Of a stretch of DNA of 64,000 nucleotides, positions 1 to 64,000 are shown piece by piece (positions within the stretch are counted from its first letter, which is position 1; each line of letters begins with the position of its first letter). Source of the DNA: Pseudeuparius sepicola (taxonomy: Eukaryota; Arthropoda; Insecta; Coleoptera; Anthribidae); the NCBI GenBank assembly GCA_963920635.1, contig OY987301.1, positions 57,790,560 through 57,854,559 on the forward strand, read 5' to 3'. The notes under the pieces were generated by a model, which worked only from the letters and a program-made list of their open reading frames with translations, was not told where the DNA came from and searched no databases. The position numbers and the translations under genes were made by a program.

Positions 1-42
1 AGCTAAGTGAACCAATGTAATCGTCTAAGTCTATTCAAGAAA

Positions 43-573
43 ATGACTCCATCCATAAGATACTTGGTAGATGTTGATGGTTTCCACGTCAACGGAAAAT
101 TTTTAGTTAAGGAACTTGGAATATTTTATATGAAATGGAAACAGTCCACCTCCAAATATTATTATGTTGGAAGCTATTACGCTCTCAATTCAAAAGACGC
201 CAGAACCGCAAGGTGGGTCACTAACAATCTTCATGGATTGAGATATGAGGATCAGAAAGGCGACCAACCGCAAGACGACATCATCAAAGAATTTCGGCGT
301 CTGGGCTTCAATTCAGGTGATCAAAAGATTGGTTATAAAGGCGGACATGTGGAGTTGGATCTCTTAAAGGCAGCAGGATTTGGACATTTAGCCTATAATA
401 TAGAACAACTGGGATGTCCCAAATTTGATATTATAGTCGGGGAAAATCCTGAATTATATAATCAGGTTAAAAAAAACCAATGTAAAAGACATTTGCAAAA
501 TTTACGAAAACCCGTGCACTGTCCTCAGGTAGAGTTATGTGTTTTTGCAGAATACATTTATAAGTGTTTGTAA
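43..573 (+). CDS. Small gene, possible DEDD/RNase H-fold nuclease-like protein
   Basis: About 176 residues from the first ATG in frame; an in-frame stop lies at 4-6, so the start is either this ATG or an upstream exon outside the window. Visible: near the N-terminus a D-V-D stretch followed by KELGI, like the first acidic motif of DEDD exonucleases; a middle GG-HVELDLLKAAGFG segment; then an NIEQLGCPKFD block; then a C..H...C tail (QCKRHLQNLRKPVHC). The arrangement resembles a family of small proteins seen repeatedly in insect genomes and recalled here from memory only. It lies 82 bp outside the Polinton left TIR, on the same strand as the polymerase, but is not part of the element as bounded here. 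Two AATAAA-like signals follow within 100 bp. The nuclease assignment is inference; that the frame is coding is fairly secure. Confidence 0.5.
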   Translation: MTPSIRYLVDVDGFHVNGKFLVKELGIFYMKWKQSTSKYYYVGSYYALNSKDARTARWVTNNLHGLRYEDQKGDQPQDDIIKEFRRLGFNSGDQKIGYKGGHVELDLLKAAGFGHLAYNIEQLGCPKFDIIVGENPELYNQVKKNQCKRHLQNLRKPVHCPQVELCVFAEYIYKCL

Positions 574-654
574 TATATTTAGTTAGTAATAGTTTTTTTT
601 AATACGTTTTTTATATTATCCTGTACATACAAATAAATATTTTAACATATCTTT

Positions 655-1076
655 TGTGTTTTATGTCCTATTTAAATATATGCTATAAAAAGTGATACAT
701 TTTTTTAAATTTTAATTCCTCCATTTCAGAAAACTGTATTTTTTGCTGTTTTTTATTTTGAAATAAATGGAACAACTAATCTGCATACTTGAGTTATTCC
801 AAATTTCATAAAGATTGCAACTACTGATTTTCTTTTATGAATTGACGTGTGATCAATACAATGAAAATATTAGATTTTTAATACAGGTCGTGCCCTCTAT
901 TTCTGTAGGGAAACAACTACAGTCGTGCTTCAAAAGTACTACCAATTGATCGATATTTCGCCGAATACTTTACCCTTGCAACAGGTATGCGCAAGGGGGT
1001 TCGAAAGATACCGCTGGGTGGTTCGAAGGCCCCGCCGTCGAGGGCGCGCTATGAGTCTCAGGAACGCGGCGGCTGC
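655..1076 (+). repeat. Polinton left terminal inverted repeat (422 bp)
   Basis: Matches the reverse complement of 9675-10096 end to end with only about four or five mismatches noticed by eye. The inner end stops at GGCGGCTGC, where the two copies diverge abruptly. The near identity suggests recent insertion or homogenisation of the TIRs. An open frame through the inner half (RRPRRRGRAMSLRN) exists in both TIRs only because they are copies; it is not treated as a gene. Confidence 0.95.
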
Positions 1077-1162
1077 GCAGTCAACTGGGTTTACCTGGCT
1101 GCGGGCATTCTCTATGAATTTTACTATTTTTGTTGCATGATTGTATTGTGTGCTTGGAGAAG

Positions 1163-1372
1163 GGACCATCTTGCCAACCCAGTATAGCGTTGTCACTTTT
1201 AAAATACAAATATGAAATAAAATTCAAAATATTAGTAAAAGTTTTATTTTTTACAAGTATATTAGTTACAATATGAAGGTATTTAATAGTGCAATTGTCT
1301 TTCTATAATCGTCCACATCTTCTGAGGGCCATGGAGAACAACAAGGACCATCTTGCCAACCCAGTATAGCGT
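1163..1372. repeat. 28-bp exact direct repeat near the left end of the Polinton
   Basis: The same 28 bases (beginning GGACCATCTTGCC, ending AGTATAGCGT) occur at 1163-1190 and 1345-1372. The second copy lies inside the 83-residue gene below and encodes its AILGWQDGP segment on the minus strand. The first lies 76 bp beyond that gene's stop. A local duplication that copied the end of the gene is the simplest reading. Confidence 0.9.
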
Positions 1373-1517
1373 CAGGATTTTCTTCGTACTTTTTTACGTT
1401 TTTATTTAACCATTCCATAATTAAATGCACTTTGTTTTCAGACGGTTGAAATTTGTAATTTAGTTTCAACTTAGTTAATGCAGCCTTAAAATTTTCTATA
1501 TTCTTTGGAATTGCCAT
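1266..1517 (-). CDS. Small Polinton protein of unknown function (83 aa)
   Basis: Complete frame from ATG at 1517, 83 residues, lysine-rich N-terminal half (IENFKAALTKLKLNYKF), a GWQDGPCCSPWPSEDV stretch, and a leucine-rich end. I do not recognise a family. It is the gene nearest the left TIR and runs in the same direction as the next gene (1551-1985), 33 bp downstream of it, so a shared transcript is plausible. Part of the frame is duplicated as the 28-bp repeat at 1163. No membrane segment or zinc ligand set is evident. Confidence 0.5.
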   Translation of the reverse strand: MAIPKNIENFKAALTKLKLNYKFQPSENKVHLIMEWLNKNVKKYEENPDAILGWQDGPCCSPWPSEDVDDYRKTIALLNTFIL

Positions 1518-1550
1518 ATATGCAGCCGCAATATGAAATCGTCAATACAT

Positions 1551-1985
1551 TTATATATATCGTTGTAATTTTTTTTTCATATTTTTCACTTGATAGGCTT
1601 CTATTTTCGGATTATACGGTAACTCCACACCATCAGCATCGTAAAGTAAATTAAGGACGTACAATTGGTGTGCAAAAGTATCTTTTAAACAATGATCCCT
1701 CAAAAGCTTACCAAGGTCAACGACATTGATTTCATTAATGCCTTCTCGCTCGAAAATATCACCAAGTATCCGTATAAAGTTATCCATTCTTCGCTTGCTC
1801 TCCAGCATCAAACAATAATCGGCCTCGTCGCACTCTTTACTTTCGGCAATTGTTTTGAAGCACTTATCAAATATTAAAAAATTCGGTTTATTCAGGAGAG
1901 AAATTAAATTTTTACCGTAACACGAACGTTTCATTTCGTATAGCGCGGCTCTGAAAGCTCTGAATTCAACTGTAAGCTGCACCAT
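1551..1985 (-). CDS. Polinton protein of unknown function (about 144 aa)
   Basis: The frame is open from an ATG at 2108, but the first ~40 residues look unlike protein. The ATG at 1985 (MVQLTVEFRAFRAALYEM) gives a well-behaved, mostly helical protein of 144 residues and is preferred. Features are a basic/aromatic N-terminal helix, a run LLNKPNFLIFDKCFK, an acidic middle (ESKECDEADYC), and a C-terminal KKKLQRYI. A segment VVDLGKLLRDHC recalls the RxDL region of death-effector-type helical bundles, but this is too weak to call. It diverges from the polymerase gene, with about 190 bp between the starts holding the likely shared promoter. Confidence 0.55.
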   Translation of the reverse strand: MVQLTVEFRAFRAALYEMKRSCYGKNLISLLNKPNFLIFDKCFKTIAESKECDEADYCLMLESKRRMDNFIRILGDIFEREGINEINVVDLGKLLRDHCLKDTFAHQLYVLNLLYDADGVELPYNPKIEAYQVKNMKKKLQRYI

Positions 1986-2176
1986 TTTGATACGTATGGT
2001 AGGCAATTTCAACATCTTATATTGCCAGCTCCCTATACCCTCCCCTTTCGTGCCGAAACAGATCCTATGAGAAAACAGTGGGGAAAAATAGATTAAAAAG
2101 GCATGCAACGCATATAGATTTTCAAAACGTTTCGAAACAGCTAAAGCTAAGAATAATTTATTGCTAAGTTTTCATT

Positions 2177-5100
2177 ATGTCATTTGTTGAAAGTGACAAA
2201 ATTGTTCAAACTTTCGAAAAAGCATTGGATTTATTAAGGGACAGCACGCAAGAAAGAGTTTTAGAGCAATGGACAAAAAAATTACAAGCAAATATTAAAT
2301 TACATAATACTGCAATAAAGAAAGGAGACTATAATCACGGTACGCTGATGAAACTTCAGACAAATTTGGGTCATCTGAAAAGGATCGGCGTATACTTTAA
2401 ATCATGGAAACATACGGGGGCTGGTCAAAAACGTGAAAAGAGATCTGATCGATTGAAGTGGGAAGACACTCAGTCCGCCTTTCAAAATAGAATAAGGTCA
2501 GGTATTATAGTAAACATACTTCACATAGATATAGTAAAGTTTTTAAATGACGCATTTTTTCCTTTTAAAAATCGTATAAATCAAATTTTACGTTCTCTAA
2601 ATGTAGTTAAAGTAAATACTGTCTTCTGTGGTGAATTTGTGAAAATATCTGGCGATGGTGAAATCTTTAGTAACAAGTATTTTAATACAAAAAATGCTGC
2701 AATCGATCGTGGCGTTGATATAAAGCAATGGTTTAATGACAATGTTAGCGCTATTATTTTGAGAAAACTTGACGATTTTGAAAATGAAGGGTCCAATTGG
2801 AGCTTACATAAAATATTAAGTTTAGAGGTTAATATAAACAAAGTTGAATTTGGAAACGGTGGAACGTCATACATAGCTCTGCCCTACGAAATTTCAAGTA
2901 AAAAAGCGTGCATTAACGTCCAAAATCAGGATGAGGCTTGTTTCGCGTGGGCTACCGTTTCAGCGCTTTATCCAACACATTCTAATGCGCATCGAGTAAG
3001 TTCATACCCTCATTACTCCACAGTTTTAAATTTGGAGGGGATAGATTTCCCGATGACATTGCCACAGATTACAAAATTTGAGCAGTTAAATAAAATATCT
3101 GTAAACGTGTATGTTCTGGAGTTAGTGGGCAAAGAAAAAACATCTAGATTTATGACTGTACCTGTCAGATTAACAAAAAATAAACTTGATAGACATGTGA
3201 ATTTACTTCTTATTCAAAATGAATATTCGCCAAATATCGGGGAATTCGAAGCTCCCCCTCAAGACGAGTCGATGGATAATATAAAATATCATTTTTGTTG
3301 GATAAAGGATCTTTCTAAATTAGTCTCAAAACAATTAAACAACCATAAAAGACGTGTATTTATATGTGACAGATGCTTAAATTATTTTACATCTCAAGAT
3401 AAATTGAACGAGCATGCTACTAGCTGTGAACAAATAAATCAATGCAAAATTGAATTTCCCAAGGAAAAATTTATTGAGTTTAAAAATTTTGCACATAAAG
3501 AACATGTACCTTTCATAATCTACTCAGACGTGGAGGCGATGCTAACACCCGTCCACGATCTGCAAACCGAGACGAAAACTAAAAAATATCAAAAACATGT
3601 GGCCTATAGTGCTGCATACTATTTCAAATGTACATTCGATGACTCACTTTCTACAACAGCTATCGTGGACCCCAATGTTTATCTTGGTTTGCAGATCAGC
3701 TGGATGAGGCCGCGAAATTTGTAGCCTCTAAATTAAAAATTGTGGAGCCTATGGAGCCTTAAGGATGCTAGCGAAAACTGTCATATTTGCGAGAAAAAAT
3801 TCATAGACACTGACTTAATTGTGCGCGATCATTGTCACTTAACCGGCAAATTTCGCGGCTACGCCCACCAAAATTGTAATTTGAATTATAAGAACTCTTT
3901 TATGATTCCCGTAGTATTTCACAATCTAAGTGGATACGACAGCCATTTTATAATAAGGGACCTTGCCAAAAGAAATCACATTACTCTGCTTCCGATAAAC
4001 AAAGAAAAATATATTAGTTTTACTATGTTTGATAATGAGACAAATATCAAGTTTCGCTTTATCGACTCTTTTAGATTTCTAGGTTTTTCGCTTGATACTC
4101 TCGTTTCCTCTCTAAAAAGTGACGATTTCGTAAATGCTAAAAAAGAATTTCACCATTTGTCACCTGAAAAGTTTACATTGTTAACCAGGAAGGGCGTTTT
4201 TTGCTATGATTACATAGACTCGTTTAAAAAATTAGAGGAAACCTCATTACCTTCAATCGATCAATTCTATAACAAACTAAACGATGTTGAAATCGACGAA
4301 AAAGACTACAGACACGCACAATTAGTATGGGAAAAGTTCAATATAACTAACTTGGGCGAATACTCCGATCTGTATTTAAAAACCGATGTGATGCTGCTTA
4401 CAGATGTGTTTGAGAATTTTAGAAAATCGTGTTACAAAAACTATGGATTAGATCCTGCTTGGTATTACACATTACCGGGATACACTTGGGACTGTATGCT
4501 CAAATATACCAACTGCAAACTGGAGACATTCCAAGACATCGATATTTTATTATTTTTCGAAAAAGCTGTAAGAGGTGGAATAAGTCAGTGTAGCCATCGC
4601 TTTTCCGAAGCGAATAATAAATATATGCGAAGCTATGACTCCACCAAACCTTCCAAATTTATTGCCTATTTCGACGTTAACAACTTATATGGCTGGGCGA
4701 TGTGTGAGCATCTCCCTTATGGCGGATTTGAATGGATTGAGGACTCAGAGTTTGACGTTACCAAGATTGCCGACGATGCAGAGGAAGGCTATGTCTTGGA
4801 GGTGGATTTGTCGTACCCAGATCATCTGCATGATGTGCATAAAGACCTCCCGTTTGCAGCAGAGCAGCGAAAACCACCAGGATCGAAATTTTCCAAGCTT
4901 ATGCCCACACTTCATGACAAGAAGAATTACATAATTCATTACAGAGCGCTTAAACAGGCTTTGAGAAACGGTCTAGTTTTGACCAAAATCCACAGAATTC
5001 TGAAGTTTAAACAGGCCCCCTGGCTAGCTCCTTACATACAGTTTAATACACGCTTGAGACAGCAAGCATCGTTAGAATTTGAAAAAACTATAATCAAACT

Positions 5101-5893
5101 CATGAACAACGCAGTTTATGGTAAAACAATGGAGAACATAAGGAAACATAGGGTTGTTAAACTATTACGCAAATGGGCTGGTAGGTTTGGAGCAAAACAT
5201 TATATTTCTAGCCCACGTTTTAAGAGCAGAACCATATTTGATGAAAATTTAGTTAGCGTAGAACTAAATAAGACGAGTATTATTTTCAATAAGCCCCTCT
5301 ATGTGGGAATGGCAATACTCGATATCTCAAAAACATGCGTTTATGAATTTCATTATGAATTTATGCTACGCAAATTATCGCCATCTGACTGTACGCTCTT
5401 GTATACCGATACTGATAGCCTAGTATATGAAATACGCTGTAATGACGTTTTTAAAGATAATATAGAACGTTTTGATACTAGTGACTACCCCCAAGATAAT
5501 AAATATGGTATTCCATTGGTAAATAAAAAAGTTCCGGGATTAATGAAAGATGAACTTAATGGTAGCATTATAACTCACTTTGCGGGTCTTAGATCTAAGA
5601 TGTATGCTTATCTGATTGAGGGGAAAAAAATTTGTATTAAGAAATCGAAAGGAGTCAAGAAAAACGTTGTATCGAGACATATAACGTACAACGATTATGT
5701 AAGTTGTTTGTTTGACAAGAAACAAAAAATTATAAACCAACGTTCTATACGTTCGTTTGCTCATGATGTTTTCAGTCTCGAACAGTCTAAAATTGGCTTG
5801 AATCCTTTCGATGATAAGCTATATTTAGTTGATAGTATTGTAACTCTTCCTTGGGGACACAAAGCTATAAGGCATATTGAATGTAATATGTAA
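2177..5893 (+). pseudogene. Protein-primed DNA polymerase B (pPolB) of the Polinton, frameshifted
   Basis: Replicates the element from a protein primer. The first open part (2177-3724, 515 aa) has a conserved N-terminal region with CFAWATVSALYP near residue 255, a C2H2-like finger (CDRC...H..SC, about 396-418), and the exonuclease I motif SDVEA at about 451. The second open part (about 3740-5893, 717 aa) has a Cys/His cluster (CHIC...DHCHL...HQNCN), exonuclease II NLSGYD at about 62-67, KTDVMLLTDVF near 214-224, and palm motif A YFDVNNLYG at about 311. Motif B KLMNNAVYG is at about 453, motif C YTDTDS at 555-560, then SKMYAY. All catalytic motifs are intact. Between about 3680 and 3760 the reading frame moves to another frame and back, giving two compensating shifts and early stops. 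Either the gene is dead or the sequence has two small errors. Confidence 0.93.
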
Positions 5894-5936
5894 GGATGTA
5901 AAAATAAAAAACCCATATTTGTAGAACGTTGTTTTA

Positions 5937-6572
5937 TTAAACCAACCTTCTTCTATACAAATCAGCCAACAGAAACTCTTTGTAAAAACAGAAGAGTTCA
6001 AAAATACAAAAGGTTTCTATACTAAATGTAATATTACATAATATTAATATAATGTCTGTTTCATTTAAGTTACTACTTACTACTAGATGATTGACTTTAT
6101 CTAAGAAATTACAATAGAAATCATAAAAATCAAAGTGGAGCAAAAAGCCAAATCTCAAAGATGCACTTATGCTAACGTTTAACAATTCAAAAATATCTGC
6201 CTCGGTAAAATAAACATACACATTATTTTTTCTAAGCGACACGTGCTGATTTCCATCGGCGTCAATCACCGTACTTAGAACCATACGTGAGTCGAATCTG
6301 GCAAACATTGGAGCTCCACCATTATTAATAAATTCACATACATGTTCCAATAATTTATTCCATTCAGAGTAGTTCAAGGAAATTACTCTCCGATCATGAC
6401 AAAGGTATGTGATGATTACTGCTGGCTCAAAATATTTCTTGAGACTCAGCCCTGTATGAATGAATAATCCATTAGTTGATTTGATCGGAAAACATGCTGC
6501 CAAAAGCAAAGAATCTTCTACAATATCATTTTCACTGCTGCTTACATCGGATTCGTAACCACTGTCAGACAT
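5937..6572 (-). CDS. Conserved-looking Polinton protein of unknown function (211 aa)
   Basis: Start chosen at ATG 6572 (MSDSGYESDVSSSEND), a serine/acidic leader; the frame extends to 6605 only with a non-ATG codon. The middle contains FEPAVIITYLCHDRRVISLNYSEWNKLL, a strand-strand-helix pattern faintly like PC4-type single-stranded-DNA-binding domains (ISL...EW..L). The C-terminal 60 residues are hydrophobic and aromatic. It faces the polymerase gene tail to tail; the stop codons are 43 bp apart and AATAAA-like signals on both strands overlap there. The next gene upstream, the integrase, runs the same way. The PC4 resemblance is only a suggestion. Confidence 0.55.
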   Translation of the reverse strand: MSDSGYESDVSSSENDIVEDSLLLAACFPIKSTNGLFIHTGLSLKKYFEPAVIITYLCHDRRVISLNYSEWNKLLEHVCEFINNGGAPMFARFDSRMVLSTVIDADGNQHVSLRKNNVYVYFTEADIFELLNVSISASLRFGFLLHFDFYDFYCNFLDKVNHLVVSSNLNETDIILILCNITFSIETFCIFELFCFYKEFLLADLYRRRLV

Positions 6573-6597
6573 TTTGGCGGTTCGTTCACCGAGAGAA

Positions 6598-7543
6598 CTA
6601 CACAATGTTTGTTTCGCTTATCCACGAGTCGTGGCTTTTATCTAACCCGAGCCATCGCACAAGAACTTTCCCCCTCCTCCTTTGAAGCACTTTTTCCACC
6701 AAATAGATGTCAGGATTTGCCACTTTTTGCAATTCTTCATTATAAAAACCACCCTTTATAGCTCTTCCACGTAAATCTTCTAACAAATATGTGGGAGGAT
6801 TGGTGTGTTGTACTTTGATTATTTTGAACAACTCCGTTGTCCAATTAGGTCGATATCCCTTGTCAAATACATGTCTAGCTTTACTTATTCTCACAATGTC
6901 ACCCTTCCTAAATTTACGAGTTTTGAAAACTTTTAAGTGACTGTTGTACACATTGGTGACTAAATGTTGCTCGTTGTTTTTGTTAACTTCACCAGGCTTC
7001 ATTTGTATCGTTTCTATGTTTCCTATTATTGTACTCATTTACTACAGTAGGCAAAATATCAATCCACCTATATTTTCCATTTAGACTGAAATACTTGAAT
7101 AATTTTTCTTTCAAAGTTCGTATTACTCTTTCCACTATAGCTGCCTTTTTGTCGGTAAATGTACTGTAGTGATTAATTTGAAAAGTTTTCATCAATTTCT
7201 GGAATTCAGAGTTGTAAAATTCTTTGCCCTGATCGGTTTGTAAATTGTGAGGCTTGCGTCCCCCACTGTTTTTTAAAATATCTTTAAAAGCCTTTGTAAC
7301 ATCTGCTCCAGACTTGGATTGTAGCGGTCTACACCAGACATATTTGGAGAAAGAGTCAGTTACAACTAATATGAATTTATTACCTCTATTACAGTAAGCA
7401 TATTGATCTAACTGAGCAAGATCGGCTTGCCAAAGATCATCTAAGCCTTTGATAATAGTTCGACGTCGAGGATAATTTTTTCGAGCTGGTTTATGGAGTT
7501 CCCTAACTAACCGAACTTTTTCATCACTATGACCGAAATTCAT
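6598..7543 (-). pseudogene. Polinton integrase (rve DDE core plus chromodomain), one frameshift
   Basis: Catalyses insertion of the element. The first part (7543-6989) opens with ATG and ELHKPARKNYPRRR. The DDE core follows: LWQADLAQLD (first Asp), NLQTDQGKEFYN (second Asp) and AAIVERVIRTLKEK (Glu). The second part (7038-6598) holds the DNA-binding region KFRKGDIVRISK...GYRPNWT and a chromodomain-like end YLVEKVLQRRRGKVLVRWLG...SW. The two parts overlap in different frames, and the break is explained by one extra A in a GAAAC run at about 7010-7014. Both halves keep their conserved residues, so the break is recent or a sequencing error. It is followed closely by the 211-aa gene. Confidence 0.93.
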
Positions 7544-7576
7544 TGTTCAACTGCTCAATTCCAACTTAAAATGAAA

Positions 7577-7924
7577 TTACTTTACACCGCTCTTTTGTTT
7601 ATCCAATTTCAGTTGTTCTTTAATCACATCCTGCTCTTGTGTTATTTTCTCTATGGCAGTTTGCAAAGCAACAGTATTTAATTCTAACAACTCTTTAAAA
7701 TCCTGTATTTGCTGGGAAACGTTATTTTTAAAGTCGTTTACTGACCGTAATAAAAAGTTATGACGCTCATCTAATATATTTCTAAGCTTTTCGTTATCTT
7801 TATTATATTGAAATGAAATAGCTGAAGCATCGCTATTCAATTTTTGGTTTTGGGACAAAGGAGAGTGCACAATGCCGCTAGCCTTTTTGTATTTCGACGA
7901 GCGTCCGAACTTGTTAAGAGTCAT
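7577..7924 (-). CDS. Small coiled-coil Polinton protein (115 aa)
   Basis: Complete frame from ATG at 7924. The basic, serine-rich N-terminus (MTLNKFGRSSKYKKASG) is followed by about 70 residues with a heptad-like spacing of L, I, V and F (LRNILDERHNFLLRSVNDFKNNV, LLELNTVALQTAIEKI), predicting a coiled coil, and a lysine-rich end. It sits between the integrase (34 bp away) and the 307-aa gene (37 bp away), all on the minus strand, so the block is probably expressed together. No family recognised; an oligomeric structural or scaffolding role would be guesswork. Confidence 0.6.
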   Translation of the reverse strand: MTLNKFGRSSKYKKASGIVHSPLSQNQKLNSDASAISFQYNKDNEKLRNILDERHNFLLRSVNDFKNNVSQQIQDFKELLELNTVALQTAIEKITQEQDVIKEQLKLDKQKSGVK

Positions 7925-7960
7925 TTTGTAACTAACTGTATATTGACAGTAATTATACTT

Positions 7961-8884
7961 CTAGTAAATAACTTTAGCTTCCTTTAATTCATTTAAGATG
8001 GCTGCGATTTCGTTGTCGTGAGAAGTGTTTCCGGCATCTTTAGAAGCTACAAGTAACTTCAACCTATCTACTAATTCATTGACATTATCCCAGTATACGT
8101 ACTCTATGGGTTTTGTGTTATAAGTAAGCTGCATACCTGTACCTTGCGCATCTTGAGTTTTACTTTTTATTAGAGGTCTAATGATATTAAGGTATTTGGT
8201 CTTGTGAGAACCCCTCAATTTACCATTCGATGTAAGGTGAACACCAGTTAACATTAAAATTTTCTTGTAATTTAACAAATCCGCCTGACTGTATTCTGGA
8301 TATTCATAGAAAATGAGTTGGTAAAGTCCGTCGGTGCTCTTGAAAGGAGTGTTATCGATTATTATATCTCCCGTGTCTTTATCAAAATCGATATGTTTAT
8401 TTCCTAAGGTCCATGTGTAGGTACTGCGATCAAGTTTAGGACCATAAGTATTATCAATATCAGCAGATTTTGAGATGAAATTTTGAATGTATGGTAAGGC
8501 CGTTTCAGGATAACCATAATCTGCGTCATCTTCAACATCATCATCGTATTCAGTTACTTGAGATGATTCTAAGACCGTTGTAGGTAATGTATTTTCTCCC
8601 GATATTTCAGACGGTAACTTTTTACTTGGCGTACTAGTAAATAATTCTATCTTAGGTTTTATCCGAATTGCAGTTTGTTGCTTTGATCCTACCTTAACTT
8701 TCATATTATTTTTTATTTCGCTTAGAGAATCTTTTACGGGCTTGAATTTCTTATCTAAAGTCTCATCCATCTCAGATTTACCCGTTTTTAACGCAGCATA
8801 TTTTCTTCTAATAGATCTAGTTAGCTCTTTAATTTTTTTAGCACGCTGTGCTCTCTGAATTTGTTCTTGTGATGTCAAGGGCAT
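7961..8884 (-). CDS. Polinton-associated conserved protein of unknown function (307 aa)
   Basis: Complete frame from ATG at 8884. Residues 1-35 are a very basic helix (QRAQRAKKIKELTRSIRRKYAAL). Residues about 110-125 are strongly acidic (EYDDDVEDDADYGY). The C-terminal half holds TDGLYQLIFYEYPEYSQADLLNYKKIL, GVHLTSNGKLRGSHKTKYLNIIRPL, and at the very end EYVYWDNVNELVDRLKLLVASKDAGNTSHDNEIAAILNEL. From memory, the last block (YWDDPNELVDRL...AGN..HNNEI) recurs in many insect Polinton-like sequences, so it is a genuine element gene. Its function is not known to me; it is not recognisably the double-jelly-roll capsid. Confidence 0.7.
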   Translation of the reverse strand: MPLTSQEQIQRAQRAKKIKELTRSIRRKYAALKTGKSEMDETLDKKFKPVKDSLSEIKNNMKVKVGSKQQTAIRIKPKIELFTSTPSKKLPSEISGENTLPTTVLESSQVTEYDDDVEDDADYGYPETALPYIQNFISKSADIDNTYGPKLDRSTYTWTLGNKHIDFDKDTGDIIIDNTPFKSTDGLYQLIFYEYPEYSQADLLNYKKILMLTGVHLTSNGKLRGSHKTKYLNIIRPLIKSKTQDAQGTGMQLTYNTKPIEYVYWDNVNELVDRLKLLVASKDAGNTSHDNEIAAILNELKEAKVIY

Positions 8885-8912
8885 GTTGGCTACTAATAAA
8901 GATACCGAGTCA

Positions 8913-9356
8913 CTAGAGTTTTATATAGCTATCAAATCCTTTTCTGATATTCTCGAATTTTAGTCCGTTTTCATTAAATATTAAACTAAGTAAAGCGTTG
9001 GTTTTTCCACATCCGCTAGGTCCACAAAAAATTGCCCTAAATGAGTTTGGAAACAGTACACCGTGTTTAGATTTAGCACTACTTTCTTGCACAATATCTA
9101 GGTTTTCTACTGGAAGTGAAACTGTCTGCTGATGGATTTGCATCGCGTCTTTCGAATCGTTGTATCCAACGACCTCGCTAACAACTAAGTCGTTTTGAAG
9201 TTGGTGGATTCTTTTATGAGTTTTTAAGTTATCTTTTCTCGAAAACGTTTTACTACAGAATTCACACATAAAAATAATAGTTCTGTGAATATTCTTGTGT
9301 CTTGTAAAACTATCCGATCTACAAAATGTTGTACCGCAAATATCACACATATACAT
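8913..9356 (-). CDS. C2H2 zinc fingers joined to a truncated packaging-type ATPase
   Basis: From ATG at 9356, about 147 residues. Two classical C2H2 fingers come first (CDICGTTFCRSDSFTRHKNIH, then CEFCSKTFSRKDNLKTHKRIH), then a linker. Next is FRAIFCGPSGCGKTNALLSLIF, the Walker A strand and P-loop of the FtsK/HerA-type (A32-like) genome-packaging ATPase of Polintons. The frame stops about 25 residues later, with no Walker B or arginine finger, and only 28 bp separate it from the next gene. Most of the ATPase is therefore missing, not shifted to another frame. This fits the absence of capsid genes: the packaging module seems to have been deleted. Whether the fingers plus P-loop still make a product is unknown. 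Confidence 0.85.
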   Translation of the reverse strand: MYMCDICGTTFCRSDSFTRHKNIHRTIIFMCEFCSKTFSRKDNLKTHKRIHQLQNDLVVSEVVGYNDSKDAMQIHQQTVSLPVENLDIVQESSAKSKHGVLFPNSFRAIFCGPSGCGKTNALLSLIFNENGLKFENIRKGFDSYIKL

Positions 9357-9448
9357 CACGTAGGTGGGGAATAAAACACTGACAATTATACTTAATTTTA
9401 TCTTTATTATATACTAACACATTGTTACAATACATTCGTACTATATTT

Positions 9449-9630
9449 TTAATTTGCCTTTGGATCATTTGCCTTCGGATCACTTGCCTTCGGATCATTT
9501 ACCTTTGCCTTCCGATCATTTGCCTTTGCCTTTGGATCATTTGCCTTTGCCTTCGAATCATTTGCCTTCCGATCATTTGCCTTTGCCTTTGAATCATTTG
9601 CCTTTACCTTTAGATCATTTGCCTTTGGAG
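9449..9630. repeat. Minisatellite of 15- and 21-bp units inside the right Polinton TIR
   Basis: Tandem units of GCCTT(T/C)GGATCATTT (15 bp), often with an extra GCCTTT (21 bp), about ten in all, stop about 45 bp short of the right TIR. On the minus strand the units read as repeats of AKANDPKAN-type residues with no stops. This is a consequence of unit lengths divisible by three and is not taken as a gene. No equivalent lies beside the left TIR. Confidence 0.9.
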
Positions 9631-9674
9631 TGCTCCAAATTTTCAGTTCCATATCTCCCATCTCTCTCTTTGTG

Positions 9675-10096
9675 GCAGCCGCCGCGTTCCTGAGACTCAT
9701 AGCGCGCCCTCGACGGCGGGGCCTTCGAACCACCCAGCGGTATCTTTCGAACCCCCTTGCGCATACCTGTTGCAAGGGTAAAGTATTCGGCGAAATATCG
9801 ATCAATTGGTAGTACTTTTGAAGCACGACTGTAGTTGTTTCCCTACAGAAATAGAGGGCACGACCTGTATTAAAAATCTAATATTTTCATTGTATTGATT
9901 ACACGTCAATTCATAAAAGAAAATCAGTAGTTGCAATCTTTATGAAATTTGGAATAACTCAAATATGCAGATTAGTTGTTCCATTTATTTCAAAATAAAA
10001 AACAGCAAAAAATACAGTTTTCTGAAATGGATGAATTAAAATTTAAAAAAATGTATCACTTTTTATAGCATATATTTAAATAGGACATAAAACACT
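9675..10096 (-). repeat. Polinton right terminal inverted repeat (422 bp)
   Basis: Inverted copy of 655-1076. It ends ...AAACACT, that is AGTGTTT read inward, which preserves the AG terminus typical of the superfamily. The sequence immediately outside (AGGATCCCC) has no match at the left flank. Confidence 0.95.
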
Positions 10097-10139
10097 AGGA
10101 TCCCCTCCTAGACATCTCGTACAGGTTGATGTTTTAGAC

Positions 10140-10175
10140 TATAAAAACTCTGGAGATATCTCAATAGACATCAGT
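10140..10175 (+). promoter_or_regulatory. TATA box and TCAGT initiator of the acidic CxxC gene
   Basis: TATAAAAA begins at 10140 and an arthropod-type initiator TCAGT at 10171, a 33-nt spacing from the first T to the A of the initiator. The start codon of the next gene is at 10212, giving a leader of about 40 nt. The initiator context (ACATCAGTT) resembles that of the minus-strand gene ending this cluster (GCATCAGTT near 12630). Confidence 0.7.
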
Positions 10176-10211
10176 TACAGTTTTTCTCCAAACAAATTAA
10201 ATTTAATAACA

Positions 10212-10712
10212 ATGGCTGCCTCCATAAATAATTCCCTATACCAACTTGCGTTAGAAGAAAAAGAAGAGATTGAGAAAACGGTGCCTGCAGAATTGAGAAG
10301 AGACATCGACGACATTGACGACGATGATGCTAGTGACGAAGATGAAGGGGTAGACGTTGGCCGCGATGACTCCGTCGTGGCGAAAAGTGTACCCATTAAC
10401 CCGAGCGAGGGTTATAATAACTGGACAGTGGGGGGCCTCTGTGTATCTGCCGCATATGTAAAGGTAACAGAAAGGGTGCGTTTGTGCCTAAATTGTTACC
10501 GTGCGTATGTGGTAGATTTTACAGAGGTTTCCCTGAATGGTTTCACCGACAATGCGAAGCATCGGCATGAAACTTTACATTTTTCTTTGACAGAAATGCC
10601 TTTGCAAAGATTCATGCGGTGTAGTGCCTGTAAAGAAAAGCTTTACATAGCTTTTCGGCAAGACACCTGCTTGATGTGTAAAGCAGGTGCAAAAATTATA
10701 CCATTATTGTAA
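10212..10712 (+). CDS. Acidic, cysteine-rich protein of unknown function (166 aa)
   Basis: ATG at 10212 lies just downstream of a good TATA/initiator pair. Residues 1-65 are helical and then highly acidic (RRDIDDIDDDDASDEDEG). The rest holds three paired cysteines: CLNCY at about 93, CSACKEKL at about 136 and CLMCK near 152, suggesting one or two zinc sites. The stop is followed at once by AATAAAATG repeats that supply the polyadenylation signal. The gene begins 116 bp outside the right Polinton TIR, and its last ~20 codons and 3' region are duplicated downstream (10649-11332). No family recognised. The acid stretch plus zinc-ribbon-like pairs would suit a nuclear or transcription-associated protein, but that is inference. 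Confidence 0.7.
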   Translation: MAASINNSLYQLALEEKEEIEKTVPAELRRDIDDIDDDDASDEDEGVDVGRDDSVVAKSVPINPSEGYNNWTVGGLCVSAAYVKVTERVRLCLNCYRAYVVDFTEVSLNGFTDNAKHRHETLHFSLTEMPLQRFMRCSACKEKLYIAFRQDTCLMCKAGAKIIPLL

Positions 10713-11332
10713 ATAAAATGTATTATTGTAAATAAAATGTATTATTGGATAATTCTGTTTTTATTATTATTATTTAAATTAAATTCCTGACTATAAGAAA
10801 ATAAACGTGTAATAAAATATTTAATTAAAAACTACAGTTTGATACCTACAAATGTTCTGGGATTTTAGGTAGTCGCATGCTACTGCTTGTCCGTGCGAGG
10901 ATGATCGCTATGTAAAATCCCCTGGCTGTATTTTTTACCTTTCTTACATCGCTCAGCCGGAAGTGTGCACGTACGGTTATGCTAAAGCATAGCTTTTCGG
11001 CAAGATACATGCTTAATATGTAAAACAGGTGCAAAAACTAGGCCATTGGTATTATTGTAAATGAAATGTATTATTGGATAATTGTTTTATTATTATTATT
11101 TAAATTAAATTCTCGAATATAAGAAAATAAACGTTTAATAAAATATTTACTTAAAAACTACAGTTTGATACTACAAATGTTCTGGGATTTTAGGTATCCG
11201 CTTGCTACCGCTTGTCCGTGCGAGTTCGAGCGAGGACGATCGCTATGTAAAATCCCCTGACTATATTTTTTACCTTTCTTACATCTCCCTCAGCCGGAAG
11301 TGTGCACGTACGCTTATGCTAAAGTATGGTCT
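10649..11332. repeat. 342-bp tandem duplication of the gene's 3' end
   Basis: Sequence starting AGCTTTTCGGCAAGA at about 10649 recurs at 10991 with a constant offset of about 342 bp. It covers the last codons of the acidic gene, its AATAAA signals and a GC-richer segment (CCGGAAGTGTGCACGTACG). The second copy is diverged and no longer encodes the same C-terminus in frame. The result is a gene followed by a decayed copy of its own tail. Confidence 0.85.
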
Positions 11333-11499
11333 GCTTAGGAGAAAAATATTACTTTTGTATTTAGCTACCGAGCGACTCTGTATTGCACGTAATAAAATTT
11401 TATTGCTTGGTGTTTATAATGGTATTGGGTGAGAAATGAATAACAAAGCGTTGGTTTAAAACTATGTGTAATATTATATATATATGATTCAACTTATGC

Positions 11500-12552
11500 T
11501 TACTTATAACTAGTTAATATTTTATTCACACGCGCTTCATCTATTTCTATTATACTAATCCTATTTACTAAAATTTTTCTTAATTTATCTAACCTATCTA
11601 TTTTATTTTTTAAACCAGCCTTGTTTTTGGCCAGCTTATTACTTTGAAGCTGTAAGACGACAACATTATCTTCCAGCACTTTATTAAGTTCCAAATTGTG
11701 ACGTCCTCCAGCTGTTGGATCTTCAAAATCGAAGCTGTCATCCGGAAACCTGTTTGTGCGGCGCCCCCTGTTATAAACCGCTCTCAACGTCTCCATATTT
11801 TTCCCAACAGTCCTCACAGGACTGGAGAAGTTCTGCCGGTGGGTTTGCTCAGACTGAGCAGGCGACGCATGCCCTGCAGGTTGCGCGGGTTGCTCATATT
11901 CAGGTGCGGGTTGTTCAGGCTGTACATATGTCAATTGCGCAGGCTGCACATGTGCCGATTCGGCAGGTTGTGCAGGCTGTACATATGCCGAATATTCAGG
12001 TGCGGGTTGTTCAGGCTGTACATATGTCAATTGCGCAGGCTGCACATGTGCCGATTCGGCAGGTTGTGCAGGCTGTACATATGCCGATTGTTCATGTGCC
12101 AGCTCACGCTCGATCTGCGACACAGCAAACGATGTTGCGCTTCTAATGCTTTCATCGTCCACTTCGGAATACTATAAGTATAAGATAAACATTTATTATT
12201 TGTTAGAATTCATAAACATGTCTACTTACATGATCAACATTGTTTTCTTCAGATGAATTTTCAACTGACCCCTCTGCCGCAAGCGTCTCGATGAGATTAT
12301 AAGCAGATGGTGACTATAATAATTATTGAATGTTAGTATATCGCAAATAAAAAAATATTTTTCGCATAAGAAAATCTCCAACTTGCGGCTAACAAGAAAA
12401 AAGTTGGCTAAAAATTTTCTGATGCGAAAAAGCAAAATAGTTTCTCGAAGCAAATTGAAATAACGTATTTAATAATTATAAAAAAATAAGTTTTGACTTA
12501 CCCTCACAACAGCATTGTAGTGGACAATCGTCTTAGTTTGGAACACACTCAT
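11500..12552 (-). CDS. Three-exon gene with VQP-rich repeats and C-terminal coiled coil (about 268 aa)
   Basis: Exon 1 12552-12502 (17 codons from ATG, MSVFQTKTIV...), donor GGTAAGT. Exon 2 12313-12230 (28 codons, acceptor TTATTATAG, donor CATGTAAGT). Exon 3 12171-11500 (acceptor ACTTATAG). Both introns are phase 0, and the open frame joins without stops, which is strong evidence of a spliced gene. Exon 3 encodes a 32-residue unit rich in VQPAQPAE and VQPEQPAPEY repeated twice, a basic linker (RGRRTNRFPDD), and a leucine/lysine coiled coil (VVLQLQSNKLAKNKAGLKNKI). No catalytic motif seen. A possible TACAAAA box and GCATCAGTT initiator lie near 12630-12670. It converges on the acidic gene. Function unknown; the layout suggests a disordered spacer plus oligomerisation domain. 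Confidence 0.75.
11895..12087. repeat. Two 96-bp near-identical tandem repeats in exon 3
   Basis: The segment from CATATTCAGGTGCGGG repeats with a 96-bp period and is almost identical in the two copies, giving two identical 32-residue protein units. Each unit itself contains shorter VQP-type subrepeats. The near identity implies recent duplication, and the copy number may vary between individuals. Confidence 0.9.
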
Positions 12553-13641
12553 AATTATAAGCAAAGTAATAAATTTAAAAATAACACACGACAAAACTCG
12601 AACACAATTCAACAAAATTTAGAAAACTGATGCTTTTGCTGAATTTCTACACCCTTTTGTAGATTTTAAAATGAATGCGTTGGTGGGGATGGCTCTCAAC
12701 GTTGCTACTTTTTAATTTAGGCGTTAACTTTGCTCTGGTGGGAGTGGGGGTAACTCCACCCCTTCGGCGTTGCCAAAAAATTTTCTACTTCAAATTGCTC
12801 TATTTTCTAATTAGACGGAAACGCTGTTGAGTGGGGATAGGCAATGCTTACGTTAAATATAAAAGGCAGCCACATCCTTAACAAAATTCACTAAATTCAA
12901 TTCAATACAAAGAATTAAATATTGCTTCAGCTAGATAATGGACTAATACACCACTTTTTTTTTATTTGCTCATCGGATAGTATTGGGTGAGATATACTTG
13001 CTGTATTTTTTTAAAATTTTTTTTCGCCCCCGTTTTGCCGCAATTAATTTTTAAAGTTCAATATACGTAACTACCTGTTGGATTTTATTTTTCCCTAAAT
13101 TTACCGCCGTGGCACCAGGTTTGGCAACGCCGCACCTTAATGCCAAGCTGTCAGCCTGCGAGAACATAAACATAACCTATTTTGTGGCGTCACAAATCGG
13201 AACATCGGATCCCGCGGCCCGCGTGTTTTACAAGCTTTTATTTTTTATGATTTGAACTATTTTCACCATTCATTCTAATAATCCATGACGGAAATGAACT
13301 ATTCTATTTTGCTGAGGAAAATGCTGGGAGCACTAGGTATTGGTATTGATGATTCGGACGTTATGCTGGTTGGTTTACAAAACTTTTTTTTTATTGGAAA
13401 CAAGTCGATTTTATCTATAAAACGACACAATTCGTAAGTACCTAACTGAACTTGCACAAATTAGATATCTAGACTTGCTGATATATTAAAGACAATAAAG
13501 AACCAACCAGGGGTAACATTTTAGCTGACGATTTTAGATTAGTGGCTCTGCCAAACGATTTTTTACTTGTTATCAAGTATATTCCACCGACTGCTAGTTG
13601 TTTGAAGAAACTGATGATATTTTAGCCTCAATACCTAGTGT
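12553..13641. other. Intergenic region with an isolated TATA box
   Basis: This holds the promoter side of the spliced gene, and on the plus strand a TATAAAAGG at 12858 followed by no open frame of note. GC-richer patches (ggcgttgcc, ggcaacgccgc) recur here and near 15960. A 13-bp GTATTGGGTGAGA occurs at about 11423 and about 12979, on either side of the spliced gene. No gene could be supported. Confidence 0.5.
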
Positions 13642-13901
13642 CACAGAATAAATAGCTTCACAACAGAAGCGTCCATAAGGACATGTGTCAAAAGGATGCT
13701 CGCTTTGACGCGAAATATATTCTAAAGTGATAAACATTGTGCATTTTGTTTGATTTTACATTAATCCACATTGCAAAGAGATTGTATTAGGACCAAATTT
13801 ATGTACAAGTTATTGGTTATTTTCCTGTAAATTGAAATGGAGCTCGCTTATTTTTGACACGTCTTTATGGACGCTTCTGTTGTGAAGCTATTTATTCTGT
13901 G
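13642..13901. mobile_element. 260-bp inverted-repeat element with 7-bp TSD
   Basis: Ends are inverted copies of about 50 bp beginning CACAGAATAAATAGCTTC, and the flanks carry CTAGTGT on both sides (13635-13641 and 13902-13908). Non-coding. The 7-bp duplication and the CA...TG termini match the P-like group discussed at 29388 and the small palindromes; its first bases resemble the 34-bp palindrome at 52419 (CACAGA..TA.ATAG). Confidence 0.85.
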
Positions 13902-13908
13902 CTAGTGT

Positions 13909-16150
13909 TAATCAACAGCATTGATTGGTTATAAACTAAACTGAGAAAAGTCAATCCTCTAGACGTCAAGCACGTACCTGGTCCGAATATAAAAAATTTA
14001 TTACTTTAATTTCATGAGCCCTTACTTACAGAATTAAGTTAGTAGTTAGACCTGCATCGGTTCAAAAATGTAACGCTAGAATATTGGAGAAGGTGCCAGT
14101 TCTTGGTGATGTTAGAAACATAACATGTAAAACGCAATAAAGCCAAGTTTTCAGTCGAAAAACTTTATTGTCATAGCTTGAACTATTTTAGACCCATTTA
14201 GGTAAATTATATTGTGATTGCCGAAGCATCCTCAAAAAATGACATAATTCTTTAGGATTTTTTCACTATACATATTATATACCTATTTTTTCTGGAAAAT
14301 AAATTTTCATAAGCATATTTTGTGATTGTGGTTAATGGAAGTTAAAAATAAAAAAATATAATGCAGCAGCCGGCCAAAAATTAAGATTTCTTTAATTTGC
14401 AAAAAAAAAAACATTATTTTGCATTCTATGGCAAAACCCCAAATAAGTTATCTATTAAATTTAGTGAAAATATTCCAAAATCAAATAATAGTTTTCATGT
14501 CGCATGCACAGAGTGCAACAAACTGGATGTTTTTTTGGGGGGGTTTCTTCTATTCTGCGAAGAGATAGACAAAGAGTAGGTAGGTGTACTGTGCTCGCAG
14601 TAGCAGTGGAAAGCAGTTGAATCTCAAAATCTTGATTCGTTTTGGAGATACAGGGCATTTTTTGTTTTTTAACATGTCAGACAGTCCCTCCTTGTAATAT
14701 GTTTTGATTTTTGCCAAAAATCTTCTGTCATACTACTCCAATGTATAATAATTATTGAGGTATGTCGGTATGTCTTTGTCAACTAAATCCTGTAAGGTAG
14801 ACCTTCATATTTTTTTATTGCACTTGTGTTGACTTTTTCCAAAATAACAATCTACTGATGTTGTCCATGATTCTTCGCTATTTCCAGGAAGTCAGCTTAC
14901 ATTCATCTAAAATAAGTTTCCCATTAATATGTGCAAAAATTTTACAAGCGTGCTTAGTTCTATTAGTTGACAAAGTTAATGTCACTAGTGCAGAAAAGTA
15001 CAACTTTCCGCATCAAAATGGATGCGACAAAGTGTACTACTACGGACTTAATTAATTAAATACTTCATTAGATCACACAAGAAAAAAATACCCGCAAAAA
15101 GTCATTGACGGTCAAGCACTTGATATCGAATGAAACTCTGCTGTCGAACTTGCATTGACTTTAGATTATTTAAATTAGTTCTGAATCATGGTTTTCACAT
15201 GTAGATATCAACGATCGTTTTCACAAACGCATGATTTCTTGTTTTGATAATCGATTTCAACATTGGGCTGTGCGACACCCCCACGCCCCCTCCCCCATAT
15301 CTTAACTATAGGTATATACACAATAAGTATTTATTTACTGTACTAGGAACTAAACTAGAAGCACAAAAAGCTGTATCTACGTATGTGCCACGATGTATGA
15401 TCCTCGTACATCGTGGTATGTGCATAATTTGTTGGGTAATTACAACATAATATACCTACTTCCACAACTATTCAGTTGAATTTCTTCATTTTTAACCACA
15501 GTATCATTAACATTTTTCTTATTAATTTTGTGCTCGGGGGTCATTTTTGCCTTAACCGGGCATTATGCATTCAATGCTAGGTTCTTTCCTCTGCGTGTCT
15601 CCAATAACATTTTTACCATAATATTTATTCTCTAGTCTACCTAAAACCAGAATTTAAGCTATATCATCATCATTAAGCAATATTAAAACAATATACAAAT
15701 CAAATAACAAACATACCTCTTCATTTCTCCATGTTTTGCTCCCCGTTTTTATTGATAAAATTGACACACCATATCAAAATCTATGCAAGGCAAGTTATCA
15801 GGACAAGCTTTAACAAATCTTGTCTTCATTATAAACCGAAAAAATAAAGTATTCACAGCAAGATTCTTTTAAAACTGAGAATAGAATTTATTTAGTTTTC
15901 ACTAAGGTTATTAACCTTGGCTTCGGCGTTCCGCGGGCGAAAGTGAGGTTATATGCAAAGTGCGGCGTTGCCGACGATTTTCTTTAAAGCATTGAGTAAT
16001 ATGTCATCTGTCATATTTTATAGGGGGCATCTAATAAGTTCAGAATGGGATCAGTAAAATCCAAATATTTCATTGAAATGCTACGAAATTTGATTATTTC
16101 TCATCAGGCGCATACAAACTGAATCTAATAATTTGCCTGGGAATGCTTGG
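13909..16150. other. Non-coding stretch without a recognised gene
   Basis: AT-rich sequence with homopolymer runs. No conserved open frame or repeat family was recognised except the small palindrome at 15389. Confidence 0.5.
15389..15415. mobile_element. 27-bp palindrome with 8-bp TSD (possible excision footprint)
   Basis: CACGATGTA and its inverse TACATCGTG enclose a short spacer. Both sides carry the perfect 8-bp direct repeat GTATGTGC (15381-15388 and 15416-15423). It is the only member of the set with 8 rather than 7 bp. It begins CA and ends TG like most of the others. Confidence 0.75.
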
Positions 16151-16151
16151 T

Positions 16152-16223
16152 TATATAAAAAAAGACGAAAGAAGTACTAAGAAAATAGCAGGTTCTTATT
16201 GAAATTAGGGATCGTGACGTCAC
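16152..16223 (+). promoter_or_regulatory. Possible TATA box and CRE-like palindrome upstream of the Y..GW repeat gene
   Basis: TATATAAAA at 16152-16160 and the palindrome GTGACGTCAC at 16214-16223 (a cAMP-response-element core TGACGTCA) lie 90-160 bp before the first ATG of the next gene. No clear initiator was identified, so the role is tentative. Confidence 0.4.
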
Positions 16224-16311
16224 ATTCCCTACTTTTGCGACCGTTTTTTTCAATTTTTGAGCAAACTAATGGGAAAAAAATCTGTTGGTTGGGTTTCGTG
16301 ATTATCTAGAC

Positions 16312-16896
16312 ATGTTTTACAAATTCCAAGGCAAAAAATTATTTTTCATTCCTAAGTATACTTGTCCATTGTGGCAAAAGTTTATAACACTCGTTGAGAT
16401 GTATTCTCAGAATAAAAGAAAAGTGACAGATGATGGATACAGTGCAGGATGGAGTTCGTATGGTCAGTGGAAAACGGAAGAAAACGCAAATCCAATTAGG
16501 CGATTAAGGGACATTCATGTGAGGCACTATAATGAAGGTTTATACGCGGGATGGTTTGATCATCAGGCTGGTAAGAATAGGCGTTTTCTGGAGGGTGACG
16601 TGAAAATGGATAAAGTTCAATATGGTGCAGGATATCAAGATGGATGGATCAGATACGGTCAGTGTTTTGCGAACGCTAATGACATTTACATGGCTAAATC
16701 TGATATCATTGCATATAATAAGGCGTACTACGCAGGGTGGTTTAATCATCAGCGTCAAATCGAATACGAATCTGGGTATGTGGCAGGGTATTTTCGATTT
16801 GCGAATAATGAGGACATAATACGAAATCGAACGACTTATAATTATGCATATTATGAAGGCTGGTTCGACCGTCTACGCAGACAACGACAGTGCTAA
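16312..16896 (+). CDS. Orphan protein of three Y..GW aromatic-glycine repeats (about 194 aa)
   Basis: Open from 16285 by a non-ATG codon; ATGs at 16312 and 16399 (MYSQNKRK) are the plausible starts, the latter beginning just before the repeats. The repeat body contains GYSAGWSSYGQW...HYNEGLYAGWFDHQ, then YGAGYQDGWIRYGQC...YNKAYYAGWFNHQ, then ESGYVAGYFRF...YNYAYYEGWFDR: three units of about 35-45 residues. Each unit pairs a Y.AGW..YG motif with a YN..YYAGWF.HQ motif. The tail is RRQRQC. An AATAAAA signal follows at about 16940. No signal peptide or metal site is obvious, and I recognise no family. The regular spacing and lack of stops argue for a real, selected protein, perhaps a carbohydrate- or structure-binding repeat; that is speculative. 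Confidence 0.65.
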   Translation: MFYKFQGKKLFFIPKYTCPLWQKFITLVEMYSQNKRKVTDDGYSAGWSSYGQWKTEENANPIRRLRDIHVRHYNEGLYAGWFDHQAGKNRRFLEGDVKMDKVQYGAGYQDGWIRYGQCFANANDIYMAKSDIIAYNKAYYAGWFNHQRQIEYESGYVAGYFRFANNEDIIRNRTTYNYAYYEGWFDRLRRQRQC

Positions 16897-17166
16897 TATT
16901 TGTATATAAGTTTATTGTAACAAAATATATGAATTATTTTAATAAAACAAAACATTAATTAATTTTAGTTTGTTTTATTTATATACTGGTTTCTTGTTTA
17001 GTTTTGTTTACCTATTCCTTACTAACCCACTTTAAAGCAATATTTTTATCGAGGAATTTTAAGTGGAATATTAATAATGTACACAGTTTTTTTTATCAAA
17101 ATAACAATAACAGCAAAATATTCTCATTTAAGTTTTAACATTGAAAGCCTTTTTTTATTAAAATCT

Positions 17167-17530
17167 CAGGTAGGGTCGCACGAGAAGATTTACAAGCAGG
17201 TGAAAATCTAAATAATTTGAACAGTCTGCTATAAAACTACCAGGCAGTAAATTTTTATAACATGCCATTTACAGGACTATAAAAAAAAAGGTCTGACAAA
17301 AAACATTTAAAAGTGGATCATTGTTATGTAAGATCACCCCTTGAAGGAAGGGTCGCGCAAGAAGATTTAGAAACAGGTGAAAGTCTAAAGAATGTGAACA
17401 GCCTGCTATAAAAGTAAAAGGGGGCAAACTTGTCTGCATTTTTGTTGACTCGGCACAAAAAGATTCAAGGTACTAAAACCAGGTGAAGGTGTAACTAATT
17501 TGAACAGTCAGGTGTAAAACTCTGAAAGGG
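17167..17530 (+). repeat. Three diverged direct repeats
   Basis: The block AGGTGAAAATCTAA.AAT.TGAACAG followed by TCTGCTATAAAA recurs near 17200, 17376 and 17483, with matching upstream sequence GGGTCGC.C.AGAAGATTTA in the first two. Spacing is irregular (about 176 and 107 bp). Probably an old tandem array. Confidence 0.7.
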
Positions 17531-18037
17531 TTAACTTTCTCTGGAATTATGCCAAAAATGTTGCCAATTTTACCGAGTCTTAAACGATTGGTCAACCTTC
17601 CGTTACGTGAAATATCTTCCGGTCGCCGTAACGAGTTATAGTTATATTATTATATATTTATTATTGTTAACCAAAATAGTGTTCCTTCTTTTCATTTTGA
17701 AGCCCTGCCACCACCACGAACCTACTCTCCCCGCCGACTGGAGCTACCCGTGAGCTAGCGTATGATTTTACTGCAATAGTTTTCTTAAAATCTGTCTTTA
17801 CAACAAACATAAGTTATAACTAGTCATACCTTCAGTGGTGCACGTAAAAACAAATTCTTGCGTTAGGGTTTTTTTTGTTTGTCAATGTAATTAAGCTCTT
17901 CAAGCACCGAACCCCGTTATTACTATTTTTTTTTGTGGAAATTAATCAAAGTTAATTAAAAATTAAAAGTCTGTTCTTCCCCCCCTTTTACACCCTAACA
18001 CCGCACTCTAACGATGATCCTTTGTTTTCGTTCTACT

Positions 18038-18202
18038 CAGGGACCTACATTGACAGCTATCGGTCGGATGACAGAGTCGTATTTAATAAACCGATGCCTC
18101 CAAAAAAATTTAAAAGCTATGTGCTCTGTTGTTAGTGAAATTGTTTGGCCGCAGTGCACGATACGTCCTGGAGCAAAAAAATGGTGACAACCGAGGTCCC
18201 TG
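18038..18202. mobile_element. Possible 165-bp hAT-like inverted-repeat remnant
   Basis: Ends read CAGGGACCT and AGGTCCCTG, inverted, with weaker symmetry for another 10 bp. CAGGG termini suit hAT elements, but no 8-bp duplication is visible, so this is tentative. Confidence 0.4.
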
Positions 18203-19251
18203 TATAAGCTGAGACTATGTTATTATTATGCATTATGCTTTTATTTTATTTTTTAACGTTAATTAGAGAATCCTGCTTGCACCTATAGCACTCGTGTAGT
18301 TCATTCAATTCATATAGCAATTGAACTTTTGACCAATAACAAATCTCTATTGGTTTTTCTCAACCCATTAGCACTTATAATACTATTACTTTATTACTTT
18401 TGGTTTAAAGCATCAAAGTGAACATAATATAGCAAATGTATAGTTACGATACGACGAACTGCAACTGCATTAACACACCTTTTAACACCCAATTTAGCTA
18501 CTAATTTACCTTCAAAGACAAGATTTTAACATTTAACGTCCTACTGTCAATAATTCAAGCCTCTTCACTGCGAATTTTTGTTTGCACGAGTTAAAACTTA
18601 CTTGCCCAGGCGGACAGACAGTTTACATGACTGCTGCTACAGAATAACCAAATTCTATGCTGCTGAACAAACTGGCGTAAAAATGAAGGTTAGCCAATGT
18701 TTGTATACGCCTGTATTTGTTGGGTTCATTAATCTAAAATGGGCCTACTTACGCAAATAATTATTATTTACTGTTGTCGGGTATTATAAGTGCTTTTATT
18801 ATTACCTAACAATGTATACTTATAAATTTATGTTAAAAATGTATGCCCGAAAATAATTCTGTAATAATTATTATATTATTAAATCCCAATATACCTACCT
18901 AACATTATAATAATATTTAAAGTAGATAGCTACTACATTTATATTATATTGAATTCCTATATATTTTGCTGAACCTTTTTGTTGTATTTGGAGCGATGGG
19001 TTGCGGCAGTTAAATTTAAATTTTCACTTGAAAAGGGATTATCCTCCAAAGCTTATAAAATATTCAATTTTGATGCATATACGATGCCTCGCATGATACC
19101 GATTAAAAATATTTATTCGTTCTTTTATTGACGTCAATCACAACAATAACGCGATGAAATGAAAATAGGTATCTCATGGTGATGCATTCAACATATATTA
19201 TGTAGTGTGTTCGCGTTGGGTAGGTAAAGATTTTATGTTTGGAATGTTGAA

Positions 19252-19420
19252 GTTAACAGGTGTTTTAGGGCACGTTTCGCCAATTTAAACGCAAACGGTT
19301 AATTTCATCGTTATAAAAAAAGAGTACCTCTTGTTGCAGAATGTTAAGATGTACTAAAATGACGGACCTGCAAGACCAAAAAGATAACCTCAAAAAAGTT
19401 ACGAGCTATAACACGATCCA
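19252..19420 (+). repeat. Interspersed repeat, inverted relative to 23565-23727
   Basis: Starts GTTAACAGGTGTTTTAGGGCA and ends near AAAGATAACCTCAAAAAAG. The reverse complement of 23565-23727 matches it at roughly 80% by eye. Non-coding family member. Confidence 0.75.
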
Positions 19421-19634
19421 AAAATAGTGCAAGTGGCGCCCTCTGTGAGATACGTAAAAATTGATGCCTTCAGCTTATTCTTCATCGTGTAAAACACAGC
19501 AGTGCCAAATTTCAGTTCAGCAGCTTGATTATTTTGGGAGATATCGCCATAATTTCAAAAAAAGAACTTCAACACCCTGTATGTCCATAGGGGGGCCCTC
19601 TGGGAATTTTTTTTATAGGAACTTGTCATGTTCA

Positions 19635-20370
19635 TGACGCCTTAGGGTAGATTATTCATTTACACACTGCCCTAAAAAAAGGGAAAAAGTAACAACCCTT
19701 ACTAATTTTTTTGCTCGAACTTTTTTGTGGGTCATTTTTACGTATAACAAGAATATGATATGTGTAGCACTTTTATTTGATAAACTATTTTCTCTACATT
19801 TTTTCTCGAAAACGCAATACTTATTTTTTCTACAAAAAAAATTATTTCATGCCAAATTCCATTCCCTTGACTGTTCCAGAAAATCAAGTACACGATAGAC
19901 GAATTACGTAATAAAAAAAAAATCAGTGCAAACATTGCAAGGAGTTAATTTTATTTATCAAAAGGGTTACAGACTTGTGAAAGATGTCATGGACAGCATT
20001 TTGAGCATCTACTGTAACATCTTTTTTATCCTGAAGCTGAATTGTTGTTACCCGATATTTTTGTTGTTTTAATGTTCAATAAAAAAAATTAAATTGTTTT
20101 ACGCCCGCCTATTTATGAAGTTTTACTTGATTTTCTGGAACAGTCAGGTGAATGGTATTTTGCATGAAATTATTTTTTTGTAGGAAAAATATTGTGTTTT
20201 CGTGAAAAAATTTAGAGGGAAGTTTCTTAAGTAAAAGCGCTACACAAATAATATTTTTGTTATAGGTAAAAATGACCTACAAAAAAGTTCGAGCAAAAAA
20301 ATTAATCGGGGTTGTTAGTTTTTGCCCTTTTTAGGGCAGTGTGTAAATGAATAAACTACCCTAAGGCGTC
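19635..20370. mobile_element. Fold-back element, arms about 250 bp
   Basis: GACGCCTTAGGGTAG...ACACTGCCCTAAAAA on the left is inverted at the right end (TAGGGCAGTGTGTAAATGAA...CCCTAAGGCGTC). The symmetry continues inward to CCAGAAAATCAAGTA, giving a stem-loop of about 736 bp. CACCCTGTATG lies outside at 19571. Non-coding. Confidence 0.8.
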
Positions 20371-21080
20371 TTCCAGTAAGTAGATAACATATACCAAATT
20401 TAAATTTAAGTAGCGCCGTTATTGAGATATAAATAAAAAAATATACTTTTGGGTTACCCTGTAGTCCCGAATAACTTGGCAAGGAAAGCCCAAATCGAAA
20501 AATTTTATATGAAAGACCCCCCTTAAAACCACCTGCCGAACACCTCTTTAAATTATTTACTATACATTCTGACTCACCCTGTATAGTTGTATAACTAGAA
20601 ACAATAAATAAATAATTTTAAACACATTTTAAATACCTGGCTAAGGAATAATAAAATATGCTTATAATAATCTTTAGAATATTTATAGAAGTATATTTTA
20701 TTGCTATTTTTCATTTGCTTATTGCGATTTTAAATCAAAGATAGGTGATTGAGTAATGTAGTTGTAGCCCCTGTTTCTTTATTATATTATTAATATCATT
20801 TTAAATAATAATTATTTTCGGCTTTTAGATTTGTTTAAGCTATAATAATTCTGGAAGGGGATTTACTATGCAAATTGTTAGAGGTCAGGGAGCGCAAAAC
20901 AACGGACAAGTTTCAATTCGAAACCAATTACCTATTATTGTAACCTGTCTTTTCCTAATCATCTTACATGTAGGGTGAGTCTTTGATCCGTTCAAAAAAA
21001 TAATCTGGGATGAAGTTGAACCCCTGAAGCACACGCATAAAGTTGTTTTTAAAAAACTTCCGTTTCTCAGCACAACACTA
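20371..21080. other. Non-coding stretch
   Basis: Contains isolated CACCCTGTA-type motifs (about 20452, 20576), remnants of the commonest small repeat in the window. No gene seen. Confidence 0.5.
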
Positions 21081-21459
21081 TACTAAAATCGAGCAATTCT
21101 TACGCCTGGCGTAAATAAAAGCACGTGTTCGATGTCGTTCCATGAAACAAGGCGATTGGTCAATAGGCGATAAAATATCAGCGCGCCTGGCAACAGGGAC
21201 GTACTCCATCGCAAAAGTGTATGTGCGGCATGTGCGCGGTTTTATCTTGTTGTTTTCAGCTATTTAGACACTGCGACGAATAATTTTATGATGTTTTGAA
21301 CCATTTTAATTAAGCCAATAATTTGTTTTCGAAATATTTTGATGTAAACAATTGTAAAACTAAAATTAAATAAAGGTCGTGCCTCAGTGCGGCACTGGCG
21401 AATATCTCATCGCACGTGCTCTTATTTAAACCGGGCGTCAGAGTTGCTCGATTTTAGTA
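21081..21459. mobile_element. 379-bp MITE with TA target duplication
   Basis: Termini TACTAAAATCGAGCAA are inverted at both ends, and each end is flanked by TA, as for Tc1/mariner-related MITEs. The similarity continues inward (ACGCC.GG..TAAATAA.AGCACGTG). No coding sequence. Confidence 0.85.
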
Positions 21460-21461
21460 TA

Positions 21462-22805
21462 CCTAGGTTATTTTATCGATGAGAACTTTAAAAAGTCCGT
21501 TTTCTATCCTGAAATTATGAATTATTTCCTTAATAGAGAGTTTTTCGCTTTGACAGATGTATTCGTATTTCTGTCATTAGTTGCTGCTTCAGTGGGTAGC
21601 GCACAAAATTATTTATCAGTTGCATCTCTTTGAGAAGCTAATTATATACCCCTGCTATATTTCCTACCTGAGACAGCAGTAGTCTCGTATGTTCCTGAAT
21701 AAGGCAAAAGTGTGGGCCATTCTCCAGTTAGGAATAGTTTATGAACTGTCACTTAACTTTTTTGGCCCATGAATTTCTATATTTGCTTTCACACAATTTC
21801 TGGTTGTGTGTAGTTTTCTCATTTAAACTTTACTCTTTATTTTTCTTTTCGAGAAGTGAGCACATTGGGTTTACTTAGAAAACAATAAGTTGTGGTTTGG
21901 TGACTTTTGTTCCTTGCATGCTTTTTATTTATGGATTTCGAAAATAAAATAATAGGTATACAATACAGGGTGTTTACTTTTAGCGTGTACGTCATATTGC
22001 TAACATATAAAATTTGTATAGGTACCGAGTGGGTTCAATGATAAAAAAAACTTGCGCATTTCGAGGTTCTTTATAAGAGCCTTCAAGGGAATCAAGGTTA
22101 GTCCAAGCCGTTCCTGAAATATCCCGAAAAAACTGAAATTTGTCGTTTCCTTTTGTATTTAATATCTTCTACAATAAATATAGGAACACAATGAAACTTG
22201 GTACGTTGACATAAGTCGATATGTGCTATTTGACTTTTGATTTTCTTATTGGAATTTTACGCCATTAGAGTTAAAAATTACGTATTTTTTAATAAAAAAA
22301 TTGATCGTGTATCCGGTAAATTTTCTGCGTCTGATGCCTCTAAATGAGGTACAGGCAAATAACGACTTCGGTTATATCTACCTTTGTTTATACGGCGAGT
22401 TTGCCGAATTTAACGAAGCATATTATATTTTCGCCAGGGATAGGGTGAAGTCAATGTATTCAAATTTAAGGCGCTTAACAAACTCCAGCTCTTTGAAACT
22501 CGAGTGCGGTTCACTGAGCTCGTAAAAAATCAAAATACCTGAAAACAAAAATGACGTTTTGCCGGGTAGGATCAAAAGTTAAATATTTAATATTTTGTTA
22601 GAAAAGAATACCTAAATGTAATTTTTTGAAGCAGTTGAAATCTACACAGCTCATTCAACACCTAAAGTGCTCTATATAGGGACACATTATTTTTGATAAA
22701 CTCTACCGTGATCGAGCTAAATCGGTTTAGCGGGTCGATTAACGTAGGAAAAGTTGCACTTCGATTTTGGTAGAATTTAGGTTGGGCACTCTTTCAATAG
22801 TTTGA
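21462..22805. other. Non-coding stretch with repeat ends
   Basis: Includes a TACAGGGTGTTTAC end at 21965 and AT-rich filler. Open frames here lack coding character. Confidence 0.5.
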
Positions 22806-22990
22806 GGATGGTGAGAAGGTAATAGCCTACGCGAGCAAAACTTTAAGATCACAAGAAATGAAACACTCTACCACGAAATTAAAATGTCTTGCTGTGGTTT
22901 GGGGAGTTGAAAAATTTGGCCTTATGTCAATAGTGTCACATTTTCGGTTATTACAGATCATTCCTCTCTATTGACAATAATGAGCTAAAG
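22806..22990 (+). pseudogene. Gypsy-type LTR retrotransposon RNase H fragment
   Basis: The translated plus strand reads KVIAYASKTLRSQEMKHSTT then KCLAVVWGVEKF, and after a frameshift VTFSVITDHSSLL. This is the signature order of gypsy/Ty3 RNase H (Y.S..L...E.......E..AVV..V..F, then TDH..L). Only about 60 codons survive. No LTRs, integrase or reverse transcriptase were found nearby. The flanking GATCGAGCTA...GGGTCGATT.ACGTAGGAAAA recurs near 23735, so the fragment is embedded in other repeats. Confidence 0.8.
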
Positions 22991-23564
22991 AAGCCAATAA
23001 TTTCTAAAATTTCGTAGATAGTTTCCGACCATGAGTTTTTCAATTAAACTACGTTTCCATCTTATAGGTCAGTTTATTTTTTATTTTTTATAATTAACGC
23101 GACGTGTAGACCCTTATCTTGGTCATCATCTGGCTAAAAAGAACATAAATGCACTTAAAAGGACAGCACTCTGGTAAAACTAGCATAAGAAAAGTATTAA
23201 AACAATATACACAGATTTCTTGATTTAAAGCTAATAATTCAAAAAGGTACTTTCTGGAAGTGTACACATTGTGAGACAATATACAGGGTGTTCATAAATT
23301 ATGGTGCCAACGTAATATGACAGATAGAAAATGTCATTTTGAAAAAAAAGTTTCCTATAAACATGGGTCCTAAAATGCATAATAAGAAAGTTACAGGGTG
23401 ATGAAAGTATAGTTTGAAAACATCTTTATCGCAATAACTTCTACAGAAGTTATGCAATTTAAATGAAAGTAAGTGTAATTCTTTAGTAACTAAAGTGCAA
23501 TAATTTTGTGTAAAAACAATTGATTCTCAGCGACCAGAGGCGGAGGGGCGGGGTAGCACAATGG

Positions 23565-23727
23565 GTTTTCTACTCATAACTTTTTTGAGGTTATCTTTTT
23601 GGTCTGGCAGGTTCATCATTTTAGTGCATCTTTTTATTTTGCAACAAAACGGTACTCTTGTTTCATAACGCTAAAATAAACCGTTTGCGTTGAAATCGGC
23701 AAAATGTGCTCAAAAACACCTGTTAAC
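23565..23727 (-). repeat. Second copy of the 19252-19420 repeat, inverted
   Basis: CTTTTTTGAGGTTATCTTTT...AACACCTGTTAAC is the reverse complement of the copy 4.3 kb upstream, with scattered differences. A TACAGGGTGTTCAT end lies at 23282. Confidence 0.75.
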
Positions 23728-24116
23728 TATTGTGATCGAGCTAGCGGGTCGATTTACGTAGGAAAAGGTGAACTTCGAGTTTGATAGAAATTAAGAGCTA
23801 GCTTTGAGTACAACTTCTACACAGTAAATGGTAAAATTAACACCAACGAGTGTCAATTTTTTGGAATAGCACCACAAGTCTAGTTAAACAGAGTTTACAA
23901 AATCCTATTTAGTAAAATAACTAAAATGTAACTGTTTTAACCAAAAATAGCGTTAAATATAACACCCAAAACGTTTGCAATTTGAAATTCTGCACTTACC
24001 TATAAGGCAAAATTTTGAATTGTAAGTATTCGCTTGGTAAATTTCTTTTTATTAAACGTTAGTTTTTGAAATACCAGGGTGTTAAAAAAGTAATTTACGT
24101 AGGTAGTATAGGAGTA

Positions 24117-24803
24117 TACAGGGTGAGTTTTTTCGATGCTAACTATGGGGATCTCGGAAACTAGCAGAACTAGGACAAAGGTTAAATGGGGAAAGAATTG
24201 CCGTTTTGAATGCTCAATCAAATGCCCCTTTTAGATTTTTAAAAAAGTTCATGGCATAGTAGATATTTTGAAAAGAGTGATTTTTTGCTATTTCATCAGA
24301 TCTCTGTAGCTCCGTTATTTCTGATTATACAGAAAAACTGTGGAGACAGAAATTGTAGACAATTTTGGGCTTAATAAGATAGTCTAATCCATTTTTTATG
24401 TTGCTTGTGATTTTTGAGATATGACATAAAATTTTGTTTTTTTAAATGTAAATCATAGTTGGCTGTGGCCTTATAAAATCGGCCATTTTTTGAGCTTTCC
24501 AAAGATATAATACTCGGCATAGTTATTATAAAAAATAAAAAAGCTATGGCTAAATTTCTGATATTTTTAAAATTTTCACTTAGTTAGCCATGGAATATTT
24601 TCATAATTACGTTCTATTTTACAATTAGACATACTTCATACTTTCTAATATTTTGTTTTTGTGAGTCATGAACTTTTTTAAAAATCCAAAAGGGGTTTAG
24701 ATTGAGCATTCAAAACTGCAATTCTTTCCCCATTTAACCTTTGTTCTAGCTCTGCTAGTTTCCGAGATCCCCATAGTGGGCATCGAAAAAAACCCACCCT
24801 GTA
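24117..24803. mobile_element. 687-bp fold-back/MITE, TACAGGGTG ends, TA duplication
   Basis: Begins TACAGGGTGAGTTTTTTCG and ends with the inverse ...CACCCTGTA, TA on each side. Arms of about 150 bp are nearly identical (GGGATCTCGGAAACTAGCAG...TTGAATGCTCAATC). The middle is AT-rich without coding. It is one of the best-preserved members of the TACAGGGTG-ended group common in this window. Confidence 0.88.
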
Positions 24804-24805
24804 TA

Positions 24806-25363
24806 TGAGAAGGCACAAATTGTTCATCGACACTTCACTCCATGGTTCCTATTTTCAAAAATCTCCCGGAGATTTTCTGAAAATTTAGCGGTAGCTAACC
24901 CTGGAGTCTGACCCCGCAGTCCCCAAAAACCTGCCCTGTAATCTGACTACGATGTCTAGGCACAGAAGCAGACATCGGAGCAATGAGCAGCCAAACTAAC
25001 AACAGGAACTAACCCAATCACACGTTAAAACTAGGAACTATAGAAAACATTGGTCTGTTTGTTTACTTTTGTAACTTTACTTACCCATTTGTTTACATAT
25101 AACTCCCCGGCTTTATATCCCAGCAAAGAAATTCGATATTTTAGATGAGTAAAAAGGACTTTATTCGTACATATTTTATCGTTCATCAGGCCAACTGCGC
25201 TTTTGTGCTTTTTGCCTGCGTTCTGATTGGTTTTGATTTCTTTTTGTAGTCGAGTTTAGGACTAAGTTCTGTCGTGTACACAATAATTCACACACACATT
25301 CATACAATATTTACATTAAACATAGTGGTTAGCGGCAGCTAGTATAATGAGTGGGTATGCACA
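24806..25363. other. Non-coding stretch
   Basis: No coding or repeat signature recognised. Confidence 0.5.
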
Positions 25364-26596
25364 TTAGTCGATGAAAAAGTGAGGTATCCAGTGGGATTTA
25401 TCTCTATCTACCGCATAAGCACAAGAATCGGTTACTAGCGCGTTAGGGTGCGCAGGCGTAGTTAAGTAGTAGGTTTGGTTTGCCGATCCCCAGATGAGCT
25501 CACTTATAGGGGCAAAGTTTAAATCATTATTAATTACGTCGTTCCTGACATACCAGTCGGCATTAGTGGCCAAACGCAGGCACTTGTTCTGGATAAGTTG
25601 GAATTTTTTAAGTTGGGGGAGAAGGCCTGGCAGGCATAAGTTATGATGGGTCTAATGACAGATTTATACAGGCTAATCTTTTTCCTAATGCATGGATCAA
25701 AGTCCAATCATAATGACTCATAATGGCTACTCTGGCGTGAAGGGCCTTTTTTGTGATATGACTGAAGATATTCAGCCTTATATCCAGGGAGACCTTAAGA
25801 TAGGTGACCAACTCCTCCCAGTCTATTTGTTCCTTGTTAACGACAATTCTGGGTAGGTTTGGAAGTAGGCAAATTTTCCTTGTATAGGAACGATAGCCAG
25901 AGAGTGGGTAACATTAATTTTGATTCTCTAGTGTTGACAGTACTCTATATAGTACTTGGACTAATGCTGTTTGGAGTTCTCTGATGTAGTTTATGTTTCT
26001 GTTAGTAACATAAACGGCCGTGTCGTCAGCATACATTTACAGGTTGGCATTAGCCGGGACGGAAAGCCCCCTGACGTACACGGTGTAGAGGAAGGGTCCC
26101 AGGACGGAGCCCTGAGGAACCCCTACCTCCGCATCTCGTACGGCCATGGTCAAACCATCCTCCCTGTATTTTCAACATTCCGTTTTGAAATCGATACTCC
26201 GTTCCCTAGGAGACGGAATAGCAACTCCAACAGCCAGACCGTATCAAAGGTCTAGTTAACGTCTCGCAAGGCTATTCCAGTGCCTGTCTGTAAGATTGTG
26301 TGATGCCCCCGCCACTTCTTCTGGGGTTTGTAGCTGGGGAGTGTTGGTTTAAGTATTCTTGCAATGCAATTCAATTCAATTGGTGGATTTGTTGTTTGGC
26401 ACGGGCCTAGTGTCGTGTAGGCCAATCTCAAGAGTGACCAGTAGGTTGTCACTCCCGAGATCCGGTGAAGTTGCGATTTTTGTGTCTCTAATTAGGTTTT
26501 TTACTAGAAAAAAGTCAATAACGCTAGACGATGGGACGACTACAAAAAGGTAGGTAGGTTCATTGGGGGCGAGGATCTCCGTTGGGGAGGAGTTTA

Positions 26597-27583
26597 TACA
26601 GTGTGGATAGAAATTGTGGAATATTGCTTATATTTCTTAAAATATTCCTCATATGAAAAACTTGTTTTAATAAAAGTGTTAGGGGAAATTATTTCCCGTT
26701 TAGTAATATCAAGCAATCTTTCGTAGCACAGAAAATGTGGTTGCCATGGTAACCGACTTGTTTTTTTTTAAATGGCACCATATACGTTTTTTTGGTGAAA
26801 ATTGATACATTGGAACTTTCTGAATACGATACAATATAATTTTATTGGGGTCGCATAAGAAAAAAAATACAAAAAATTAAGTTTTCTATTATGCTATTGA
26901 CAATGTATATCAAAATAATTATAAACATCAAGTTAGCCATGCCAAAATCAGAACAATGGGAAACTGTCACTAGCTGTCAGTTGCTTGTAACTGTGTGCAT
27001 TGTTACAGTAAACGTACTTTTCTACTCAATTTTCTGTGTACTTAAGTACTTAGTAAGTTATAATGGCGCTTGAATTAAGTGAAACCCTTGTCTATCCGAA
27101 ATGGATAGACAAGGGTGAAACGGAAAGAAACATACTAAGTACCTACTTAAGTACACAGAAAATTGAGTAAAAAAGTACGTTTAGTGTAACAATGTACACA
27201 GTTACACAGCTAGTGACAGTTTCGCATTGTTCTGATTTTGGCATGGCTAACTTGATGTTAATAATTATTTTGATAAACATTGTCAATAGCATAATAGAAA
27301 ACTTAATTTTTTTGTATTTTTTCTTATGCGACCCCATTAAAATTGTATTGTATCGTATTCAGAAAGTTCTAATGTATCAATTTTTACCAAAAAAAGTGTA
27401 TGGTGCCATTTAAAAAAATTAAATCGGTTACCATGGCAACCACATTTTTTGTGCTACGAAAGATTGCTTGATATCACTAAACGTGAAATAATTTCCCCTA
27501 ACACTTTTATTAAAACATGTTTTTGATATGAGGAATATTTTAAGAAATATAAGCAATATTCCACAATTTCTATCCACACTGTA
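26597..27583. mobile_element. 987-bp fold-back element inserted in the LINE, TA duplication
   Basis: Ends TACAGTGTGGATAGAAATTG and its inverse, TA on both sides (26595-26596, 27584-27585). The arms, about 480 bp each, are inverted over almost the whole length. It interrupts the LINE endonuclease. Near its centre lies a 29-bp palindrome with its own 7-bp duplication (27079-27121), a later event. No coding sequence. Confidence 0.92.
27086..27114. mobile_element. 29-bp palindrome with 7-bp TSD, inside the fold-back
   Basis: CCTTGTCTATCC and its inverse GGATAGACAAGG are separated by 5 bp and flanked by GTGAAAC on both sides (27079-27085, 27115-27121). It is the only palindrome of the set whose termini are CC...GG rather than CA...TG. 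Confidence 0.8.
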
Positions 27584-27652
27584 TAATTGTATATTAGTGT
27601 GCCCGCTCTGTTATTGCGGGATGGGAACCAGGAATTTTGCTTTGCGTTGAAG

Positions 27653-28450
27653 CTAGACCAACACTATATTAAAGACCCTAAGGACCGCTGTTTCAAGCGA
27701 TCTCCACTGGCGCTACACGAAGAAACAAATTTACACGGTGGTTTAATGTGAAAACACCATTGTTGCAGAATCTTTTATAAAATAAAAACATGCAAATGTG
27801 TCTGTTACAACGAATTTAATATACAAAATAAAATAAAATATTTGACTCTAATTTGACAAGTTCGCATGGCATATTTCCATACATTTTTTTAAGAAAAGCG
27901 AGTCTAAAAAGCAAGCAAGAGTATTTGGTACCTTTTGGTTTGAAATGAAGTCCATGGCTATAGTTGTAGTGTAAGTAATCATAAAACGCAATAGATTTTT
28001 CAGTTTCTTCTTTATATGGAGGACTGTTGGTTCGCTTTGGAGCTATAAACAAAATTTTCTATTTTCATTCTTGCATATGTTACAAAATACTCTTCCAAAA
28101 TAATATCTAGATTTTTCGCTTCTTCAGCTGGTTGATCAGATCATCCCATAATTCCAAAATTGTGTTTATTCTTCTGCAATTCACCTAATGGCCTTTGAAG
28201 AGTGCATACCATTTTCTTCATGTGCATGGAAATTTCATGTTATCACAAACAAATCTACCTATAAAAGCTGTGTTAATAGGATAAAACTGGTGAATACTGG
28301 ACGCAGAGACAATTCGTTACCGTAAAAAGAAGGCAAATCGTAATAAAACTGGATATTTAAAATTTGGGATGTCGAGTGGCGCTACCCCAGTCCGTAAACA
28401 ACAATGAAATATGACGTCATGCTCGGGTCTTTAATATAGTGTCGGTCCAG
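27653..28450. mobile_element. 798-bp DNA element inserted in the LINE endonuclease, 7-bp TSD
   Basis: Ends CTAGACCAACACTATATTAA and, inverted, CTGGACCGACACTATATTAA. GTTGAAG is duplicated at 27646-27652 and 28451-28457. The target is the FN codon pair of the LINE's GDFN motif, so removing the element and one GTTGAAG restores the expected order of LINE sequence. The interior has no transposase; an open frame at 27816-28052 is not convincing. Superfamily unassigned. Confidence 0.85.
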
Positions 28451-28830
28451 GTTGAAGTCTCCTGGTACAATTGCGCAGCTGGAAGGAAGGGCATCCGGGA
28501 ATAGTTGTTCTGATATTTCATTTATAACGAAGTCTCTGGAGGCAGGGTATAAACAGAATAGATCACGAGGGAGGTGTCCCGCTCGCAGATTTGTATAGAA
28601 GTATATTCTAGGTTTTCATCCTAGGAAGATTCTTTCCACATGCTGAAGTTTATGTTTTTTTTTTACTGCTATGAGGACGCCTCCCCCACGGCCGTTTAGT
28701 CTGTCTCGACGGATAATCTGGTAGGGGTGTAATCTGTAGGAAAATTTCCTGCACTATAGAGACACGTCAATGTCGTTGTCTAATAAGTATGTGAGAAATT
28801 CTGTTTTTTGTCTAGTGTATCTACTAAAGG

Positions 28831-29387
28831 CGTCTAACTCGCCTGAACTTTTTTATGCTTCACTGCACACCGACTGATCGACATGTCATAACAATGTACA
28901 TCTGCAGACCATCGGCTGATGTACTAGAAGTTGAAATTGGCTTCAACCTGAGCTAGCAACATCATTGCCATTACTGCAGCTGTCAAACTGTCAGGCTTAG
29001 TCGTAGTCTTGATCAGAACTTTAGCGGATAGAGGACTTTGAATCACTCCTGTCCTGGATACTTTGATTAGTCATGTAAGGTATTCTCTTGTCAAAGTGTT
29101 CTAATTTTAAGATCATACGTGCAGCATATTAGAATTTTTGAGCTTTTTGGACGTTATCGTGGCGAGTTGATTTGGACATTCTTTGTCCCCTCATAGCAAT
29201 TTAATTCTATTTTAATTTTGTAATAATCTCATTTAACAATTTTTAAATCTAATTTCAACTTTTCACTGTAAACTATTTAACTAATTCTTATTTGTTAACC
29301 AATTTAGACTTTGGCCAATAAATAACCCTTGTAAATAATTTAAATCTGTGTTTTATTACTTCGTATCAATATATTGAGTCATATAAC
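28831..29387. other. Sequence upstream of the LINE fragment, unassigned
   Basis: May contain the degraded start of the LINE endonuclease or ORF1 region, but no motif could be read with confidence. Confidence 0.4.
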
Positions 29388-30500
29388 CAAAGTCTAGAGA
29401 ATACTATAAGTCGGCGCACTCGGCCTTGTGTAAACAAACGTTTCCCCCCTGCCGTCTCCCGCTCCCTCGGCCCGCCGTCATCAGAGTACGACGATTGATA
29501 TCTTATTTGATAAGAAAATAAGCTTATAGACCGGGAGGTAGTGACAGATTTTTGGACGTGATTTTACTCAGTATGCCTTGCAAAGGGCATTATGTGGCAC
29601 ATATTCTCACAATAATAAGGTATGAATCAGAGAGTCATCCTGGGTTCTTCATGTGAAAAACTGAGTTTTCAATTATTCGAAAAATATGCGTTTTGATATG
29701 ATTTTATACAGGCTGCCATGTGTTTTATAATGAAGTTCAAATAGAAAATTCCTCGGAAAACCATAGGCATACCGTTAGGGTGGGTCCAAAGGGCTATTAT
29801 TGCCACGTGATCTTGTATTTTAATAATTAATTTTTCCACGTTTCTGAACAGGCTGCCAATGAGAAGTATGCAAGTTCTTGTTATGAAACTGCTGAAGAAA
29901 AGATGGCATACCGTTTGCGCATATCCAAGTACACTTAACATCGAATAAATCGTTTAAATTATTAAATAACATTCAATTTAAACAGTACTTGAACAAGCGT
30001 AAAAGGTATGCCATCCTTTTTTCAGCATTTTCATAACAAGCACTTGCATACTTCTCCTTGGCAGCCTGTTCAGAAAAGTGGAAAAACTAATTATTAAAAT
30101 ACAAGTTCACGTGACAATAATAGCCCTTTGAACCCACGCTAACGGTGTGCCTATGGTTTTCCGAGGAATTTTCTATTTTGAACTTCATTATAAAACACAT
30201 GGCAGCCTGACTAAAATCATACCAAAACGCATATTTTTCGAATAATTGAAAACTCAGTTTTTCATATGAAGAACCCAGGATGACTCTTTGGTTCATACCT
30301 TATTATTGTGAGAATATGTGCCACATAATGCCCTTTGCAAGGCATACTGAGTAAAATCACGTCCAAAAATCTGTCGCTATCTCCAGGTCTATATGTAGCT
30401 GAGAGCGGTTCGAGGCTGATTTACGACCAGTCGCAAAAAATTGTTGTTTTCTCCGAGAGAACAAAAAAGTGAGCTGACTTATAGTATTCTCTAGACTTTG
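29388..30500. mobile_element. 1.1-kb fold-back element, CAAAGTCTAGAG termini, 7-bp TSD
   Basis: Both ends read CAAAGTCTAGAGAATACTAT inward, flanked by ATATAAC (29381-29387 and 30501-30507). Inner arms of about 400 bp (29525-29935 and 30005-30390) are strongly inverted; the segments between the tips and the inner arms are unrelated. No transposase. The same terminal sequence with the same TSD length forms the 26-bp palindrome at 50755. CA...TG ends and 7-bp duplications fit the P superfamily (7-8 bp TSD) better than hAT (8 bp), but no transposase supports this. Confidence 0.88.
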
Positions 30501-30507
30501 ATATAAC

Positions 30508-31180
30508 CAGCTTCGATAGCCGGGCCGAAACCTCGGTTATAATATTTTACTTTATTCGTAGGGTAAAATTTATTTTTTATATCGCAAATTGTAGATGGCG
30601 CTACGTTGTAAACAAATTTTAAATATTAACAGTTTTATAGTTACCTATAGCACTTTAAAGTTCGAAGTGCATGCATGTGCAAAATCTGTACTAAATAATC
30701 CTAATGGTACTTACCTCCCAAAATAAAAACAAGAAACTAATTTTCTGTGTTGTTAAATCTATCCTAATATCATACAGAGATGTTTTGTCATTTTAAACAT
30801 ACTGTGGTCAAGGATATGGACTAGGGCAAACATTTTGTTAATAAAAATCTGTTTTTTTTTATTTTACTACTAAGCCAAAACAAAAGTAGGTAATTCAATT
30901 TTTTTCATAGCTTCTCTCCTATTTTGCCTGTATTCACCAAAAATAAGAAATATCGATATTTTTTATTGCTGTATTGAACCATAATTAAATTAAAAAACAA
31001 AACCAGTAATACGGGTGGCACAATTAGTTAATAAAACTATTTTGAGAGTTTCTAACATAGTGAGTTCAAAATGATAAAGCAACTCGGTGAGATATTAAAT
31101 AGTTGTGACACCTCACAAAATTAGTTTCTGGTTTTTAGTTTGGAAAATAATCTTAGGATTATCTAGGTAGGTAGACTATG
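30508..31180. other. Non-coding stretch
   Basis: AT-rich sequence; no gene or repeat recognised. Confidence 0.5.
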
Positions 31181-31694
31181 AATGAACTCACTTGGAACAG
31201 AATAAAAACGCTTCGGCGGCGTTTGCTTTGTAAAAATGACCGAGTCATAGGCGGCGCGCAGCCCTTAATAATAATATGTATTATACATTTTTTTAAATGC
31301 TCTAAAAAATAATAAAATAATCTTTGAAATGATTCAAACCAAAGCAAACCAATAATTTTGTTACACACAAAACAACACCACATAAAAATCTATACACAAA
31401 ACCAAAATCCCTAAAATAAAGCGCACTCCTTATTTCTGTGCACGGCACTGGCCTAACTGTCCCACGTCGACACCTGTCCTGCTCGATGGATCTCCGAAAC
31501 GCCGACCAATCAAATCGCTACGCTCGCTTTCTTATTGGCTGCCTCCCTGACTAAGTCGACGTCTACCGCATAAAAACCTTGAATTTTTTACGGGTGATTT
31601 CTGCTGAGAAGTCTGCTACTTTTACCAGTAGCAGAGGTAAATGCTATGAAATAGATCGCGCCCCGTATATCCCTGTGTTCCAAGTGAGTTCATT
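31181..31694. mobile_element. 514-bp inverted-repeat element
   Basis: Ends AATGAACTCACTTGGAACA and exact inverse TGTTCCAAGTGAGTTCATT. No clear target duplication. The interior holds GC-richer sequence with two CCAAT/ATTGG boxes but no convincing open frame. Confidence 0.75.
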
Positions 31695-34600
31695 TATACT
31701 ATACCTACTACAGATTTTCCATATGCATGCAGTATGCAGTGCCAAGTTCAAAGTGCGATAGCTAAAAAAACTGTTGATTTTTCAAAAATTGTTTATAGGA
31801 TATAACTGGCTTGAAATTGAAGGACAGTTCAGATGCACCACTTTTCAAGATCACTACAAATGAAACATTTCTTTCGATCACAGCGCCATCTTCTCTTTAA
31901 ATTCAATTTGAGTCTGCGAATAAACTACTGACAAGCACTACCAGCGTTTTTCTACGGAACTAAAATATCTCATTTCGTTGCTGAGATATGAAACCGAGGA
32001 GTTTTAGGTGAAAAACCCTGGATAGTAGATAGGTAATATTAATTTACTTTTCTGTAAAACACATTTTTTAACAATGTGAGCCTTGCAGTATTTATTTTAA
32101 GTAGGCATAAAATGGCTGACATGTATCATAAAACGCTGACAAGTGTATGAAAAAACATGCTAATAATGTTTTCATCAATGCCAAGTTTTTGAGGTCAGAA
32201 TATATTAATAAAGTAGGTTAAACGTTTTCCTGTGAATGCTCAAAGTGATTGTCGCGACACGAAAATATCTGTTTTTATTTGAGCGTAATTTAATTTTTGT
32301 AAATAATTGGTAAAATAATGAAATTCCCGATTAGCGGATATTAATTAAGAAGTTATTTTTGGAAGCAGCTAATTTTCCTGATGTTGACATTGCAAGGGGA
32401 CGCAAAAAATATTTTCTGACAAAAACAGGAAAATGTAATTACCTATTAAGTCCTGCCCAAGTCGTTTCGTGCTTTCCATTACAACGAATCGAAGTTTCGG
32501 AGAAAGGACAGTAAAAGCAAAACAAAGTTTACTCAGGAACAAATAAACTGCGAGACTATTGAGCTGACTTAAATATTTAGTTGTAGATTGAGTGTAAAAA
32601 TATCGACGAGCTTTGTTTGTTTAATGGCAGTTTTTAACTCCTGCTTCGATGTTTCGACAGTTGCTGTAAATATTTATATTCCTAAATTATTTCGTACTCA
32701 GCACGTATTCAGTGTATACCTGAAAAATGTACCTAGTGAAATTAGCACCTTATTATTTTTTGTAAAAGTACAAAAGTACATAAACTACGAAAGATTCATT
32801 TTCTGGAGAGCATAGCCATGCCATAATTTCACAGATCTTAAGATATAATACTTGCTTAAATAGTTTTTATCAACAGATATGGCTTGTTAGAGACCTTTTG
32901 ACGATATTACATGTGCACAATATACAGTGTGGTCATTTAAGTGTGCAACATATGGGAATTTTTTTTATTAATTGCAGATCAAAAATACAAATATTCCCGA
33001 ATGTTGGTGCATGTTCGATAATCATATTAGGCGCACTTAGAATGGTTGCAAGTCAAACAGCATACAGGGTAGGTCAAAAAATATAAAAATTGTACCAGAG
33101 TAAAGTACCCTTATTACAGAAAATTCAGCAAAATGTTATTAAGGGGGGCCTCGCCATTGTATGTTTGGTTGCCTGTATCAATGTATTTTTATTTCCAACT
33201 AGCTGGAAAAAGTAGCGAATTTCAAAGGATTACAAAAAACACGGGTATTTTTAAAATATCCATAGATACTAATGACACTAGTTTAAAAGTTATGGGAGAG
33301 ATTTTTTTTTGAATTTCAAACTTTATGCCGGCATAAATTCGTCTATTTTGTCTCTTGAGCCGGAATTTTACCTTCGTTAAGATTGGCATAGGTTTCGGAA
33401 TATGCTCGGAACGAAAACACGGTAATAAACATTGTAATTATCCAGTCTTGTTGTAAATAAAAAACATAGGCAAAATACCCCTTAAATTATGCAGCGGGAA
33501 TGCAAAAGTGTGGCTACTATTTATCAGATGGCGCGAAAAACAGACGATCGATGAACGGTTGACGCTGTTGTTACAGGTCCAGTTTAATAATTACATATAT
33601 TATGTTCATATGATCAATTTTACGTTTTGGCGTTATAATATTCAATCAACTAAGCTGTCTGATTACTTTTTTATGTTTTTGTATTACTTCCATATTATTA
33701 TATACTATGAATTGCGAATTTTTAATATTAAAATATTATAAAACTTCAAAAGGTATATTCGGGAGACCCTCGTAGCTCGAAGACTCCGATCTGTGATTTT
33801 AACCCCTCTCTTTTTAGCAATGGTTCATTGATTTTTGGCTTGAAAGGTACACAGCGGCACTAAAAACTGCTTTAGTTGATTTTGCATTATTTATAGATAC
33901 GTGTGGGTTGGGTACTGTTATGTACTTATAGTTATGTCGCCGTTATGTATTTTTCGTGAGGAAAACACAATCGTTAGCATATAAACTGATATTAGGGAAG
34001 GATTCATGTCTATGTCTCTATATGTATAGGTATGTCGAAAATTATCTATACCGGGTGTTCCATTTTAATAAATGCAGCTATTATAAATATCTCAAAAACG
34101 AAAATCACAAAAAATCACATAAAAGTTGAAGCATATTAGGAGGTGCAATGTTAGACGCCCGTTTTTACTTGTAGGCAGACGACGTTTTCAAGGTCACTTG
34201 TATGTCTAGTGTGTTTTTACTGTTAAAGTTAAAGAATGTGATTCGGCACATTTTCTGTAGGTATAGTATTGCGCTGGTATTGCTGGCTTAAAAGTTCTAC
34301 AAAATTATGTTTAGTTTTTTCAATGAAATGAAACATGGTCTTTTATGTGTACATAAGGTGTTTCTTCGATTGCATTAACACTACATTCAAACACACATTT
34401 TAAGTAACGCAATAATTAAGATAAATACATATCTCGAAAATAAAAAATGAAAAAAGAAAACGATATATTGATGCGAAAGAACATCTTCTGTACCTATATG
34501 TTAAACATCTGTGACCTCCGTTAAGGAGTTACCACCCTGGTAAAATATCTTTATTTGTTTACCGATTTTGATAAACTTTTTTTTGTTAGGTTCAAAGAGC

Positions 34601-37600
34601 ACATTAAACAATGTGTGTAACTTTACTTTTGGGCTGTAATCACGGCCACCTGTCAACACATGGGCTCAATTTCAAAAAGTACTATTATTTGTTTAATAAT
34701 ATTTTTATTAGCTGTCCGCCCGAAGGTGATAGGAACATTCACTTTAACCATTCCGTATTTTTTGAGACAAATTAATGATTTAAAAACCAGTTTGTTGCAG
34801 TTTTTTCCAAACAATGTAATGTCGTTTGGAAAAAACAATCGAACGTCAAACAAAAGTTATAACCAAAAAACCTTTTTGGAAAAAATGAAGATGGTGAAAA
34901 ATGTATCTTTTTATTAATTTAAACATATTTTTTTTATTAACGGATAATAATAGAACACATATGCAGTTAACTTTGGGGTTACCTTTCGATTAAAAACGAG
35001 GAAAAATAACCGACTCAAACGTGGTCACGTGACTTTCGCTATATGCCAAAAATTATATTTAGAAAATAAAATCCCTAAAAATAGTCTTATTTGTTACAAT
35101 TTCAAAACGTTTAACTTGAAAAAGTCGTTTCTATTTTAATGTTACATAAGCGCCTATTTCCTATTTATAAAATTTCTTAAAATTTTAAAAAGTCATTACT
35201 TCGTAAAAACTATTTTATATCACTAGCTATACAACATAATATACGAGTATCATTCTATAATTTTATTAACTTTTTATTATTACTAAAAAATATCGATAAG
35301 AATATGTCTTTTTCAAAAGAAAATTATATTAACGCTTTAAAATTCTGTTTGACACAAAGTTGATGTACCGGCAAGCATTTAGGTAGTACCATAGAAGAAT
35401 TTACGTAGTACTACCTATACCTATAAATTTATTTACATTACATTTTCCATTACTCTAAATGTATGCCAAAATAATACATATATTAAGATATCAGCAAATA
35501 GTAGGTATTTCACGTATCTAACAAAATTCACAACTTTACGTCAACTTTGGATCAAATACACCAGAATTTTAATTTCTTTCGGTTTATCAATATTAAGTAC
35601 TTAATGAAAAGTTAATAGAATTATAAAAGATAAAACTATAGTGACATAAATTCTAAATGTCAGTTAGGGTAAGTATTGTGATCATTCATGCGGTTTTGAG
35701 GGAGAATTATTATGTCATGACAGTAGATTCGACAGCCGGTAGGTAGTCCTCTTACTTAATATTTTACTCAACAATATTCTTAATAACTATGAAAAAATAT
35801 AGAAAAATAAAGGAGCGTAAATATTCATATTATTATTTTGTGTTTAACAATTCACAGTTTCAATCCCAAAATACGCCAGGATGGAAGCGATGTGCTGTTA
35901 TTTGTATAAAAAAGGGGGTCGGTCCGCCTGCCTCCCCCTAGACCCCTGGTTCCGACCAACGACCTTGCCGGGCAACAAAACAACTTATAAGGAACGGAAA
36001 CTTATTTTAGCAAGGCGAAACATTACTTTTTATTCTCGCTCTGTACCAATGGCCGCTCTCCAACTCCAGCACCATCTTACAGACACTTGCGCAATTTTTG
36101 CACTCCAGTACCCAAGTTCTGTTTTAGCAACATTTATCCTAGTTAGGAACACGGTCAAATGAAGGTCGTCGCGAGGTGATGACGTTTTATTTCCGTCCTT
36201 AAGAAAAGTTGTAAAGAATTAAAAGTTATGCCTAAATAATAAGAAAAATAAATATATTTTTTTGAAAAAAAAATTGTTTTAATATTCACCCTAAACAATT
36301 TCATAAATCAATCAAAATTATATCAATTTCTCATAACTTTGTTAAATTCATCACAAATCACAAATTTCATGTGCGATATTAAACAAAACTTTAAAATTTC
36401 GCAAAAATTCTTCTGAACAAGGTAAAACATTAGTAATGATAATGTATATATTAAAAAACTCTCATTTAAGGAGCAAACTTTTTATTTTAAATGTTTATTA
36501 TGAAACTGGAAATTAATTGAGGAAAAATTTTTTTTCTTAGGAGTCTATGTTTTGATATTTAGACATAGCTATTAATTCTAAACAACTTTTCTTCACAAAA
36601 ATTGTTAATTTAGGACAATACCTACTGTAAATAAAGAATACCAAATAAATAAATCCCATTTCTCAGCCTACTACGAAATTTTAATTTTTTCGAATTCACG
36701 CGCACCGCGACACATAATTGCATTTTTCATGAAAACGGTTAAGGTTTTCGTATTTTTGCAACAGACATTTTTTGTTCAAAATCGAATGTAATTTTATATT
36801 CCGCTGTCTAAAATGCAGATTTTTCAACGACAAAAAAGTTTAAAACACTTTTGTTCGAAAGTAACGACGTAGCCAACGCCCTCTAGCGGCTAGAAGAATG
36901 TTGATAGAAAATTCATAATCGCCGTCCCAGAAAACATAAAAATACCAATTTTCAACTCGATAGCATAAATGGAACCGAAAATACTAATTTTTTTCTGTTT
37001 TTAAAAGAAAACTTTGACGCCCTGTATGTCGAAAACGAAGCGTTTTTGGACAAAATGTTATATGAAGAACCCCATTTATTTTTAAAAATACTACTCAAAT
37101 TTTGAGTATGGCGGTTTAACTTCGACTCACCCTGTATACAAGTCATGTCTACGGGGCAATAATAGATGTAAAAACGAACAATGTCGAGAGACTAATATCA
37201 CAAAAACAATGTTCTGGCAAAAAAGTTGCAAAAAATAGGTGTTAAAAAATCTTTAAGGATATGTATATACGGAGAATTGTTTTCCCTAAATATCGATATA
37301 ACCAATAATGTCAACACGCTACGCGGACGTATTATTTTCTTTACTAACGTTTAGAAATAAAAATTCGTTTTTTGCTCACAACTTCTGCAATTCTGAGCCA
37401 ATTTCAGAAAGCGAAACACCGTTGTATTCGCAGTGACAAGAGCTTTAAAATGATGTATCGCATAATATGGGGTTCCTACTTCCGTTTAAGATTTTCAAGT
37501 TGGGGTTGCTGAGGGCTAAGGGGATGAATAGATCAAGGCGGCATGATTGCTAAAAATGTTCCCCCTTCAAACAAAAATCAACCGGTCTCGACAGTTATTG

Positions 37601-37785
37601 GGGGTGGTATAAGTTTTTAAATGAACACACTGTATTATCTATTATTATATTATATTATATTATGTATCTATTATTTCGCGAGGAAATAGCATAAAAAAAT
37701 TTGATTGAAGAAACTACTCACGGCCCCTACCAAAACCTGACTAAGCTATTGTCGCTCCATACCAAGTGTCAACTCAGGTGATGCC
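31695..37785. other. Long non-coding stretch (6 kb)
   Basis: No recognisable gene. Scattered repeat ends of the TACAGGGTG or CACCCTGTA type occur (about 33062, 37018, 37128). The open frame at 35881-36162 has no conserved character. A (TAT)n-rich microsatellite lies at about 37630-37670. Confidence 0.5.
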
Positions 37786-39807
37786 CAGGGACGGATGGGA
37801 CGGTCGGGCAGTCGGGCAAATGCCCGAAGGGCCGGTCGCAATCGGGCCGACTTGGGCCGGCCTGGACAGCTAACGGGCATACGTAATATGCAAAATATCG
37901 AAATAGTCATCACCGCGGCCGCGGCGCAGTCAACGATGACGCGACGTCTCTTCCTAATACTAATATATTCCAAGGGGCATCTTCTGCTTTGGCTTCTGCA
38001 TATCAGTACTCAGTACATTTTGGCATTGCCTATTTCTCAAGTTGAATGTGAATAGTCGTTTTCAACATTAAGATATAAAAATAGATTAAGGAATACAGTG
38101 TGTCACTGCAAAAATCTATGAAGAGCCGAGTAAAATTTATCATTATATATTTTTTTATATTCACCTAGAGGAAGGTATTTCACAGACGCTATACTATTTC
38201 GACTGGGTGATTATTCCATGGCTAACTATGTTTTTTTTTAAACGAATAATTTTCAGAATATCATATTAGGCATTCTTTTAAGAATAAAATGGATGGTGGC
38301 CATAGCTCAAAACCTTTTGTACAAAATATCAGTACTCTAAGTTATATAGGGCATTCACAAAGTGGGGCCAAAATTTAAAAAATAAATTAGATTTTCCAGA
38401 GTACCCTGTATAAACCACAGGGCACAGGTTGGTGACCTTTTTTTGCAAATCGATTACGCTTTGTCTGAGGTATTATTGTACCTATAGCCAGTCTAGCTCA
38501 TACAGGGCGTTCGTAAAAAAATCAAATTTGATGAAATCATTTATTTAAAAAATATTTAAAGAAAAAATTCGGGATTCTACTGCATTATGTCACCCTAATC
38601 AATGGTATAATTTAGAGTTCTGATATTTTGCACAACGGGTCTTGAGCTATAGCCAATTCGATGGCACCATCCATTTCATTCTTAAAAGAATAAATATGAT
38701 ATTCTGAATATGATATTCTGAAAATTGGTTATTTAAAAAAAGCATAGTTAGCCATGAAAAAATCAATCACCCAATCAAAATAGTAGTGTCTGTGAGATAT
38801 CTTCACAGATTTCTAGAGTGTTCACAAGCAAACGCGGACATACTATAGATTACAACATACTAGATTAGAGCCTTTTATGATAGTGAATATAGAGAAAACT
38901 TTTTTAAATCAAATTGATAAGGAGAGAAGTTTTTTTTTAAGTAAAGTTAAAAGTATAAAATATATATAATGCTTTCTCAACGGCAGCTACCCCTCCACAC
39001 TGCAATCTATCGCATGCGCCCCACGTTTTTCGAATCTTTATGAGGATAGGAGAAATTATTTTATTTTTTTAGTCAGTTTTTATATTATTTTATACTTTTT
39101 AGTCCTTTTTAAAACCGTGGTATTTTAAAATAATATATTTAAATTTTATTATTTTCTGCTTTTTAGTCTTGTTTGAAATTTTGCAATCGATTTTAAACAT
39201 CTTGCTGATTATGACAGAGACATGTGGCAAATTTCAGGTTTATTAATTAATTCCATATCCTTCTTACTTACCAATGCATGTGCTTATCTGTTGATAAATT
39301 TCCATTAGTCAAATATCTTTATTTATTAGGTATTCATTCATTTTATAGTAACAAATAACATATTAATAATATGTAGTACCTATATAACCATTAATTATGC
39401 ATTGTTATCCTGGTCTGAGTTATGTATAAAGTTTCAAGTCTCTAACTCATCGGAAAATTAGTTTATAATCGATTGCAAAATTTGACGAACAGACGAACAG
39501 GAGGAAAAGAAAGCGAGTTAATAAAAATGTGGTAAAAAGCATTAACTTATTAAATCAAATAATAGATCTAGTCTAGTTTGTCATTTTTATGTTATTTTTG
39601 TATTATAGTGAATACGGCTGTATTAATTTTTGGTGTTTTTTAGTTTTTGATGAAGAATTTATTTTTATTATATGTATTTCAAGATTATGGAAGAGGTTTT
39701 AAATAAACTATCCAAATAAAAATAAACCTCCTTTTTTTGCAACATATCTTATTGGGCCGGAACGAATAAACTTCCCGGGCCGGTTGACCCTACCCCATCC
39801 GTCCCTG
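37786..39807 (+). mobile_element. 2.0-kb internally deleted hAT element with 8-bp TSD
   Basis: TIR CAGGGACGGATGGG at the left and its inverse CCCATCCGTCCCTG at the right, flanked by perfect GTGATGCC (37778-37785, 39808-39815): textbook hAT. Just inside the left end the plus strand reads LALPISQVECE, a stop, then SFSTLRY..NRLRNT, the C-terminal hAT dimerisation motif. A scrap of transposase therefore remains in unusual proximity to the 5' TIR, and the rest is gone. The middle is occupied by the nested fold-back at 38171-38804. GC-rich ends contrast with the AT-rich interior. Confidence 0.92.
38171..38804. mobile_element. Fold-back nested in the hAT element
   Basis: GAAGGTATTTCACAGACGCT...CTGGGTGATT at the left is inverted at the right as AATCACCCAATCAAAATAGT...AGATATCTTC. 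Arms are about 170 bp, with further symmetry inward (ATGGATGGTGGCCATAGCTC). CCCTGTATA and TACAGGGCG motifs lie in the loop. Non-coding. Confidence 0.78.
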
Positions 39808-40251
39808 GTGATGCCCGTTACATAAACGAAACTAAGTAAGCGTAAGTGACGCCACTATCGTGCACTAACCTAAACAACTGCCAAAGCAAATATGTAGCGG
39901 AGCTGGCATCCTGACAATTTTTTCCAAGTTAATTGTTTACTATGCTTCGTATCGCCGCGGCTGCCAATTCAGCATAAATAAATTAAGAGTGGCCGGGCAA
40001 AAAATTAAAAGCCTCCGTATATCTAAGCAAATTAAAATTTATAAATAAACGTTTTGTTTATAAAGTGCGGTGGCGTTCTATCGGTATTTGTTGGCGGACC
40101 ATGTAACCTAACCATGGAGTTTCTTTGTGCGTTTCTTATCAGAAAAATAAAAACATAGAAATGGCATATATAGGTAATTTTTGTGTGGCCCTGAAGAATA
40201 TCCAAAATATTTGTATTTACAATTACTGTAAACACTATACAATAGCGTATT

Positions 40252-40301
40252 GTAGGCTTATTCAATCTGATTATTAGTAGGCTTATTCAATCTGATTATT
40301 G
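40252..40301 (+). repeat. 25-bp tandem duplication
   Basis: GTAGGCTTATTCAATCTGAT plus five bases, repeated twice head to tail with one mismatch at the end. Confidence 0.9.
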
Positions 40302-40727
40302 TGTTAATTAGTTTCACTACCTACTGGTTATTATCCCAGCACAAGCTCGAACTTACGCTACAACATACCAATCTTGAGTTTAAGAAAATAAACGGTCTAA
40401 ATTATAACTCTTATTTTTTGCATTTTCTTTAATTAGGGCATTTTTTACTGACGAACAAGGCTTTTGCTATTTTGCGCTAGTTTCCCGTTTTCAAATAAAA
40501 TGATTTACCAATATTAGCTTGTACCACTCTAGGACTTAAGAAAACGGGTGGCGCCTTTTCTTTACCGTTAATATTTCGTTTAACCCACGCCACTCTACCA
40601 AATTAATAGTGGGTTAGCTGGAGCTGTCCTTAACAGGCTAATAACGCCAAAATCTTACCCACCATCGAGGTAATTCATCTGCTTCCACCCTAGCAGGTGG
40701 CACAGTTCAGGTATACTACCTTTTTCT

Positions 40728-40957
40728 CAAGAGATATCGAAAAATTTTATCAGAAAAAAATTTTCATAATGCAAATTTAAGACCCTGTACTAAACTTCAA
40801 AACAATCGGCATACTTTGATTTTTTTCCAAAAATAAAGTTGAAATTAAAAAAAAAAAATCAAAGTCTGCGGATTGTTTTAAAATTTGGTACGGGGGCTTA
40901 AATTTTCATTCTCGACAACTTTTTCCAATAAAATGTTTCGATATATCTTAAGGAACA
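40728..40957. repeat. Small fold-back repeat
   Basis: About 105-bp arms around a poly-A centre: GATATCGAAAAATTTTAT...TACTTTGATTTTTTT and its inverse ...AAATCAAAGTCTGCGGATTG...CGATATATC. Confidence 0.65.
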
Positions 40958-41186
40958 TATAGTTTACCTAAAGTGGAAACAAATAAATTGCCCCTGTCAA
41001 GGTCTGCTTGATTTTTAAAATATAATAATATGGTGAAAATTAGTTTCTAATCAAGCAAGGCTGATCCCCAAAGGTCAAGTTTCAACTCGAAATTTTTTTT
41101 GACTTTTACATCTATCGTATAGTCGATCTGGGTCCACCCTGTATATTTTTTCCAACTGAAGGCCGGACGACGAGTTTGGATCACTC

Positions 41187-41407
41187 CAGTGACGTATATA
41201 GAAATTAATTTCGGGTGGGGGGTGACGATTTTTGTGTACGTTTAAAATAATTTAGTAAAATGCACCGCAGGCGAAATTTTTTAGAAATTTTATGGAAAAT
41301 TGCTTCAAATTAGTCTTATGAAATTCCAATATCTTCAGATTTAAAGGCTGCGGTGAATATTTTCAAATTCAGAAATTGTTTCGGCCCCGCCCCTAATTAC
41401 GTTACTG
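41187..41407. mobile_element. Possible 221-bp inverted-repeat remnant
   Basis: CAGTGACGTA at the left, TACGTTACTG at the right; symmetry fades after about 15 bp and no duplication of the target is evident. Confidence 0.35.
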
Positions 41408-43675
41408 GATTTACCTGTACAGTGTACAGAGGACTCTGAGGCGCGGGGCCGGTCAAAACGCTGGGCCGGGTGCGCCGCACCGTTCGCACCCGCCTAGTGC
41501 CGGCCCTGACCAGGGCGTCCATTTTATATGTGGCAGACAAAGCGAGTACGTTGTGAGTTAATTTCGCTAATTTGTGAAGTAAAAGTAACTGTGCTTAAGG
41601 GGAAAATATTATACTCTTACGATGGTGAATTGTCTGCAAAAGCAGAAGTGAAAAGTAAGAGCCCGGGATTTCTTTTCAAAGGTAAATATTTAACAAGCTA
41701 CCATTGAAAGATGGCCTAAAACTGTATTTTTTTCTCAATAATAACTTCTTAAAATTCCTTGTCTCTTTTAGTATGATAAAGTGCACTGTTTTGTTTGTAA
41801 ATAGGACCAATATAATTATTCTTAACATGGTCTTTAGTGAAAAATTTTAATTGATTATGATAGTTTCATTAAATATGGGCTGGTTTCCATGGGCGTGCAT
41901 TATTTACTTTATTGTGATTGATTCGAAATCGCCACAAATAATATATATCAGCACACCAGCTTCACATTTGGGAAATTATCTGCAAATAAATACCAATAAA
42001 TTTAAATTACGTGTAAGTCAAAATTAACTACCTTTTCATTTTTAAAATTTTTGTGATATTGGCTAAAAACGCGTTTCATGCTATGCCAGTGGCCTGTCGT
42101 GCGATGTGGCAGTCGGTAACACGGCCGCGAGCGCTATTATTTTCTTGTCTAAGATAATATTATTGTAGATATCTACTGATCTCAGACGCGGAACGCGTCT
42201 ATTATATTGCAGTTCTCCGGTGTCAACTTAGAGTGCACGGACTGTAATAGAAAATATTCCACCTTCGAAAATTTGCAGCAGTAGCAGAAATCCGCTATTA
42301 TTTACGACGGCTGATTTTTGGAGGAGGCGGGCAGCAAGCAGCCTAGCGATGGCCCTGGCCCTGACTATGTACGTGAAATGTTACAGATTGCTTGATTTGA
42401 AAACTATGAAATTTTCCCCCATATGTCTACTGCATAAAACGTTCATAAACGGATATGTCCAGAAAAATAACAAACACAAATAAAACAAAGTCGAAAAAGC
42501 CATTATACACCCAAAGCACTTCCATAAACAACGCTACCAAAATACAACACAAATCGTCGACACTCATCTTCAAAGCATCGTTGCCGGATTGGGCAAAAAT
42601 CTCAGAAAATTAAAGCGAAAATAGTCAAGAAAGAAGGGTAAACAGTAGTTGTCTGATAGATAATTGAATTGTTTTTTTTTTCACCCCAATGTGAGTCGTA
42701 GCATATAAAGGTGGTATTTTCTTAGCCTGATGGATAATTGATATTTATATGCAACTATTGATCAAATGAATAATGCTATTGAATTTATCTTGGGGCAGCT
42801 TTGTTTTCCATTTCCATAAAAATGTATTATACCTACAACATAATATTAACCTTATTTTATGTAGCACTAGTATTGTTTATATCGTTATCATTTTGTCATC
42901 ATATGGGAACCTCGCCTTTGGAATATTGGCAAATAAACAAAATTTCTACAGAAACAAAACATTACGGTACTGGAAGCGGGGTATTTTCGGTTGAGGTAGA
43001 TTAAAAATAGATTAAAAATAGAGTTCAGGTGTTAAAAATAGAGTTCAGGTGTTCATACATATCTGACGCATAGTTAAGATAGTGGCCTACAAAATCCAGG
43101 TCAGCACAGAGATTCGACTAATTTACTGTTGCGCAGGAATGTCCGCGAAATGCGGTTGATTTCAGAAACGACAGAAAAATGTATATTTAGTAGATAAAAT
43201 AACGAGTTTTGCAGCCAGAAAGGTATATATTAACTTCTTTTTATAATACTTCGGTTTATAATACTTTCGGTCTACTTCGTGACCTTCATCAGGGCTAGAA
43301 AATTATTTAAATTATTAGAAAATATTGAGAAAAGGTTGAAAATTTTACTCACAATTATGTTGAAGTTTTTTACCAATATTAAAACCAGATAGATTTTAGG
43401 TTTAAAAGGGCCAGAAAAAGGTTTTTACATAATTTCGTGTGAAAATTTATACCGTCAATTTTGTTTGTAATTGTTTTTTGTTAATAAGGTAATTTAGTTT
43501 CAAAAAACAAAAGATAAATTTATAATAAGAAAAAATGTTTTTTAGGTTATCATCAAAAAGTGTCAGAAAACTTGGTGTGATACAAGGTTAGAAATAACCT
43601 TAGTTGATATAAGGTTATGTTACAACATTCTGGAAATCCAAATTTTTATATATAATTATTATAAGATGTAAGAGT

Positions 43676-44860
43676 TACAATGAAATATTAATAGATGTAT
43701 TGTTATTAGAATTATTTAAAGATAAAATAAAACAGTGTATGGAACTTAAATCTTTGATGTCTGTTTTTTTATTAATAGACTTGTTATCATTATTAATTTC
43801 AACCATTTCAAGAAATAACCTTTTATTAAGATTTTTTTCCCTATGTAATATTGAAACATTGTCAAATTTAAAATGATGACCTGTTATAAAAGCATGTTCA
43901 CTTAAAGCAGTAGTAGTTTTTTGTAATTTGACATCACTTTTATGTCCTGAAATTCTATTTTATAAATTTTGTGATGTTTGACCAATATATGAATTATTAC
44001 AGTTGTTACAAGGTATTGAATAAACAACATTAGATTGGTTATTTATAGGTGTCTTATCTTTTAATTTTGTGTATAAACTTCCAATCGATTTAACATTTTT
44101 TAGAGCTATTTTAACATTTTCATTTTTAAAAATTTTAGTTATTTTAGGGGTAAGTTCTTTAATATAAGGTAATGACCTATAAAAGAAATGATCAGGAATA
44201 TTATCAACCTCTTGAATTGCAGTAATATTATCATTATTATCATTATTATAAACATTACTTGAAATTTCGTGGGGACGTGTATTGAAAAGTAATTTGTTAA
44301 GGAATTTTTCAGGGTAAGAATTATCCAAAAATATAGATTTAATTTTGACTAAATTATTATGCAGTAAAGTTGGATGAACTAGTTTTATTATTCTATTTTT
44401 TAAAGCCAAGACAAGATTCGTTTTCATTTTATTGCTATGATAAGAATGATAATTTAAGTATCTATTAGAGTTAGTCGGTTTGATATACCAATCAGTAATT
44501 AGAGTGTTATTAGCAAGTTTAATAATTTTAGTGTCCAAAAAAGGAATAGTGTTGTTTGTTTCCATTTCTATTGTAAATTGTAAATATTGATTATAATTAT
44601 TGAAGATATCTAAAGTTTCTTCAATTTTATTGAAAGGTATACAACATATAATATCATCTACATATTTTTTTTAGAAAAATAACGTTATATGAAAGTCTTG
44701 AAATACAGTAATCTAATAAATCATCCATAACATACTGCGCAATAATAGGAGAAATTGAGTTACCCATAGGTGTACCAAAAATTTGTTTGTAATATTGATT
44801 GTTAAAAGAAAAATGGTTAGAGTTAACAATTTTAATTTTAACAATCAATATTACAAACAA
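43676..44860 (-). pseudogene. Left Penelope-like copy: RT and GIY-YIG, frameshifted
   Basis: Minus-strand copy. 44860-44654 carries FNNQYYKQIFGTPMGNSISP and breaks at an 8-T run (44665-44672 region) where the other arm has 7. 44565-43960 continues with FLDTKI, the linker rich in Asn and Lys, and VVYSIPCNNCNNSYIGQTSQ, the start of a GIY-YIG endonuclease. A stop follows, and then the remaining GIY-YIG residues stay open to about 43676. The YVDD catalytic motif lies next to the frameshift. It is probably inactive. Confidence 0.88.
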
Positions 44861-45967
44861 ATTTTTGGTACACCTATGGGTAACTCAATTTCTCCTATTA
44901 TTGCGCAGTATGTTATGGATGATTTATTAGATTACTGTATTTCAAGACTTTCATATAAGGTTATTTTTCTAAAAAAATATGTAGATGATATTATATGTTG
45001 TATACCTTTCAATAAAATTGAAGAAACTTTAGATATCTTCAATAATTATAATCAATATTTACAATTTACAATAGAAATGGAAACAAACAACACTATTCCT
45101 TTTTTGGACACTAAAATTATTAAACTTGCTAATAACACTCTAATTACTGATTGGTATATCAAACCGACTAACTCTAATAGATACTTAAATTATCATTCTT
45201 ATCATAGCAATAAAATGAAAACGAATCTTGTCTTGGCTTTAAAAAATAGAATAATAAAACTAGTTCATCCAACTTTACTGCATAATAATTTAGTCAAAAT
45301 TAAATCTATATTTTTGGATAATTCTTACCCTGAAAAATTCCTTAACAAATTACTTTTCAATACACGTCCCCACGAAATTTCAAGTAATGTTTATAATAAT
45401 GATAATAATGATAATATTACTGCAATTCAAGAGGTTGATAATATTCCTGATCATTTCTTTTATAGGTCATTACCTTATATTAAAGAACTTACCCCTAAAA
45501 TAACTAAAATTTTTAAAAATGAAAATGTTAAAATAGCTCTAAAAAATGTTAAATCGATTGGAAGTTTATACACAAAATTAAAAGATAAGACACCTATAAA
45601 TAACCAATCTAATGTTGTTTATTCAATACCTTGTAACAACTGTAATAATTCATATATTGGTCAAACATCACAAAATTTATAAAATAGAATTTCAGGACAT
45701 AAAAGTGATGTCAAATTACAAAAAACTACTACTGCTTTAAGTGAACATGCTTTTATAACAGGTCATCATTTTAAATTTGACAATGTTTCAATATTACATA
45801 GGGAAAAAAATCTTAATAAAAGGTTATTTCTTGAAATGGTTGAAATTAATAATGATAACAAGTCTATTAATAAAAAAACAGACATCAAAGATTTAAGTTC
45901 CATACACTGTTTTATTTTATCTTTAAATAATTCTAATAACAATACATCTATTAATATTTCATTGTAA
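44783..45967 (+). pseudogene. Right Penelope-like copy: RT C-part and GIY-YIG with one stop
   Basis: 299 codons are open to 45682. GTPMGNSISPIIA starts at about residue 28, catalytic YVDD at about 66-69, then FLDTKI (about 105). The GIY-YIG nuclease begins VVYSIPC..C...YIGQT at about 278-295. The stop TAA at 45680 is followed by a further 94 codons in the same frame reading NRISGHKSD, TTALSEHAF.TGHHF and EKNLNKRLFLEMVEI, the rest of the GIY-YIG domain. A Penelope element needs both RT and this nuclease. The fingers and early palm motifs are absent because the copy begins at the palindrome centre. Confidence 0.9.
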
Positions 45968-46444
45968 CTCTTACATCTTATAATAATTATATATAAAAAT
46001 TTGGATTTCCAGAATGTTGTAACATAACCTTATATCAACTAAGGTTATTTCTAACCTTGTATCACACCAAGTTTTCTGACACTTTTTGATGATAACCTAA
46101 AAAACATTTTTTCTTATTATAAATTTATCTTTTGTTTTTTGAAACTAAATTACCTTATTAACAAAAAACAATTACAAACAAAATTGACGGTATAAATTTT
46201 CACACGAAATTATGTAAAAACCTTTTTCTGGCCCTTTTAAACCTAAAATCTATCTGGTTTTAATATTGGTAAAAAACTTCAACATAATTGTGAGTAAAAT
46301 TTCAACCTTTTCTCAATATTTTCTAATAATTTAAATAATTTTCTAGCCCTGATGAAGGTCACGAAGTAGACCGAAAGCTTGGTATTATAAAAAGAAGTTA
46401 ATATATACCTTTCTGGCTGCAAAACTCGTTATTTTATCTACTAA

Positions 46445-48595
46445 GTAAAACTACACAGCCGTAAACTAGCTATTTATTGAAAAATGTATAAACAGAATTA
46501 ATTCAAATACCGGTGTCCATCTCTCATACTCCCATATATACTCTAGTAAAATGTACACTGTAGCTTGTAAATTCTTCTACTATAAAATTTTGCCTCTCGT
46601 AATAGATCCTTACTAGAAATAATTATTGATTATTTTATATTTATTCAGTTTTATCAACGCTTATATTTATTATTAATTATTACAAACAATTACGTTAAGG
46701 TCTTTCGTCATAGTAAATAAATGACAAATTTGTATTTTTTGCAATTGGCCAAATCGAACCTACTTAGCTTTATTGAAAATGAAATCATAATTAAATTATA
46801 CTCCTATTTAACTGCGTCCATAATTTTGCATTTACTGTAATTTTAGCTATAGATTAGGTAAATGTATTTATTATAGCCTTCAGTGTATTTGGCTTTATTT
46901 TATAACCGCAAAATCCATTAGTTTAGGTTAAATTATAGATGGGATATTTGAATTGATTTCGAACATTTCTGTGCAAAATGGCCACACGTTTTCTAACATT
47001 CGTCATTGTTTTTTTATTTTATAATAAAACAAGTTGCCATAAGGTTTATCCCAGGGTTTACTACAGATATATCAATAATTACCTACCCTAATTTATACAA
47101 TCGTATCATACAAAAAAAAACAGAATTTTTGTATACCAAAAATGGACAAATTTAATGCGTCGACAATGCTTTAGATATAGTCCTCCTTACGGCAGAATGC
47201 GTGCGACGTAAGGGGGAAGAACTCGCAAATATTATAGAATTAGTCACAGTTCAGGGGCGTAGCTCAATTTTGTGTAACTCACTGACTTAATTTTCATATA
47301 ATTATTGTTATTTAATTTATTGTTAATATTATTCTTAACGGTGATGCCTTAGACTCTGGAGGAAGGCAAACCCTTATACCATTGGCAATTATTTCTCGTG
47401 CTTGAGAATGCAACGTTCTTCCCTGTTTACTCATTTTGCACACGTTAACTCCCGAACATACGAAACGCCACTGAGCTCTCTGAGCCGGATGAAAAAACTT
47501 GCCAGCGGCCTAAAAAATGAGATCTGTGTGGTAGCCCAAATACGAAGTTAACTTTACATACTATAGAAACAGGCACAAAACGCGTTGGCTAACTGATTTT
47601 GTCAGCCGGCTCCTTGGCAGAACTGCTGTGTTGCCGTATTTCAAAGGCGATGGTAGACGCGACGATGTTGAAAAAATATAATAGGTGTTTTATCACACCG
47701 CGTTAAAAATAAATGATAAACAAAAATTGGTGAGTGGACCCGTGATGCGAGCTTTATTTTTTCGGTATAATAGAGTTCAGAAATTCGGCTTCAATATGAT
47801 AAAACTTGTATTCGCCAATAAATAACGACTACTCGTATAGGAAATCTCGCAACGCTGCCCGCATTCTTTAGAAACGTTTTCTTTTGTGCTTTGGACTATA
47901 AGCGTTGGGTGAAGATTTAAAAAGAGAATCTACGCCCATGGAACAGCGTGCCGATTTAAAAACAGCACACTGTTTTCTGGGGTATACTGGGATAGCTCGG
48001 TGGGAATTACAAATGGGACATTTCGGGTCTGGCAATATCTTGATTTTGACTTTTGACAGGGTTTTACTTGACATTAAGCCCTGGGAATTGGACCTGGAGA
48101 AAGTGAAAGGTTAGAAAGCGATTTTGTGCGAATTTTGGAGCTAAAAGGATATTCTTGGGCAGTGACAGTAATCTGACAAGTTTATTTGTGTTTTTTGAAG
48201 GCTACACAATAAAGGTGGTAACCAAGGTAACGAGTTTGGACTGTGATTTTTGAGATTCATTACAATATTATTTGCCCCTTTCACTGCTCCCTTTCGCGAC
48301 CAGAAATTTACTTGGGGAAAGGACCCGCCCAAATACACTTATTAAACAGGGGTATCATTCCATCCTTTTCCCTTCAATAGAAATCGTATATTACATCAAC
48401 CACACACGAGCAGAAATTTTATATTTCCAGCGCCATAGATGGTGTTTATTTTCAACGGGTACTAACGTTGGGATCTATAGTAAACCATAGAGCTGCGGGT
48501 GAGACTTCGAATTTCTTTTAGCCTCGAAACTCTTTTTACACATTGTGAAACTATTGACTAGTGGGGGACTATTATTATTGCCAAAACAAATAACA
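46445..48595. other. Non-coding stretch
   Basis: No gene recognised. A GGGGCGTAGCTCAATTT segment near 47253 looked like a tRNA A/B box at first but forms no cloverleaf. Short open frames near 47868-48114 show no family resemblance. Confidence 0.5.
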
Positions 48596-49803
48596 TACAG
48601 TGTGTCCAACTTTAAAACTGTACAAATCCGTAAAATCTTCATTTTTGGAGACAATCGCCCAAACTTTTTTTTGTTGGAAAGGCCTTCAAAAACCGCTTCT
48701 TTTGACCTTCCTGTCATTTTCAAAATGCAAATCCAGGGCCGGCTGCGATTTTTTTATACCCTCGATTTTCACGAAAACCATTTAGCGATTTTTTTATTTA
48801 AAATCTGACACCACAGCATTAATCAGAACACCCAAAAACCCCTTTACAATCAATTTGAATAAAAAATATACAGGGAGTTCCAATCTGCAGGGTGTCAAAG
48901 TTGAGCAAAATAGGACTTTTAAAGGTATCTGCCAAGTCAAGATTGCCATGGAATCCCCCCAAAACAGTTAAATAGTCAATAAGACCACTCAAGGTGTTGG
49001 TGTGCAAAGATCCAATACAAAATATACAGAGTGTTCTTATCTGTGCCATCTCAAATTACTGAATTTGTTGTACTTTATACGGGTCAAAAATCGAGTATAT
49101 CAAAACCGCTCCACACACTATAAACAAACTAAATCTAAAAAATACATAAGTCTGCCAGTCCGTAAGTTCATATCAGTTAAGGTGGCTGGTGTGCCACAAC
49201 AGGAAACACACAGAAAATGTATCATCTTAGACAGTGACTTTGTTGAGTAAGGTCCAATAATTTAAATTGTTTTTATTTGTTAGTTGGCATTTTGTAAAGA
49301 AATACATTACTTTTGTGTTTATCAATATTTTTTCAATGATTCCACAGCACTCATGACCCATATAAAGTTTCATAAAAATTCAGCATTTTGAGATGGCACA
49401 GATAAGAATACTTTGTATATTTTGTATTGGACCTTTGCACACCAATACCTTAGTGGTCCTATTGACCATTGAACTGTTTTGAGAGGATTCCCTGGCACAA
49501 ATTTGACACCATGCAGAATAGAACTCCCTGTATATTTTTTATTCAAATTTGGTATATAGGGGTTTTGGGGTGTTCTGATTAACGCTGTGGGGTCAGTTTT
49601 TAAATAAAAAAATCGCTAAAGGGTTTTCGAGAAAATTGGGGGTATAAAAAATGCTAGCCGGCCCTGGATTTGCATTTTGAAAATAGCAGGAAGGTCAAAA
49701 GAAGCGGTTTTTGAAGGCCTTTCAAACAAAAAAAGTTTAGGCGATTATCTCTAAAAATGAAGATTTTACGGATTTGTACAGTTTTAAAGTTGGACACCCT
49801 GTA
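48596..49803. mobile_element. 1.2-kb fold-back, TACAGTGTG/CACCCTGTA ends
   Basis: Left TACAGTGTGTCCAACTTTAA, right inverse ...TTAAAGTTGGACACCCTGTA. Arms are about 410-460 bp (48596-49060 and 49390-49803), with internal TACAGGGAGTTCC and TACAGAGTGTTCTT motifs suggesting older nested ends. TA follows on the right; the left flank is CA, so one duplication has mutated. The unpaired middle holds no gene. Confidence 0.85.
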
Positions 49804-49805
49804 TA

Positions 49806-52023
49806 ATAATTGTATATGCGTTAAAATGTTCTTACTTATATAATTTATTTATGTTGACAATATTTCTGGATTTGGTATTTAGGTATTTTCTTAAAAAATG
49901 TGTTTTCTCATTTAACTATTTGATTTTATTCCTCTCTGTCAAAAAATGTTCAAAGGTAATTCTGAATGAAAATGGGTAATTACTTTCTGGCGTGTTCAGT
50001 CAATACCTACTTAAAATTCCTACATTAGGTACATACATAGTCAACAGTTTAAAAAATCCTTATTTACCTACTTTTACTATTTTTGTTTATATCACTAATA
50101 AAAGTAGCATTTCATAAAACAGTGTCAGTTTTTTTATTAAGAAATTCATTTTCGTCAATGTAATTTGAGCAAAAACTGCAAATTAAACAGTTATAGAGGG
50201 CAGGCCGTTACCTTGATTTAACTATAGAGAAAAATCAAACGGCAGAACATAAAAAACGCGATCACGTAAATTCAACAAAAGTGTCTACTTAAAACTGAAC
50301 TTAGCACTTAGCAGCCAATTTTCTAGGAGCCAAAAATTTCAACGTGTATTTTTTGATGAATATTTTTCTTCATTCTCCAGTTTAATCTGCTTAGAAGGTT
50401 TAATAATAGTTACCCTTTCTACTTTATTTTTATCAAAATAAATTTGTGGAAATAAGGGCGAGGAAAATTTTTTGCTGCCAGAAAATCGGCTACTAACTTT
50501 ACACCGGTTTAGTTAGGCACATTGATTTTTAAATGTCTTCCGATATTTGGCCCCGCCTGTTTAAGTTTAAATAGTTACGAGCCGCCACTGATTAAGTGGT
50601 GTGGTATCATAGTTTGGCAGATATAAGCAATAATATCGTTTTAACAATGGCAGGCATTGTCCTAGTTAGCGAGCTTTTAAAATTGAGGGTACAGTTTACT
50701 CCGGCCTTGTTTTTTTCGACAAAAATACACCCTGTATACACTGTGTACTGATAGCAAAGTCTAGTATCCTCTAGACTTTGCTGATAGGTTCGGCCAATTA
50801 TTGGGGCAACACCAAACAGAATGTCAACTTACAATTAGAATTTTTGTATCGTTTACACCCCTTGGGCACTGAATCGCCGGACACACAGTATATATTTTTA
50901 TTAGTTACTTACGGTTACGTTATCTGTGCTTAAGCTAAAAAAATAAAAATAAATAACAACCTCTTTCTGTATTCAACATTTTTTCAGAAAAACGCCTCGG
51001 TACATTAAAAAATATTCCCTAATAGAGGGAAGGCAATCAGCTTTTTCACTTTTCTCAAAGTTTTCATTTTGGACATAGGTTTTGTTTTTCAAATCAACGT
51101 AAGACATTGAAGCAACATAATGTAGATCACTATATCCTAAAAAAGATAATTTTAAAAATCTGCCAATCCGTTAAAATCGTCAAATATCAAACTGAAATAC
51201 GCCCAACCCTGAATCTATTCCTAATTTTATAAAAGCCAAATCGTAGAATTATTTCACTGGCCCCTTCTCCCTTCTCCCCCCGTGTCTATTTTTAGACTTG
51301 TTTGCCCCGCCCCGAACACAAACGAGCCTTTTGGAATACGAAATTGTCGAGTACGAAATCTACTATCTACGAAGTCTAATTATCGATTTTGTTAGAGTCA
51401 TTGTAATTATCGAAAATAGATGGTGCTAAACAGTAGTACTGGACGAGAGCTAAATAGAAATAATAATACCGCTATACACCAGTAGATGGAGTTGGTGCGC
51501 GGAGGCGAATGACTACGATCATTGGAAAAAGTTTTAAATACAATCGAATATCCATAGTCCTTCGCCTCCAAAAGCGCTCGGCATTTTATCTGGATCCGTG
51601 AGAGGTCTTTTTAAACCTTCAGTCAACGCTATAAGCATTGTCGGCAGTCTGATAATGTTGAGAAATAATTCGCTCGTTAAATTTTCCTTGAAAACGAAGT
51701 GTGCAAGCAGTGTCGAATCCATAATATATTTTTTTGTGCAAAGTTAAGAAGTGTTCTTTCAAGGTAGTTAATATAATATTACATTATAAAAAGTGTTTTG
51801 AATTTATACCGTCAACACTTATATTTTCCTTTGCAAGCCTATAATATTTATAAAAAAATACCCATTAGAAGGTTTTGTGTAACAGCTGTCAATTATATTT
51901 TCGAAGCGCTAATGCAAATAGCATAAAAGGAGCTTTCCAATTGTACCACATTCTAGAGGTTCGTTTTATTTTCAGTATTTCAGAGTTTCTTAAAGCTTAC
52001 AAACCCCAGGAGCTATTATTATG
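49806..52023. other. Non-coding stretch
   Basis: Apart from the palindrome at 50755 and a CACCCTGTATA motif at 50729, no element or gene was recognised. A 62-codon ATG frame at 51722-51534 (minus) is discussed among the rejected items. Confidence 0.5.
50755..50780. mobile_element. 26-bp palindrome with 7-bp TSD, same ends as the 29388 element
   Basis: Reads CAAAGTCTAG, then TATCC, then the inverse of CAAAGTCTAGA, between two copies of CTGATAG (50748-50754, 50781-50787). Seen from the right, its first 16 bases (CAAAGTCTAGAGGATA) match the terminus of the 1.1-kb element at 29388-30500 with one difference. It therefore consists of 10 nt from one end and 16 nt from the other, with everything between missing. 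Confidence 0.88.
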
Positions 52024-52355
52024 AGAGCCGGCCGCATGATTTCTACTCTGGTAAGATTATAGAATAAGATGTTTTGTAAAATGTATAGAGAGTATATTTC
52101 TTTACTTGAAGCGAGTAGGTTGCCTCAATTAATATGGGCCCGATCAGATCAGAGTGTACCCATTTTGTTCTATAATCATATTATGAGAGTAGATTTGCCT
52201 AATAATTAACCACAACTTCTTTAAATAACCATGATCGGGCCCATATTAATTGAGGCAACCACACGCTTCAAGTAAAGAAATTAATATATTCTCTACATTT
52301 TGCATAACATCTTTATTCTATAATCTTATGAGAGTTGAAATCATGCGGCCGGCTC
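52024..52355. mobile_element. 332-bp fold-back element
   Basis: AGAGCCGGCCGCATGATTTC at the left and its inverse GAAATCATGCGGCCGGCTCT at the right. Arms of about 150 bp (GATTATAGAATAA.ATG, CTTCAAGTAAAGAAA, TTGCCTCAATTAATATGGGC) are paired almost throughout. No clear target duplication. Confidence 0.88.
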
Positions 52356-52418
52356 TTGGAGTATATTAGGCTGCGTCGCTGCGTCCACATACTACACCCT
52401 GCGTAGTGTCAGTAAAAG

Positions 52419-52452
52419 CACAGACCTATATAGCTTCCTATATAGGTCTGTG
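52419..52452. mobile_element. 34-bp palindrome with 7-bp TSD
   Basis: CACAGACCTATATAG and its inverse with four central bases (CTTC), between GTAAAAG (52412-52418) and GTAAAAG (52453-52459). The length is exactly 2 x 17. Confidence 0.88.
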
Positions 52453-52459
52453 GTAAAAG

Positions 52460-55400
52460 CTACTAGAAAGGTCAGGTGGCCTCAGTGTAGACATGGCGCC
52501 AAAATAGGCATGAAAACACGTTCCTTTTATTATGGATAAATGAAACATATTACATATTAAATGAAAGCATGATCTATTTGGGGAAAAAGCAAACATCATA
52601 TATATGAAACCGTTTTGGAGAATATATTATTATCTACGATCGAACATTTTTAGTGTTTATTTCTATGCAGTTTCTTGAGCTAGATTCATATCAGCGAAGT
52701 AAACAAATCCAAACCAGCAACATAATTTTTGGTGTAGTTTTGGTGTTTCTTTTTAATATACTTAATAATGTACTGACTAGTGTAAGTTTAGTTGTATATT
52801 CTCGAGGTGTTGATTTCAGAGCACGCGACCTGTCTATAATACGAACAAAACTGGCGGCAATCCAATTACCCTAACCTACGTGATAATAATTCAAGGTTGA
52901 AATGGAGGAAACGGCCGTGCCATTTAAGTCGAAACTGAGACACTCGTTTCTTTTAACGGTTCGTTACACCTCGTGCTGTTTGGCTCTACCCTCTTAACTC
53001 TCTGAAGTTATGCCCAACTCCTGCTGTTGCCGTTCCCTATTGTTTTCACGTGGATTTTTTACGCTACTTGATTTTTGTGTGTTAATTGACTTAGGAATTG
53101 TACTGATACAGTAAAGAAAAAATTACCCTTTTTGTGTGTATGAACTAAAATATTGTAACTTATTTATATGTATCTTCAATTCATAACTTTGTATATCTGA
53201 TGTGTTAATTTTAACATATATGATATGTATGTTAAAATTGTAATTGTAATTTAACATATTTAGACATAGTTTGAACAACTTTATTTGTACTTATTGAATA
53301 ATTTCATATGTAGATTTAACATTCTAAAGAATTCATGATCGAAAAATAACAACAGTAACAAAGTAACAGGTTTGCGAATTTCAGGAGATTTTATGAGTGT
53401 AGTTGTATAGTTCCAATTCAAAATAATCGATCTTCTTCTTTCGCCCAACTTACGATGACTAGCTTGGAGGGAGTGCATTTTAGTACATATCTAATGTTTA
53501 AGGTCACGACAACCTTTTTTGACATAAAAAATGCACTCTTAAAATCCTTGTAGTGAATTTTGAAATACCCTGTTAATAATATTTATTCAAATAAAACATC
53601 CTGGGTTCTCTACCAATGTGTATTCTATTACAATAAGAAAGTTTCTGTTTTTATTTTTTTCTCTTGTACAACGTACCTACGTTTCGGTAATTTATGCCAT
53701 CTTCGTAGGTATGTAGTACATAAGCCATGCTAAATAATTTTTGAGACCAAAAAAAATCTAGAACAGCATGACACTAATTGTAAAAGGGAGAAAATATAGC
53801 AAAAATAACAGGAAAAAAAATTTACGGGCGATTTGACGGAAGGGGGTGGAAAGTTGTGAACTTTTAGGGGTGGAAAACGGTTTATCACGATTTCCGGCAA
53901 AACTAAAACTATCGAAAAAGGATAACAAGGTTGTAGGTAATAAAAAGATCTACAGCTTGTGTATTTACACTTTTTTTCACATAACCTCAAAATATACGCG
54001 AAAAATCTAAATATCCGATTATTCGGTTTTTAACATTTATCTCGCACAAAAAAATTTTTTTCAACGTGTCTCAAACACGCTGTAATTTTTTCGAGTCAAA
54101 ATATTTATTTTAACCCTTATTTTGATTTTAAACCCAAAAAATATTTATTTTCAATCGAAAATATCCAATTTAAAAAAACTGCTTTTTAAAAAAAGTCGGT
54201 GCGTTTTTTATTCGTAGAAACCTTTACTTTCTGATGGTGTAAATAATATACGTTACTATGGAAGATTTTCTCAGAAAATGCAAAAAAATCGAAAAAACTC
54301 GATTTCGAAATTTTTTAAATCATTGTTTAAAATTTTGCCCTATTTATTGAAATTTACACTTTAATTACTTGAAAAATGTAAACACAAAAATGTTACATTA
54401 ATAAACCAAGAAATTGCAAATCCATGAAACATAGAGTTTGCAAAAAACATGCGAAAATAATTAGTCTTCTAAATATTAAAGATGGGATTTAATAAAAAAA
54501 TGTGACAGCTGCCATTTTTTTCGACAAAAAAGTTGATTTATTAAATTTATGAAATTTATTAAATTTATAAAATTGTACTATTCAAATTAAATAATTATGA
54601 AGTTATTAATTATAATATTTTGATACACCTTTATCCCACTATATGGAATTATAAAAATTAGTTTTTGCCTCTTTGATGGCATTTCTTCACCGTTATATTC
54701 TACGTTTTCTTATAATGGCAATAAATAGGCACCTACGCATATAAATAATTCAACTTACAACTTTCTCAAAATATTGTAGATATCTTATAAACTATTACGT
54801 TTATTAACTTATCTGGTTGTTAATTATAGTAACATTATATCGATTGGCAATTCCTTGGTTTATCAATGTAACAAGGAGTCTTTCCTGTTTCAAGTACCTA
54901 ATTAAAGTGTAAATTTCAGAATATATACACTACACAGGTCTAGCCACAACTTCAGTCCTCATTCTAATTCCAAAATCATACATAATATTACTTCTATAAA
55001 CTTTAATAGGTCGGATTTTCTCGAAAACATTCAAATAAACAAAGAGTTACTCACAAATCCGGATTGTTTAAATGTTAAAGTGAAAGAATAGGTCATTCTT
55101 TCCTTTACACAAAAGATTTACTCAATGATGATAATCACGGCCTCTTCTTATCGGGAAATCCTCCTCCTCATCGATATTTAAAAAATTTTTATATATAATT
55201 TTTTCAAGGAAATTAACTCCTCTTTTTTAAAAAATAAATACCATTTCGTCTTTAATATTTCAATTGTAAAACAAAATTTATTTACACTCCCATGTCGGTT
55301 TCATATTGCGCGGGCTTTTTAGTGTTACTGATGGTTTCCACTCGAATTCGTAATATCGAAATTCCCCTGTCACCTTCCACGATGCCTCCAGGCCATTCGG

Positions 55401-55669
55401 TCTCTCAGTTGTTCAACAAAATGGCTATCGTTTATAATTAGTATTAAAATAAAATATGTCCAATTATCTAGCTTATACGCTGTGATATGTTTGAATGATT
55501 TAATGATTTAATGTTTTTAACATGTGACAAAGCTGTTCTCTCGTCCTCTATAGTTTTATATAACATATGGCATCTAAAAATTTTTTTTGTACACCTGTGA
55601 ATAGAAATTCCGTTTTCCCAACCTGATTATACGTGTTCCATCCTCTAAATTGTGTAATGCTCTCTTCTA
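52460..55669. other. Non-coding stretch
   Basis: AT-rich with long homopolymer runs; no gene, TIR pair or retroelement motif recognised. Confidence 0.5.
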
Positions 55670-55709
55670 GGTGGTACTGATGATGGCTAAAGCCGAAAGC
55701 GCTCTACCA
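55670..55709 (+). ncRNA. Hammerhead-ribozyme-like motif
   Basis: Box CTGATGA (55677-55683), then a GGC-TAAA-GCC hairpin after one extra T, then GAAA (55695-55698). GC-GC could form a minimal helix III ending in UC (55099-55104 in the order G, C, G, C, T, C at 55699-55704). The outer helix pairs GGTGGTA (55670-55676) with TACCAT (55705-55710) over six pairs. This is the type I hammerhead layout known from Penelope-like element terminal repeats. The extra base between CTGATGA and helix II, also seen in the Penelope copies here (46349 and 43292), departs from the consensus, so activity is doubtful. Confidence 0.45.
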
Positions 55710-55759
55710 TGCCAATTTAAATAAAAATATATTTTTGCACGAAAATACATCTCGCATTT

Positions 55760-56480
55760 TCATATATATATAATCACTTGCACACAGCCGACACTTTTCA
55801 TGATAATTTTTGGACTGTGATTGGCATATAAAATGATGCAGGCTGAACATTTTCGCACCAAATGCCAATTTTGCCATTGCTTAATATGATTGTGCACAGG
55901 TGGCGCACTTGGCAATGATTTATCACAGTGAAAATATATTACTCCTTGATGCTTACAGAAGTTTCCTAATCTACCATGCGCACAGCTGCAGAAACTAGCA
56001 TCGCAGTCAACTTCATACAACACTTCAGAACTTTTTTCACTTGCAACTTTATATAAGGTGAAATTTTTTTTATATGGTCCTCTTTGACGTAGGAAGCCTA
56101 TGCAAGTTGCTTTTGAAGAAATAGGCGTGGTGCTGCAGTTCTTCCGCGAACAAAAGTTCTAAGCCGCCTAAGATAATATTCCTCCATACTCCATACTAGT
56201 ACCTACATGTAAAATCAACTAAGACAATAGCGTTGTATGCCTTATTGCGTGATAAAACAATGTCTTTGTAGAGTCTAACGTTAACTTCACTGAAATTATT
56301 TGTTTGGTGGCCATACGTTGTGAAATCCCTAAATGCCAAGCACCATAATTCTTTCCGATTCCAGTAATCTCCCAAGTAACGCATGATAACGCATGATAAC
56401 GCATGATACACGCAATTGCGCCAAACGCAAAGCAACATGAAAGGTAATTTTGAGATGTAATAGAATTTTTTCAAACCTTT
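55760..56480 (-). pseudogene. MULE-type transposase C-terminal part with SWIM zinc finger, decayed
   Basis: Upstream part (56474-56196) reads YLGDYWNRKELWCLAF, then TTYGHQTNNFSEVNVRLYKD and AYNAIVLVDF, the W..R..W...(R)...G..TNN..E....KD.VL.R..AYN...L.DF pattern of MULE-like transposases and their domesticated relatives. Downstream (56023-55760) is VDCDASFCSCAHGRLGNFCKH, a SWIM C.C...CKH finger. The two are separated by a stretch with stops. A 10-bp unit GCATGATAAC repeats about three times at 56381-56410 in the coding part, giving a shift. The catalytic DDE region was not found. Confidence 0.75.
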
Positions 56481-57139
56481 TTACAGGTAAGAAGCTTATG
56501 AAAAATACATTTTCACGCTAGTACCATACTACGCAGAGAGTACAGAGAAGGAAAATCACAGAATCACTGGCTATTGTGGCCAGGATTCAAGATAAGCGAT
56601 AGGCCAGCGCCACCTGGTGGTGGTCAGCATTCAAACTACTATTGTGAGTATTGTGTACTAATCCCTAACTTATTTATGTTTTGTGACTGCCACAATAATT
56701 CGCAAAACAATCTCCAATCCAATCTAAAATCAGTAAAATCTGGGATGGTATTTAATATTCCCCTAACTAAATTTCCAATATTTAAAGGGGATTATCAAAT
56801 ACCAACTCAGTTTTTAGATTGGCCACACTGTCAAACAAGGAAAGGTACCGCGGAAATTTCTGACACAAAATGAAAATTTAAAATAAAGAAAATCTAACAG
56901 GAAAAGAAGAGACATGATGTGTGCAATAGCCAACACAGTTTCATCAACATGGTAAGGTAAGTAACAAGGTAAGTATCCACATATAATAGAAACATAGAGT
57001 TTCGTGGAAATATTCGTTCCAAGAAGCAAGATAATATCGTTCATAGAGTATAATATCAAGCAGAATCCAAAAGATCAAGAAAATGGGTAGTAACTGTATT
57101 TCCAACTACTTGTACTGTAGGCATAATTTATTCCACTTT
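56481..57139. other. Non-coding stretch
   Basis: Open frame at 56574-56873 contains no recognised motif. May include the lost upstream part of the MULE. Confidence 0.45.
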
Positions 57140-57146
57140 GTCTAAT

Positions 57147-57177
57147 CAGTGACTATAGATTCTTTCTATAGTCACTG
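57147..57177. mobile_element. 31-bp palindrome with 7-bp TSD
   Basis: CAGTGACTATAGA, five bases, and the inverse TCTATAGTCACTG, between GTCTAAT copies (57140-57146, 57178-57184). The CA...TG ends and CTATAG core resemble the 34-bp example at 52419. Confidence 0.87.
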
Positions 57178-57555
57178 GTCTAATGAAGTAGGTACATTAT
57201 TAATATTTAGGAATTCTCAATAAATTATATTATAAACTTATTTTTATTATATTGTTTATTTTATTAAATAAAATACATAATATTATCTACCTATGTGTGT
57301 ATACATAATATCCATTATTTTATTAGTTTATTTTTCGATACTTACGAAAATTGCAACGCAACATCACAAATAAACACATTCTTCTTAAAATTAAACGAAA
57401 GTTGTCCCGCTATTTATTGTAAAAAAAAAGTTGGTAATAATGTGATTTTATTCACTTTTCTACCCACTGATAGAAAACCTATGAAACGTTTACATATTGA
57501 ACCTTTTTTCATAATAGGGAGATTGAAGGTTCCCACTCGTAACATTTAGTATCAC

Positions 57556-57582
57556 CAAAGATATATACAACCTATATCTTTG
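57556..57582. mobile_element. 27-bp palindrome with 7-bp TSD
   Basis: CAAAGATATA, seven bases, then TATATCTTTG, between GTATCAC copies (57549-57555, 57583-57589). It sits just past the end of the decayed hAT transposase. Confidence 0.85.
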
Positions 57583-57589
57583 GTATCAC

Positions 57590-59640
57590 TAAGCAGTTCT
57601 TTTGCTTGCAGAATACTATCTAACGTATTTATCTCAAGTCGATTTCTTATTTTTGTTTTCAATAATGTAACTTGGGAAAATATCCTTTCATCTGCAGCAG
57701 AAGAATGAGGTAGCGACATTAAACCTTCAATAAATTTGTTAGCGAAGGAAACATGAGTTCATTTAATTCATTTTTAAAAGAAAATATTTTCGACCAAAAG
57801 ATTTCTGGATCTGTCGTGTCCCTTTTTTTTATTTCAGTTAAAGCTGTTAGCAACCTCCATTTCGAGTTTAGATTTTCAATGTTGTCAATTAAATGCGGAA
57901 AATAAGTCTGACTAGGTAAAACAATCCTTCCTATTTCCCCTGAAATAGCTACATTTGGATCCAACATTTTCAAGAAATTAAAGACCGGATCAGAGAAATT
58001 AAACCTGTTTTTAATTTGCTTTGCCAATTCTATATAATAATCCAATCCTCTGAGTCGAAAGTTGTGTAGTTCATTATCATTTTTGGCCATTAAGAGTTCA
58101 GTCTTTGCACCATAATACACAGCCTCTAGTTGTAAAAAATTTTGTGGATCACTAACACAGATATTTTCTAAAGCAGTTTTATCTAAGTATTCTTTTTAAG
58201 GAAATTTCTCAACAGTTTTTTACACAAATCATTAACTTTTGTTACTCTAACTCTAAATTTAATTTATTTATAATTTCCAGAACATACGACAAAAGTGTGA
58301 AATATATCTTGTTGGATGTTCAAACGATTTGAAAATGGCCGTGGTAGAATTCAAATCGTTTTCAAAACATTCCATTCTAAAATAAAGTGTTAGTGCATCC
58401 CAATTTTCCAGAATTCTGTTAACAGCGGGCTAAAAATTATGAAAAAATATAATTTCAATTTTATTTTCTTTCTTTCGTGTTTGACATGGATGTAATATTT
58501 TCAAAGGTTTTAAATTTAAAAATTCTTGGAAGATTCGAAGTCTTCTCGCCTTTTACTACTACGTATATGTGAAAAATAGTTGTAGACGGATCTGATAAAA
58601 TATTCTAGACTGCGAGGCAGTTTTTTTGCAGCAGCAGATGAACATAAATTAAAACTGTGACAAACACACCATAATACGAAAATGTTTGGAAGGATATTCT
58701 AAAATAATGCTTGAACACTAGTAGCATTTCCCATCATTACAGATGTATTGTCGGCTGCTAAACAAAGTAAATTCTTTATAGGAATATTTAGATTTGACAA
58801 ATTTGAACTAATTGAATCGAATAAACCTTGGGCAGTACAATTTTTCACTCTTACAAAACCAAGAAACAGATCCGGGCATCTATGCTGCAAAAATGGTCAA
58901 AATATCTCCCTATTAACACCAATGATTTCTAAGTGCTGCCATCTGTTGTCTCGTCTACTATCAAGGAAAATGGCTCATTTTGAAATGTGCTTTTTATAAA
59001 AGCTTTTTATAAAAGCTTTTTATAAAATCTTTTTATAAAATCTTTTCTGTTCTTCCGTTACCACTTTTGTTGCTTCAGTGCGGCCACATTTAAGTCCTTT
59101 GGCAATCTCTGAATCAGTAAAAATAGATTGCAATAACAAAATTAAATGATCCATCAATAAAAATGGGAGATTATGTTCGTGTAAAAATGCTACGAGTTTT
59201 AATTCTGCTCCTTTAACAGATTTTTCTTGCTTATTGTCTGGCTGTAGAATTCCGTTATATTTAATGTTTTTTTTTTTCGATTTTTCCATATTATTTATAT
59301 GATTGGCAGTCTTGTGATGCCTTTCGAAATGAGTTACACCACCCTTTAAGACGTTAAGATATGCTTTGCACCAAACGTTACCATCTTGTCTCACCTCTAT
59401 AAATAGTTTTAGGTAGGTAGGTAAATAAATAATATATTTATTATATTGTTATTTTTACCTCAATGAACTCAAATTATTTGTCTTCAATTCTGGTCTAAAT
59501 TTTTGTTTGTATATTTTTTCTTTTTACATTTTGGTTCCGTTTCAATATTTGATTTTTCATCTGAGCACTCCGATTCGTCACTAGGGTTAGTAGTGGACAG
59601 TTGATTTGTGTCTGTTTTACATTTTTATACTTTGTCTTAA
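57590..59640 (-). pseudogene. Decayed hAT-superfamily transposase
   Basis: Read on the minus strand. An acidic N-terminal region (NPSDESECSDEK, near 59560) is followed by a BED/TTF-like segment CKAYLNVLKGGVTHFERHHKTANH (about 59360-59290). Next are ADNTSVMMGNATSV (about 58750-58720) and HSFNLCSSAAAKKLPRSLE..IRSVYNYFSH (about 58660-58570), the catalytic-core neighbourhood. The C-terminal dimerisation part reads FANKFIEGL then SLPHSSAADERIFSQV and KTKIRNRLE (about 57750-57620). Several stops and shifts break it. It resembles the KIAA1586/ZBED-like hAT group in memory. A 13-bp tandem unit (GCTTTTTATAAAA, 58989-59046) lies within it. No TIRs were located. Confidence 0.85.
58989..59046 (+). repeat. 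13-bp tandem repeat, about 4.4 copies
   Basis: Units GCTTTTTATAAAA (three copies) then TCTTTTTATAAAA; lies within the hAT pseudogene and contributes to its break. Confidence 0.9.
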
Positions 59641-62600
59641 AAACATATCTTTGTTTTCAAGATAGACAGAGCTTTTTGGAAGAAGGTACCTTATATTCGT
59701 ACTTCGACTGAGGTATTTATAAAGGAACAAAATTATACCTATAGGAAAATCAACCAAGACAAAAAAATTATTATAAACATGCGGGTTCCAAAATCATTCC
59801 CAAGAAATACCAACACTGAGTGATTTTAGAATTACACCCATATCTTTCCTGAGAAGGATTTTGGAGCCCATGCTTGTAAGGAAAGTGGTACTTTTCTGTG
59901 ACGCGTATACACTATACAGTCCTCTTGCTTCATATCTTAAAGGGCTTCGGATTCACGGCGAAAAAAATATATTTAAAGCTAAAATAAAAATAATAATACG
60001 TATTAGAAAATTTAAAACTATTTGGCACAGCAATACTATATTTTACAAAGTAAAATATTTTTATATCGGCTGTATTATAAGAGCAAATATACTGGTGTTG
60101 GCTTTAACAACTTGTATGAATTTTAAATCTAGAAACTAAGGTGGTATCACATATAATATTCATGTTTTTAATTTTACTATTTGTTATATTCATTATTAAT
60201 ATTATTTTTCTAGCGTGCAATATTACTTATTATAAAGCTTAATATATTTGTTTATAATGTCCAAATATTCAGGAAAAAATATATGCATATTAGTAGTGAA
60301 AACATTGAATTTTTACTTTAAGTATATTTTATAGTAATTGGTAATATTTGTATAAAATATAAATTAATATATGAGAACAACTTTTCAGGCTGTCCCTCCG
60401 TGCTCCATGGAAATCTTCCTGAGGTTTTTACTGATCGTACCTACCTTTAAGCATCTTCAGTGACGACTCGTCCTATGTTGGATCGCAACTTATTATCAGT
60501 AAGATCATCACTAGATGTTACTTAGCAATTTGATGATCAGTTACAATACCTCAATGGACGAGTCACCACTAAAGATGCTAGTAAGGAATAATCTCCAGTT
60601 ACGACTAGTGAAATGTCAATGTCAAATGACAATAGCCCAGAAACTCATTCTCTCATGGAAAACATCCGTGAAAGCATAAATATAAGATAAATAAAAATTA
60701 CCGATAGAGGGAGAATTTAATAAAAAGTAATTATGTATTTACTTACATTTTTTGCATCGAGGGGAATCCAAAATAAAATTCACATTTGACAAACGGCAAA
60801 CGCCCATTTATTTAATACTTTTAGTTTGTTGAAATACATAACTTCCCAAATAAACTTATTTATTCATGAACTTATCAAAATTTGCTATAAAAACTGATGG
60901 TAAAAAATATAAAGAAAACTTCCATTGAAACATTTTTTAAAAATAACGATTTTTATTGGTACTATCGAATAAATAAAAAAAACACTTTTATTATTATGTA
61001 CAAGAAAAATGAAGAAAAATAATAACATATATAGTAAATCTATATTCTCTGCAATCTACTAAGTATTGGATATTCGATGCAATAAGCCTTCTGGCCCTGG
61101 CCAAGTAAACATAAAAAGAATGCGCACCATCACAGAAACAGTCCAAGGAGGCTAACTCAGTTCACCACATCTTCTTGAGTTAGAATATGTTTCAAATAGT
61201 TTCACTTTAAATTGGGAGTCGGATATTTAGCTACTTTACACGCACCTGCTCATAGCTGTTTACTCAACGAAAGTGCGACACCAAATGACCAGCTCAAGTT
61301 AAGACAACACTCCCAGAGACGCCCCTCTACAATAAATATTTTTATTTAAAAAATTTGCATTTTGTTAATTTATTTACTCGCGTTTAATACACTGGAATGA
61401 TATTAAATGCTCTATTCGTTGGTAAAATATCTGCATTCTAGAAATTTATATTTACATGTGTATATTACAATAGAATATATCAAGATTTAATTAAACGAAT
61501 TTCACAAATAGTGAAAAGCAAATGATTAAATATAAAACTTTGTATATTACTAATATTTTGTAATATAAAAATATGTTAGCTGATATTCACAGGTGTTATA
61601 AAATCATATAAATTGTTTTACATTTTGGCATATATTTTCGTATGTAATATCACAAGTGACGGAATTTTTATCTCGTTAAAATATGCATTTTTGTATATAT
61701 TATCTGATAAATTAGTTTGGGCGGTTTTTTCTGATTTTTTCTCTTGGGAGCTAGTTTAGTCTGAGAAATAAAGGATGCATTTTCGTGTAGTTTTTACTCC
61801 ACGTAACCCTTTTTTGTCCCAAAAAAGTTATTCTTTAACAATTCGCGCCAACTCGACGAATTTTTTCGAACCATCTAAATTCCACCCGATTCGCAGAAAG
61901 GACAGCCTATATAAGTACACGAAAAAATGCGCTAAATCGATAGCATTCCACCAAATCCTGGGCTTGAATTTTTTTAACTCGTTTAAATGTGTCCCCCTGA
62001 AATGGAGCCCAAAATTTTACCTAGTTTTTGATAAAACGGCATTCTGATTTCGAATTTTTGATAAAATAAGTTAAATAAGTTTTTTGTTCGGTCAAAAACG
62101 CACAAAATCAACAGAACCAAACAAATTTCCGTCCATAGGTAGAGTATGGCTGGGGCGCAGATACAGCTGTGGCGATATTTTCGAAAAGAAAAACTTTTCG
62201 CAGTAGAGTGCGGAAAAGTATGAAGTGTAAAATGTAACAAAGATAAAATGTAAAATTATATTGTTGTTGAAGACCTCAGTGGAGGCTAGAAACCAGACCT
62301 ATAAATGGCGAGTAGACCATCATATTAATGCCGAAATGGTTGAAAGTAATATAAAATCTTTTAATTATTCCTTAAAATACGAAATAAAAAGATTAATAAG
62401 AAAAGTGGATTGCCCCTGTTCCTAGTAAAGGAAATGAACTTTTTTCCATATTGCATCAAAAGTTGCCATTTTTAATCTTAATTTCCTCCCTGAGCATTTC
62501 TATTTCCGACCCATTCAATATAAGCTCCGTTTTAAAAAGAATTCTGGAGTCGACGATCCGATTTAATTTTCCGCATAATTTAATATATAATTAGAGGGTG

Positions 62601-64000
62601 GATTAAGGGCTGGGCTAAAAAACTGTTCTTTACAGTTTTCCCAGGCGAAAACGATGTCACGGCGACAGTTTGGTGGGAGCTTTTGTCTTGTATTGTAAGC
62701 CAGTCTGCGGCCAAAGAAATTACCTAATTTGTTTAGCCGGAATTCCTTTATTACTAAATACAACAGTTTTTTCTTCTGTTAGTTTCCGCAAGTTCCGAAG
62801 CACAGGGAAGTTATTTATTTTACCCATTTAATAATTTTTACTTCGATTTGGGCGAAAAAAAAAATCTGTTGCTTGGTGACAGTTTGTCTCTAATATAGTC
62901 AAGAAATATTTAACCAATTATATTTGTAGAAAAGATGAGCCTCTCTACAGGGTGTCCCAGAAAAGAAGGCAAACCATTAACACGCCAAAATATGCCGTTC
63001 TGACTACTTATATTCAAAAATGCTTCACTTAAAAGATAGAGGAGCGGGTTAAAGTTCGTTTTAAAAAATCTGTTTTTGGTCATTTTTTGCATATTATAAA
63101 TTTGTCATAAACAGAGTTTTTTTGTAATCAAATACCTGATTTCCAGATGCGTTACGTCAATGAAGTAATTTTTAAAGAAACGGGAATAGAAAAACGACTA
63201 TATGGAAGGTAATAACAACACAACCCAAGACAAGAAAAAAGTTTTTAAAACCATTGGTTTCAGCATCTTGGGGCGCATCTTTATAACGACTTTTTTCTTC
63301 TTTGCGTCGTGGTATACATTATATAACAATTTTTCTATTTTTATTTCCTCTAGAATTACCCCGATGACTTTACGTGTCTAGAAATCATGTAGCTTATTGC
63401 AGAAAACCCTGTTTATCTCGAAAAACAATGGTTTTTAAGGCAAATTTCCACCACACAAAAAATGAGGGAAATCAATTCTACACCTCAAAAATGTTTTACA
63501 TATACTCCATAAACGTACCTACTTCAGAAAAAGTTAAGCAATAAAATATTATGTGTCCCTGCGATTTTCATTTCTTTTGGAGCTACAACAATGAGAGAGA
63601 AAACTAAGTGGTCGAATTGGATATTAAATAGTAAGTAATAACTTGTACCCCATCTCAACTCGATATCTTAAAAATTGAAAACAAAAAACGATTTTTGAGT
63701 AAAACATTTTTTAATGTAGCTGAGTGTGATTTAATTTCCATATTTTGAAGTCAAGTACCTATGGCTAATGGGTTGGCTTTCTTTTCCGAGACATCCTCTA
63801 TAAGTATCTGTATGAGTATTATGAGGAATAAAGTAAATTCAATTATTTTTTTAAGTTGCTTAAATTTTTATATTAATAAAATTTATTAATATAAAAAATT
63901 CTTAATCTGGGTACTCTCCGAAAACTAAGGAAAAAAACTTCCTTGCTAAACTTAACATATACAGGGTGTCTGTCGACGGACGGCCACTTGGAAATATCTT
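59641..64000. other. Non-coding stretch to the end of the window
   Basis: No gene recognised. Repeat ends ACAGGGTGTCCCAGAAAAG (62948) and TACAGGGTGTCTGTCG (63960) mark further members of the TACAGGGTG group, the last running off the window. Confidence 0.5.
60450..60579. repeat. 130-bp inverted-repeat structure
   Basis: AGCATCTTCAGTGACGACTC at the left and its inverse GAGTCACCACTAAAGATGCT at the right; arms of 24 bp with two or three mismatches. No target duplication. Confidence 0.6.

Follow-up and report, generated by a model that had tools for sequence, protein, structure and literature searches.

A window of 64,000 nucleotides from the genome of the anthribid beetle Pseudeuparius sepicola (contig OY987301.1; all plain positions below are those of this whole stretch) contains six short palindromes, each enclosed by a pair of direct repeats, and this raises the question of how such hairpins arose. 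The sequence-only reading had placed six palindromes between perfect direct repeats and had taken them for excision scars of P-like elements. All six are present at those places, the repeats are perfect, and five of the six begin with CA and finish with TG as it had stated, the exception being the palindrome at 27086, which begins with CC. Their lengths range from 26 to 34 bp, and the flanking repeats are 7 bp long in five cases and 8 bp at 15389. The assignment to P-like excision is supported by three states of a single insertion site, by a scar whose sequence matches a complete element's terminal repeat, and by P-transposase matches in the genome. We therefore regard the palindromes, with high confidence, as repair scars of P-superfamily cut-and-paste excision, mostly of short elements without a gene of their own.

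One insertion site in empty, full and scarred states

The site of a complete 260-bp element, M1 (13642-13901; 13635..13908 with its CTAGTGT duplications), whose ends are identical through the first 37 nt, was found in three states among repeat copies of this one genome: three empty, four full (the window and three others) and three scarred. The empty sites have a single CTAGTGT (L021 and L022) or TTAGTGT (L024); the full sites contain an element of 259-270 bp (L009, L014 and L025) or, in the window, 260 bp; and the scarred sites hold 34 bp (L018 and L027) or an altered 33 bp (L006) between the same duplications as the full element. The empty, occupied and scarred versions that identify an excision footprint are thus found at one site. 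The scar retains 20 nt of one end of the element and 14 nt of the other.

Three scars outside the window also have empty counterparts. The scar at L051:5392-5430 is matched by an exact single ATAATAT in L047, that at L048:5780 by a unit with one copy in L019, where the same tandem repeat occurs, and that at L021:2687-2710 by sites with a single copy of the 8 bp in L022, in L025 and in the window (three of seven other places, the remaining four being altered). The left arm of this last scar has its first 10 nt in common with a complete element, L033:3252-4305. When the window was compared with itself for empty sites of the six scars, none was found beyond inverted-repeat matches.

Complete elements and the termini of the window scars

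A scan of the window for complete elements listed 17 candidates, with Markov controls giving 4, 0, 3, 5 and 1 rows; a second listing comprised 16 rows, 13 of which were dropped, their repeats matching at 6/7 positions and being near reverse complements. Retained with M1 were M2, of 798 bp (27653-28450; 27646..28457 with GTTGAAG duplications), M3, of 1113 bp (29388-30500; 29381..30507 with ATATAAC duplications), and a weak candidate for an older element of 3726 bp (47903-51628; 47896..51635 with CTATAAG duplications). The terminal repeat of M3 is CAAAGTCTAGAGAATACTATAAGTC; a search for it in viral contigs gave 0 matches. The ends of the weak candidate, CGTTG..TGAAG.TTTAAAAAG, match at 14/17 positions; the arms of a scar outside the window, L035:2273-2309, begin CGTTGACTGAA. 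M1, M2, M3 and the L033 element are taken as non-autonomous.

Matching the termini of the palindromes to longer elements, as the sequence-only reading had proposed, has succeeded for one of the six and so far not for the other five. The scar at 50755-50780 (26 bp; 50748..50787 with CTGATAG duplications), nested within the weak candidate, carries on the minus strand 17 nt from the terminal repeat of M3 (16/17, by eye) followed by 9 nt of the opposite end. Two others are linked to further scars, not to complete elements: the terminal repeat of the scar at 52419-52452 (34 bp; 52412..52459 with GTAAAAG duplications) is seen again in the scars L019:2878-2907 and L051:5392-5430, and that of the scar at 57147-57177 (31 bp; 57140..57184 with GTCTAAT duplications) in the scar L014:2920-2947. 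The terminal-repeat comparison gave no convincing match for the palindromes at 15389, 27086 and 57556. That only one of the six is tied to a complete element was counted against the excision reading.

The scar at 57556-57582 (27 bp; 57549..57589 with GTATCAC duplications) breaks a minus-strand hAT transposase gene at its 3' end. Without the scar and one of the duplications, the sequence again agrees with hAT homologs: of the 50 matched, 37 score better, 12 equally and 1 worse, and 26 align ungapped across the junction. The scar at 27086-27114 (29 bp; 27079..27121 with GTGAAAC duplications) lies inside a long inverted-repeat element (26594-27586), in its loop. The palindrome at 15389-15415 (27 bp; 15381..15423 with the 8-bp duplications GTATGTGC) lies within a multicopy repeat (12937-16372) and was found, whole or partly deleted, in 27/27 other loci fetched with that repeat. 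Its presence in all of these was also counted against the reading, and this palindrome is at most a putative insertion.

P transposase and the target duplications

The genome contains at least 150 matches to P transposase; all 150 that were scored exceed the cut-off, and there are 1,302 candidates. Two long elements with duplications of 7 bp (L051) or 8 bp (L049) contain transposase sequence. In a Pfam scan of five open reading frames, P-type domains numbered two or more in four and one in the fifth; a GTP-binding domain was matched in three of the five and THAP9_C in one, and the THAP zinc finger gave no match at E 0.001 in the five frames scanned. The L048 frame matched 6p5a, the solved P transposase of Drosophila, at 6.6e-44. 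A P-type transposase, an RNase H with a GTP-binding insertion, is thus present in this genome. The L049 element, with a transposase frame of 821 aa and an 8-bp duplication, agrees with M1 in 12/14 of the first terminal nucleotides (by eye). In the sequence examined, no transposase-bearing element with the exact terminal repeats of M1, M2 or M3 was found, a point counted against the reading, so that what connects these three with the enzyme is how long their duplications are, the target motif, the type of scar and the L049 resemblance; it is from these that we infer a P transposase as their mover.

Duplications of 7-8 bp with a palindromic T..A-type motif were found. In 16 hand-gathered 7-bp targets (five window scars, M1-M3, the weak candidate at 47903, six outside scars and the L051 element), T occupies position 2 in 14/16 and A position 6 in 13/16; the two duplications without T at position 2 were counted against a P-superfamily origin. 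This set leaves out the 8-bp sites (15389, L021, two in L033, two in L049 and a weak L050 row), the sites matching at 6/7 (L014 and L019) and the L037:1550 row (AAAATTT).

The duplications also bear on whether another superfamily with 8-bp duplications, for example hAT, was the source instead of P. CA at the start of the terminal repeats and a T/A motif in the target are features of hAT elements too, the window holds a hAT gene, and duplications of 8 bp occur at 15389, L021 and L049. We consider this origin improbable, with a small share of the probability: duplications of 8 bp are confined to 15389 and a few sites outside the window, the length is 7 bp in M1-M3 and in five of the six scars of the window, and P transposase sequence is abundant in this genome. 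We know of no hAT excision that leaves 10-20 nt of each terminal repeat. In D. melanogaster, hobo (hAT) has 8-bp duplications in 99.83% of insertions and 1360 (P superfamily) 7-bp duplications in 98.21% (PMC3276498), and the target consensus of Galileo, with 7-bp duplications, is the palindromic GTANTAC (PMC4168063), which the 7-bp targets gathered here resemble.

Scar length, junctions and chance expectation

Two limits set by the sequence-only reading did not hold. It had allowed at most 17 nt per end, a figure exceeded by the 20 nt in the M1-site scar and probably also by the L051 scar, which appears to keep 20 nt of one end; and it had put all scars at 34 bp or less, where we find one of 37 bp in L035, one of 39 bp in L051 and a possible one of 50 bp (L018:4784-4833, longer than the other scars). 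Rows of the palindrome scans that were set aside were two from a six-letter-type tandem array (L008), microsatellite rows in L031, a 70-bp row, L032:1463 (doubtful), L034:7847 (GC-rich), L051:2252 (64 bp) and L050:212 (57 bp). Low-complexity stretches, as in L031, imitate the scar pattern.

Arm plus loop is nearly constant (16-19) within the six window palindromes (permutation fraction 0.0056). As a general rule this constancy was rejected, values calculated from lengths and arms elsewhere being 10-23, or up to 28 with the 50-bp case (M1 scar 20, L004 13, L048:2028 10, L035 23, L018:4784 28). This spread, and the 20 nt kept at the M1 site where the stagger known for Drosophila P is 17 nt, were counted against the excision reading.

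Independent sites with differing duplications and junctions share identical terminal repeats; scars of the CACAGACCTATATAG group measure 34, 30 and 39 bp. A reading of the palindromes as tiny mobile elements in their own right (26-50 bp), inserting with a 7-8 bp duplication, would fit their perfect duplications, their self-contained appearance and the 50-bp length of the L018 palindrome. We judge this slightly less probable even than a hAT source, since the CACAGACCTATATAG group differs by site in length and junction, as independent repairs would, the duplication at the M1 site is common to the scar and the full element of 260 bp, and the scar at 50755 has unequal shares of the two ends of a 1.1-kb element.

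The comparison with shuffled sequence suggested by the sequence-only reading bore out its expectation in the window: against the six observed, 3,034 dinucleotide shuffles of the window gave 13 chance matches in total, with a maximum of one per shuffle (palindromes of 20-40 bp whose outer arm reaches 9 or more, between perfect repeats of 7 or 8 bp). Among the hairpins of the window, 20 have an arm of at least 9 and a loop of 3-10, and 7/20 lie between 7-8 bp repeats, namely the six palindromes and one at 58998 within a 13-bp tandem array; the remaining 13 have flanking repeats of 0-3 bp, and in one case 5 bp. A relaxed scan of the window (7-bp repeat with at least 6 matching, arm 9/10, C start, G end) recovered five of the six and no additional case, with one match in 10 Markov control sequences. 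The window is AT-rich and has many long inverted repeats. Chance hairpins or microsatellite-like sequence between short repeats, which such composition and the low-complexity mimics of L031 might favor, are scarcely credible against these counts and the homologous sites without an insert, which already refute that reading wherever empty homologs exist.

Proposed mechanism and comparison with known systems

In the excision model, an element would enter a 7-bp, sometimes 8-bp, target, which becomes duplicated; the transposase would then cut inside both terminal inverted repeats, on the strand staying with the donor, and end joining with trimming would close the two stubs, leaving some 10-20 nt of each. 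The product would read duplication, the outer stretch of the left repeat, that of the right repeat in reverse complement, duplication, and would fold into a hairpin whose loop is short and often off centre. Where the transposase cuts and by which route the stubs are joined are inferences.

P-element excision is a textbook reaction, mainly studied in engineered flies, and its products in Drosophila retain the duplications and terminal-repeat stubs. Unlike these, the scars described here are natural, fall into several terminal-repeat groups and may number thousands per genome; their duplications are mostly of 7 bp, and as much as 20 nt of an end is retained, whereas the cut of the Drosophila P transposase lies 17 nt within the terminal repeat (PMC7776569). 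Galileo and 1360 share the 7-bp duplications of most sites here, and the portions of the two reports drawn on (PMC4168063, PMC3276498) describe no excision scars of either. The zebrafish THAP9 is likewise a P-superfamily transposase beyond Drosophila that excises its own element, Pdre2, which differs in its 8-bp duplications and in that excision was observed in cell assays, not in a natural archive (PMC10983969). No dense natural set of P-type scars appeared in the titles or abstract openings among the literature matches listed.

In a random 100 kb of the genome we found one clear scar, a count also set against the reading; the window is denser. A large P-superfamily expansion with frequent excision, scars in the thousands or more, a readable repair record and a cut up to about 20 nt inside, unlike that of the Drosophila enzyme, is a picture we offer tentatively, at a little under an even chance. 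P-superfamily elements form a large group in this beetle, one that has probably been active recently. The finding supplies an origin for short perfect hairpins that otherwise seem unexplained, and natural hairpins with their empty and full versions could allow the rate of excision, the position of the cut and the choice of repair to be read from sequence alone.

Six flanked palindromes in the window

The six short palindromes at 15389, 27086, 50755, 52419, 57147 and 57556 (named by start position), each lying between 7- or 8-bp direct repeats, were found on re-checking at exactly the positions given in the sequence-only reading, which took them for likely excision scars of P-like transposons. 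Since the window holds six such palindrome-with-repeat matches against 13 in total across 3,034 shuffles of it, chance is ruled out as the source of the whole set. Among 20 window hairpins (arm at least 9, loop 3–10), a 7–8 bp edge direct repeat is found at these six and at one in a tandem array; the other 13 have edge repeats of 0–3 bp, or 5 bp in one case. A relaxed scan added no further, decayed case in the window. Each of the 27 other loci fetched with the repeat around palindrome 15389 has the palindrome, intact or with part deleted; these copies were retrieved with a query containing the palindrome itself. Part of it is gone in L013, L014, L018, L020, L023 and L028, the last having just 4 nt of palindrome and a single repeat copy left; these losses look as if the hairpin were deletion-prone. 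Scar 27086 lies in the loop of a long inverted-repeat element (26594–27586) with ends CAGTGTGGATAG and TATA flanks, which is probably Tc1/mariner-like.

The surrounding DNA (C4:57790560-57854559 of a 769 Mb assembly in 16 contigs) is 66% A+T and holds many mobile elements and long inverted repeats. A Polinton/Maverick-like element at its left end (1–12200, the right limit being a guess) encodes a type B DNA polymerase, an integrase core and a sub-threshold chromodomain; the best-scoring named relatives of the polymerase, within the best 120 of 7,847, are beetles. This makes a beetle the likely source of the DNA, although a polymerase gene of this kind is mobile. A large inverted duplication (43184–46447; arms of 1348 nt, 99% complementary) carries a reverse-transcriptase-like ORF with an RVT_1 match slightly under the cut-off, and is presumably Penelope-like.

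Insertion into a hAT transposase gene

Scar 57556 breaks the 3' end of a decayed hAT transposase gene (57600–59450) that has frame breaks, including one near 57722, and whose relatives include many unnamed records as well as a protein of Psylliodes chrysocephalus. If the 27 bp of the scar and one of the 7-bp copies are left out, the gene regains the conserved ending of its homologs. Of 53 proteins found, 50 matched the region; scoring without the insert was better in 37, equal in 12 and worse in one, and 26 align ungapped across the junction. On these alignments, insertion at 57556 is shown at the protein level.

Complete elements, empty sites and scars

A first search of the window for 7-bp repeats with inverted ends returned 17 rows (controls, 0–5 each). 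A stricter search, in which ends must start with C (control, one match in five Markov sequences), left three clear complete elements with perfect 7-bp repeats, M1 (13642–13901), M2 (27653–28450) and M3 (29388–30500); a fourth candidate (47903–51628) is weak. Both M3 ends begin CAAAGTCTAGAGAATAC. Because scar 50755, read on the minus strand as CAAAGTCTAGAGGATAC then TAGACTTTG, matches this start, it is, as judged from the match, about 17 nt of one M3-type end plus 9 nt of the other; a 3-nt overlap at the junction means that the split ranges over 16–19 plus 10–7. None of the window's other five scars is linked to a complete element. Terminal repeats also recur among sites whose duplications and junctions differ: that of M3 at M3, L009, 50755 and L004, CACAGACCTATATAG at scars 52419, L019 and L051, CAGTGACTATAG at scars 57147 and L014, and CACGATACAC at L033 (a complete element) and L021 (a scar).

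M1 sits inside a multicopy repeat (12937–16372), nine fetched copies of which have both flanks of its site. Three of them (L021, L022 and L024) have an empty site, where the target occurs once; three (L009, L014 and L025) have, like the window, a full element of 259–270 bp; and three are scarred, L018 and L027 with 34 bp and L006 with an altered 33-bp form. Seven loci have only the right flank (L001–L005, L007 and L008, L001 being the window's own), and the remainder end short of the site. In the window's orientation, the left M1 end contributes 20 nt to the scar and the right end 14 nt; the three scar copies may descend from one excision.

Eleven scar sites were accepted outside the window, in ~288 kb of fetched loci (L001–L051, of which L001–L028 were retrieved via the repeat of palindrome 15389 and L039–L051 via P transposase): the M1 site, L004:2973, L014:2920, L018:4784, L019:2878, L021:2687, L035:2273, L048:2028, L048:5780, L049:600 and L051:5392. 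Eight of the 11 pass a relaxed CA..TG scan (control, three matches in 4.52 Mb). The L051 scar has an exact empty counterpart in L047, that at L048:5780 has one in another unit of its tandem repeat, located in L019, and the L021 scar is matched in L022, L025 and the window by one 8-bp copy, the site being altered in L014, L018, L024 and L027. The L014 and L019 duplications agree at 6/7 positions. At L018:4784-4833, a 50-bp palindrome with 22-bp arms between ATTTTAC repeats exceeds the other scars in length, and could be either a scar or a very short element.

Target preference and cut position

The 7-bp duplications at hand-gathered sites have T at position 2 in 14/16 and A at position 6 in 13/16, in agreement with the target consensus GTANTAC given for Galileo in PMC4168063. 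PMC3276498 gives 7-bp duplications for 1360, of the P superfamily, and 8-bp for hobo. P transposase cuts one strand 17 nt inside the terminal repeat (PMC7776569); stubs of the terminal repeats should therefore stay on the donor ends, and would then be sealed by end joining. The scars in and outside the window fit this scheme. The proposed limit of 17 nt per end does not hold, as the M1-site scar keeps 20 nt. Because of this, and because the arm plus loop of scars outside the window ranges from 10 to 23 (the 50-bp case has 28), either the stagger varies among these elements or repair added bases.

Scar density and P transposases in the genome

Ten random 10-kb stretches (L029–L038), 100 kb in total, were drawn from 8 contigs whose lengths were known and landed on 6 of them. 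With microsatellite rows, one GC-rich row and one 70-bp row left out, they hold a single clear scar, L035:2273, and a doubtful case of 45 bp, L032:1463. The window, chosen for its richness, has six in 64 kb. At one scar per 100 kb the whole genome would contain several thousand, an estimate with a very wide margin of error.

Two elements combine transposase sequence with matching ends: L051:898-6148 (7-bp GTATACG; transposase split across two ORFs) and L049:1349-5945 (8-bp ATTCCAAC; one 821-aa ORF). All five ORFs scanned against Pfam have P-type domains. A match to 6p5a, the Drosophila P transposase, comes from the L048 ORF. M1–M3 are presumably moved by a P transposase. Genome-wide, 1,302 candidates for the P-transposase RNase H family gave 150 scored matches, all above the cut-off. 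This very large family, with several groups of identical scores and open frames of 700–870 aa, suggests recent activity.
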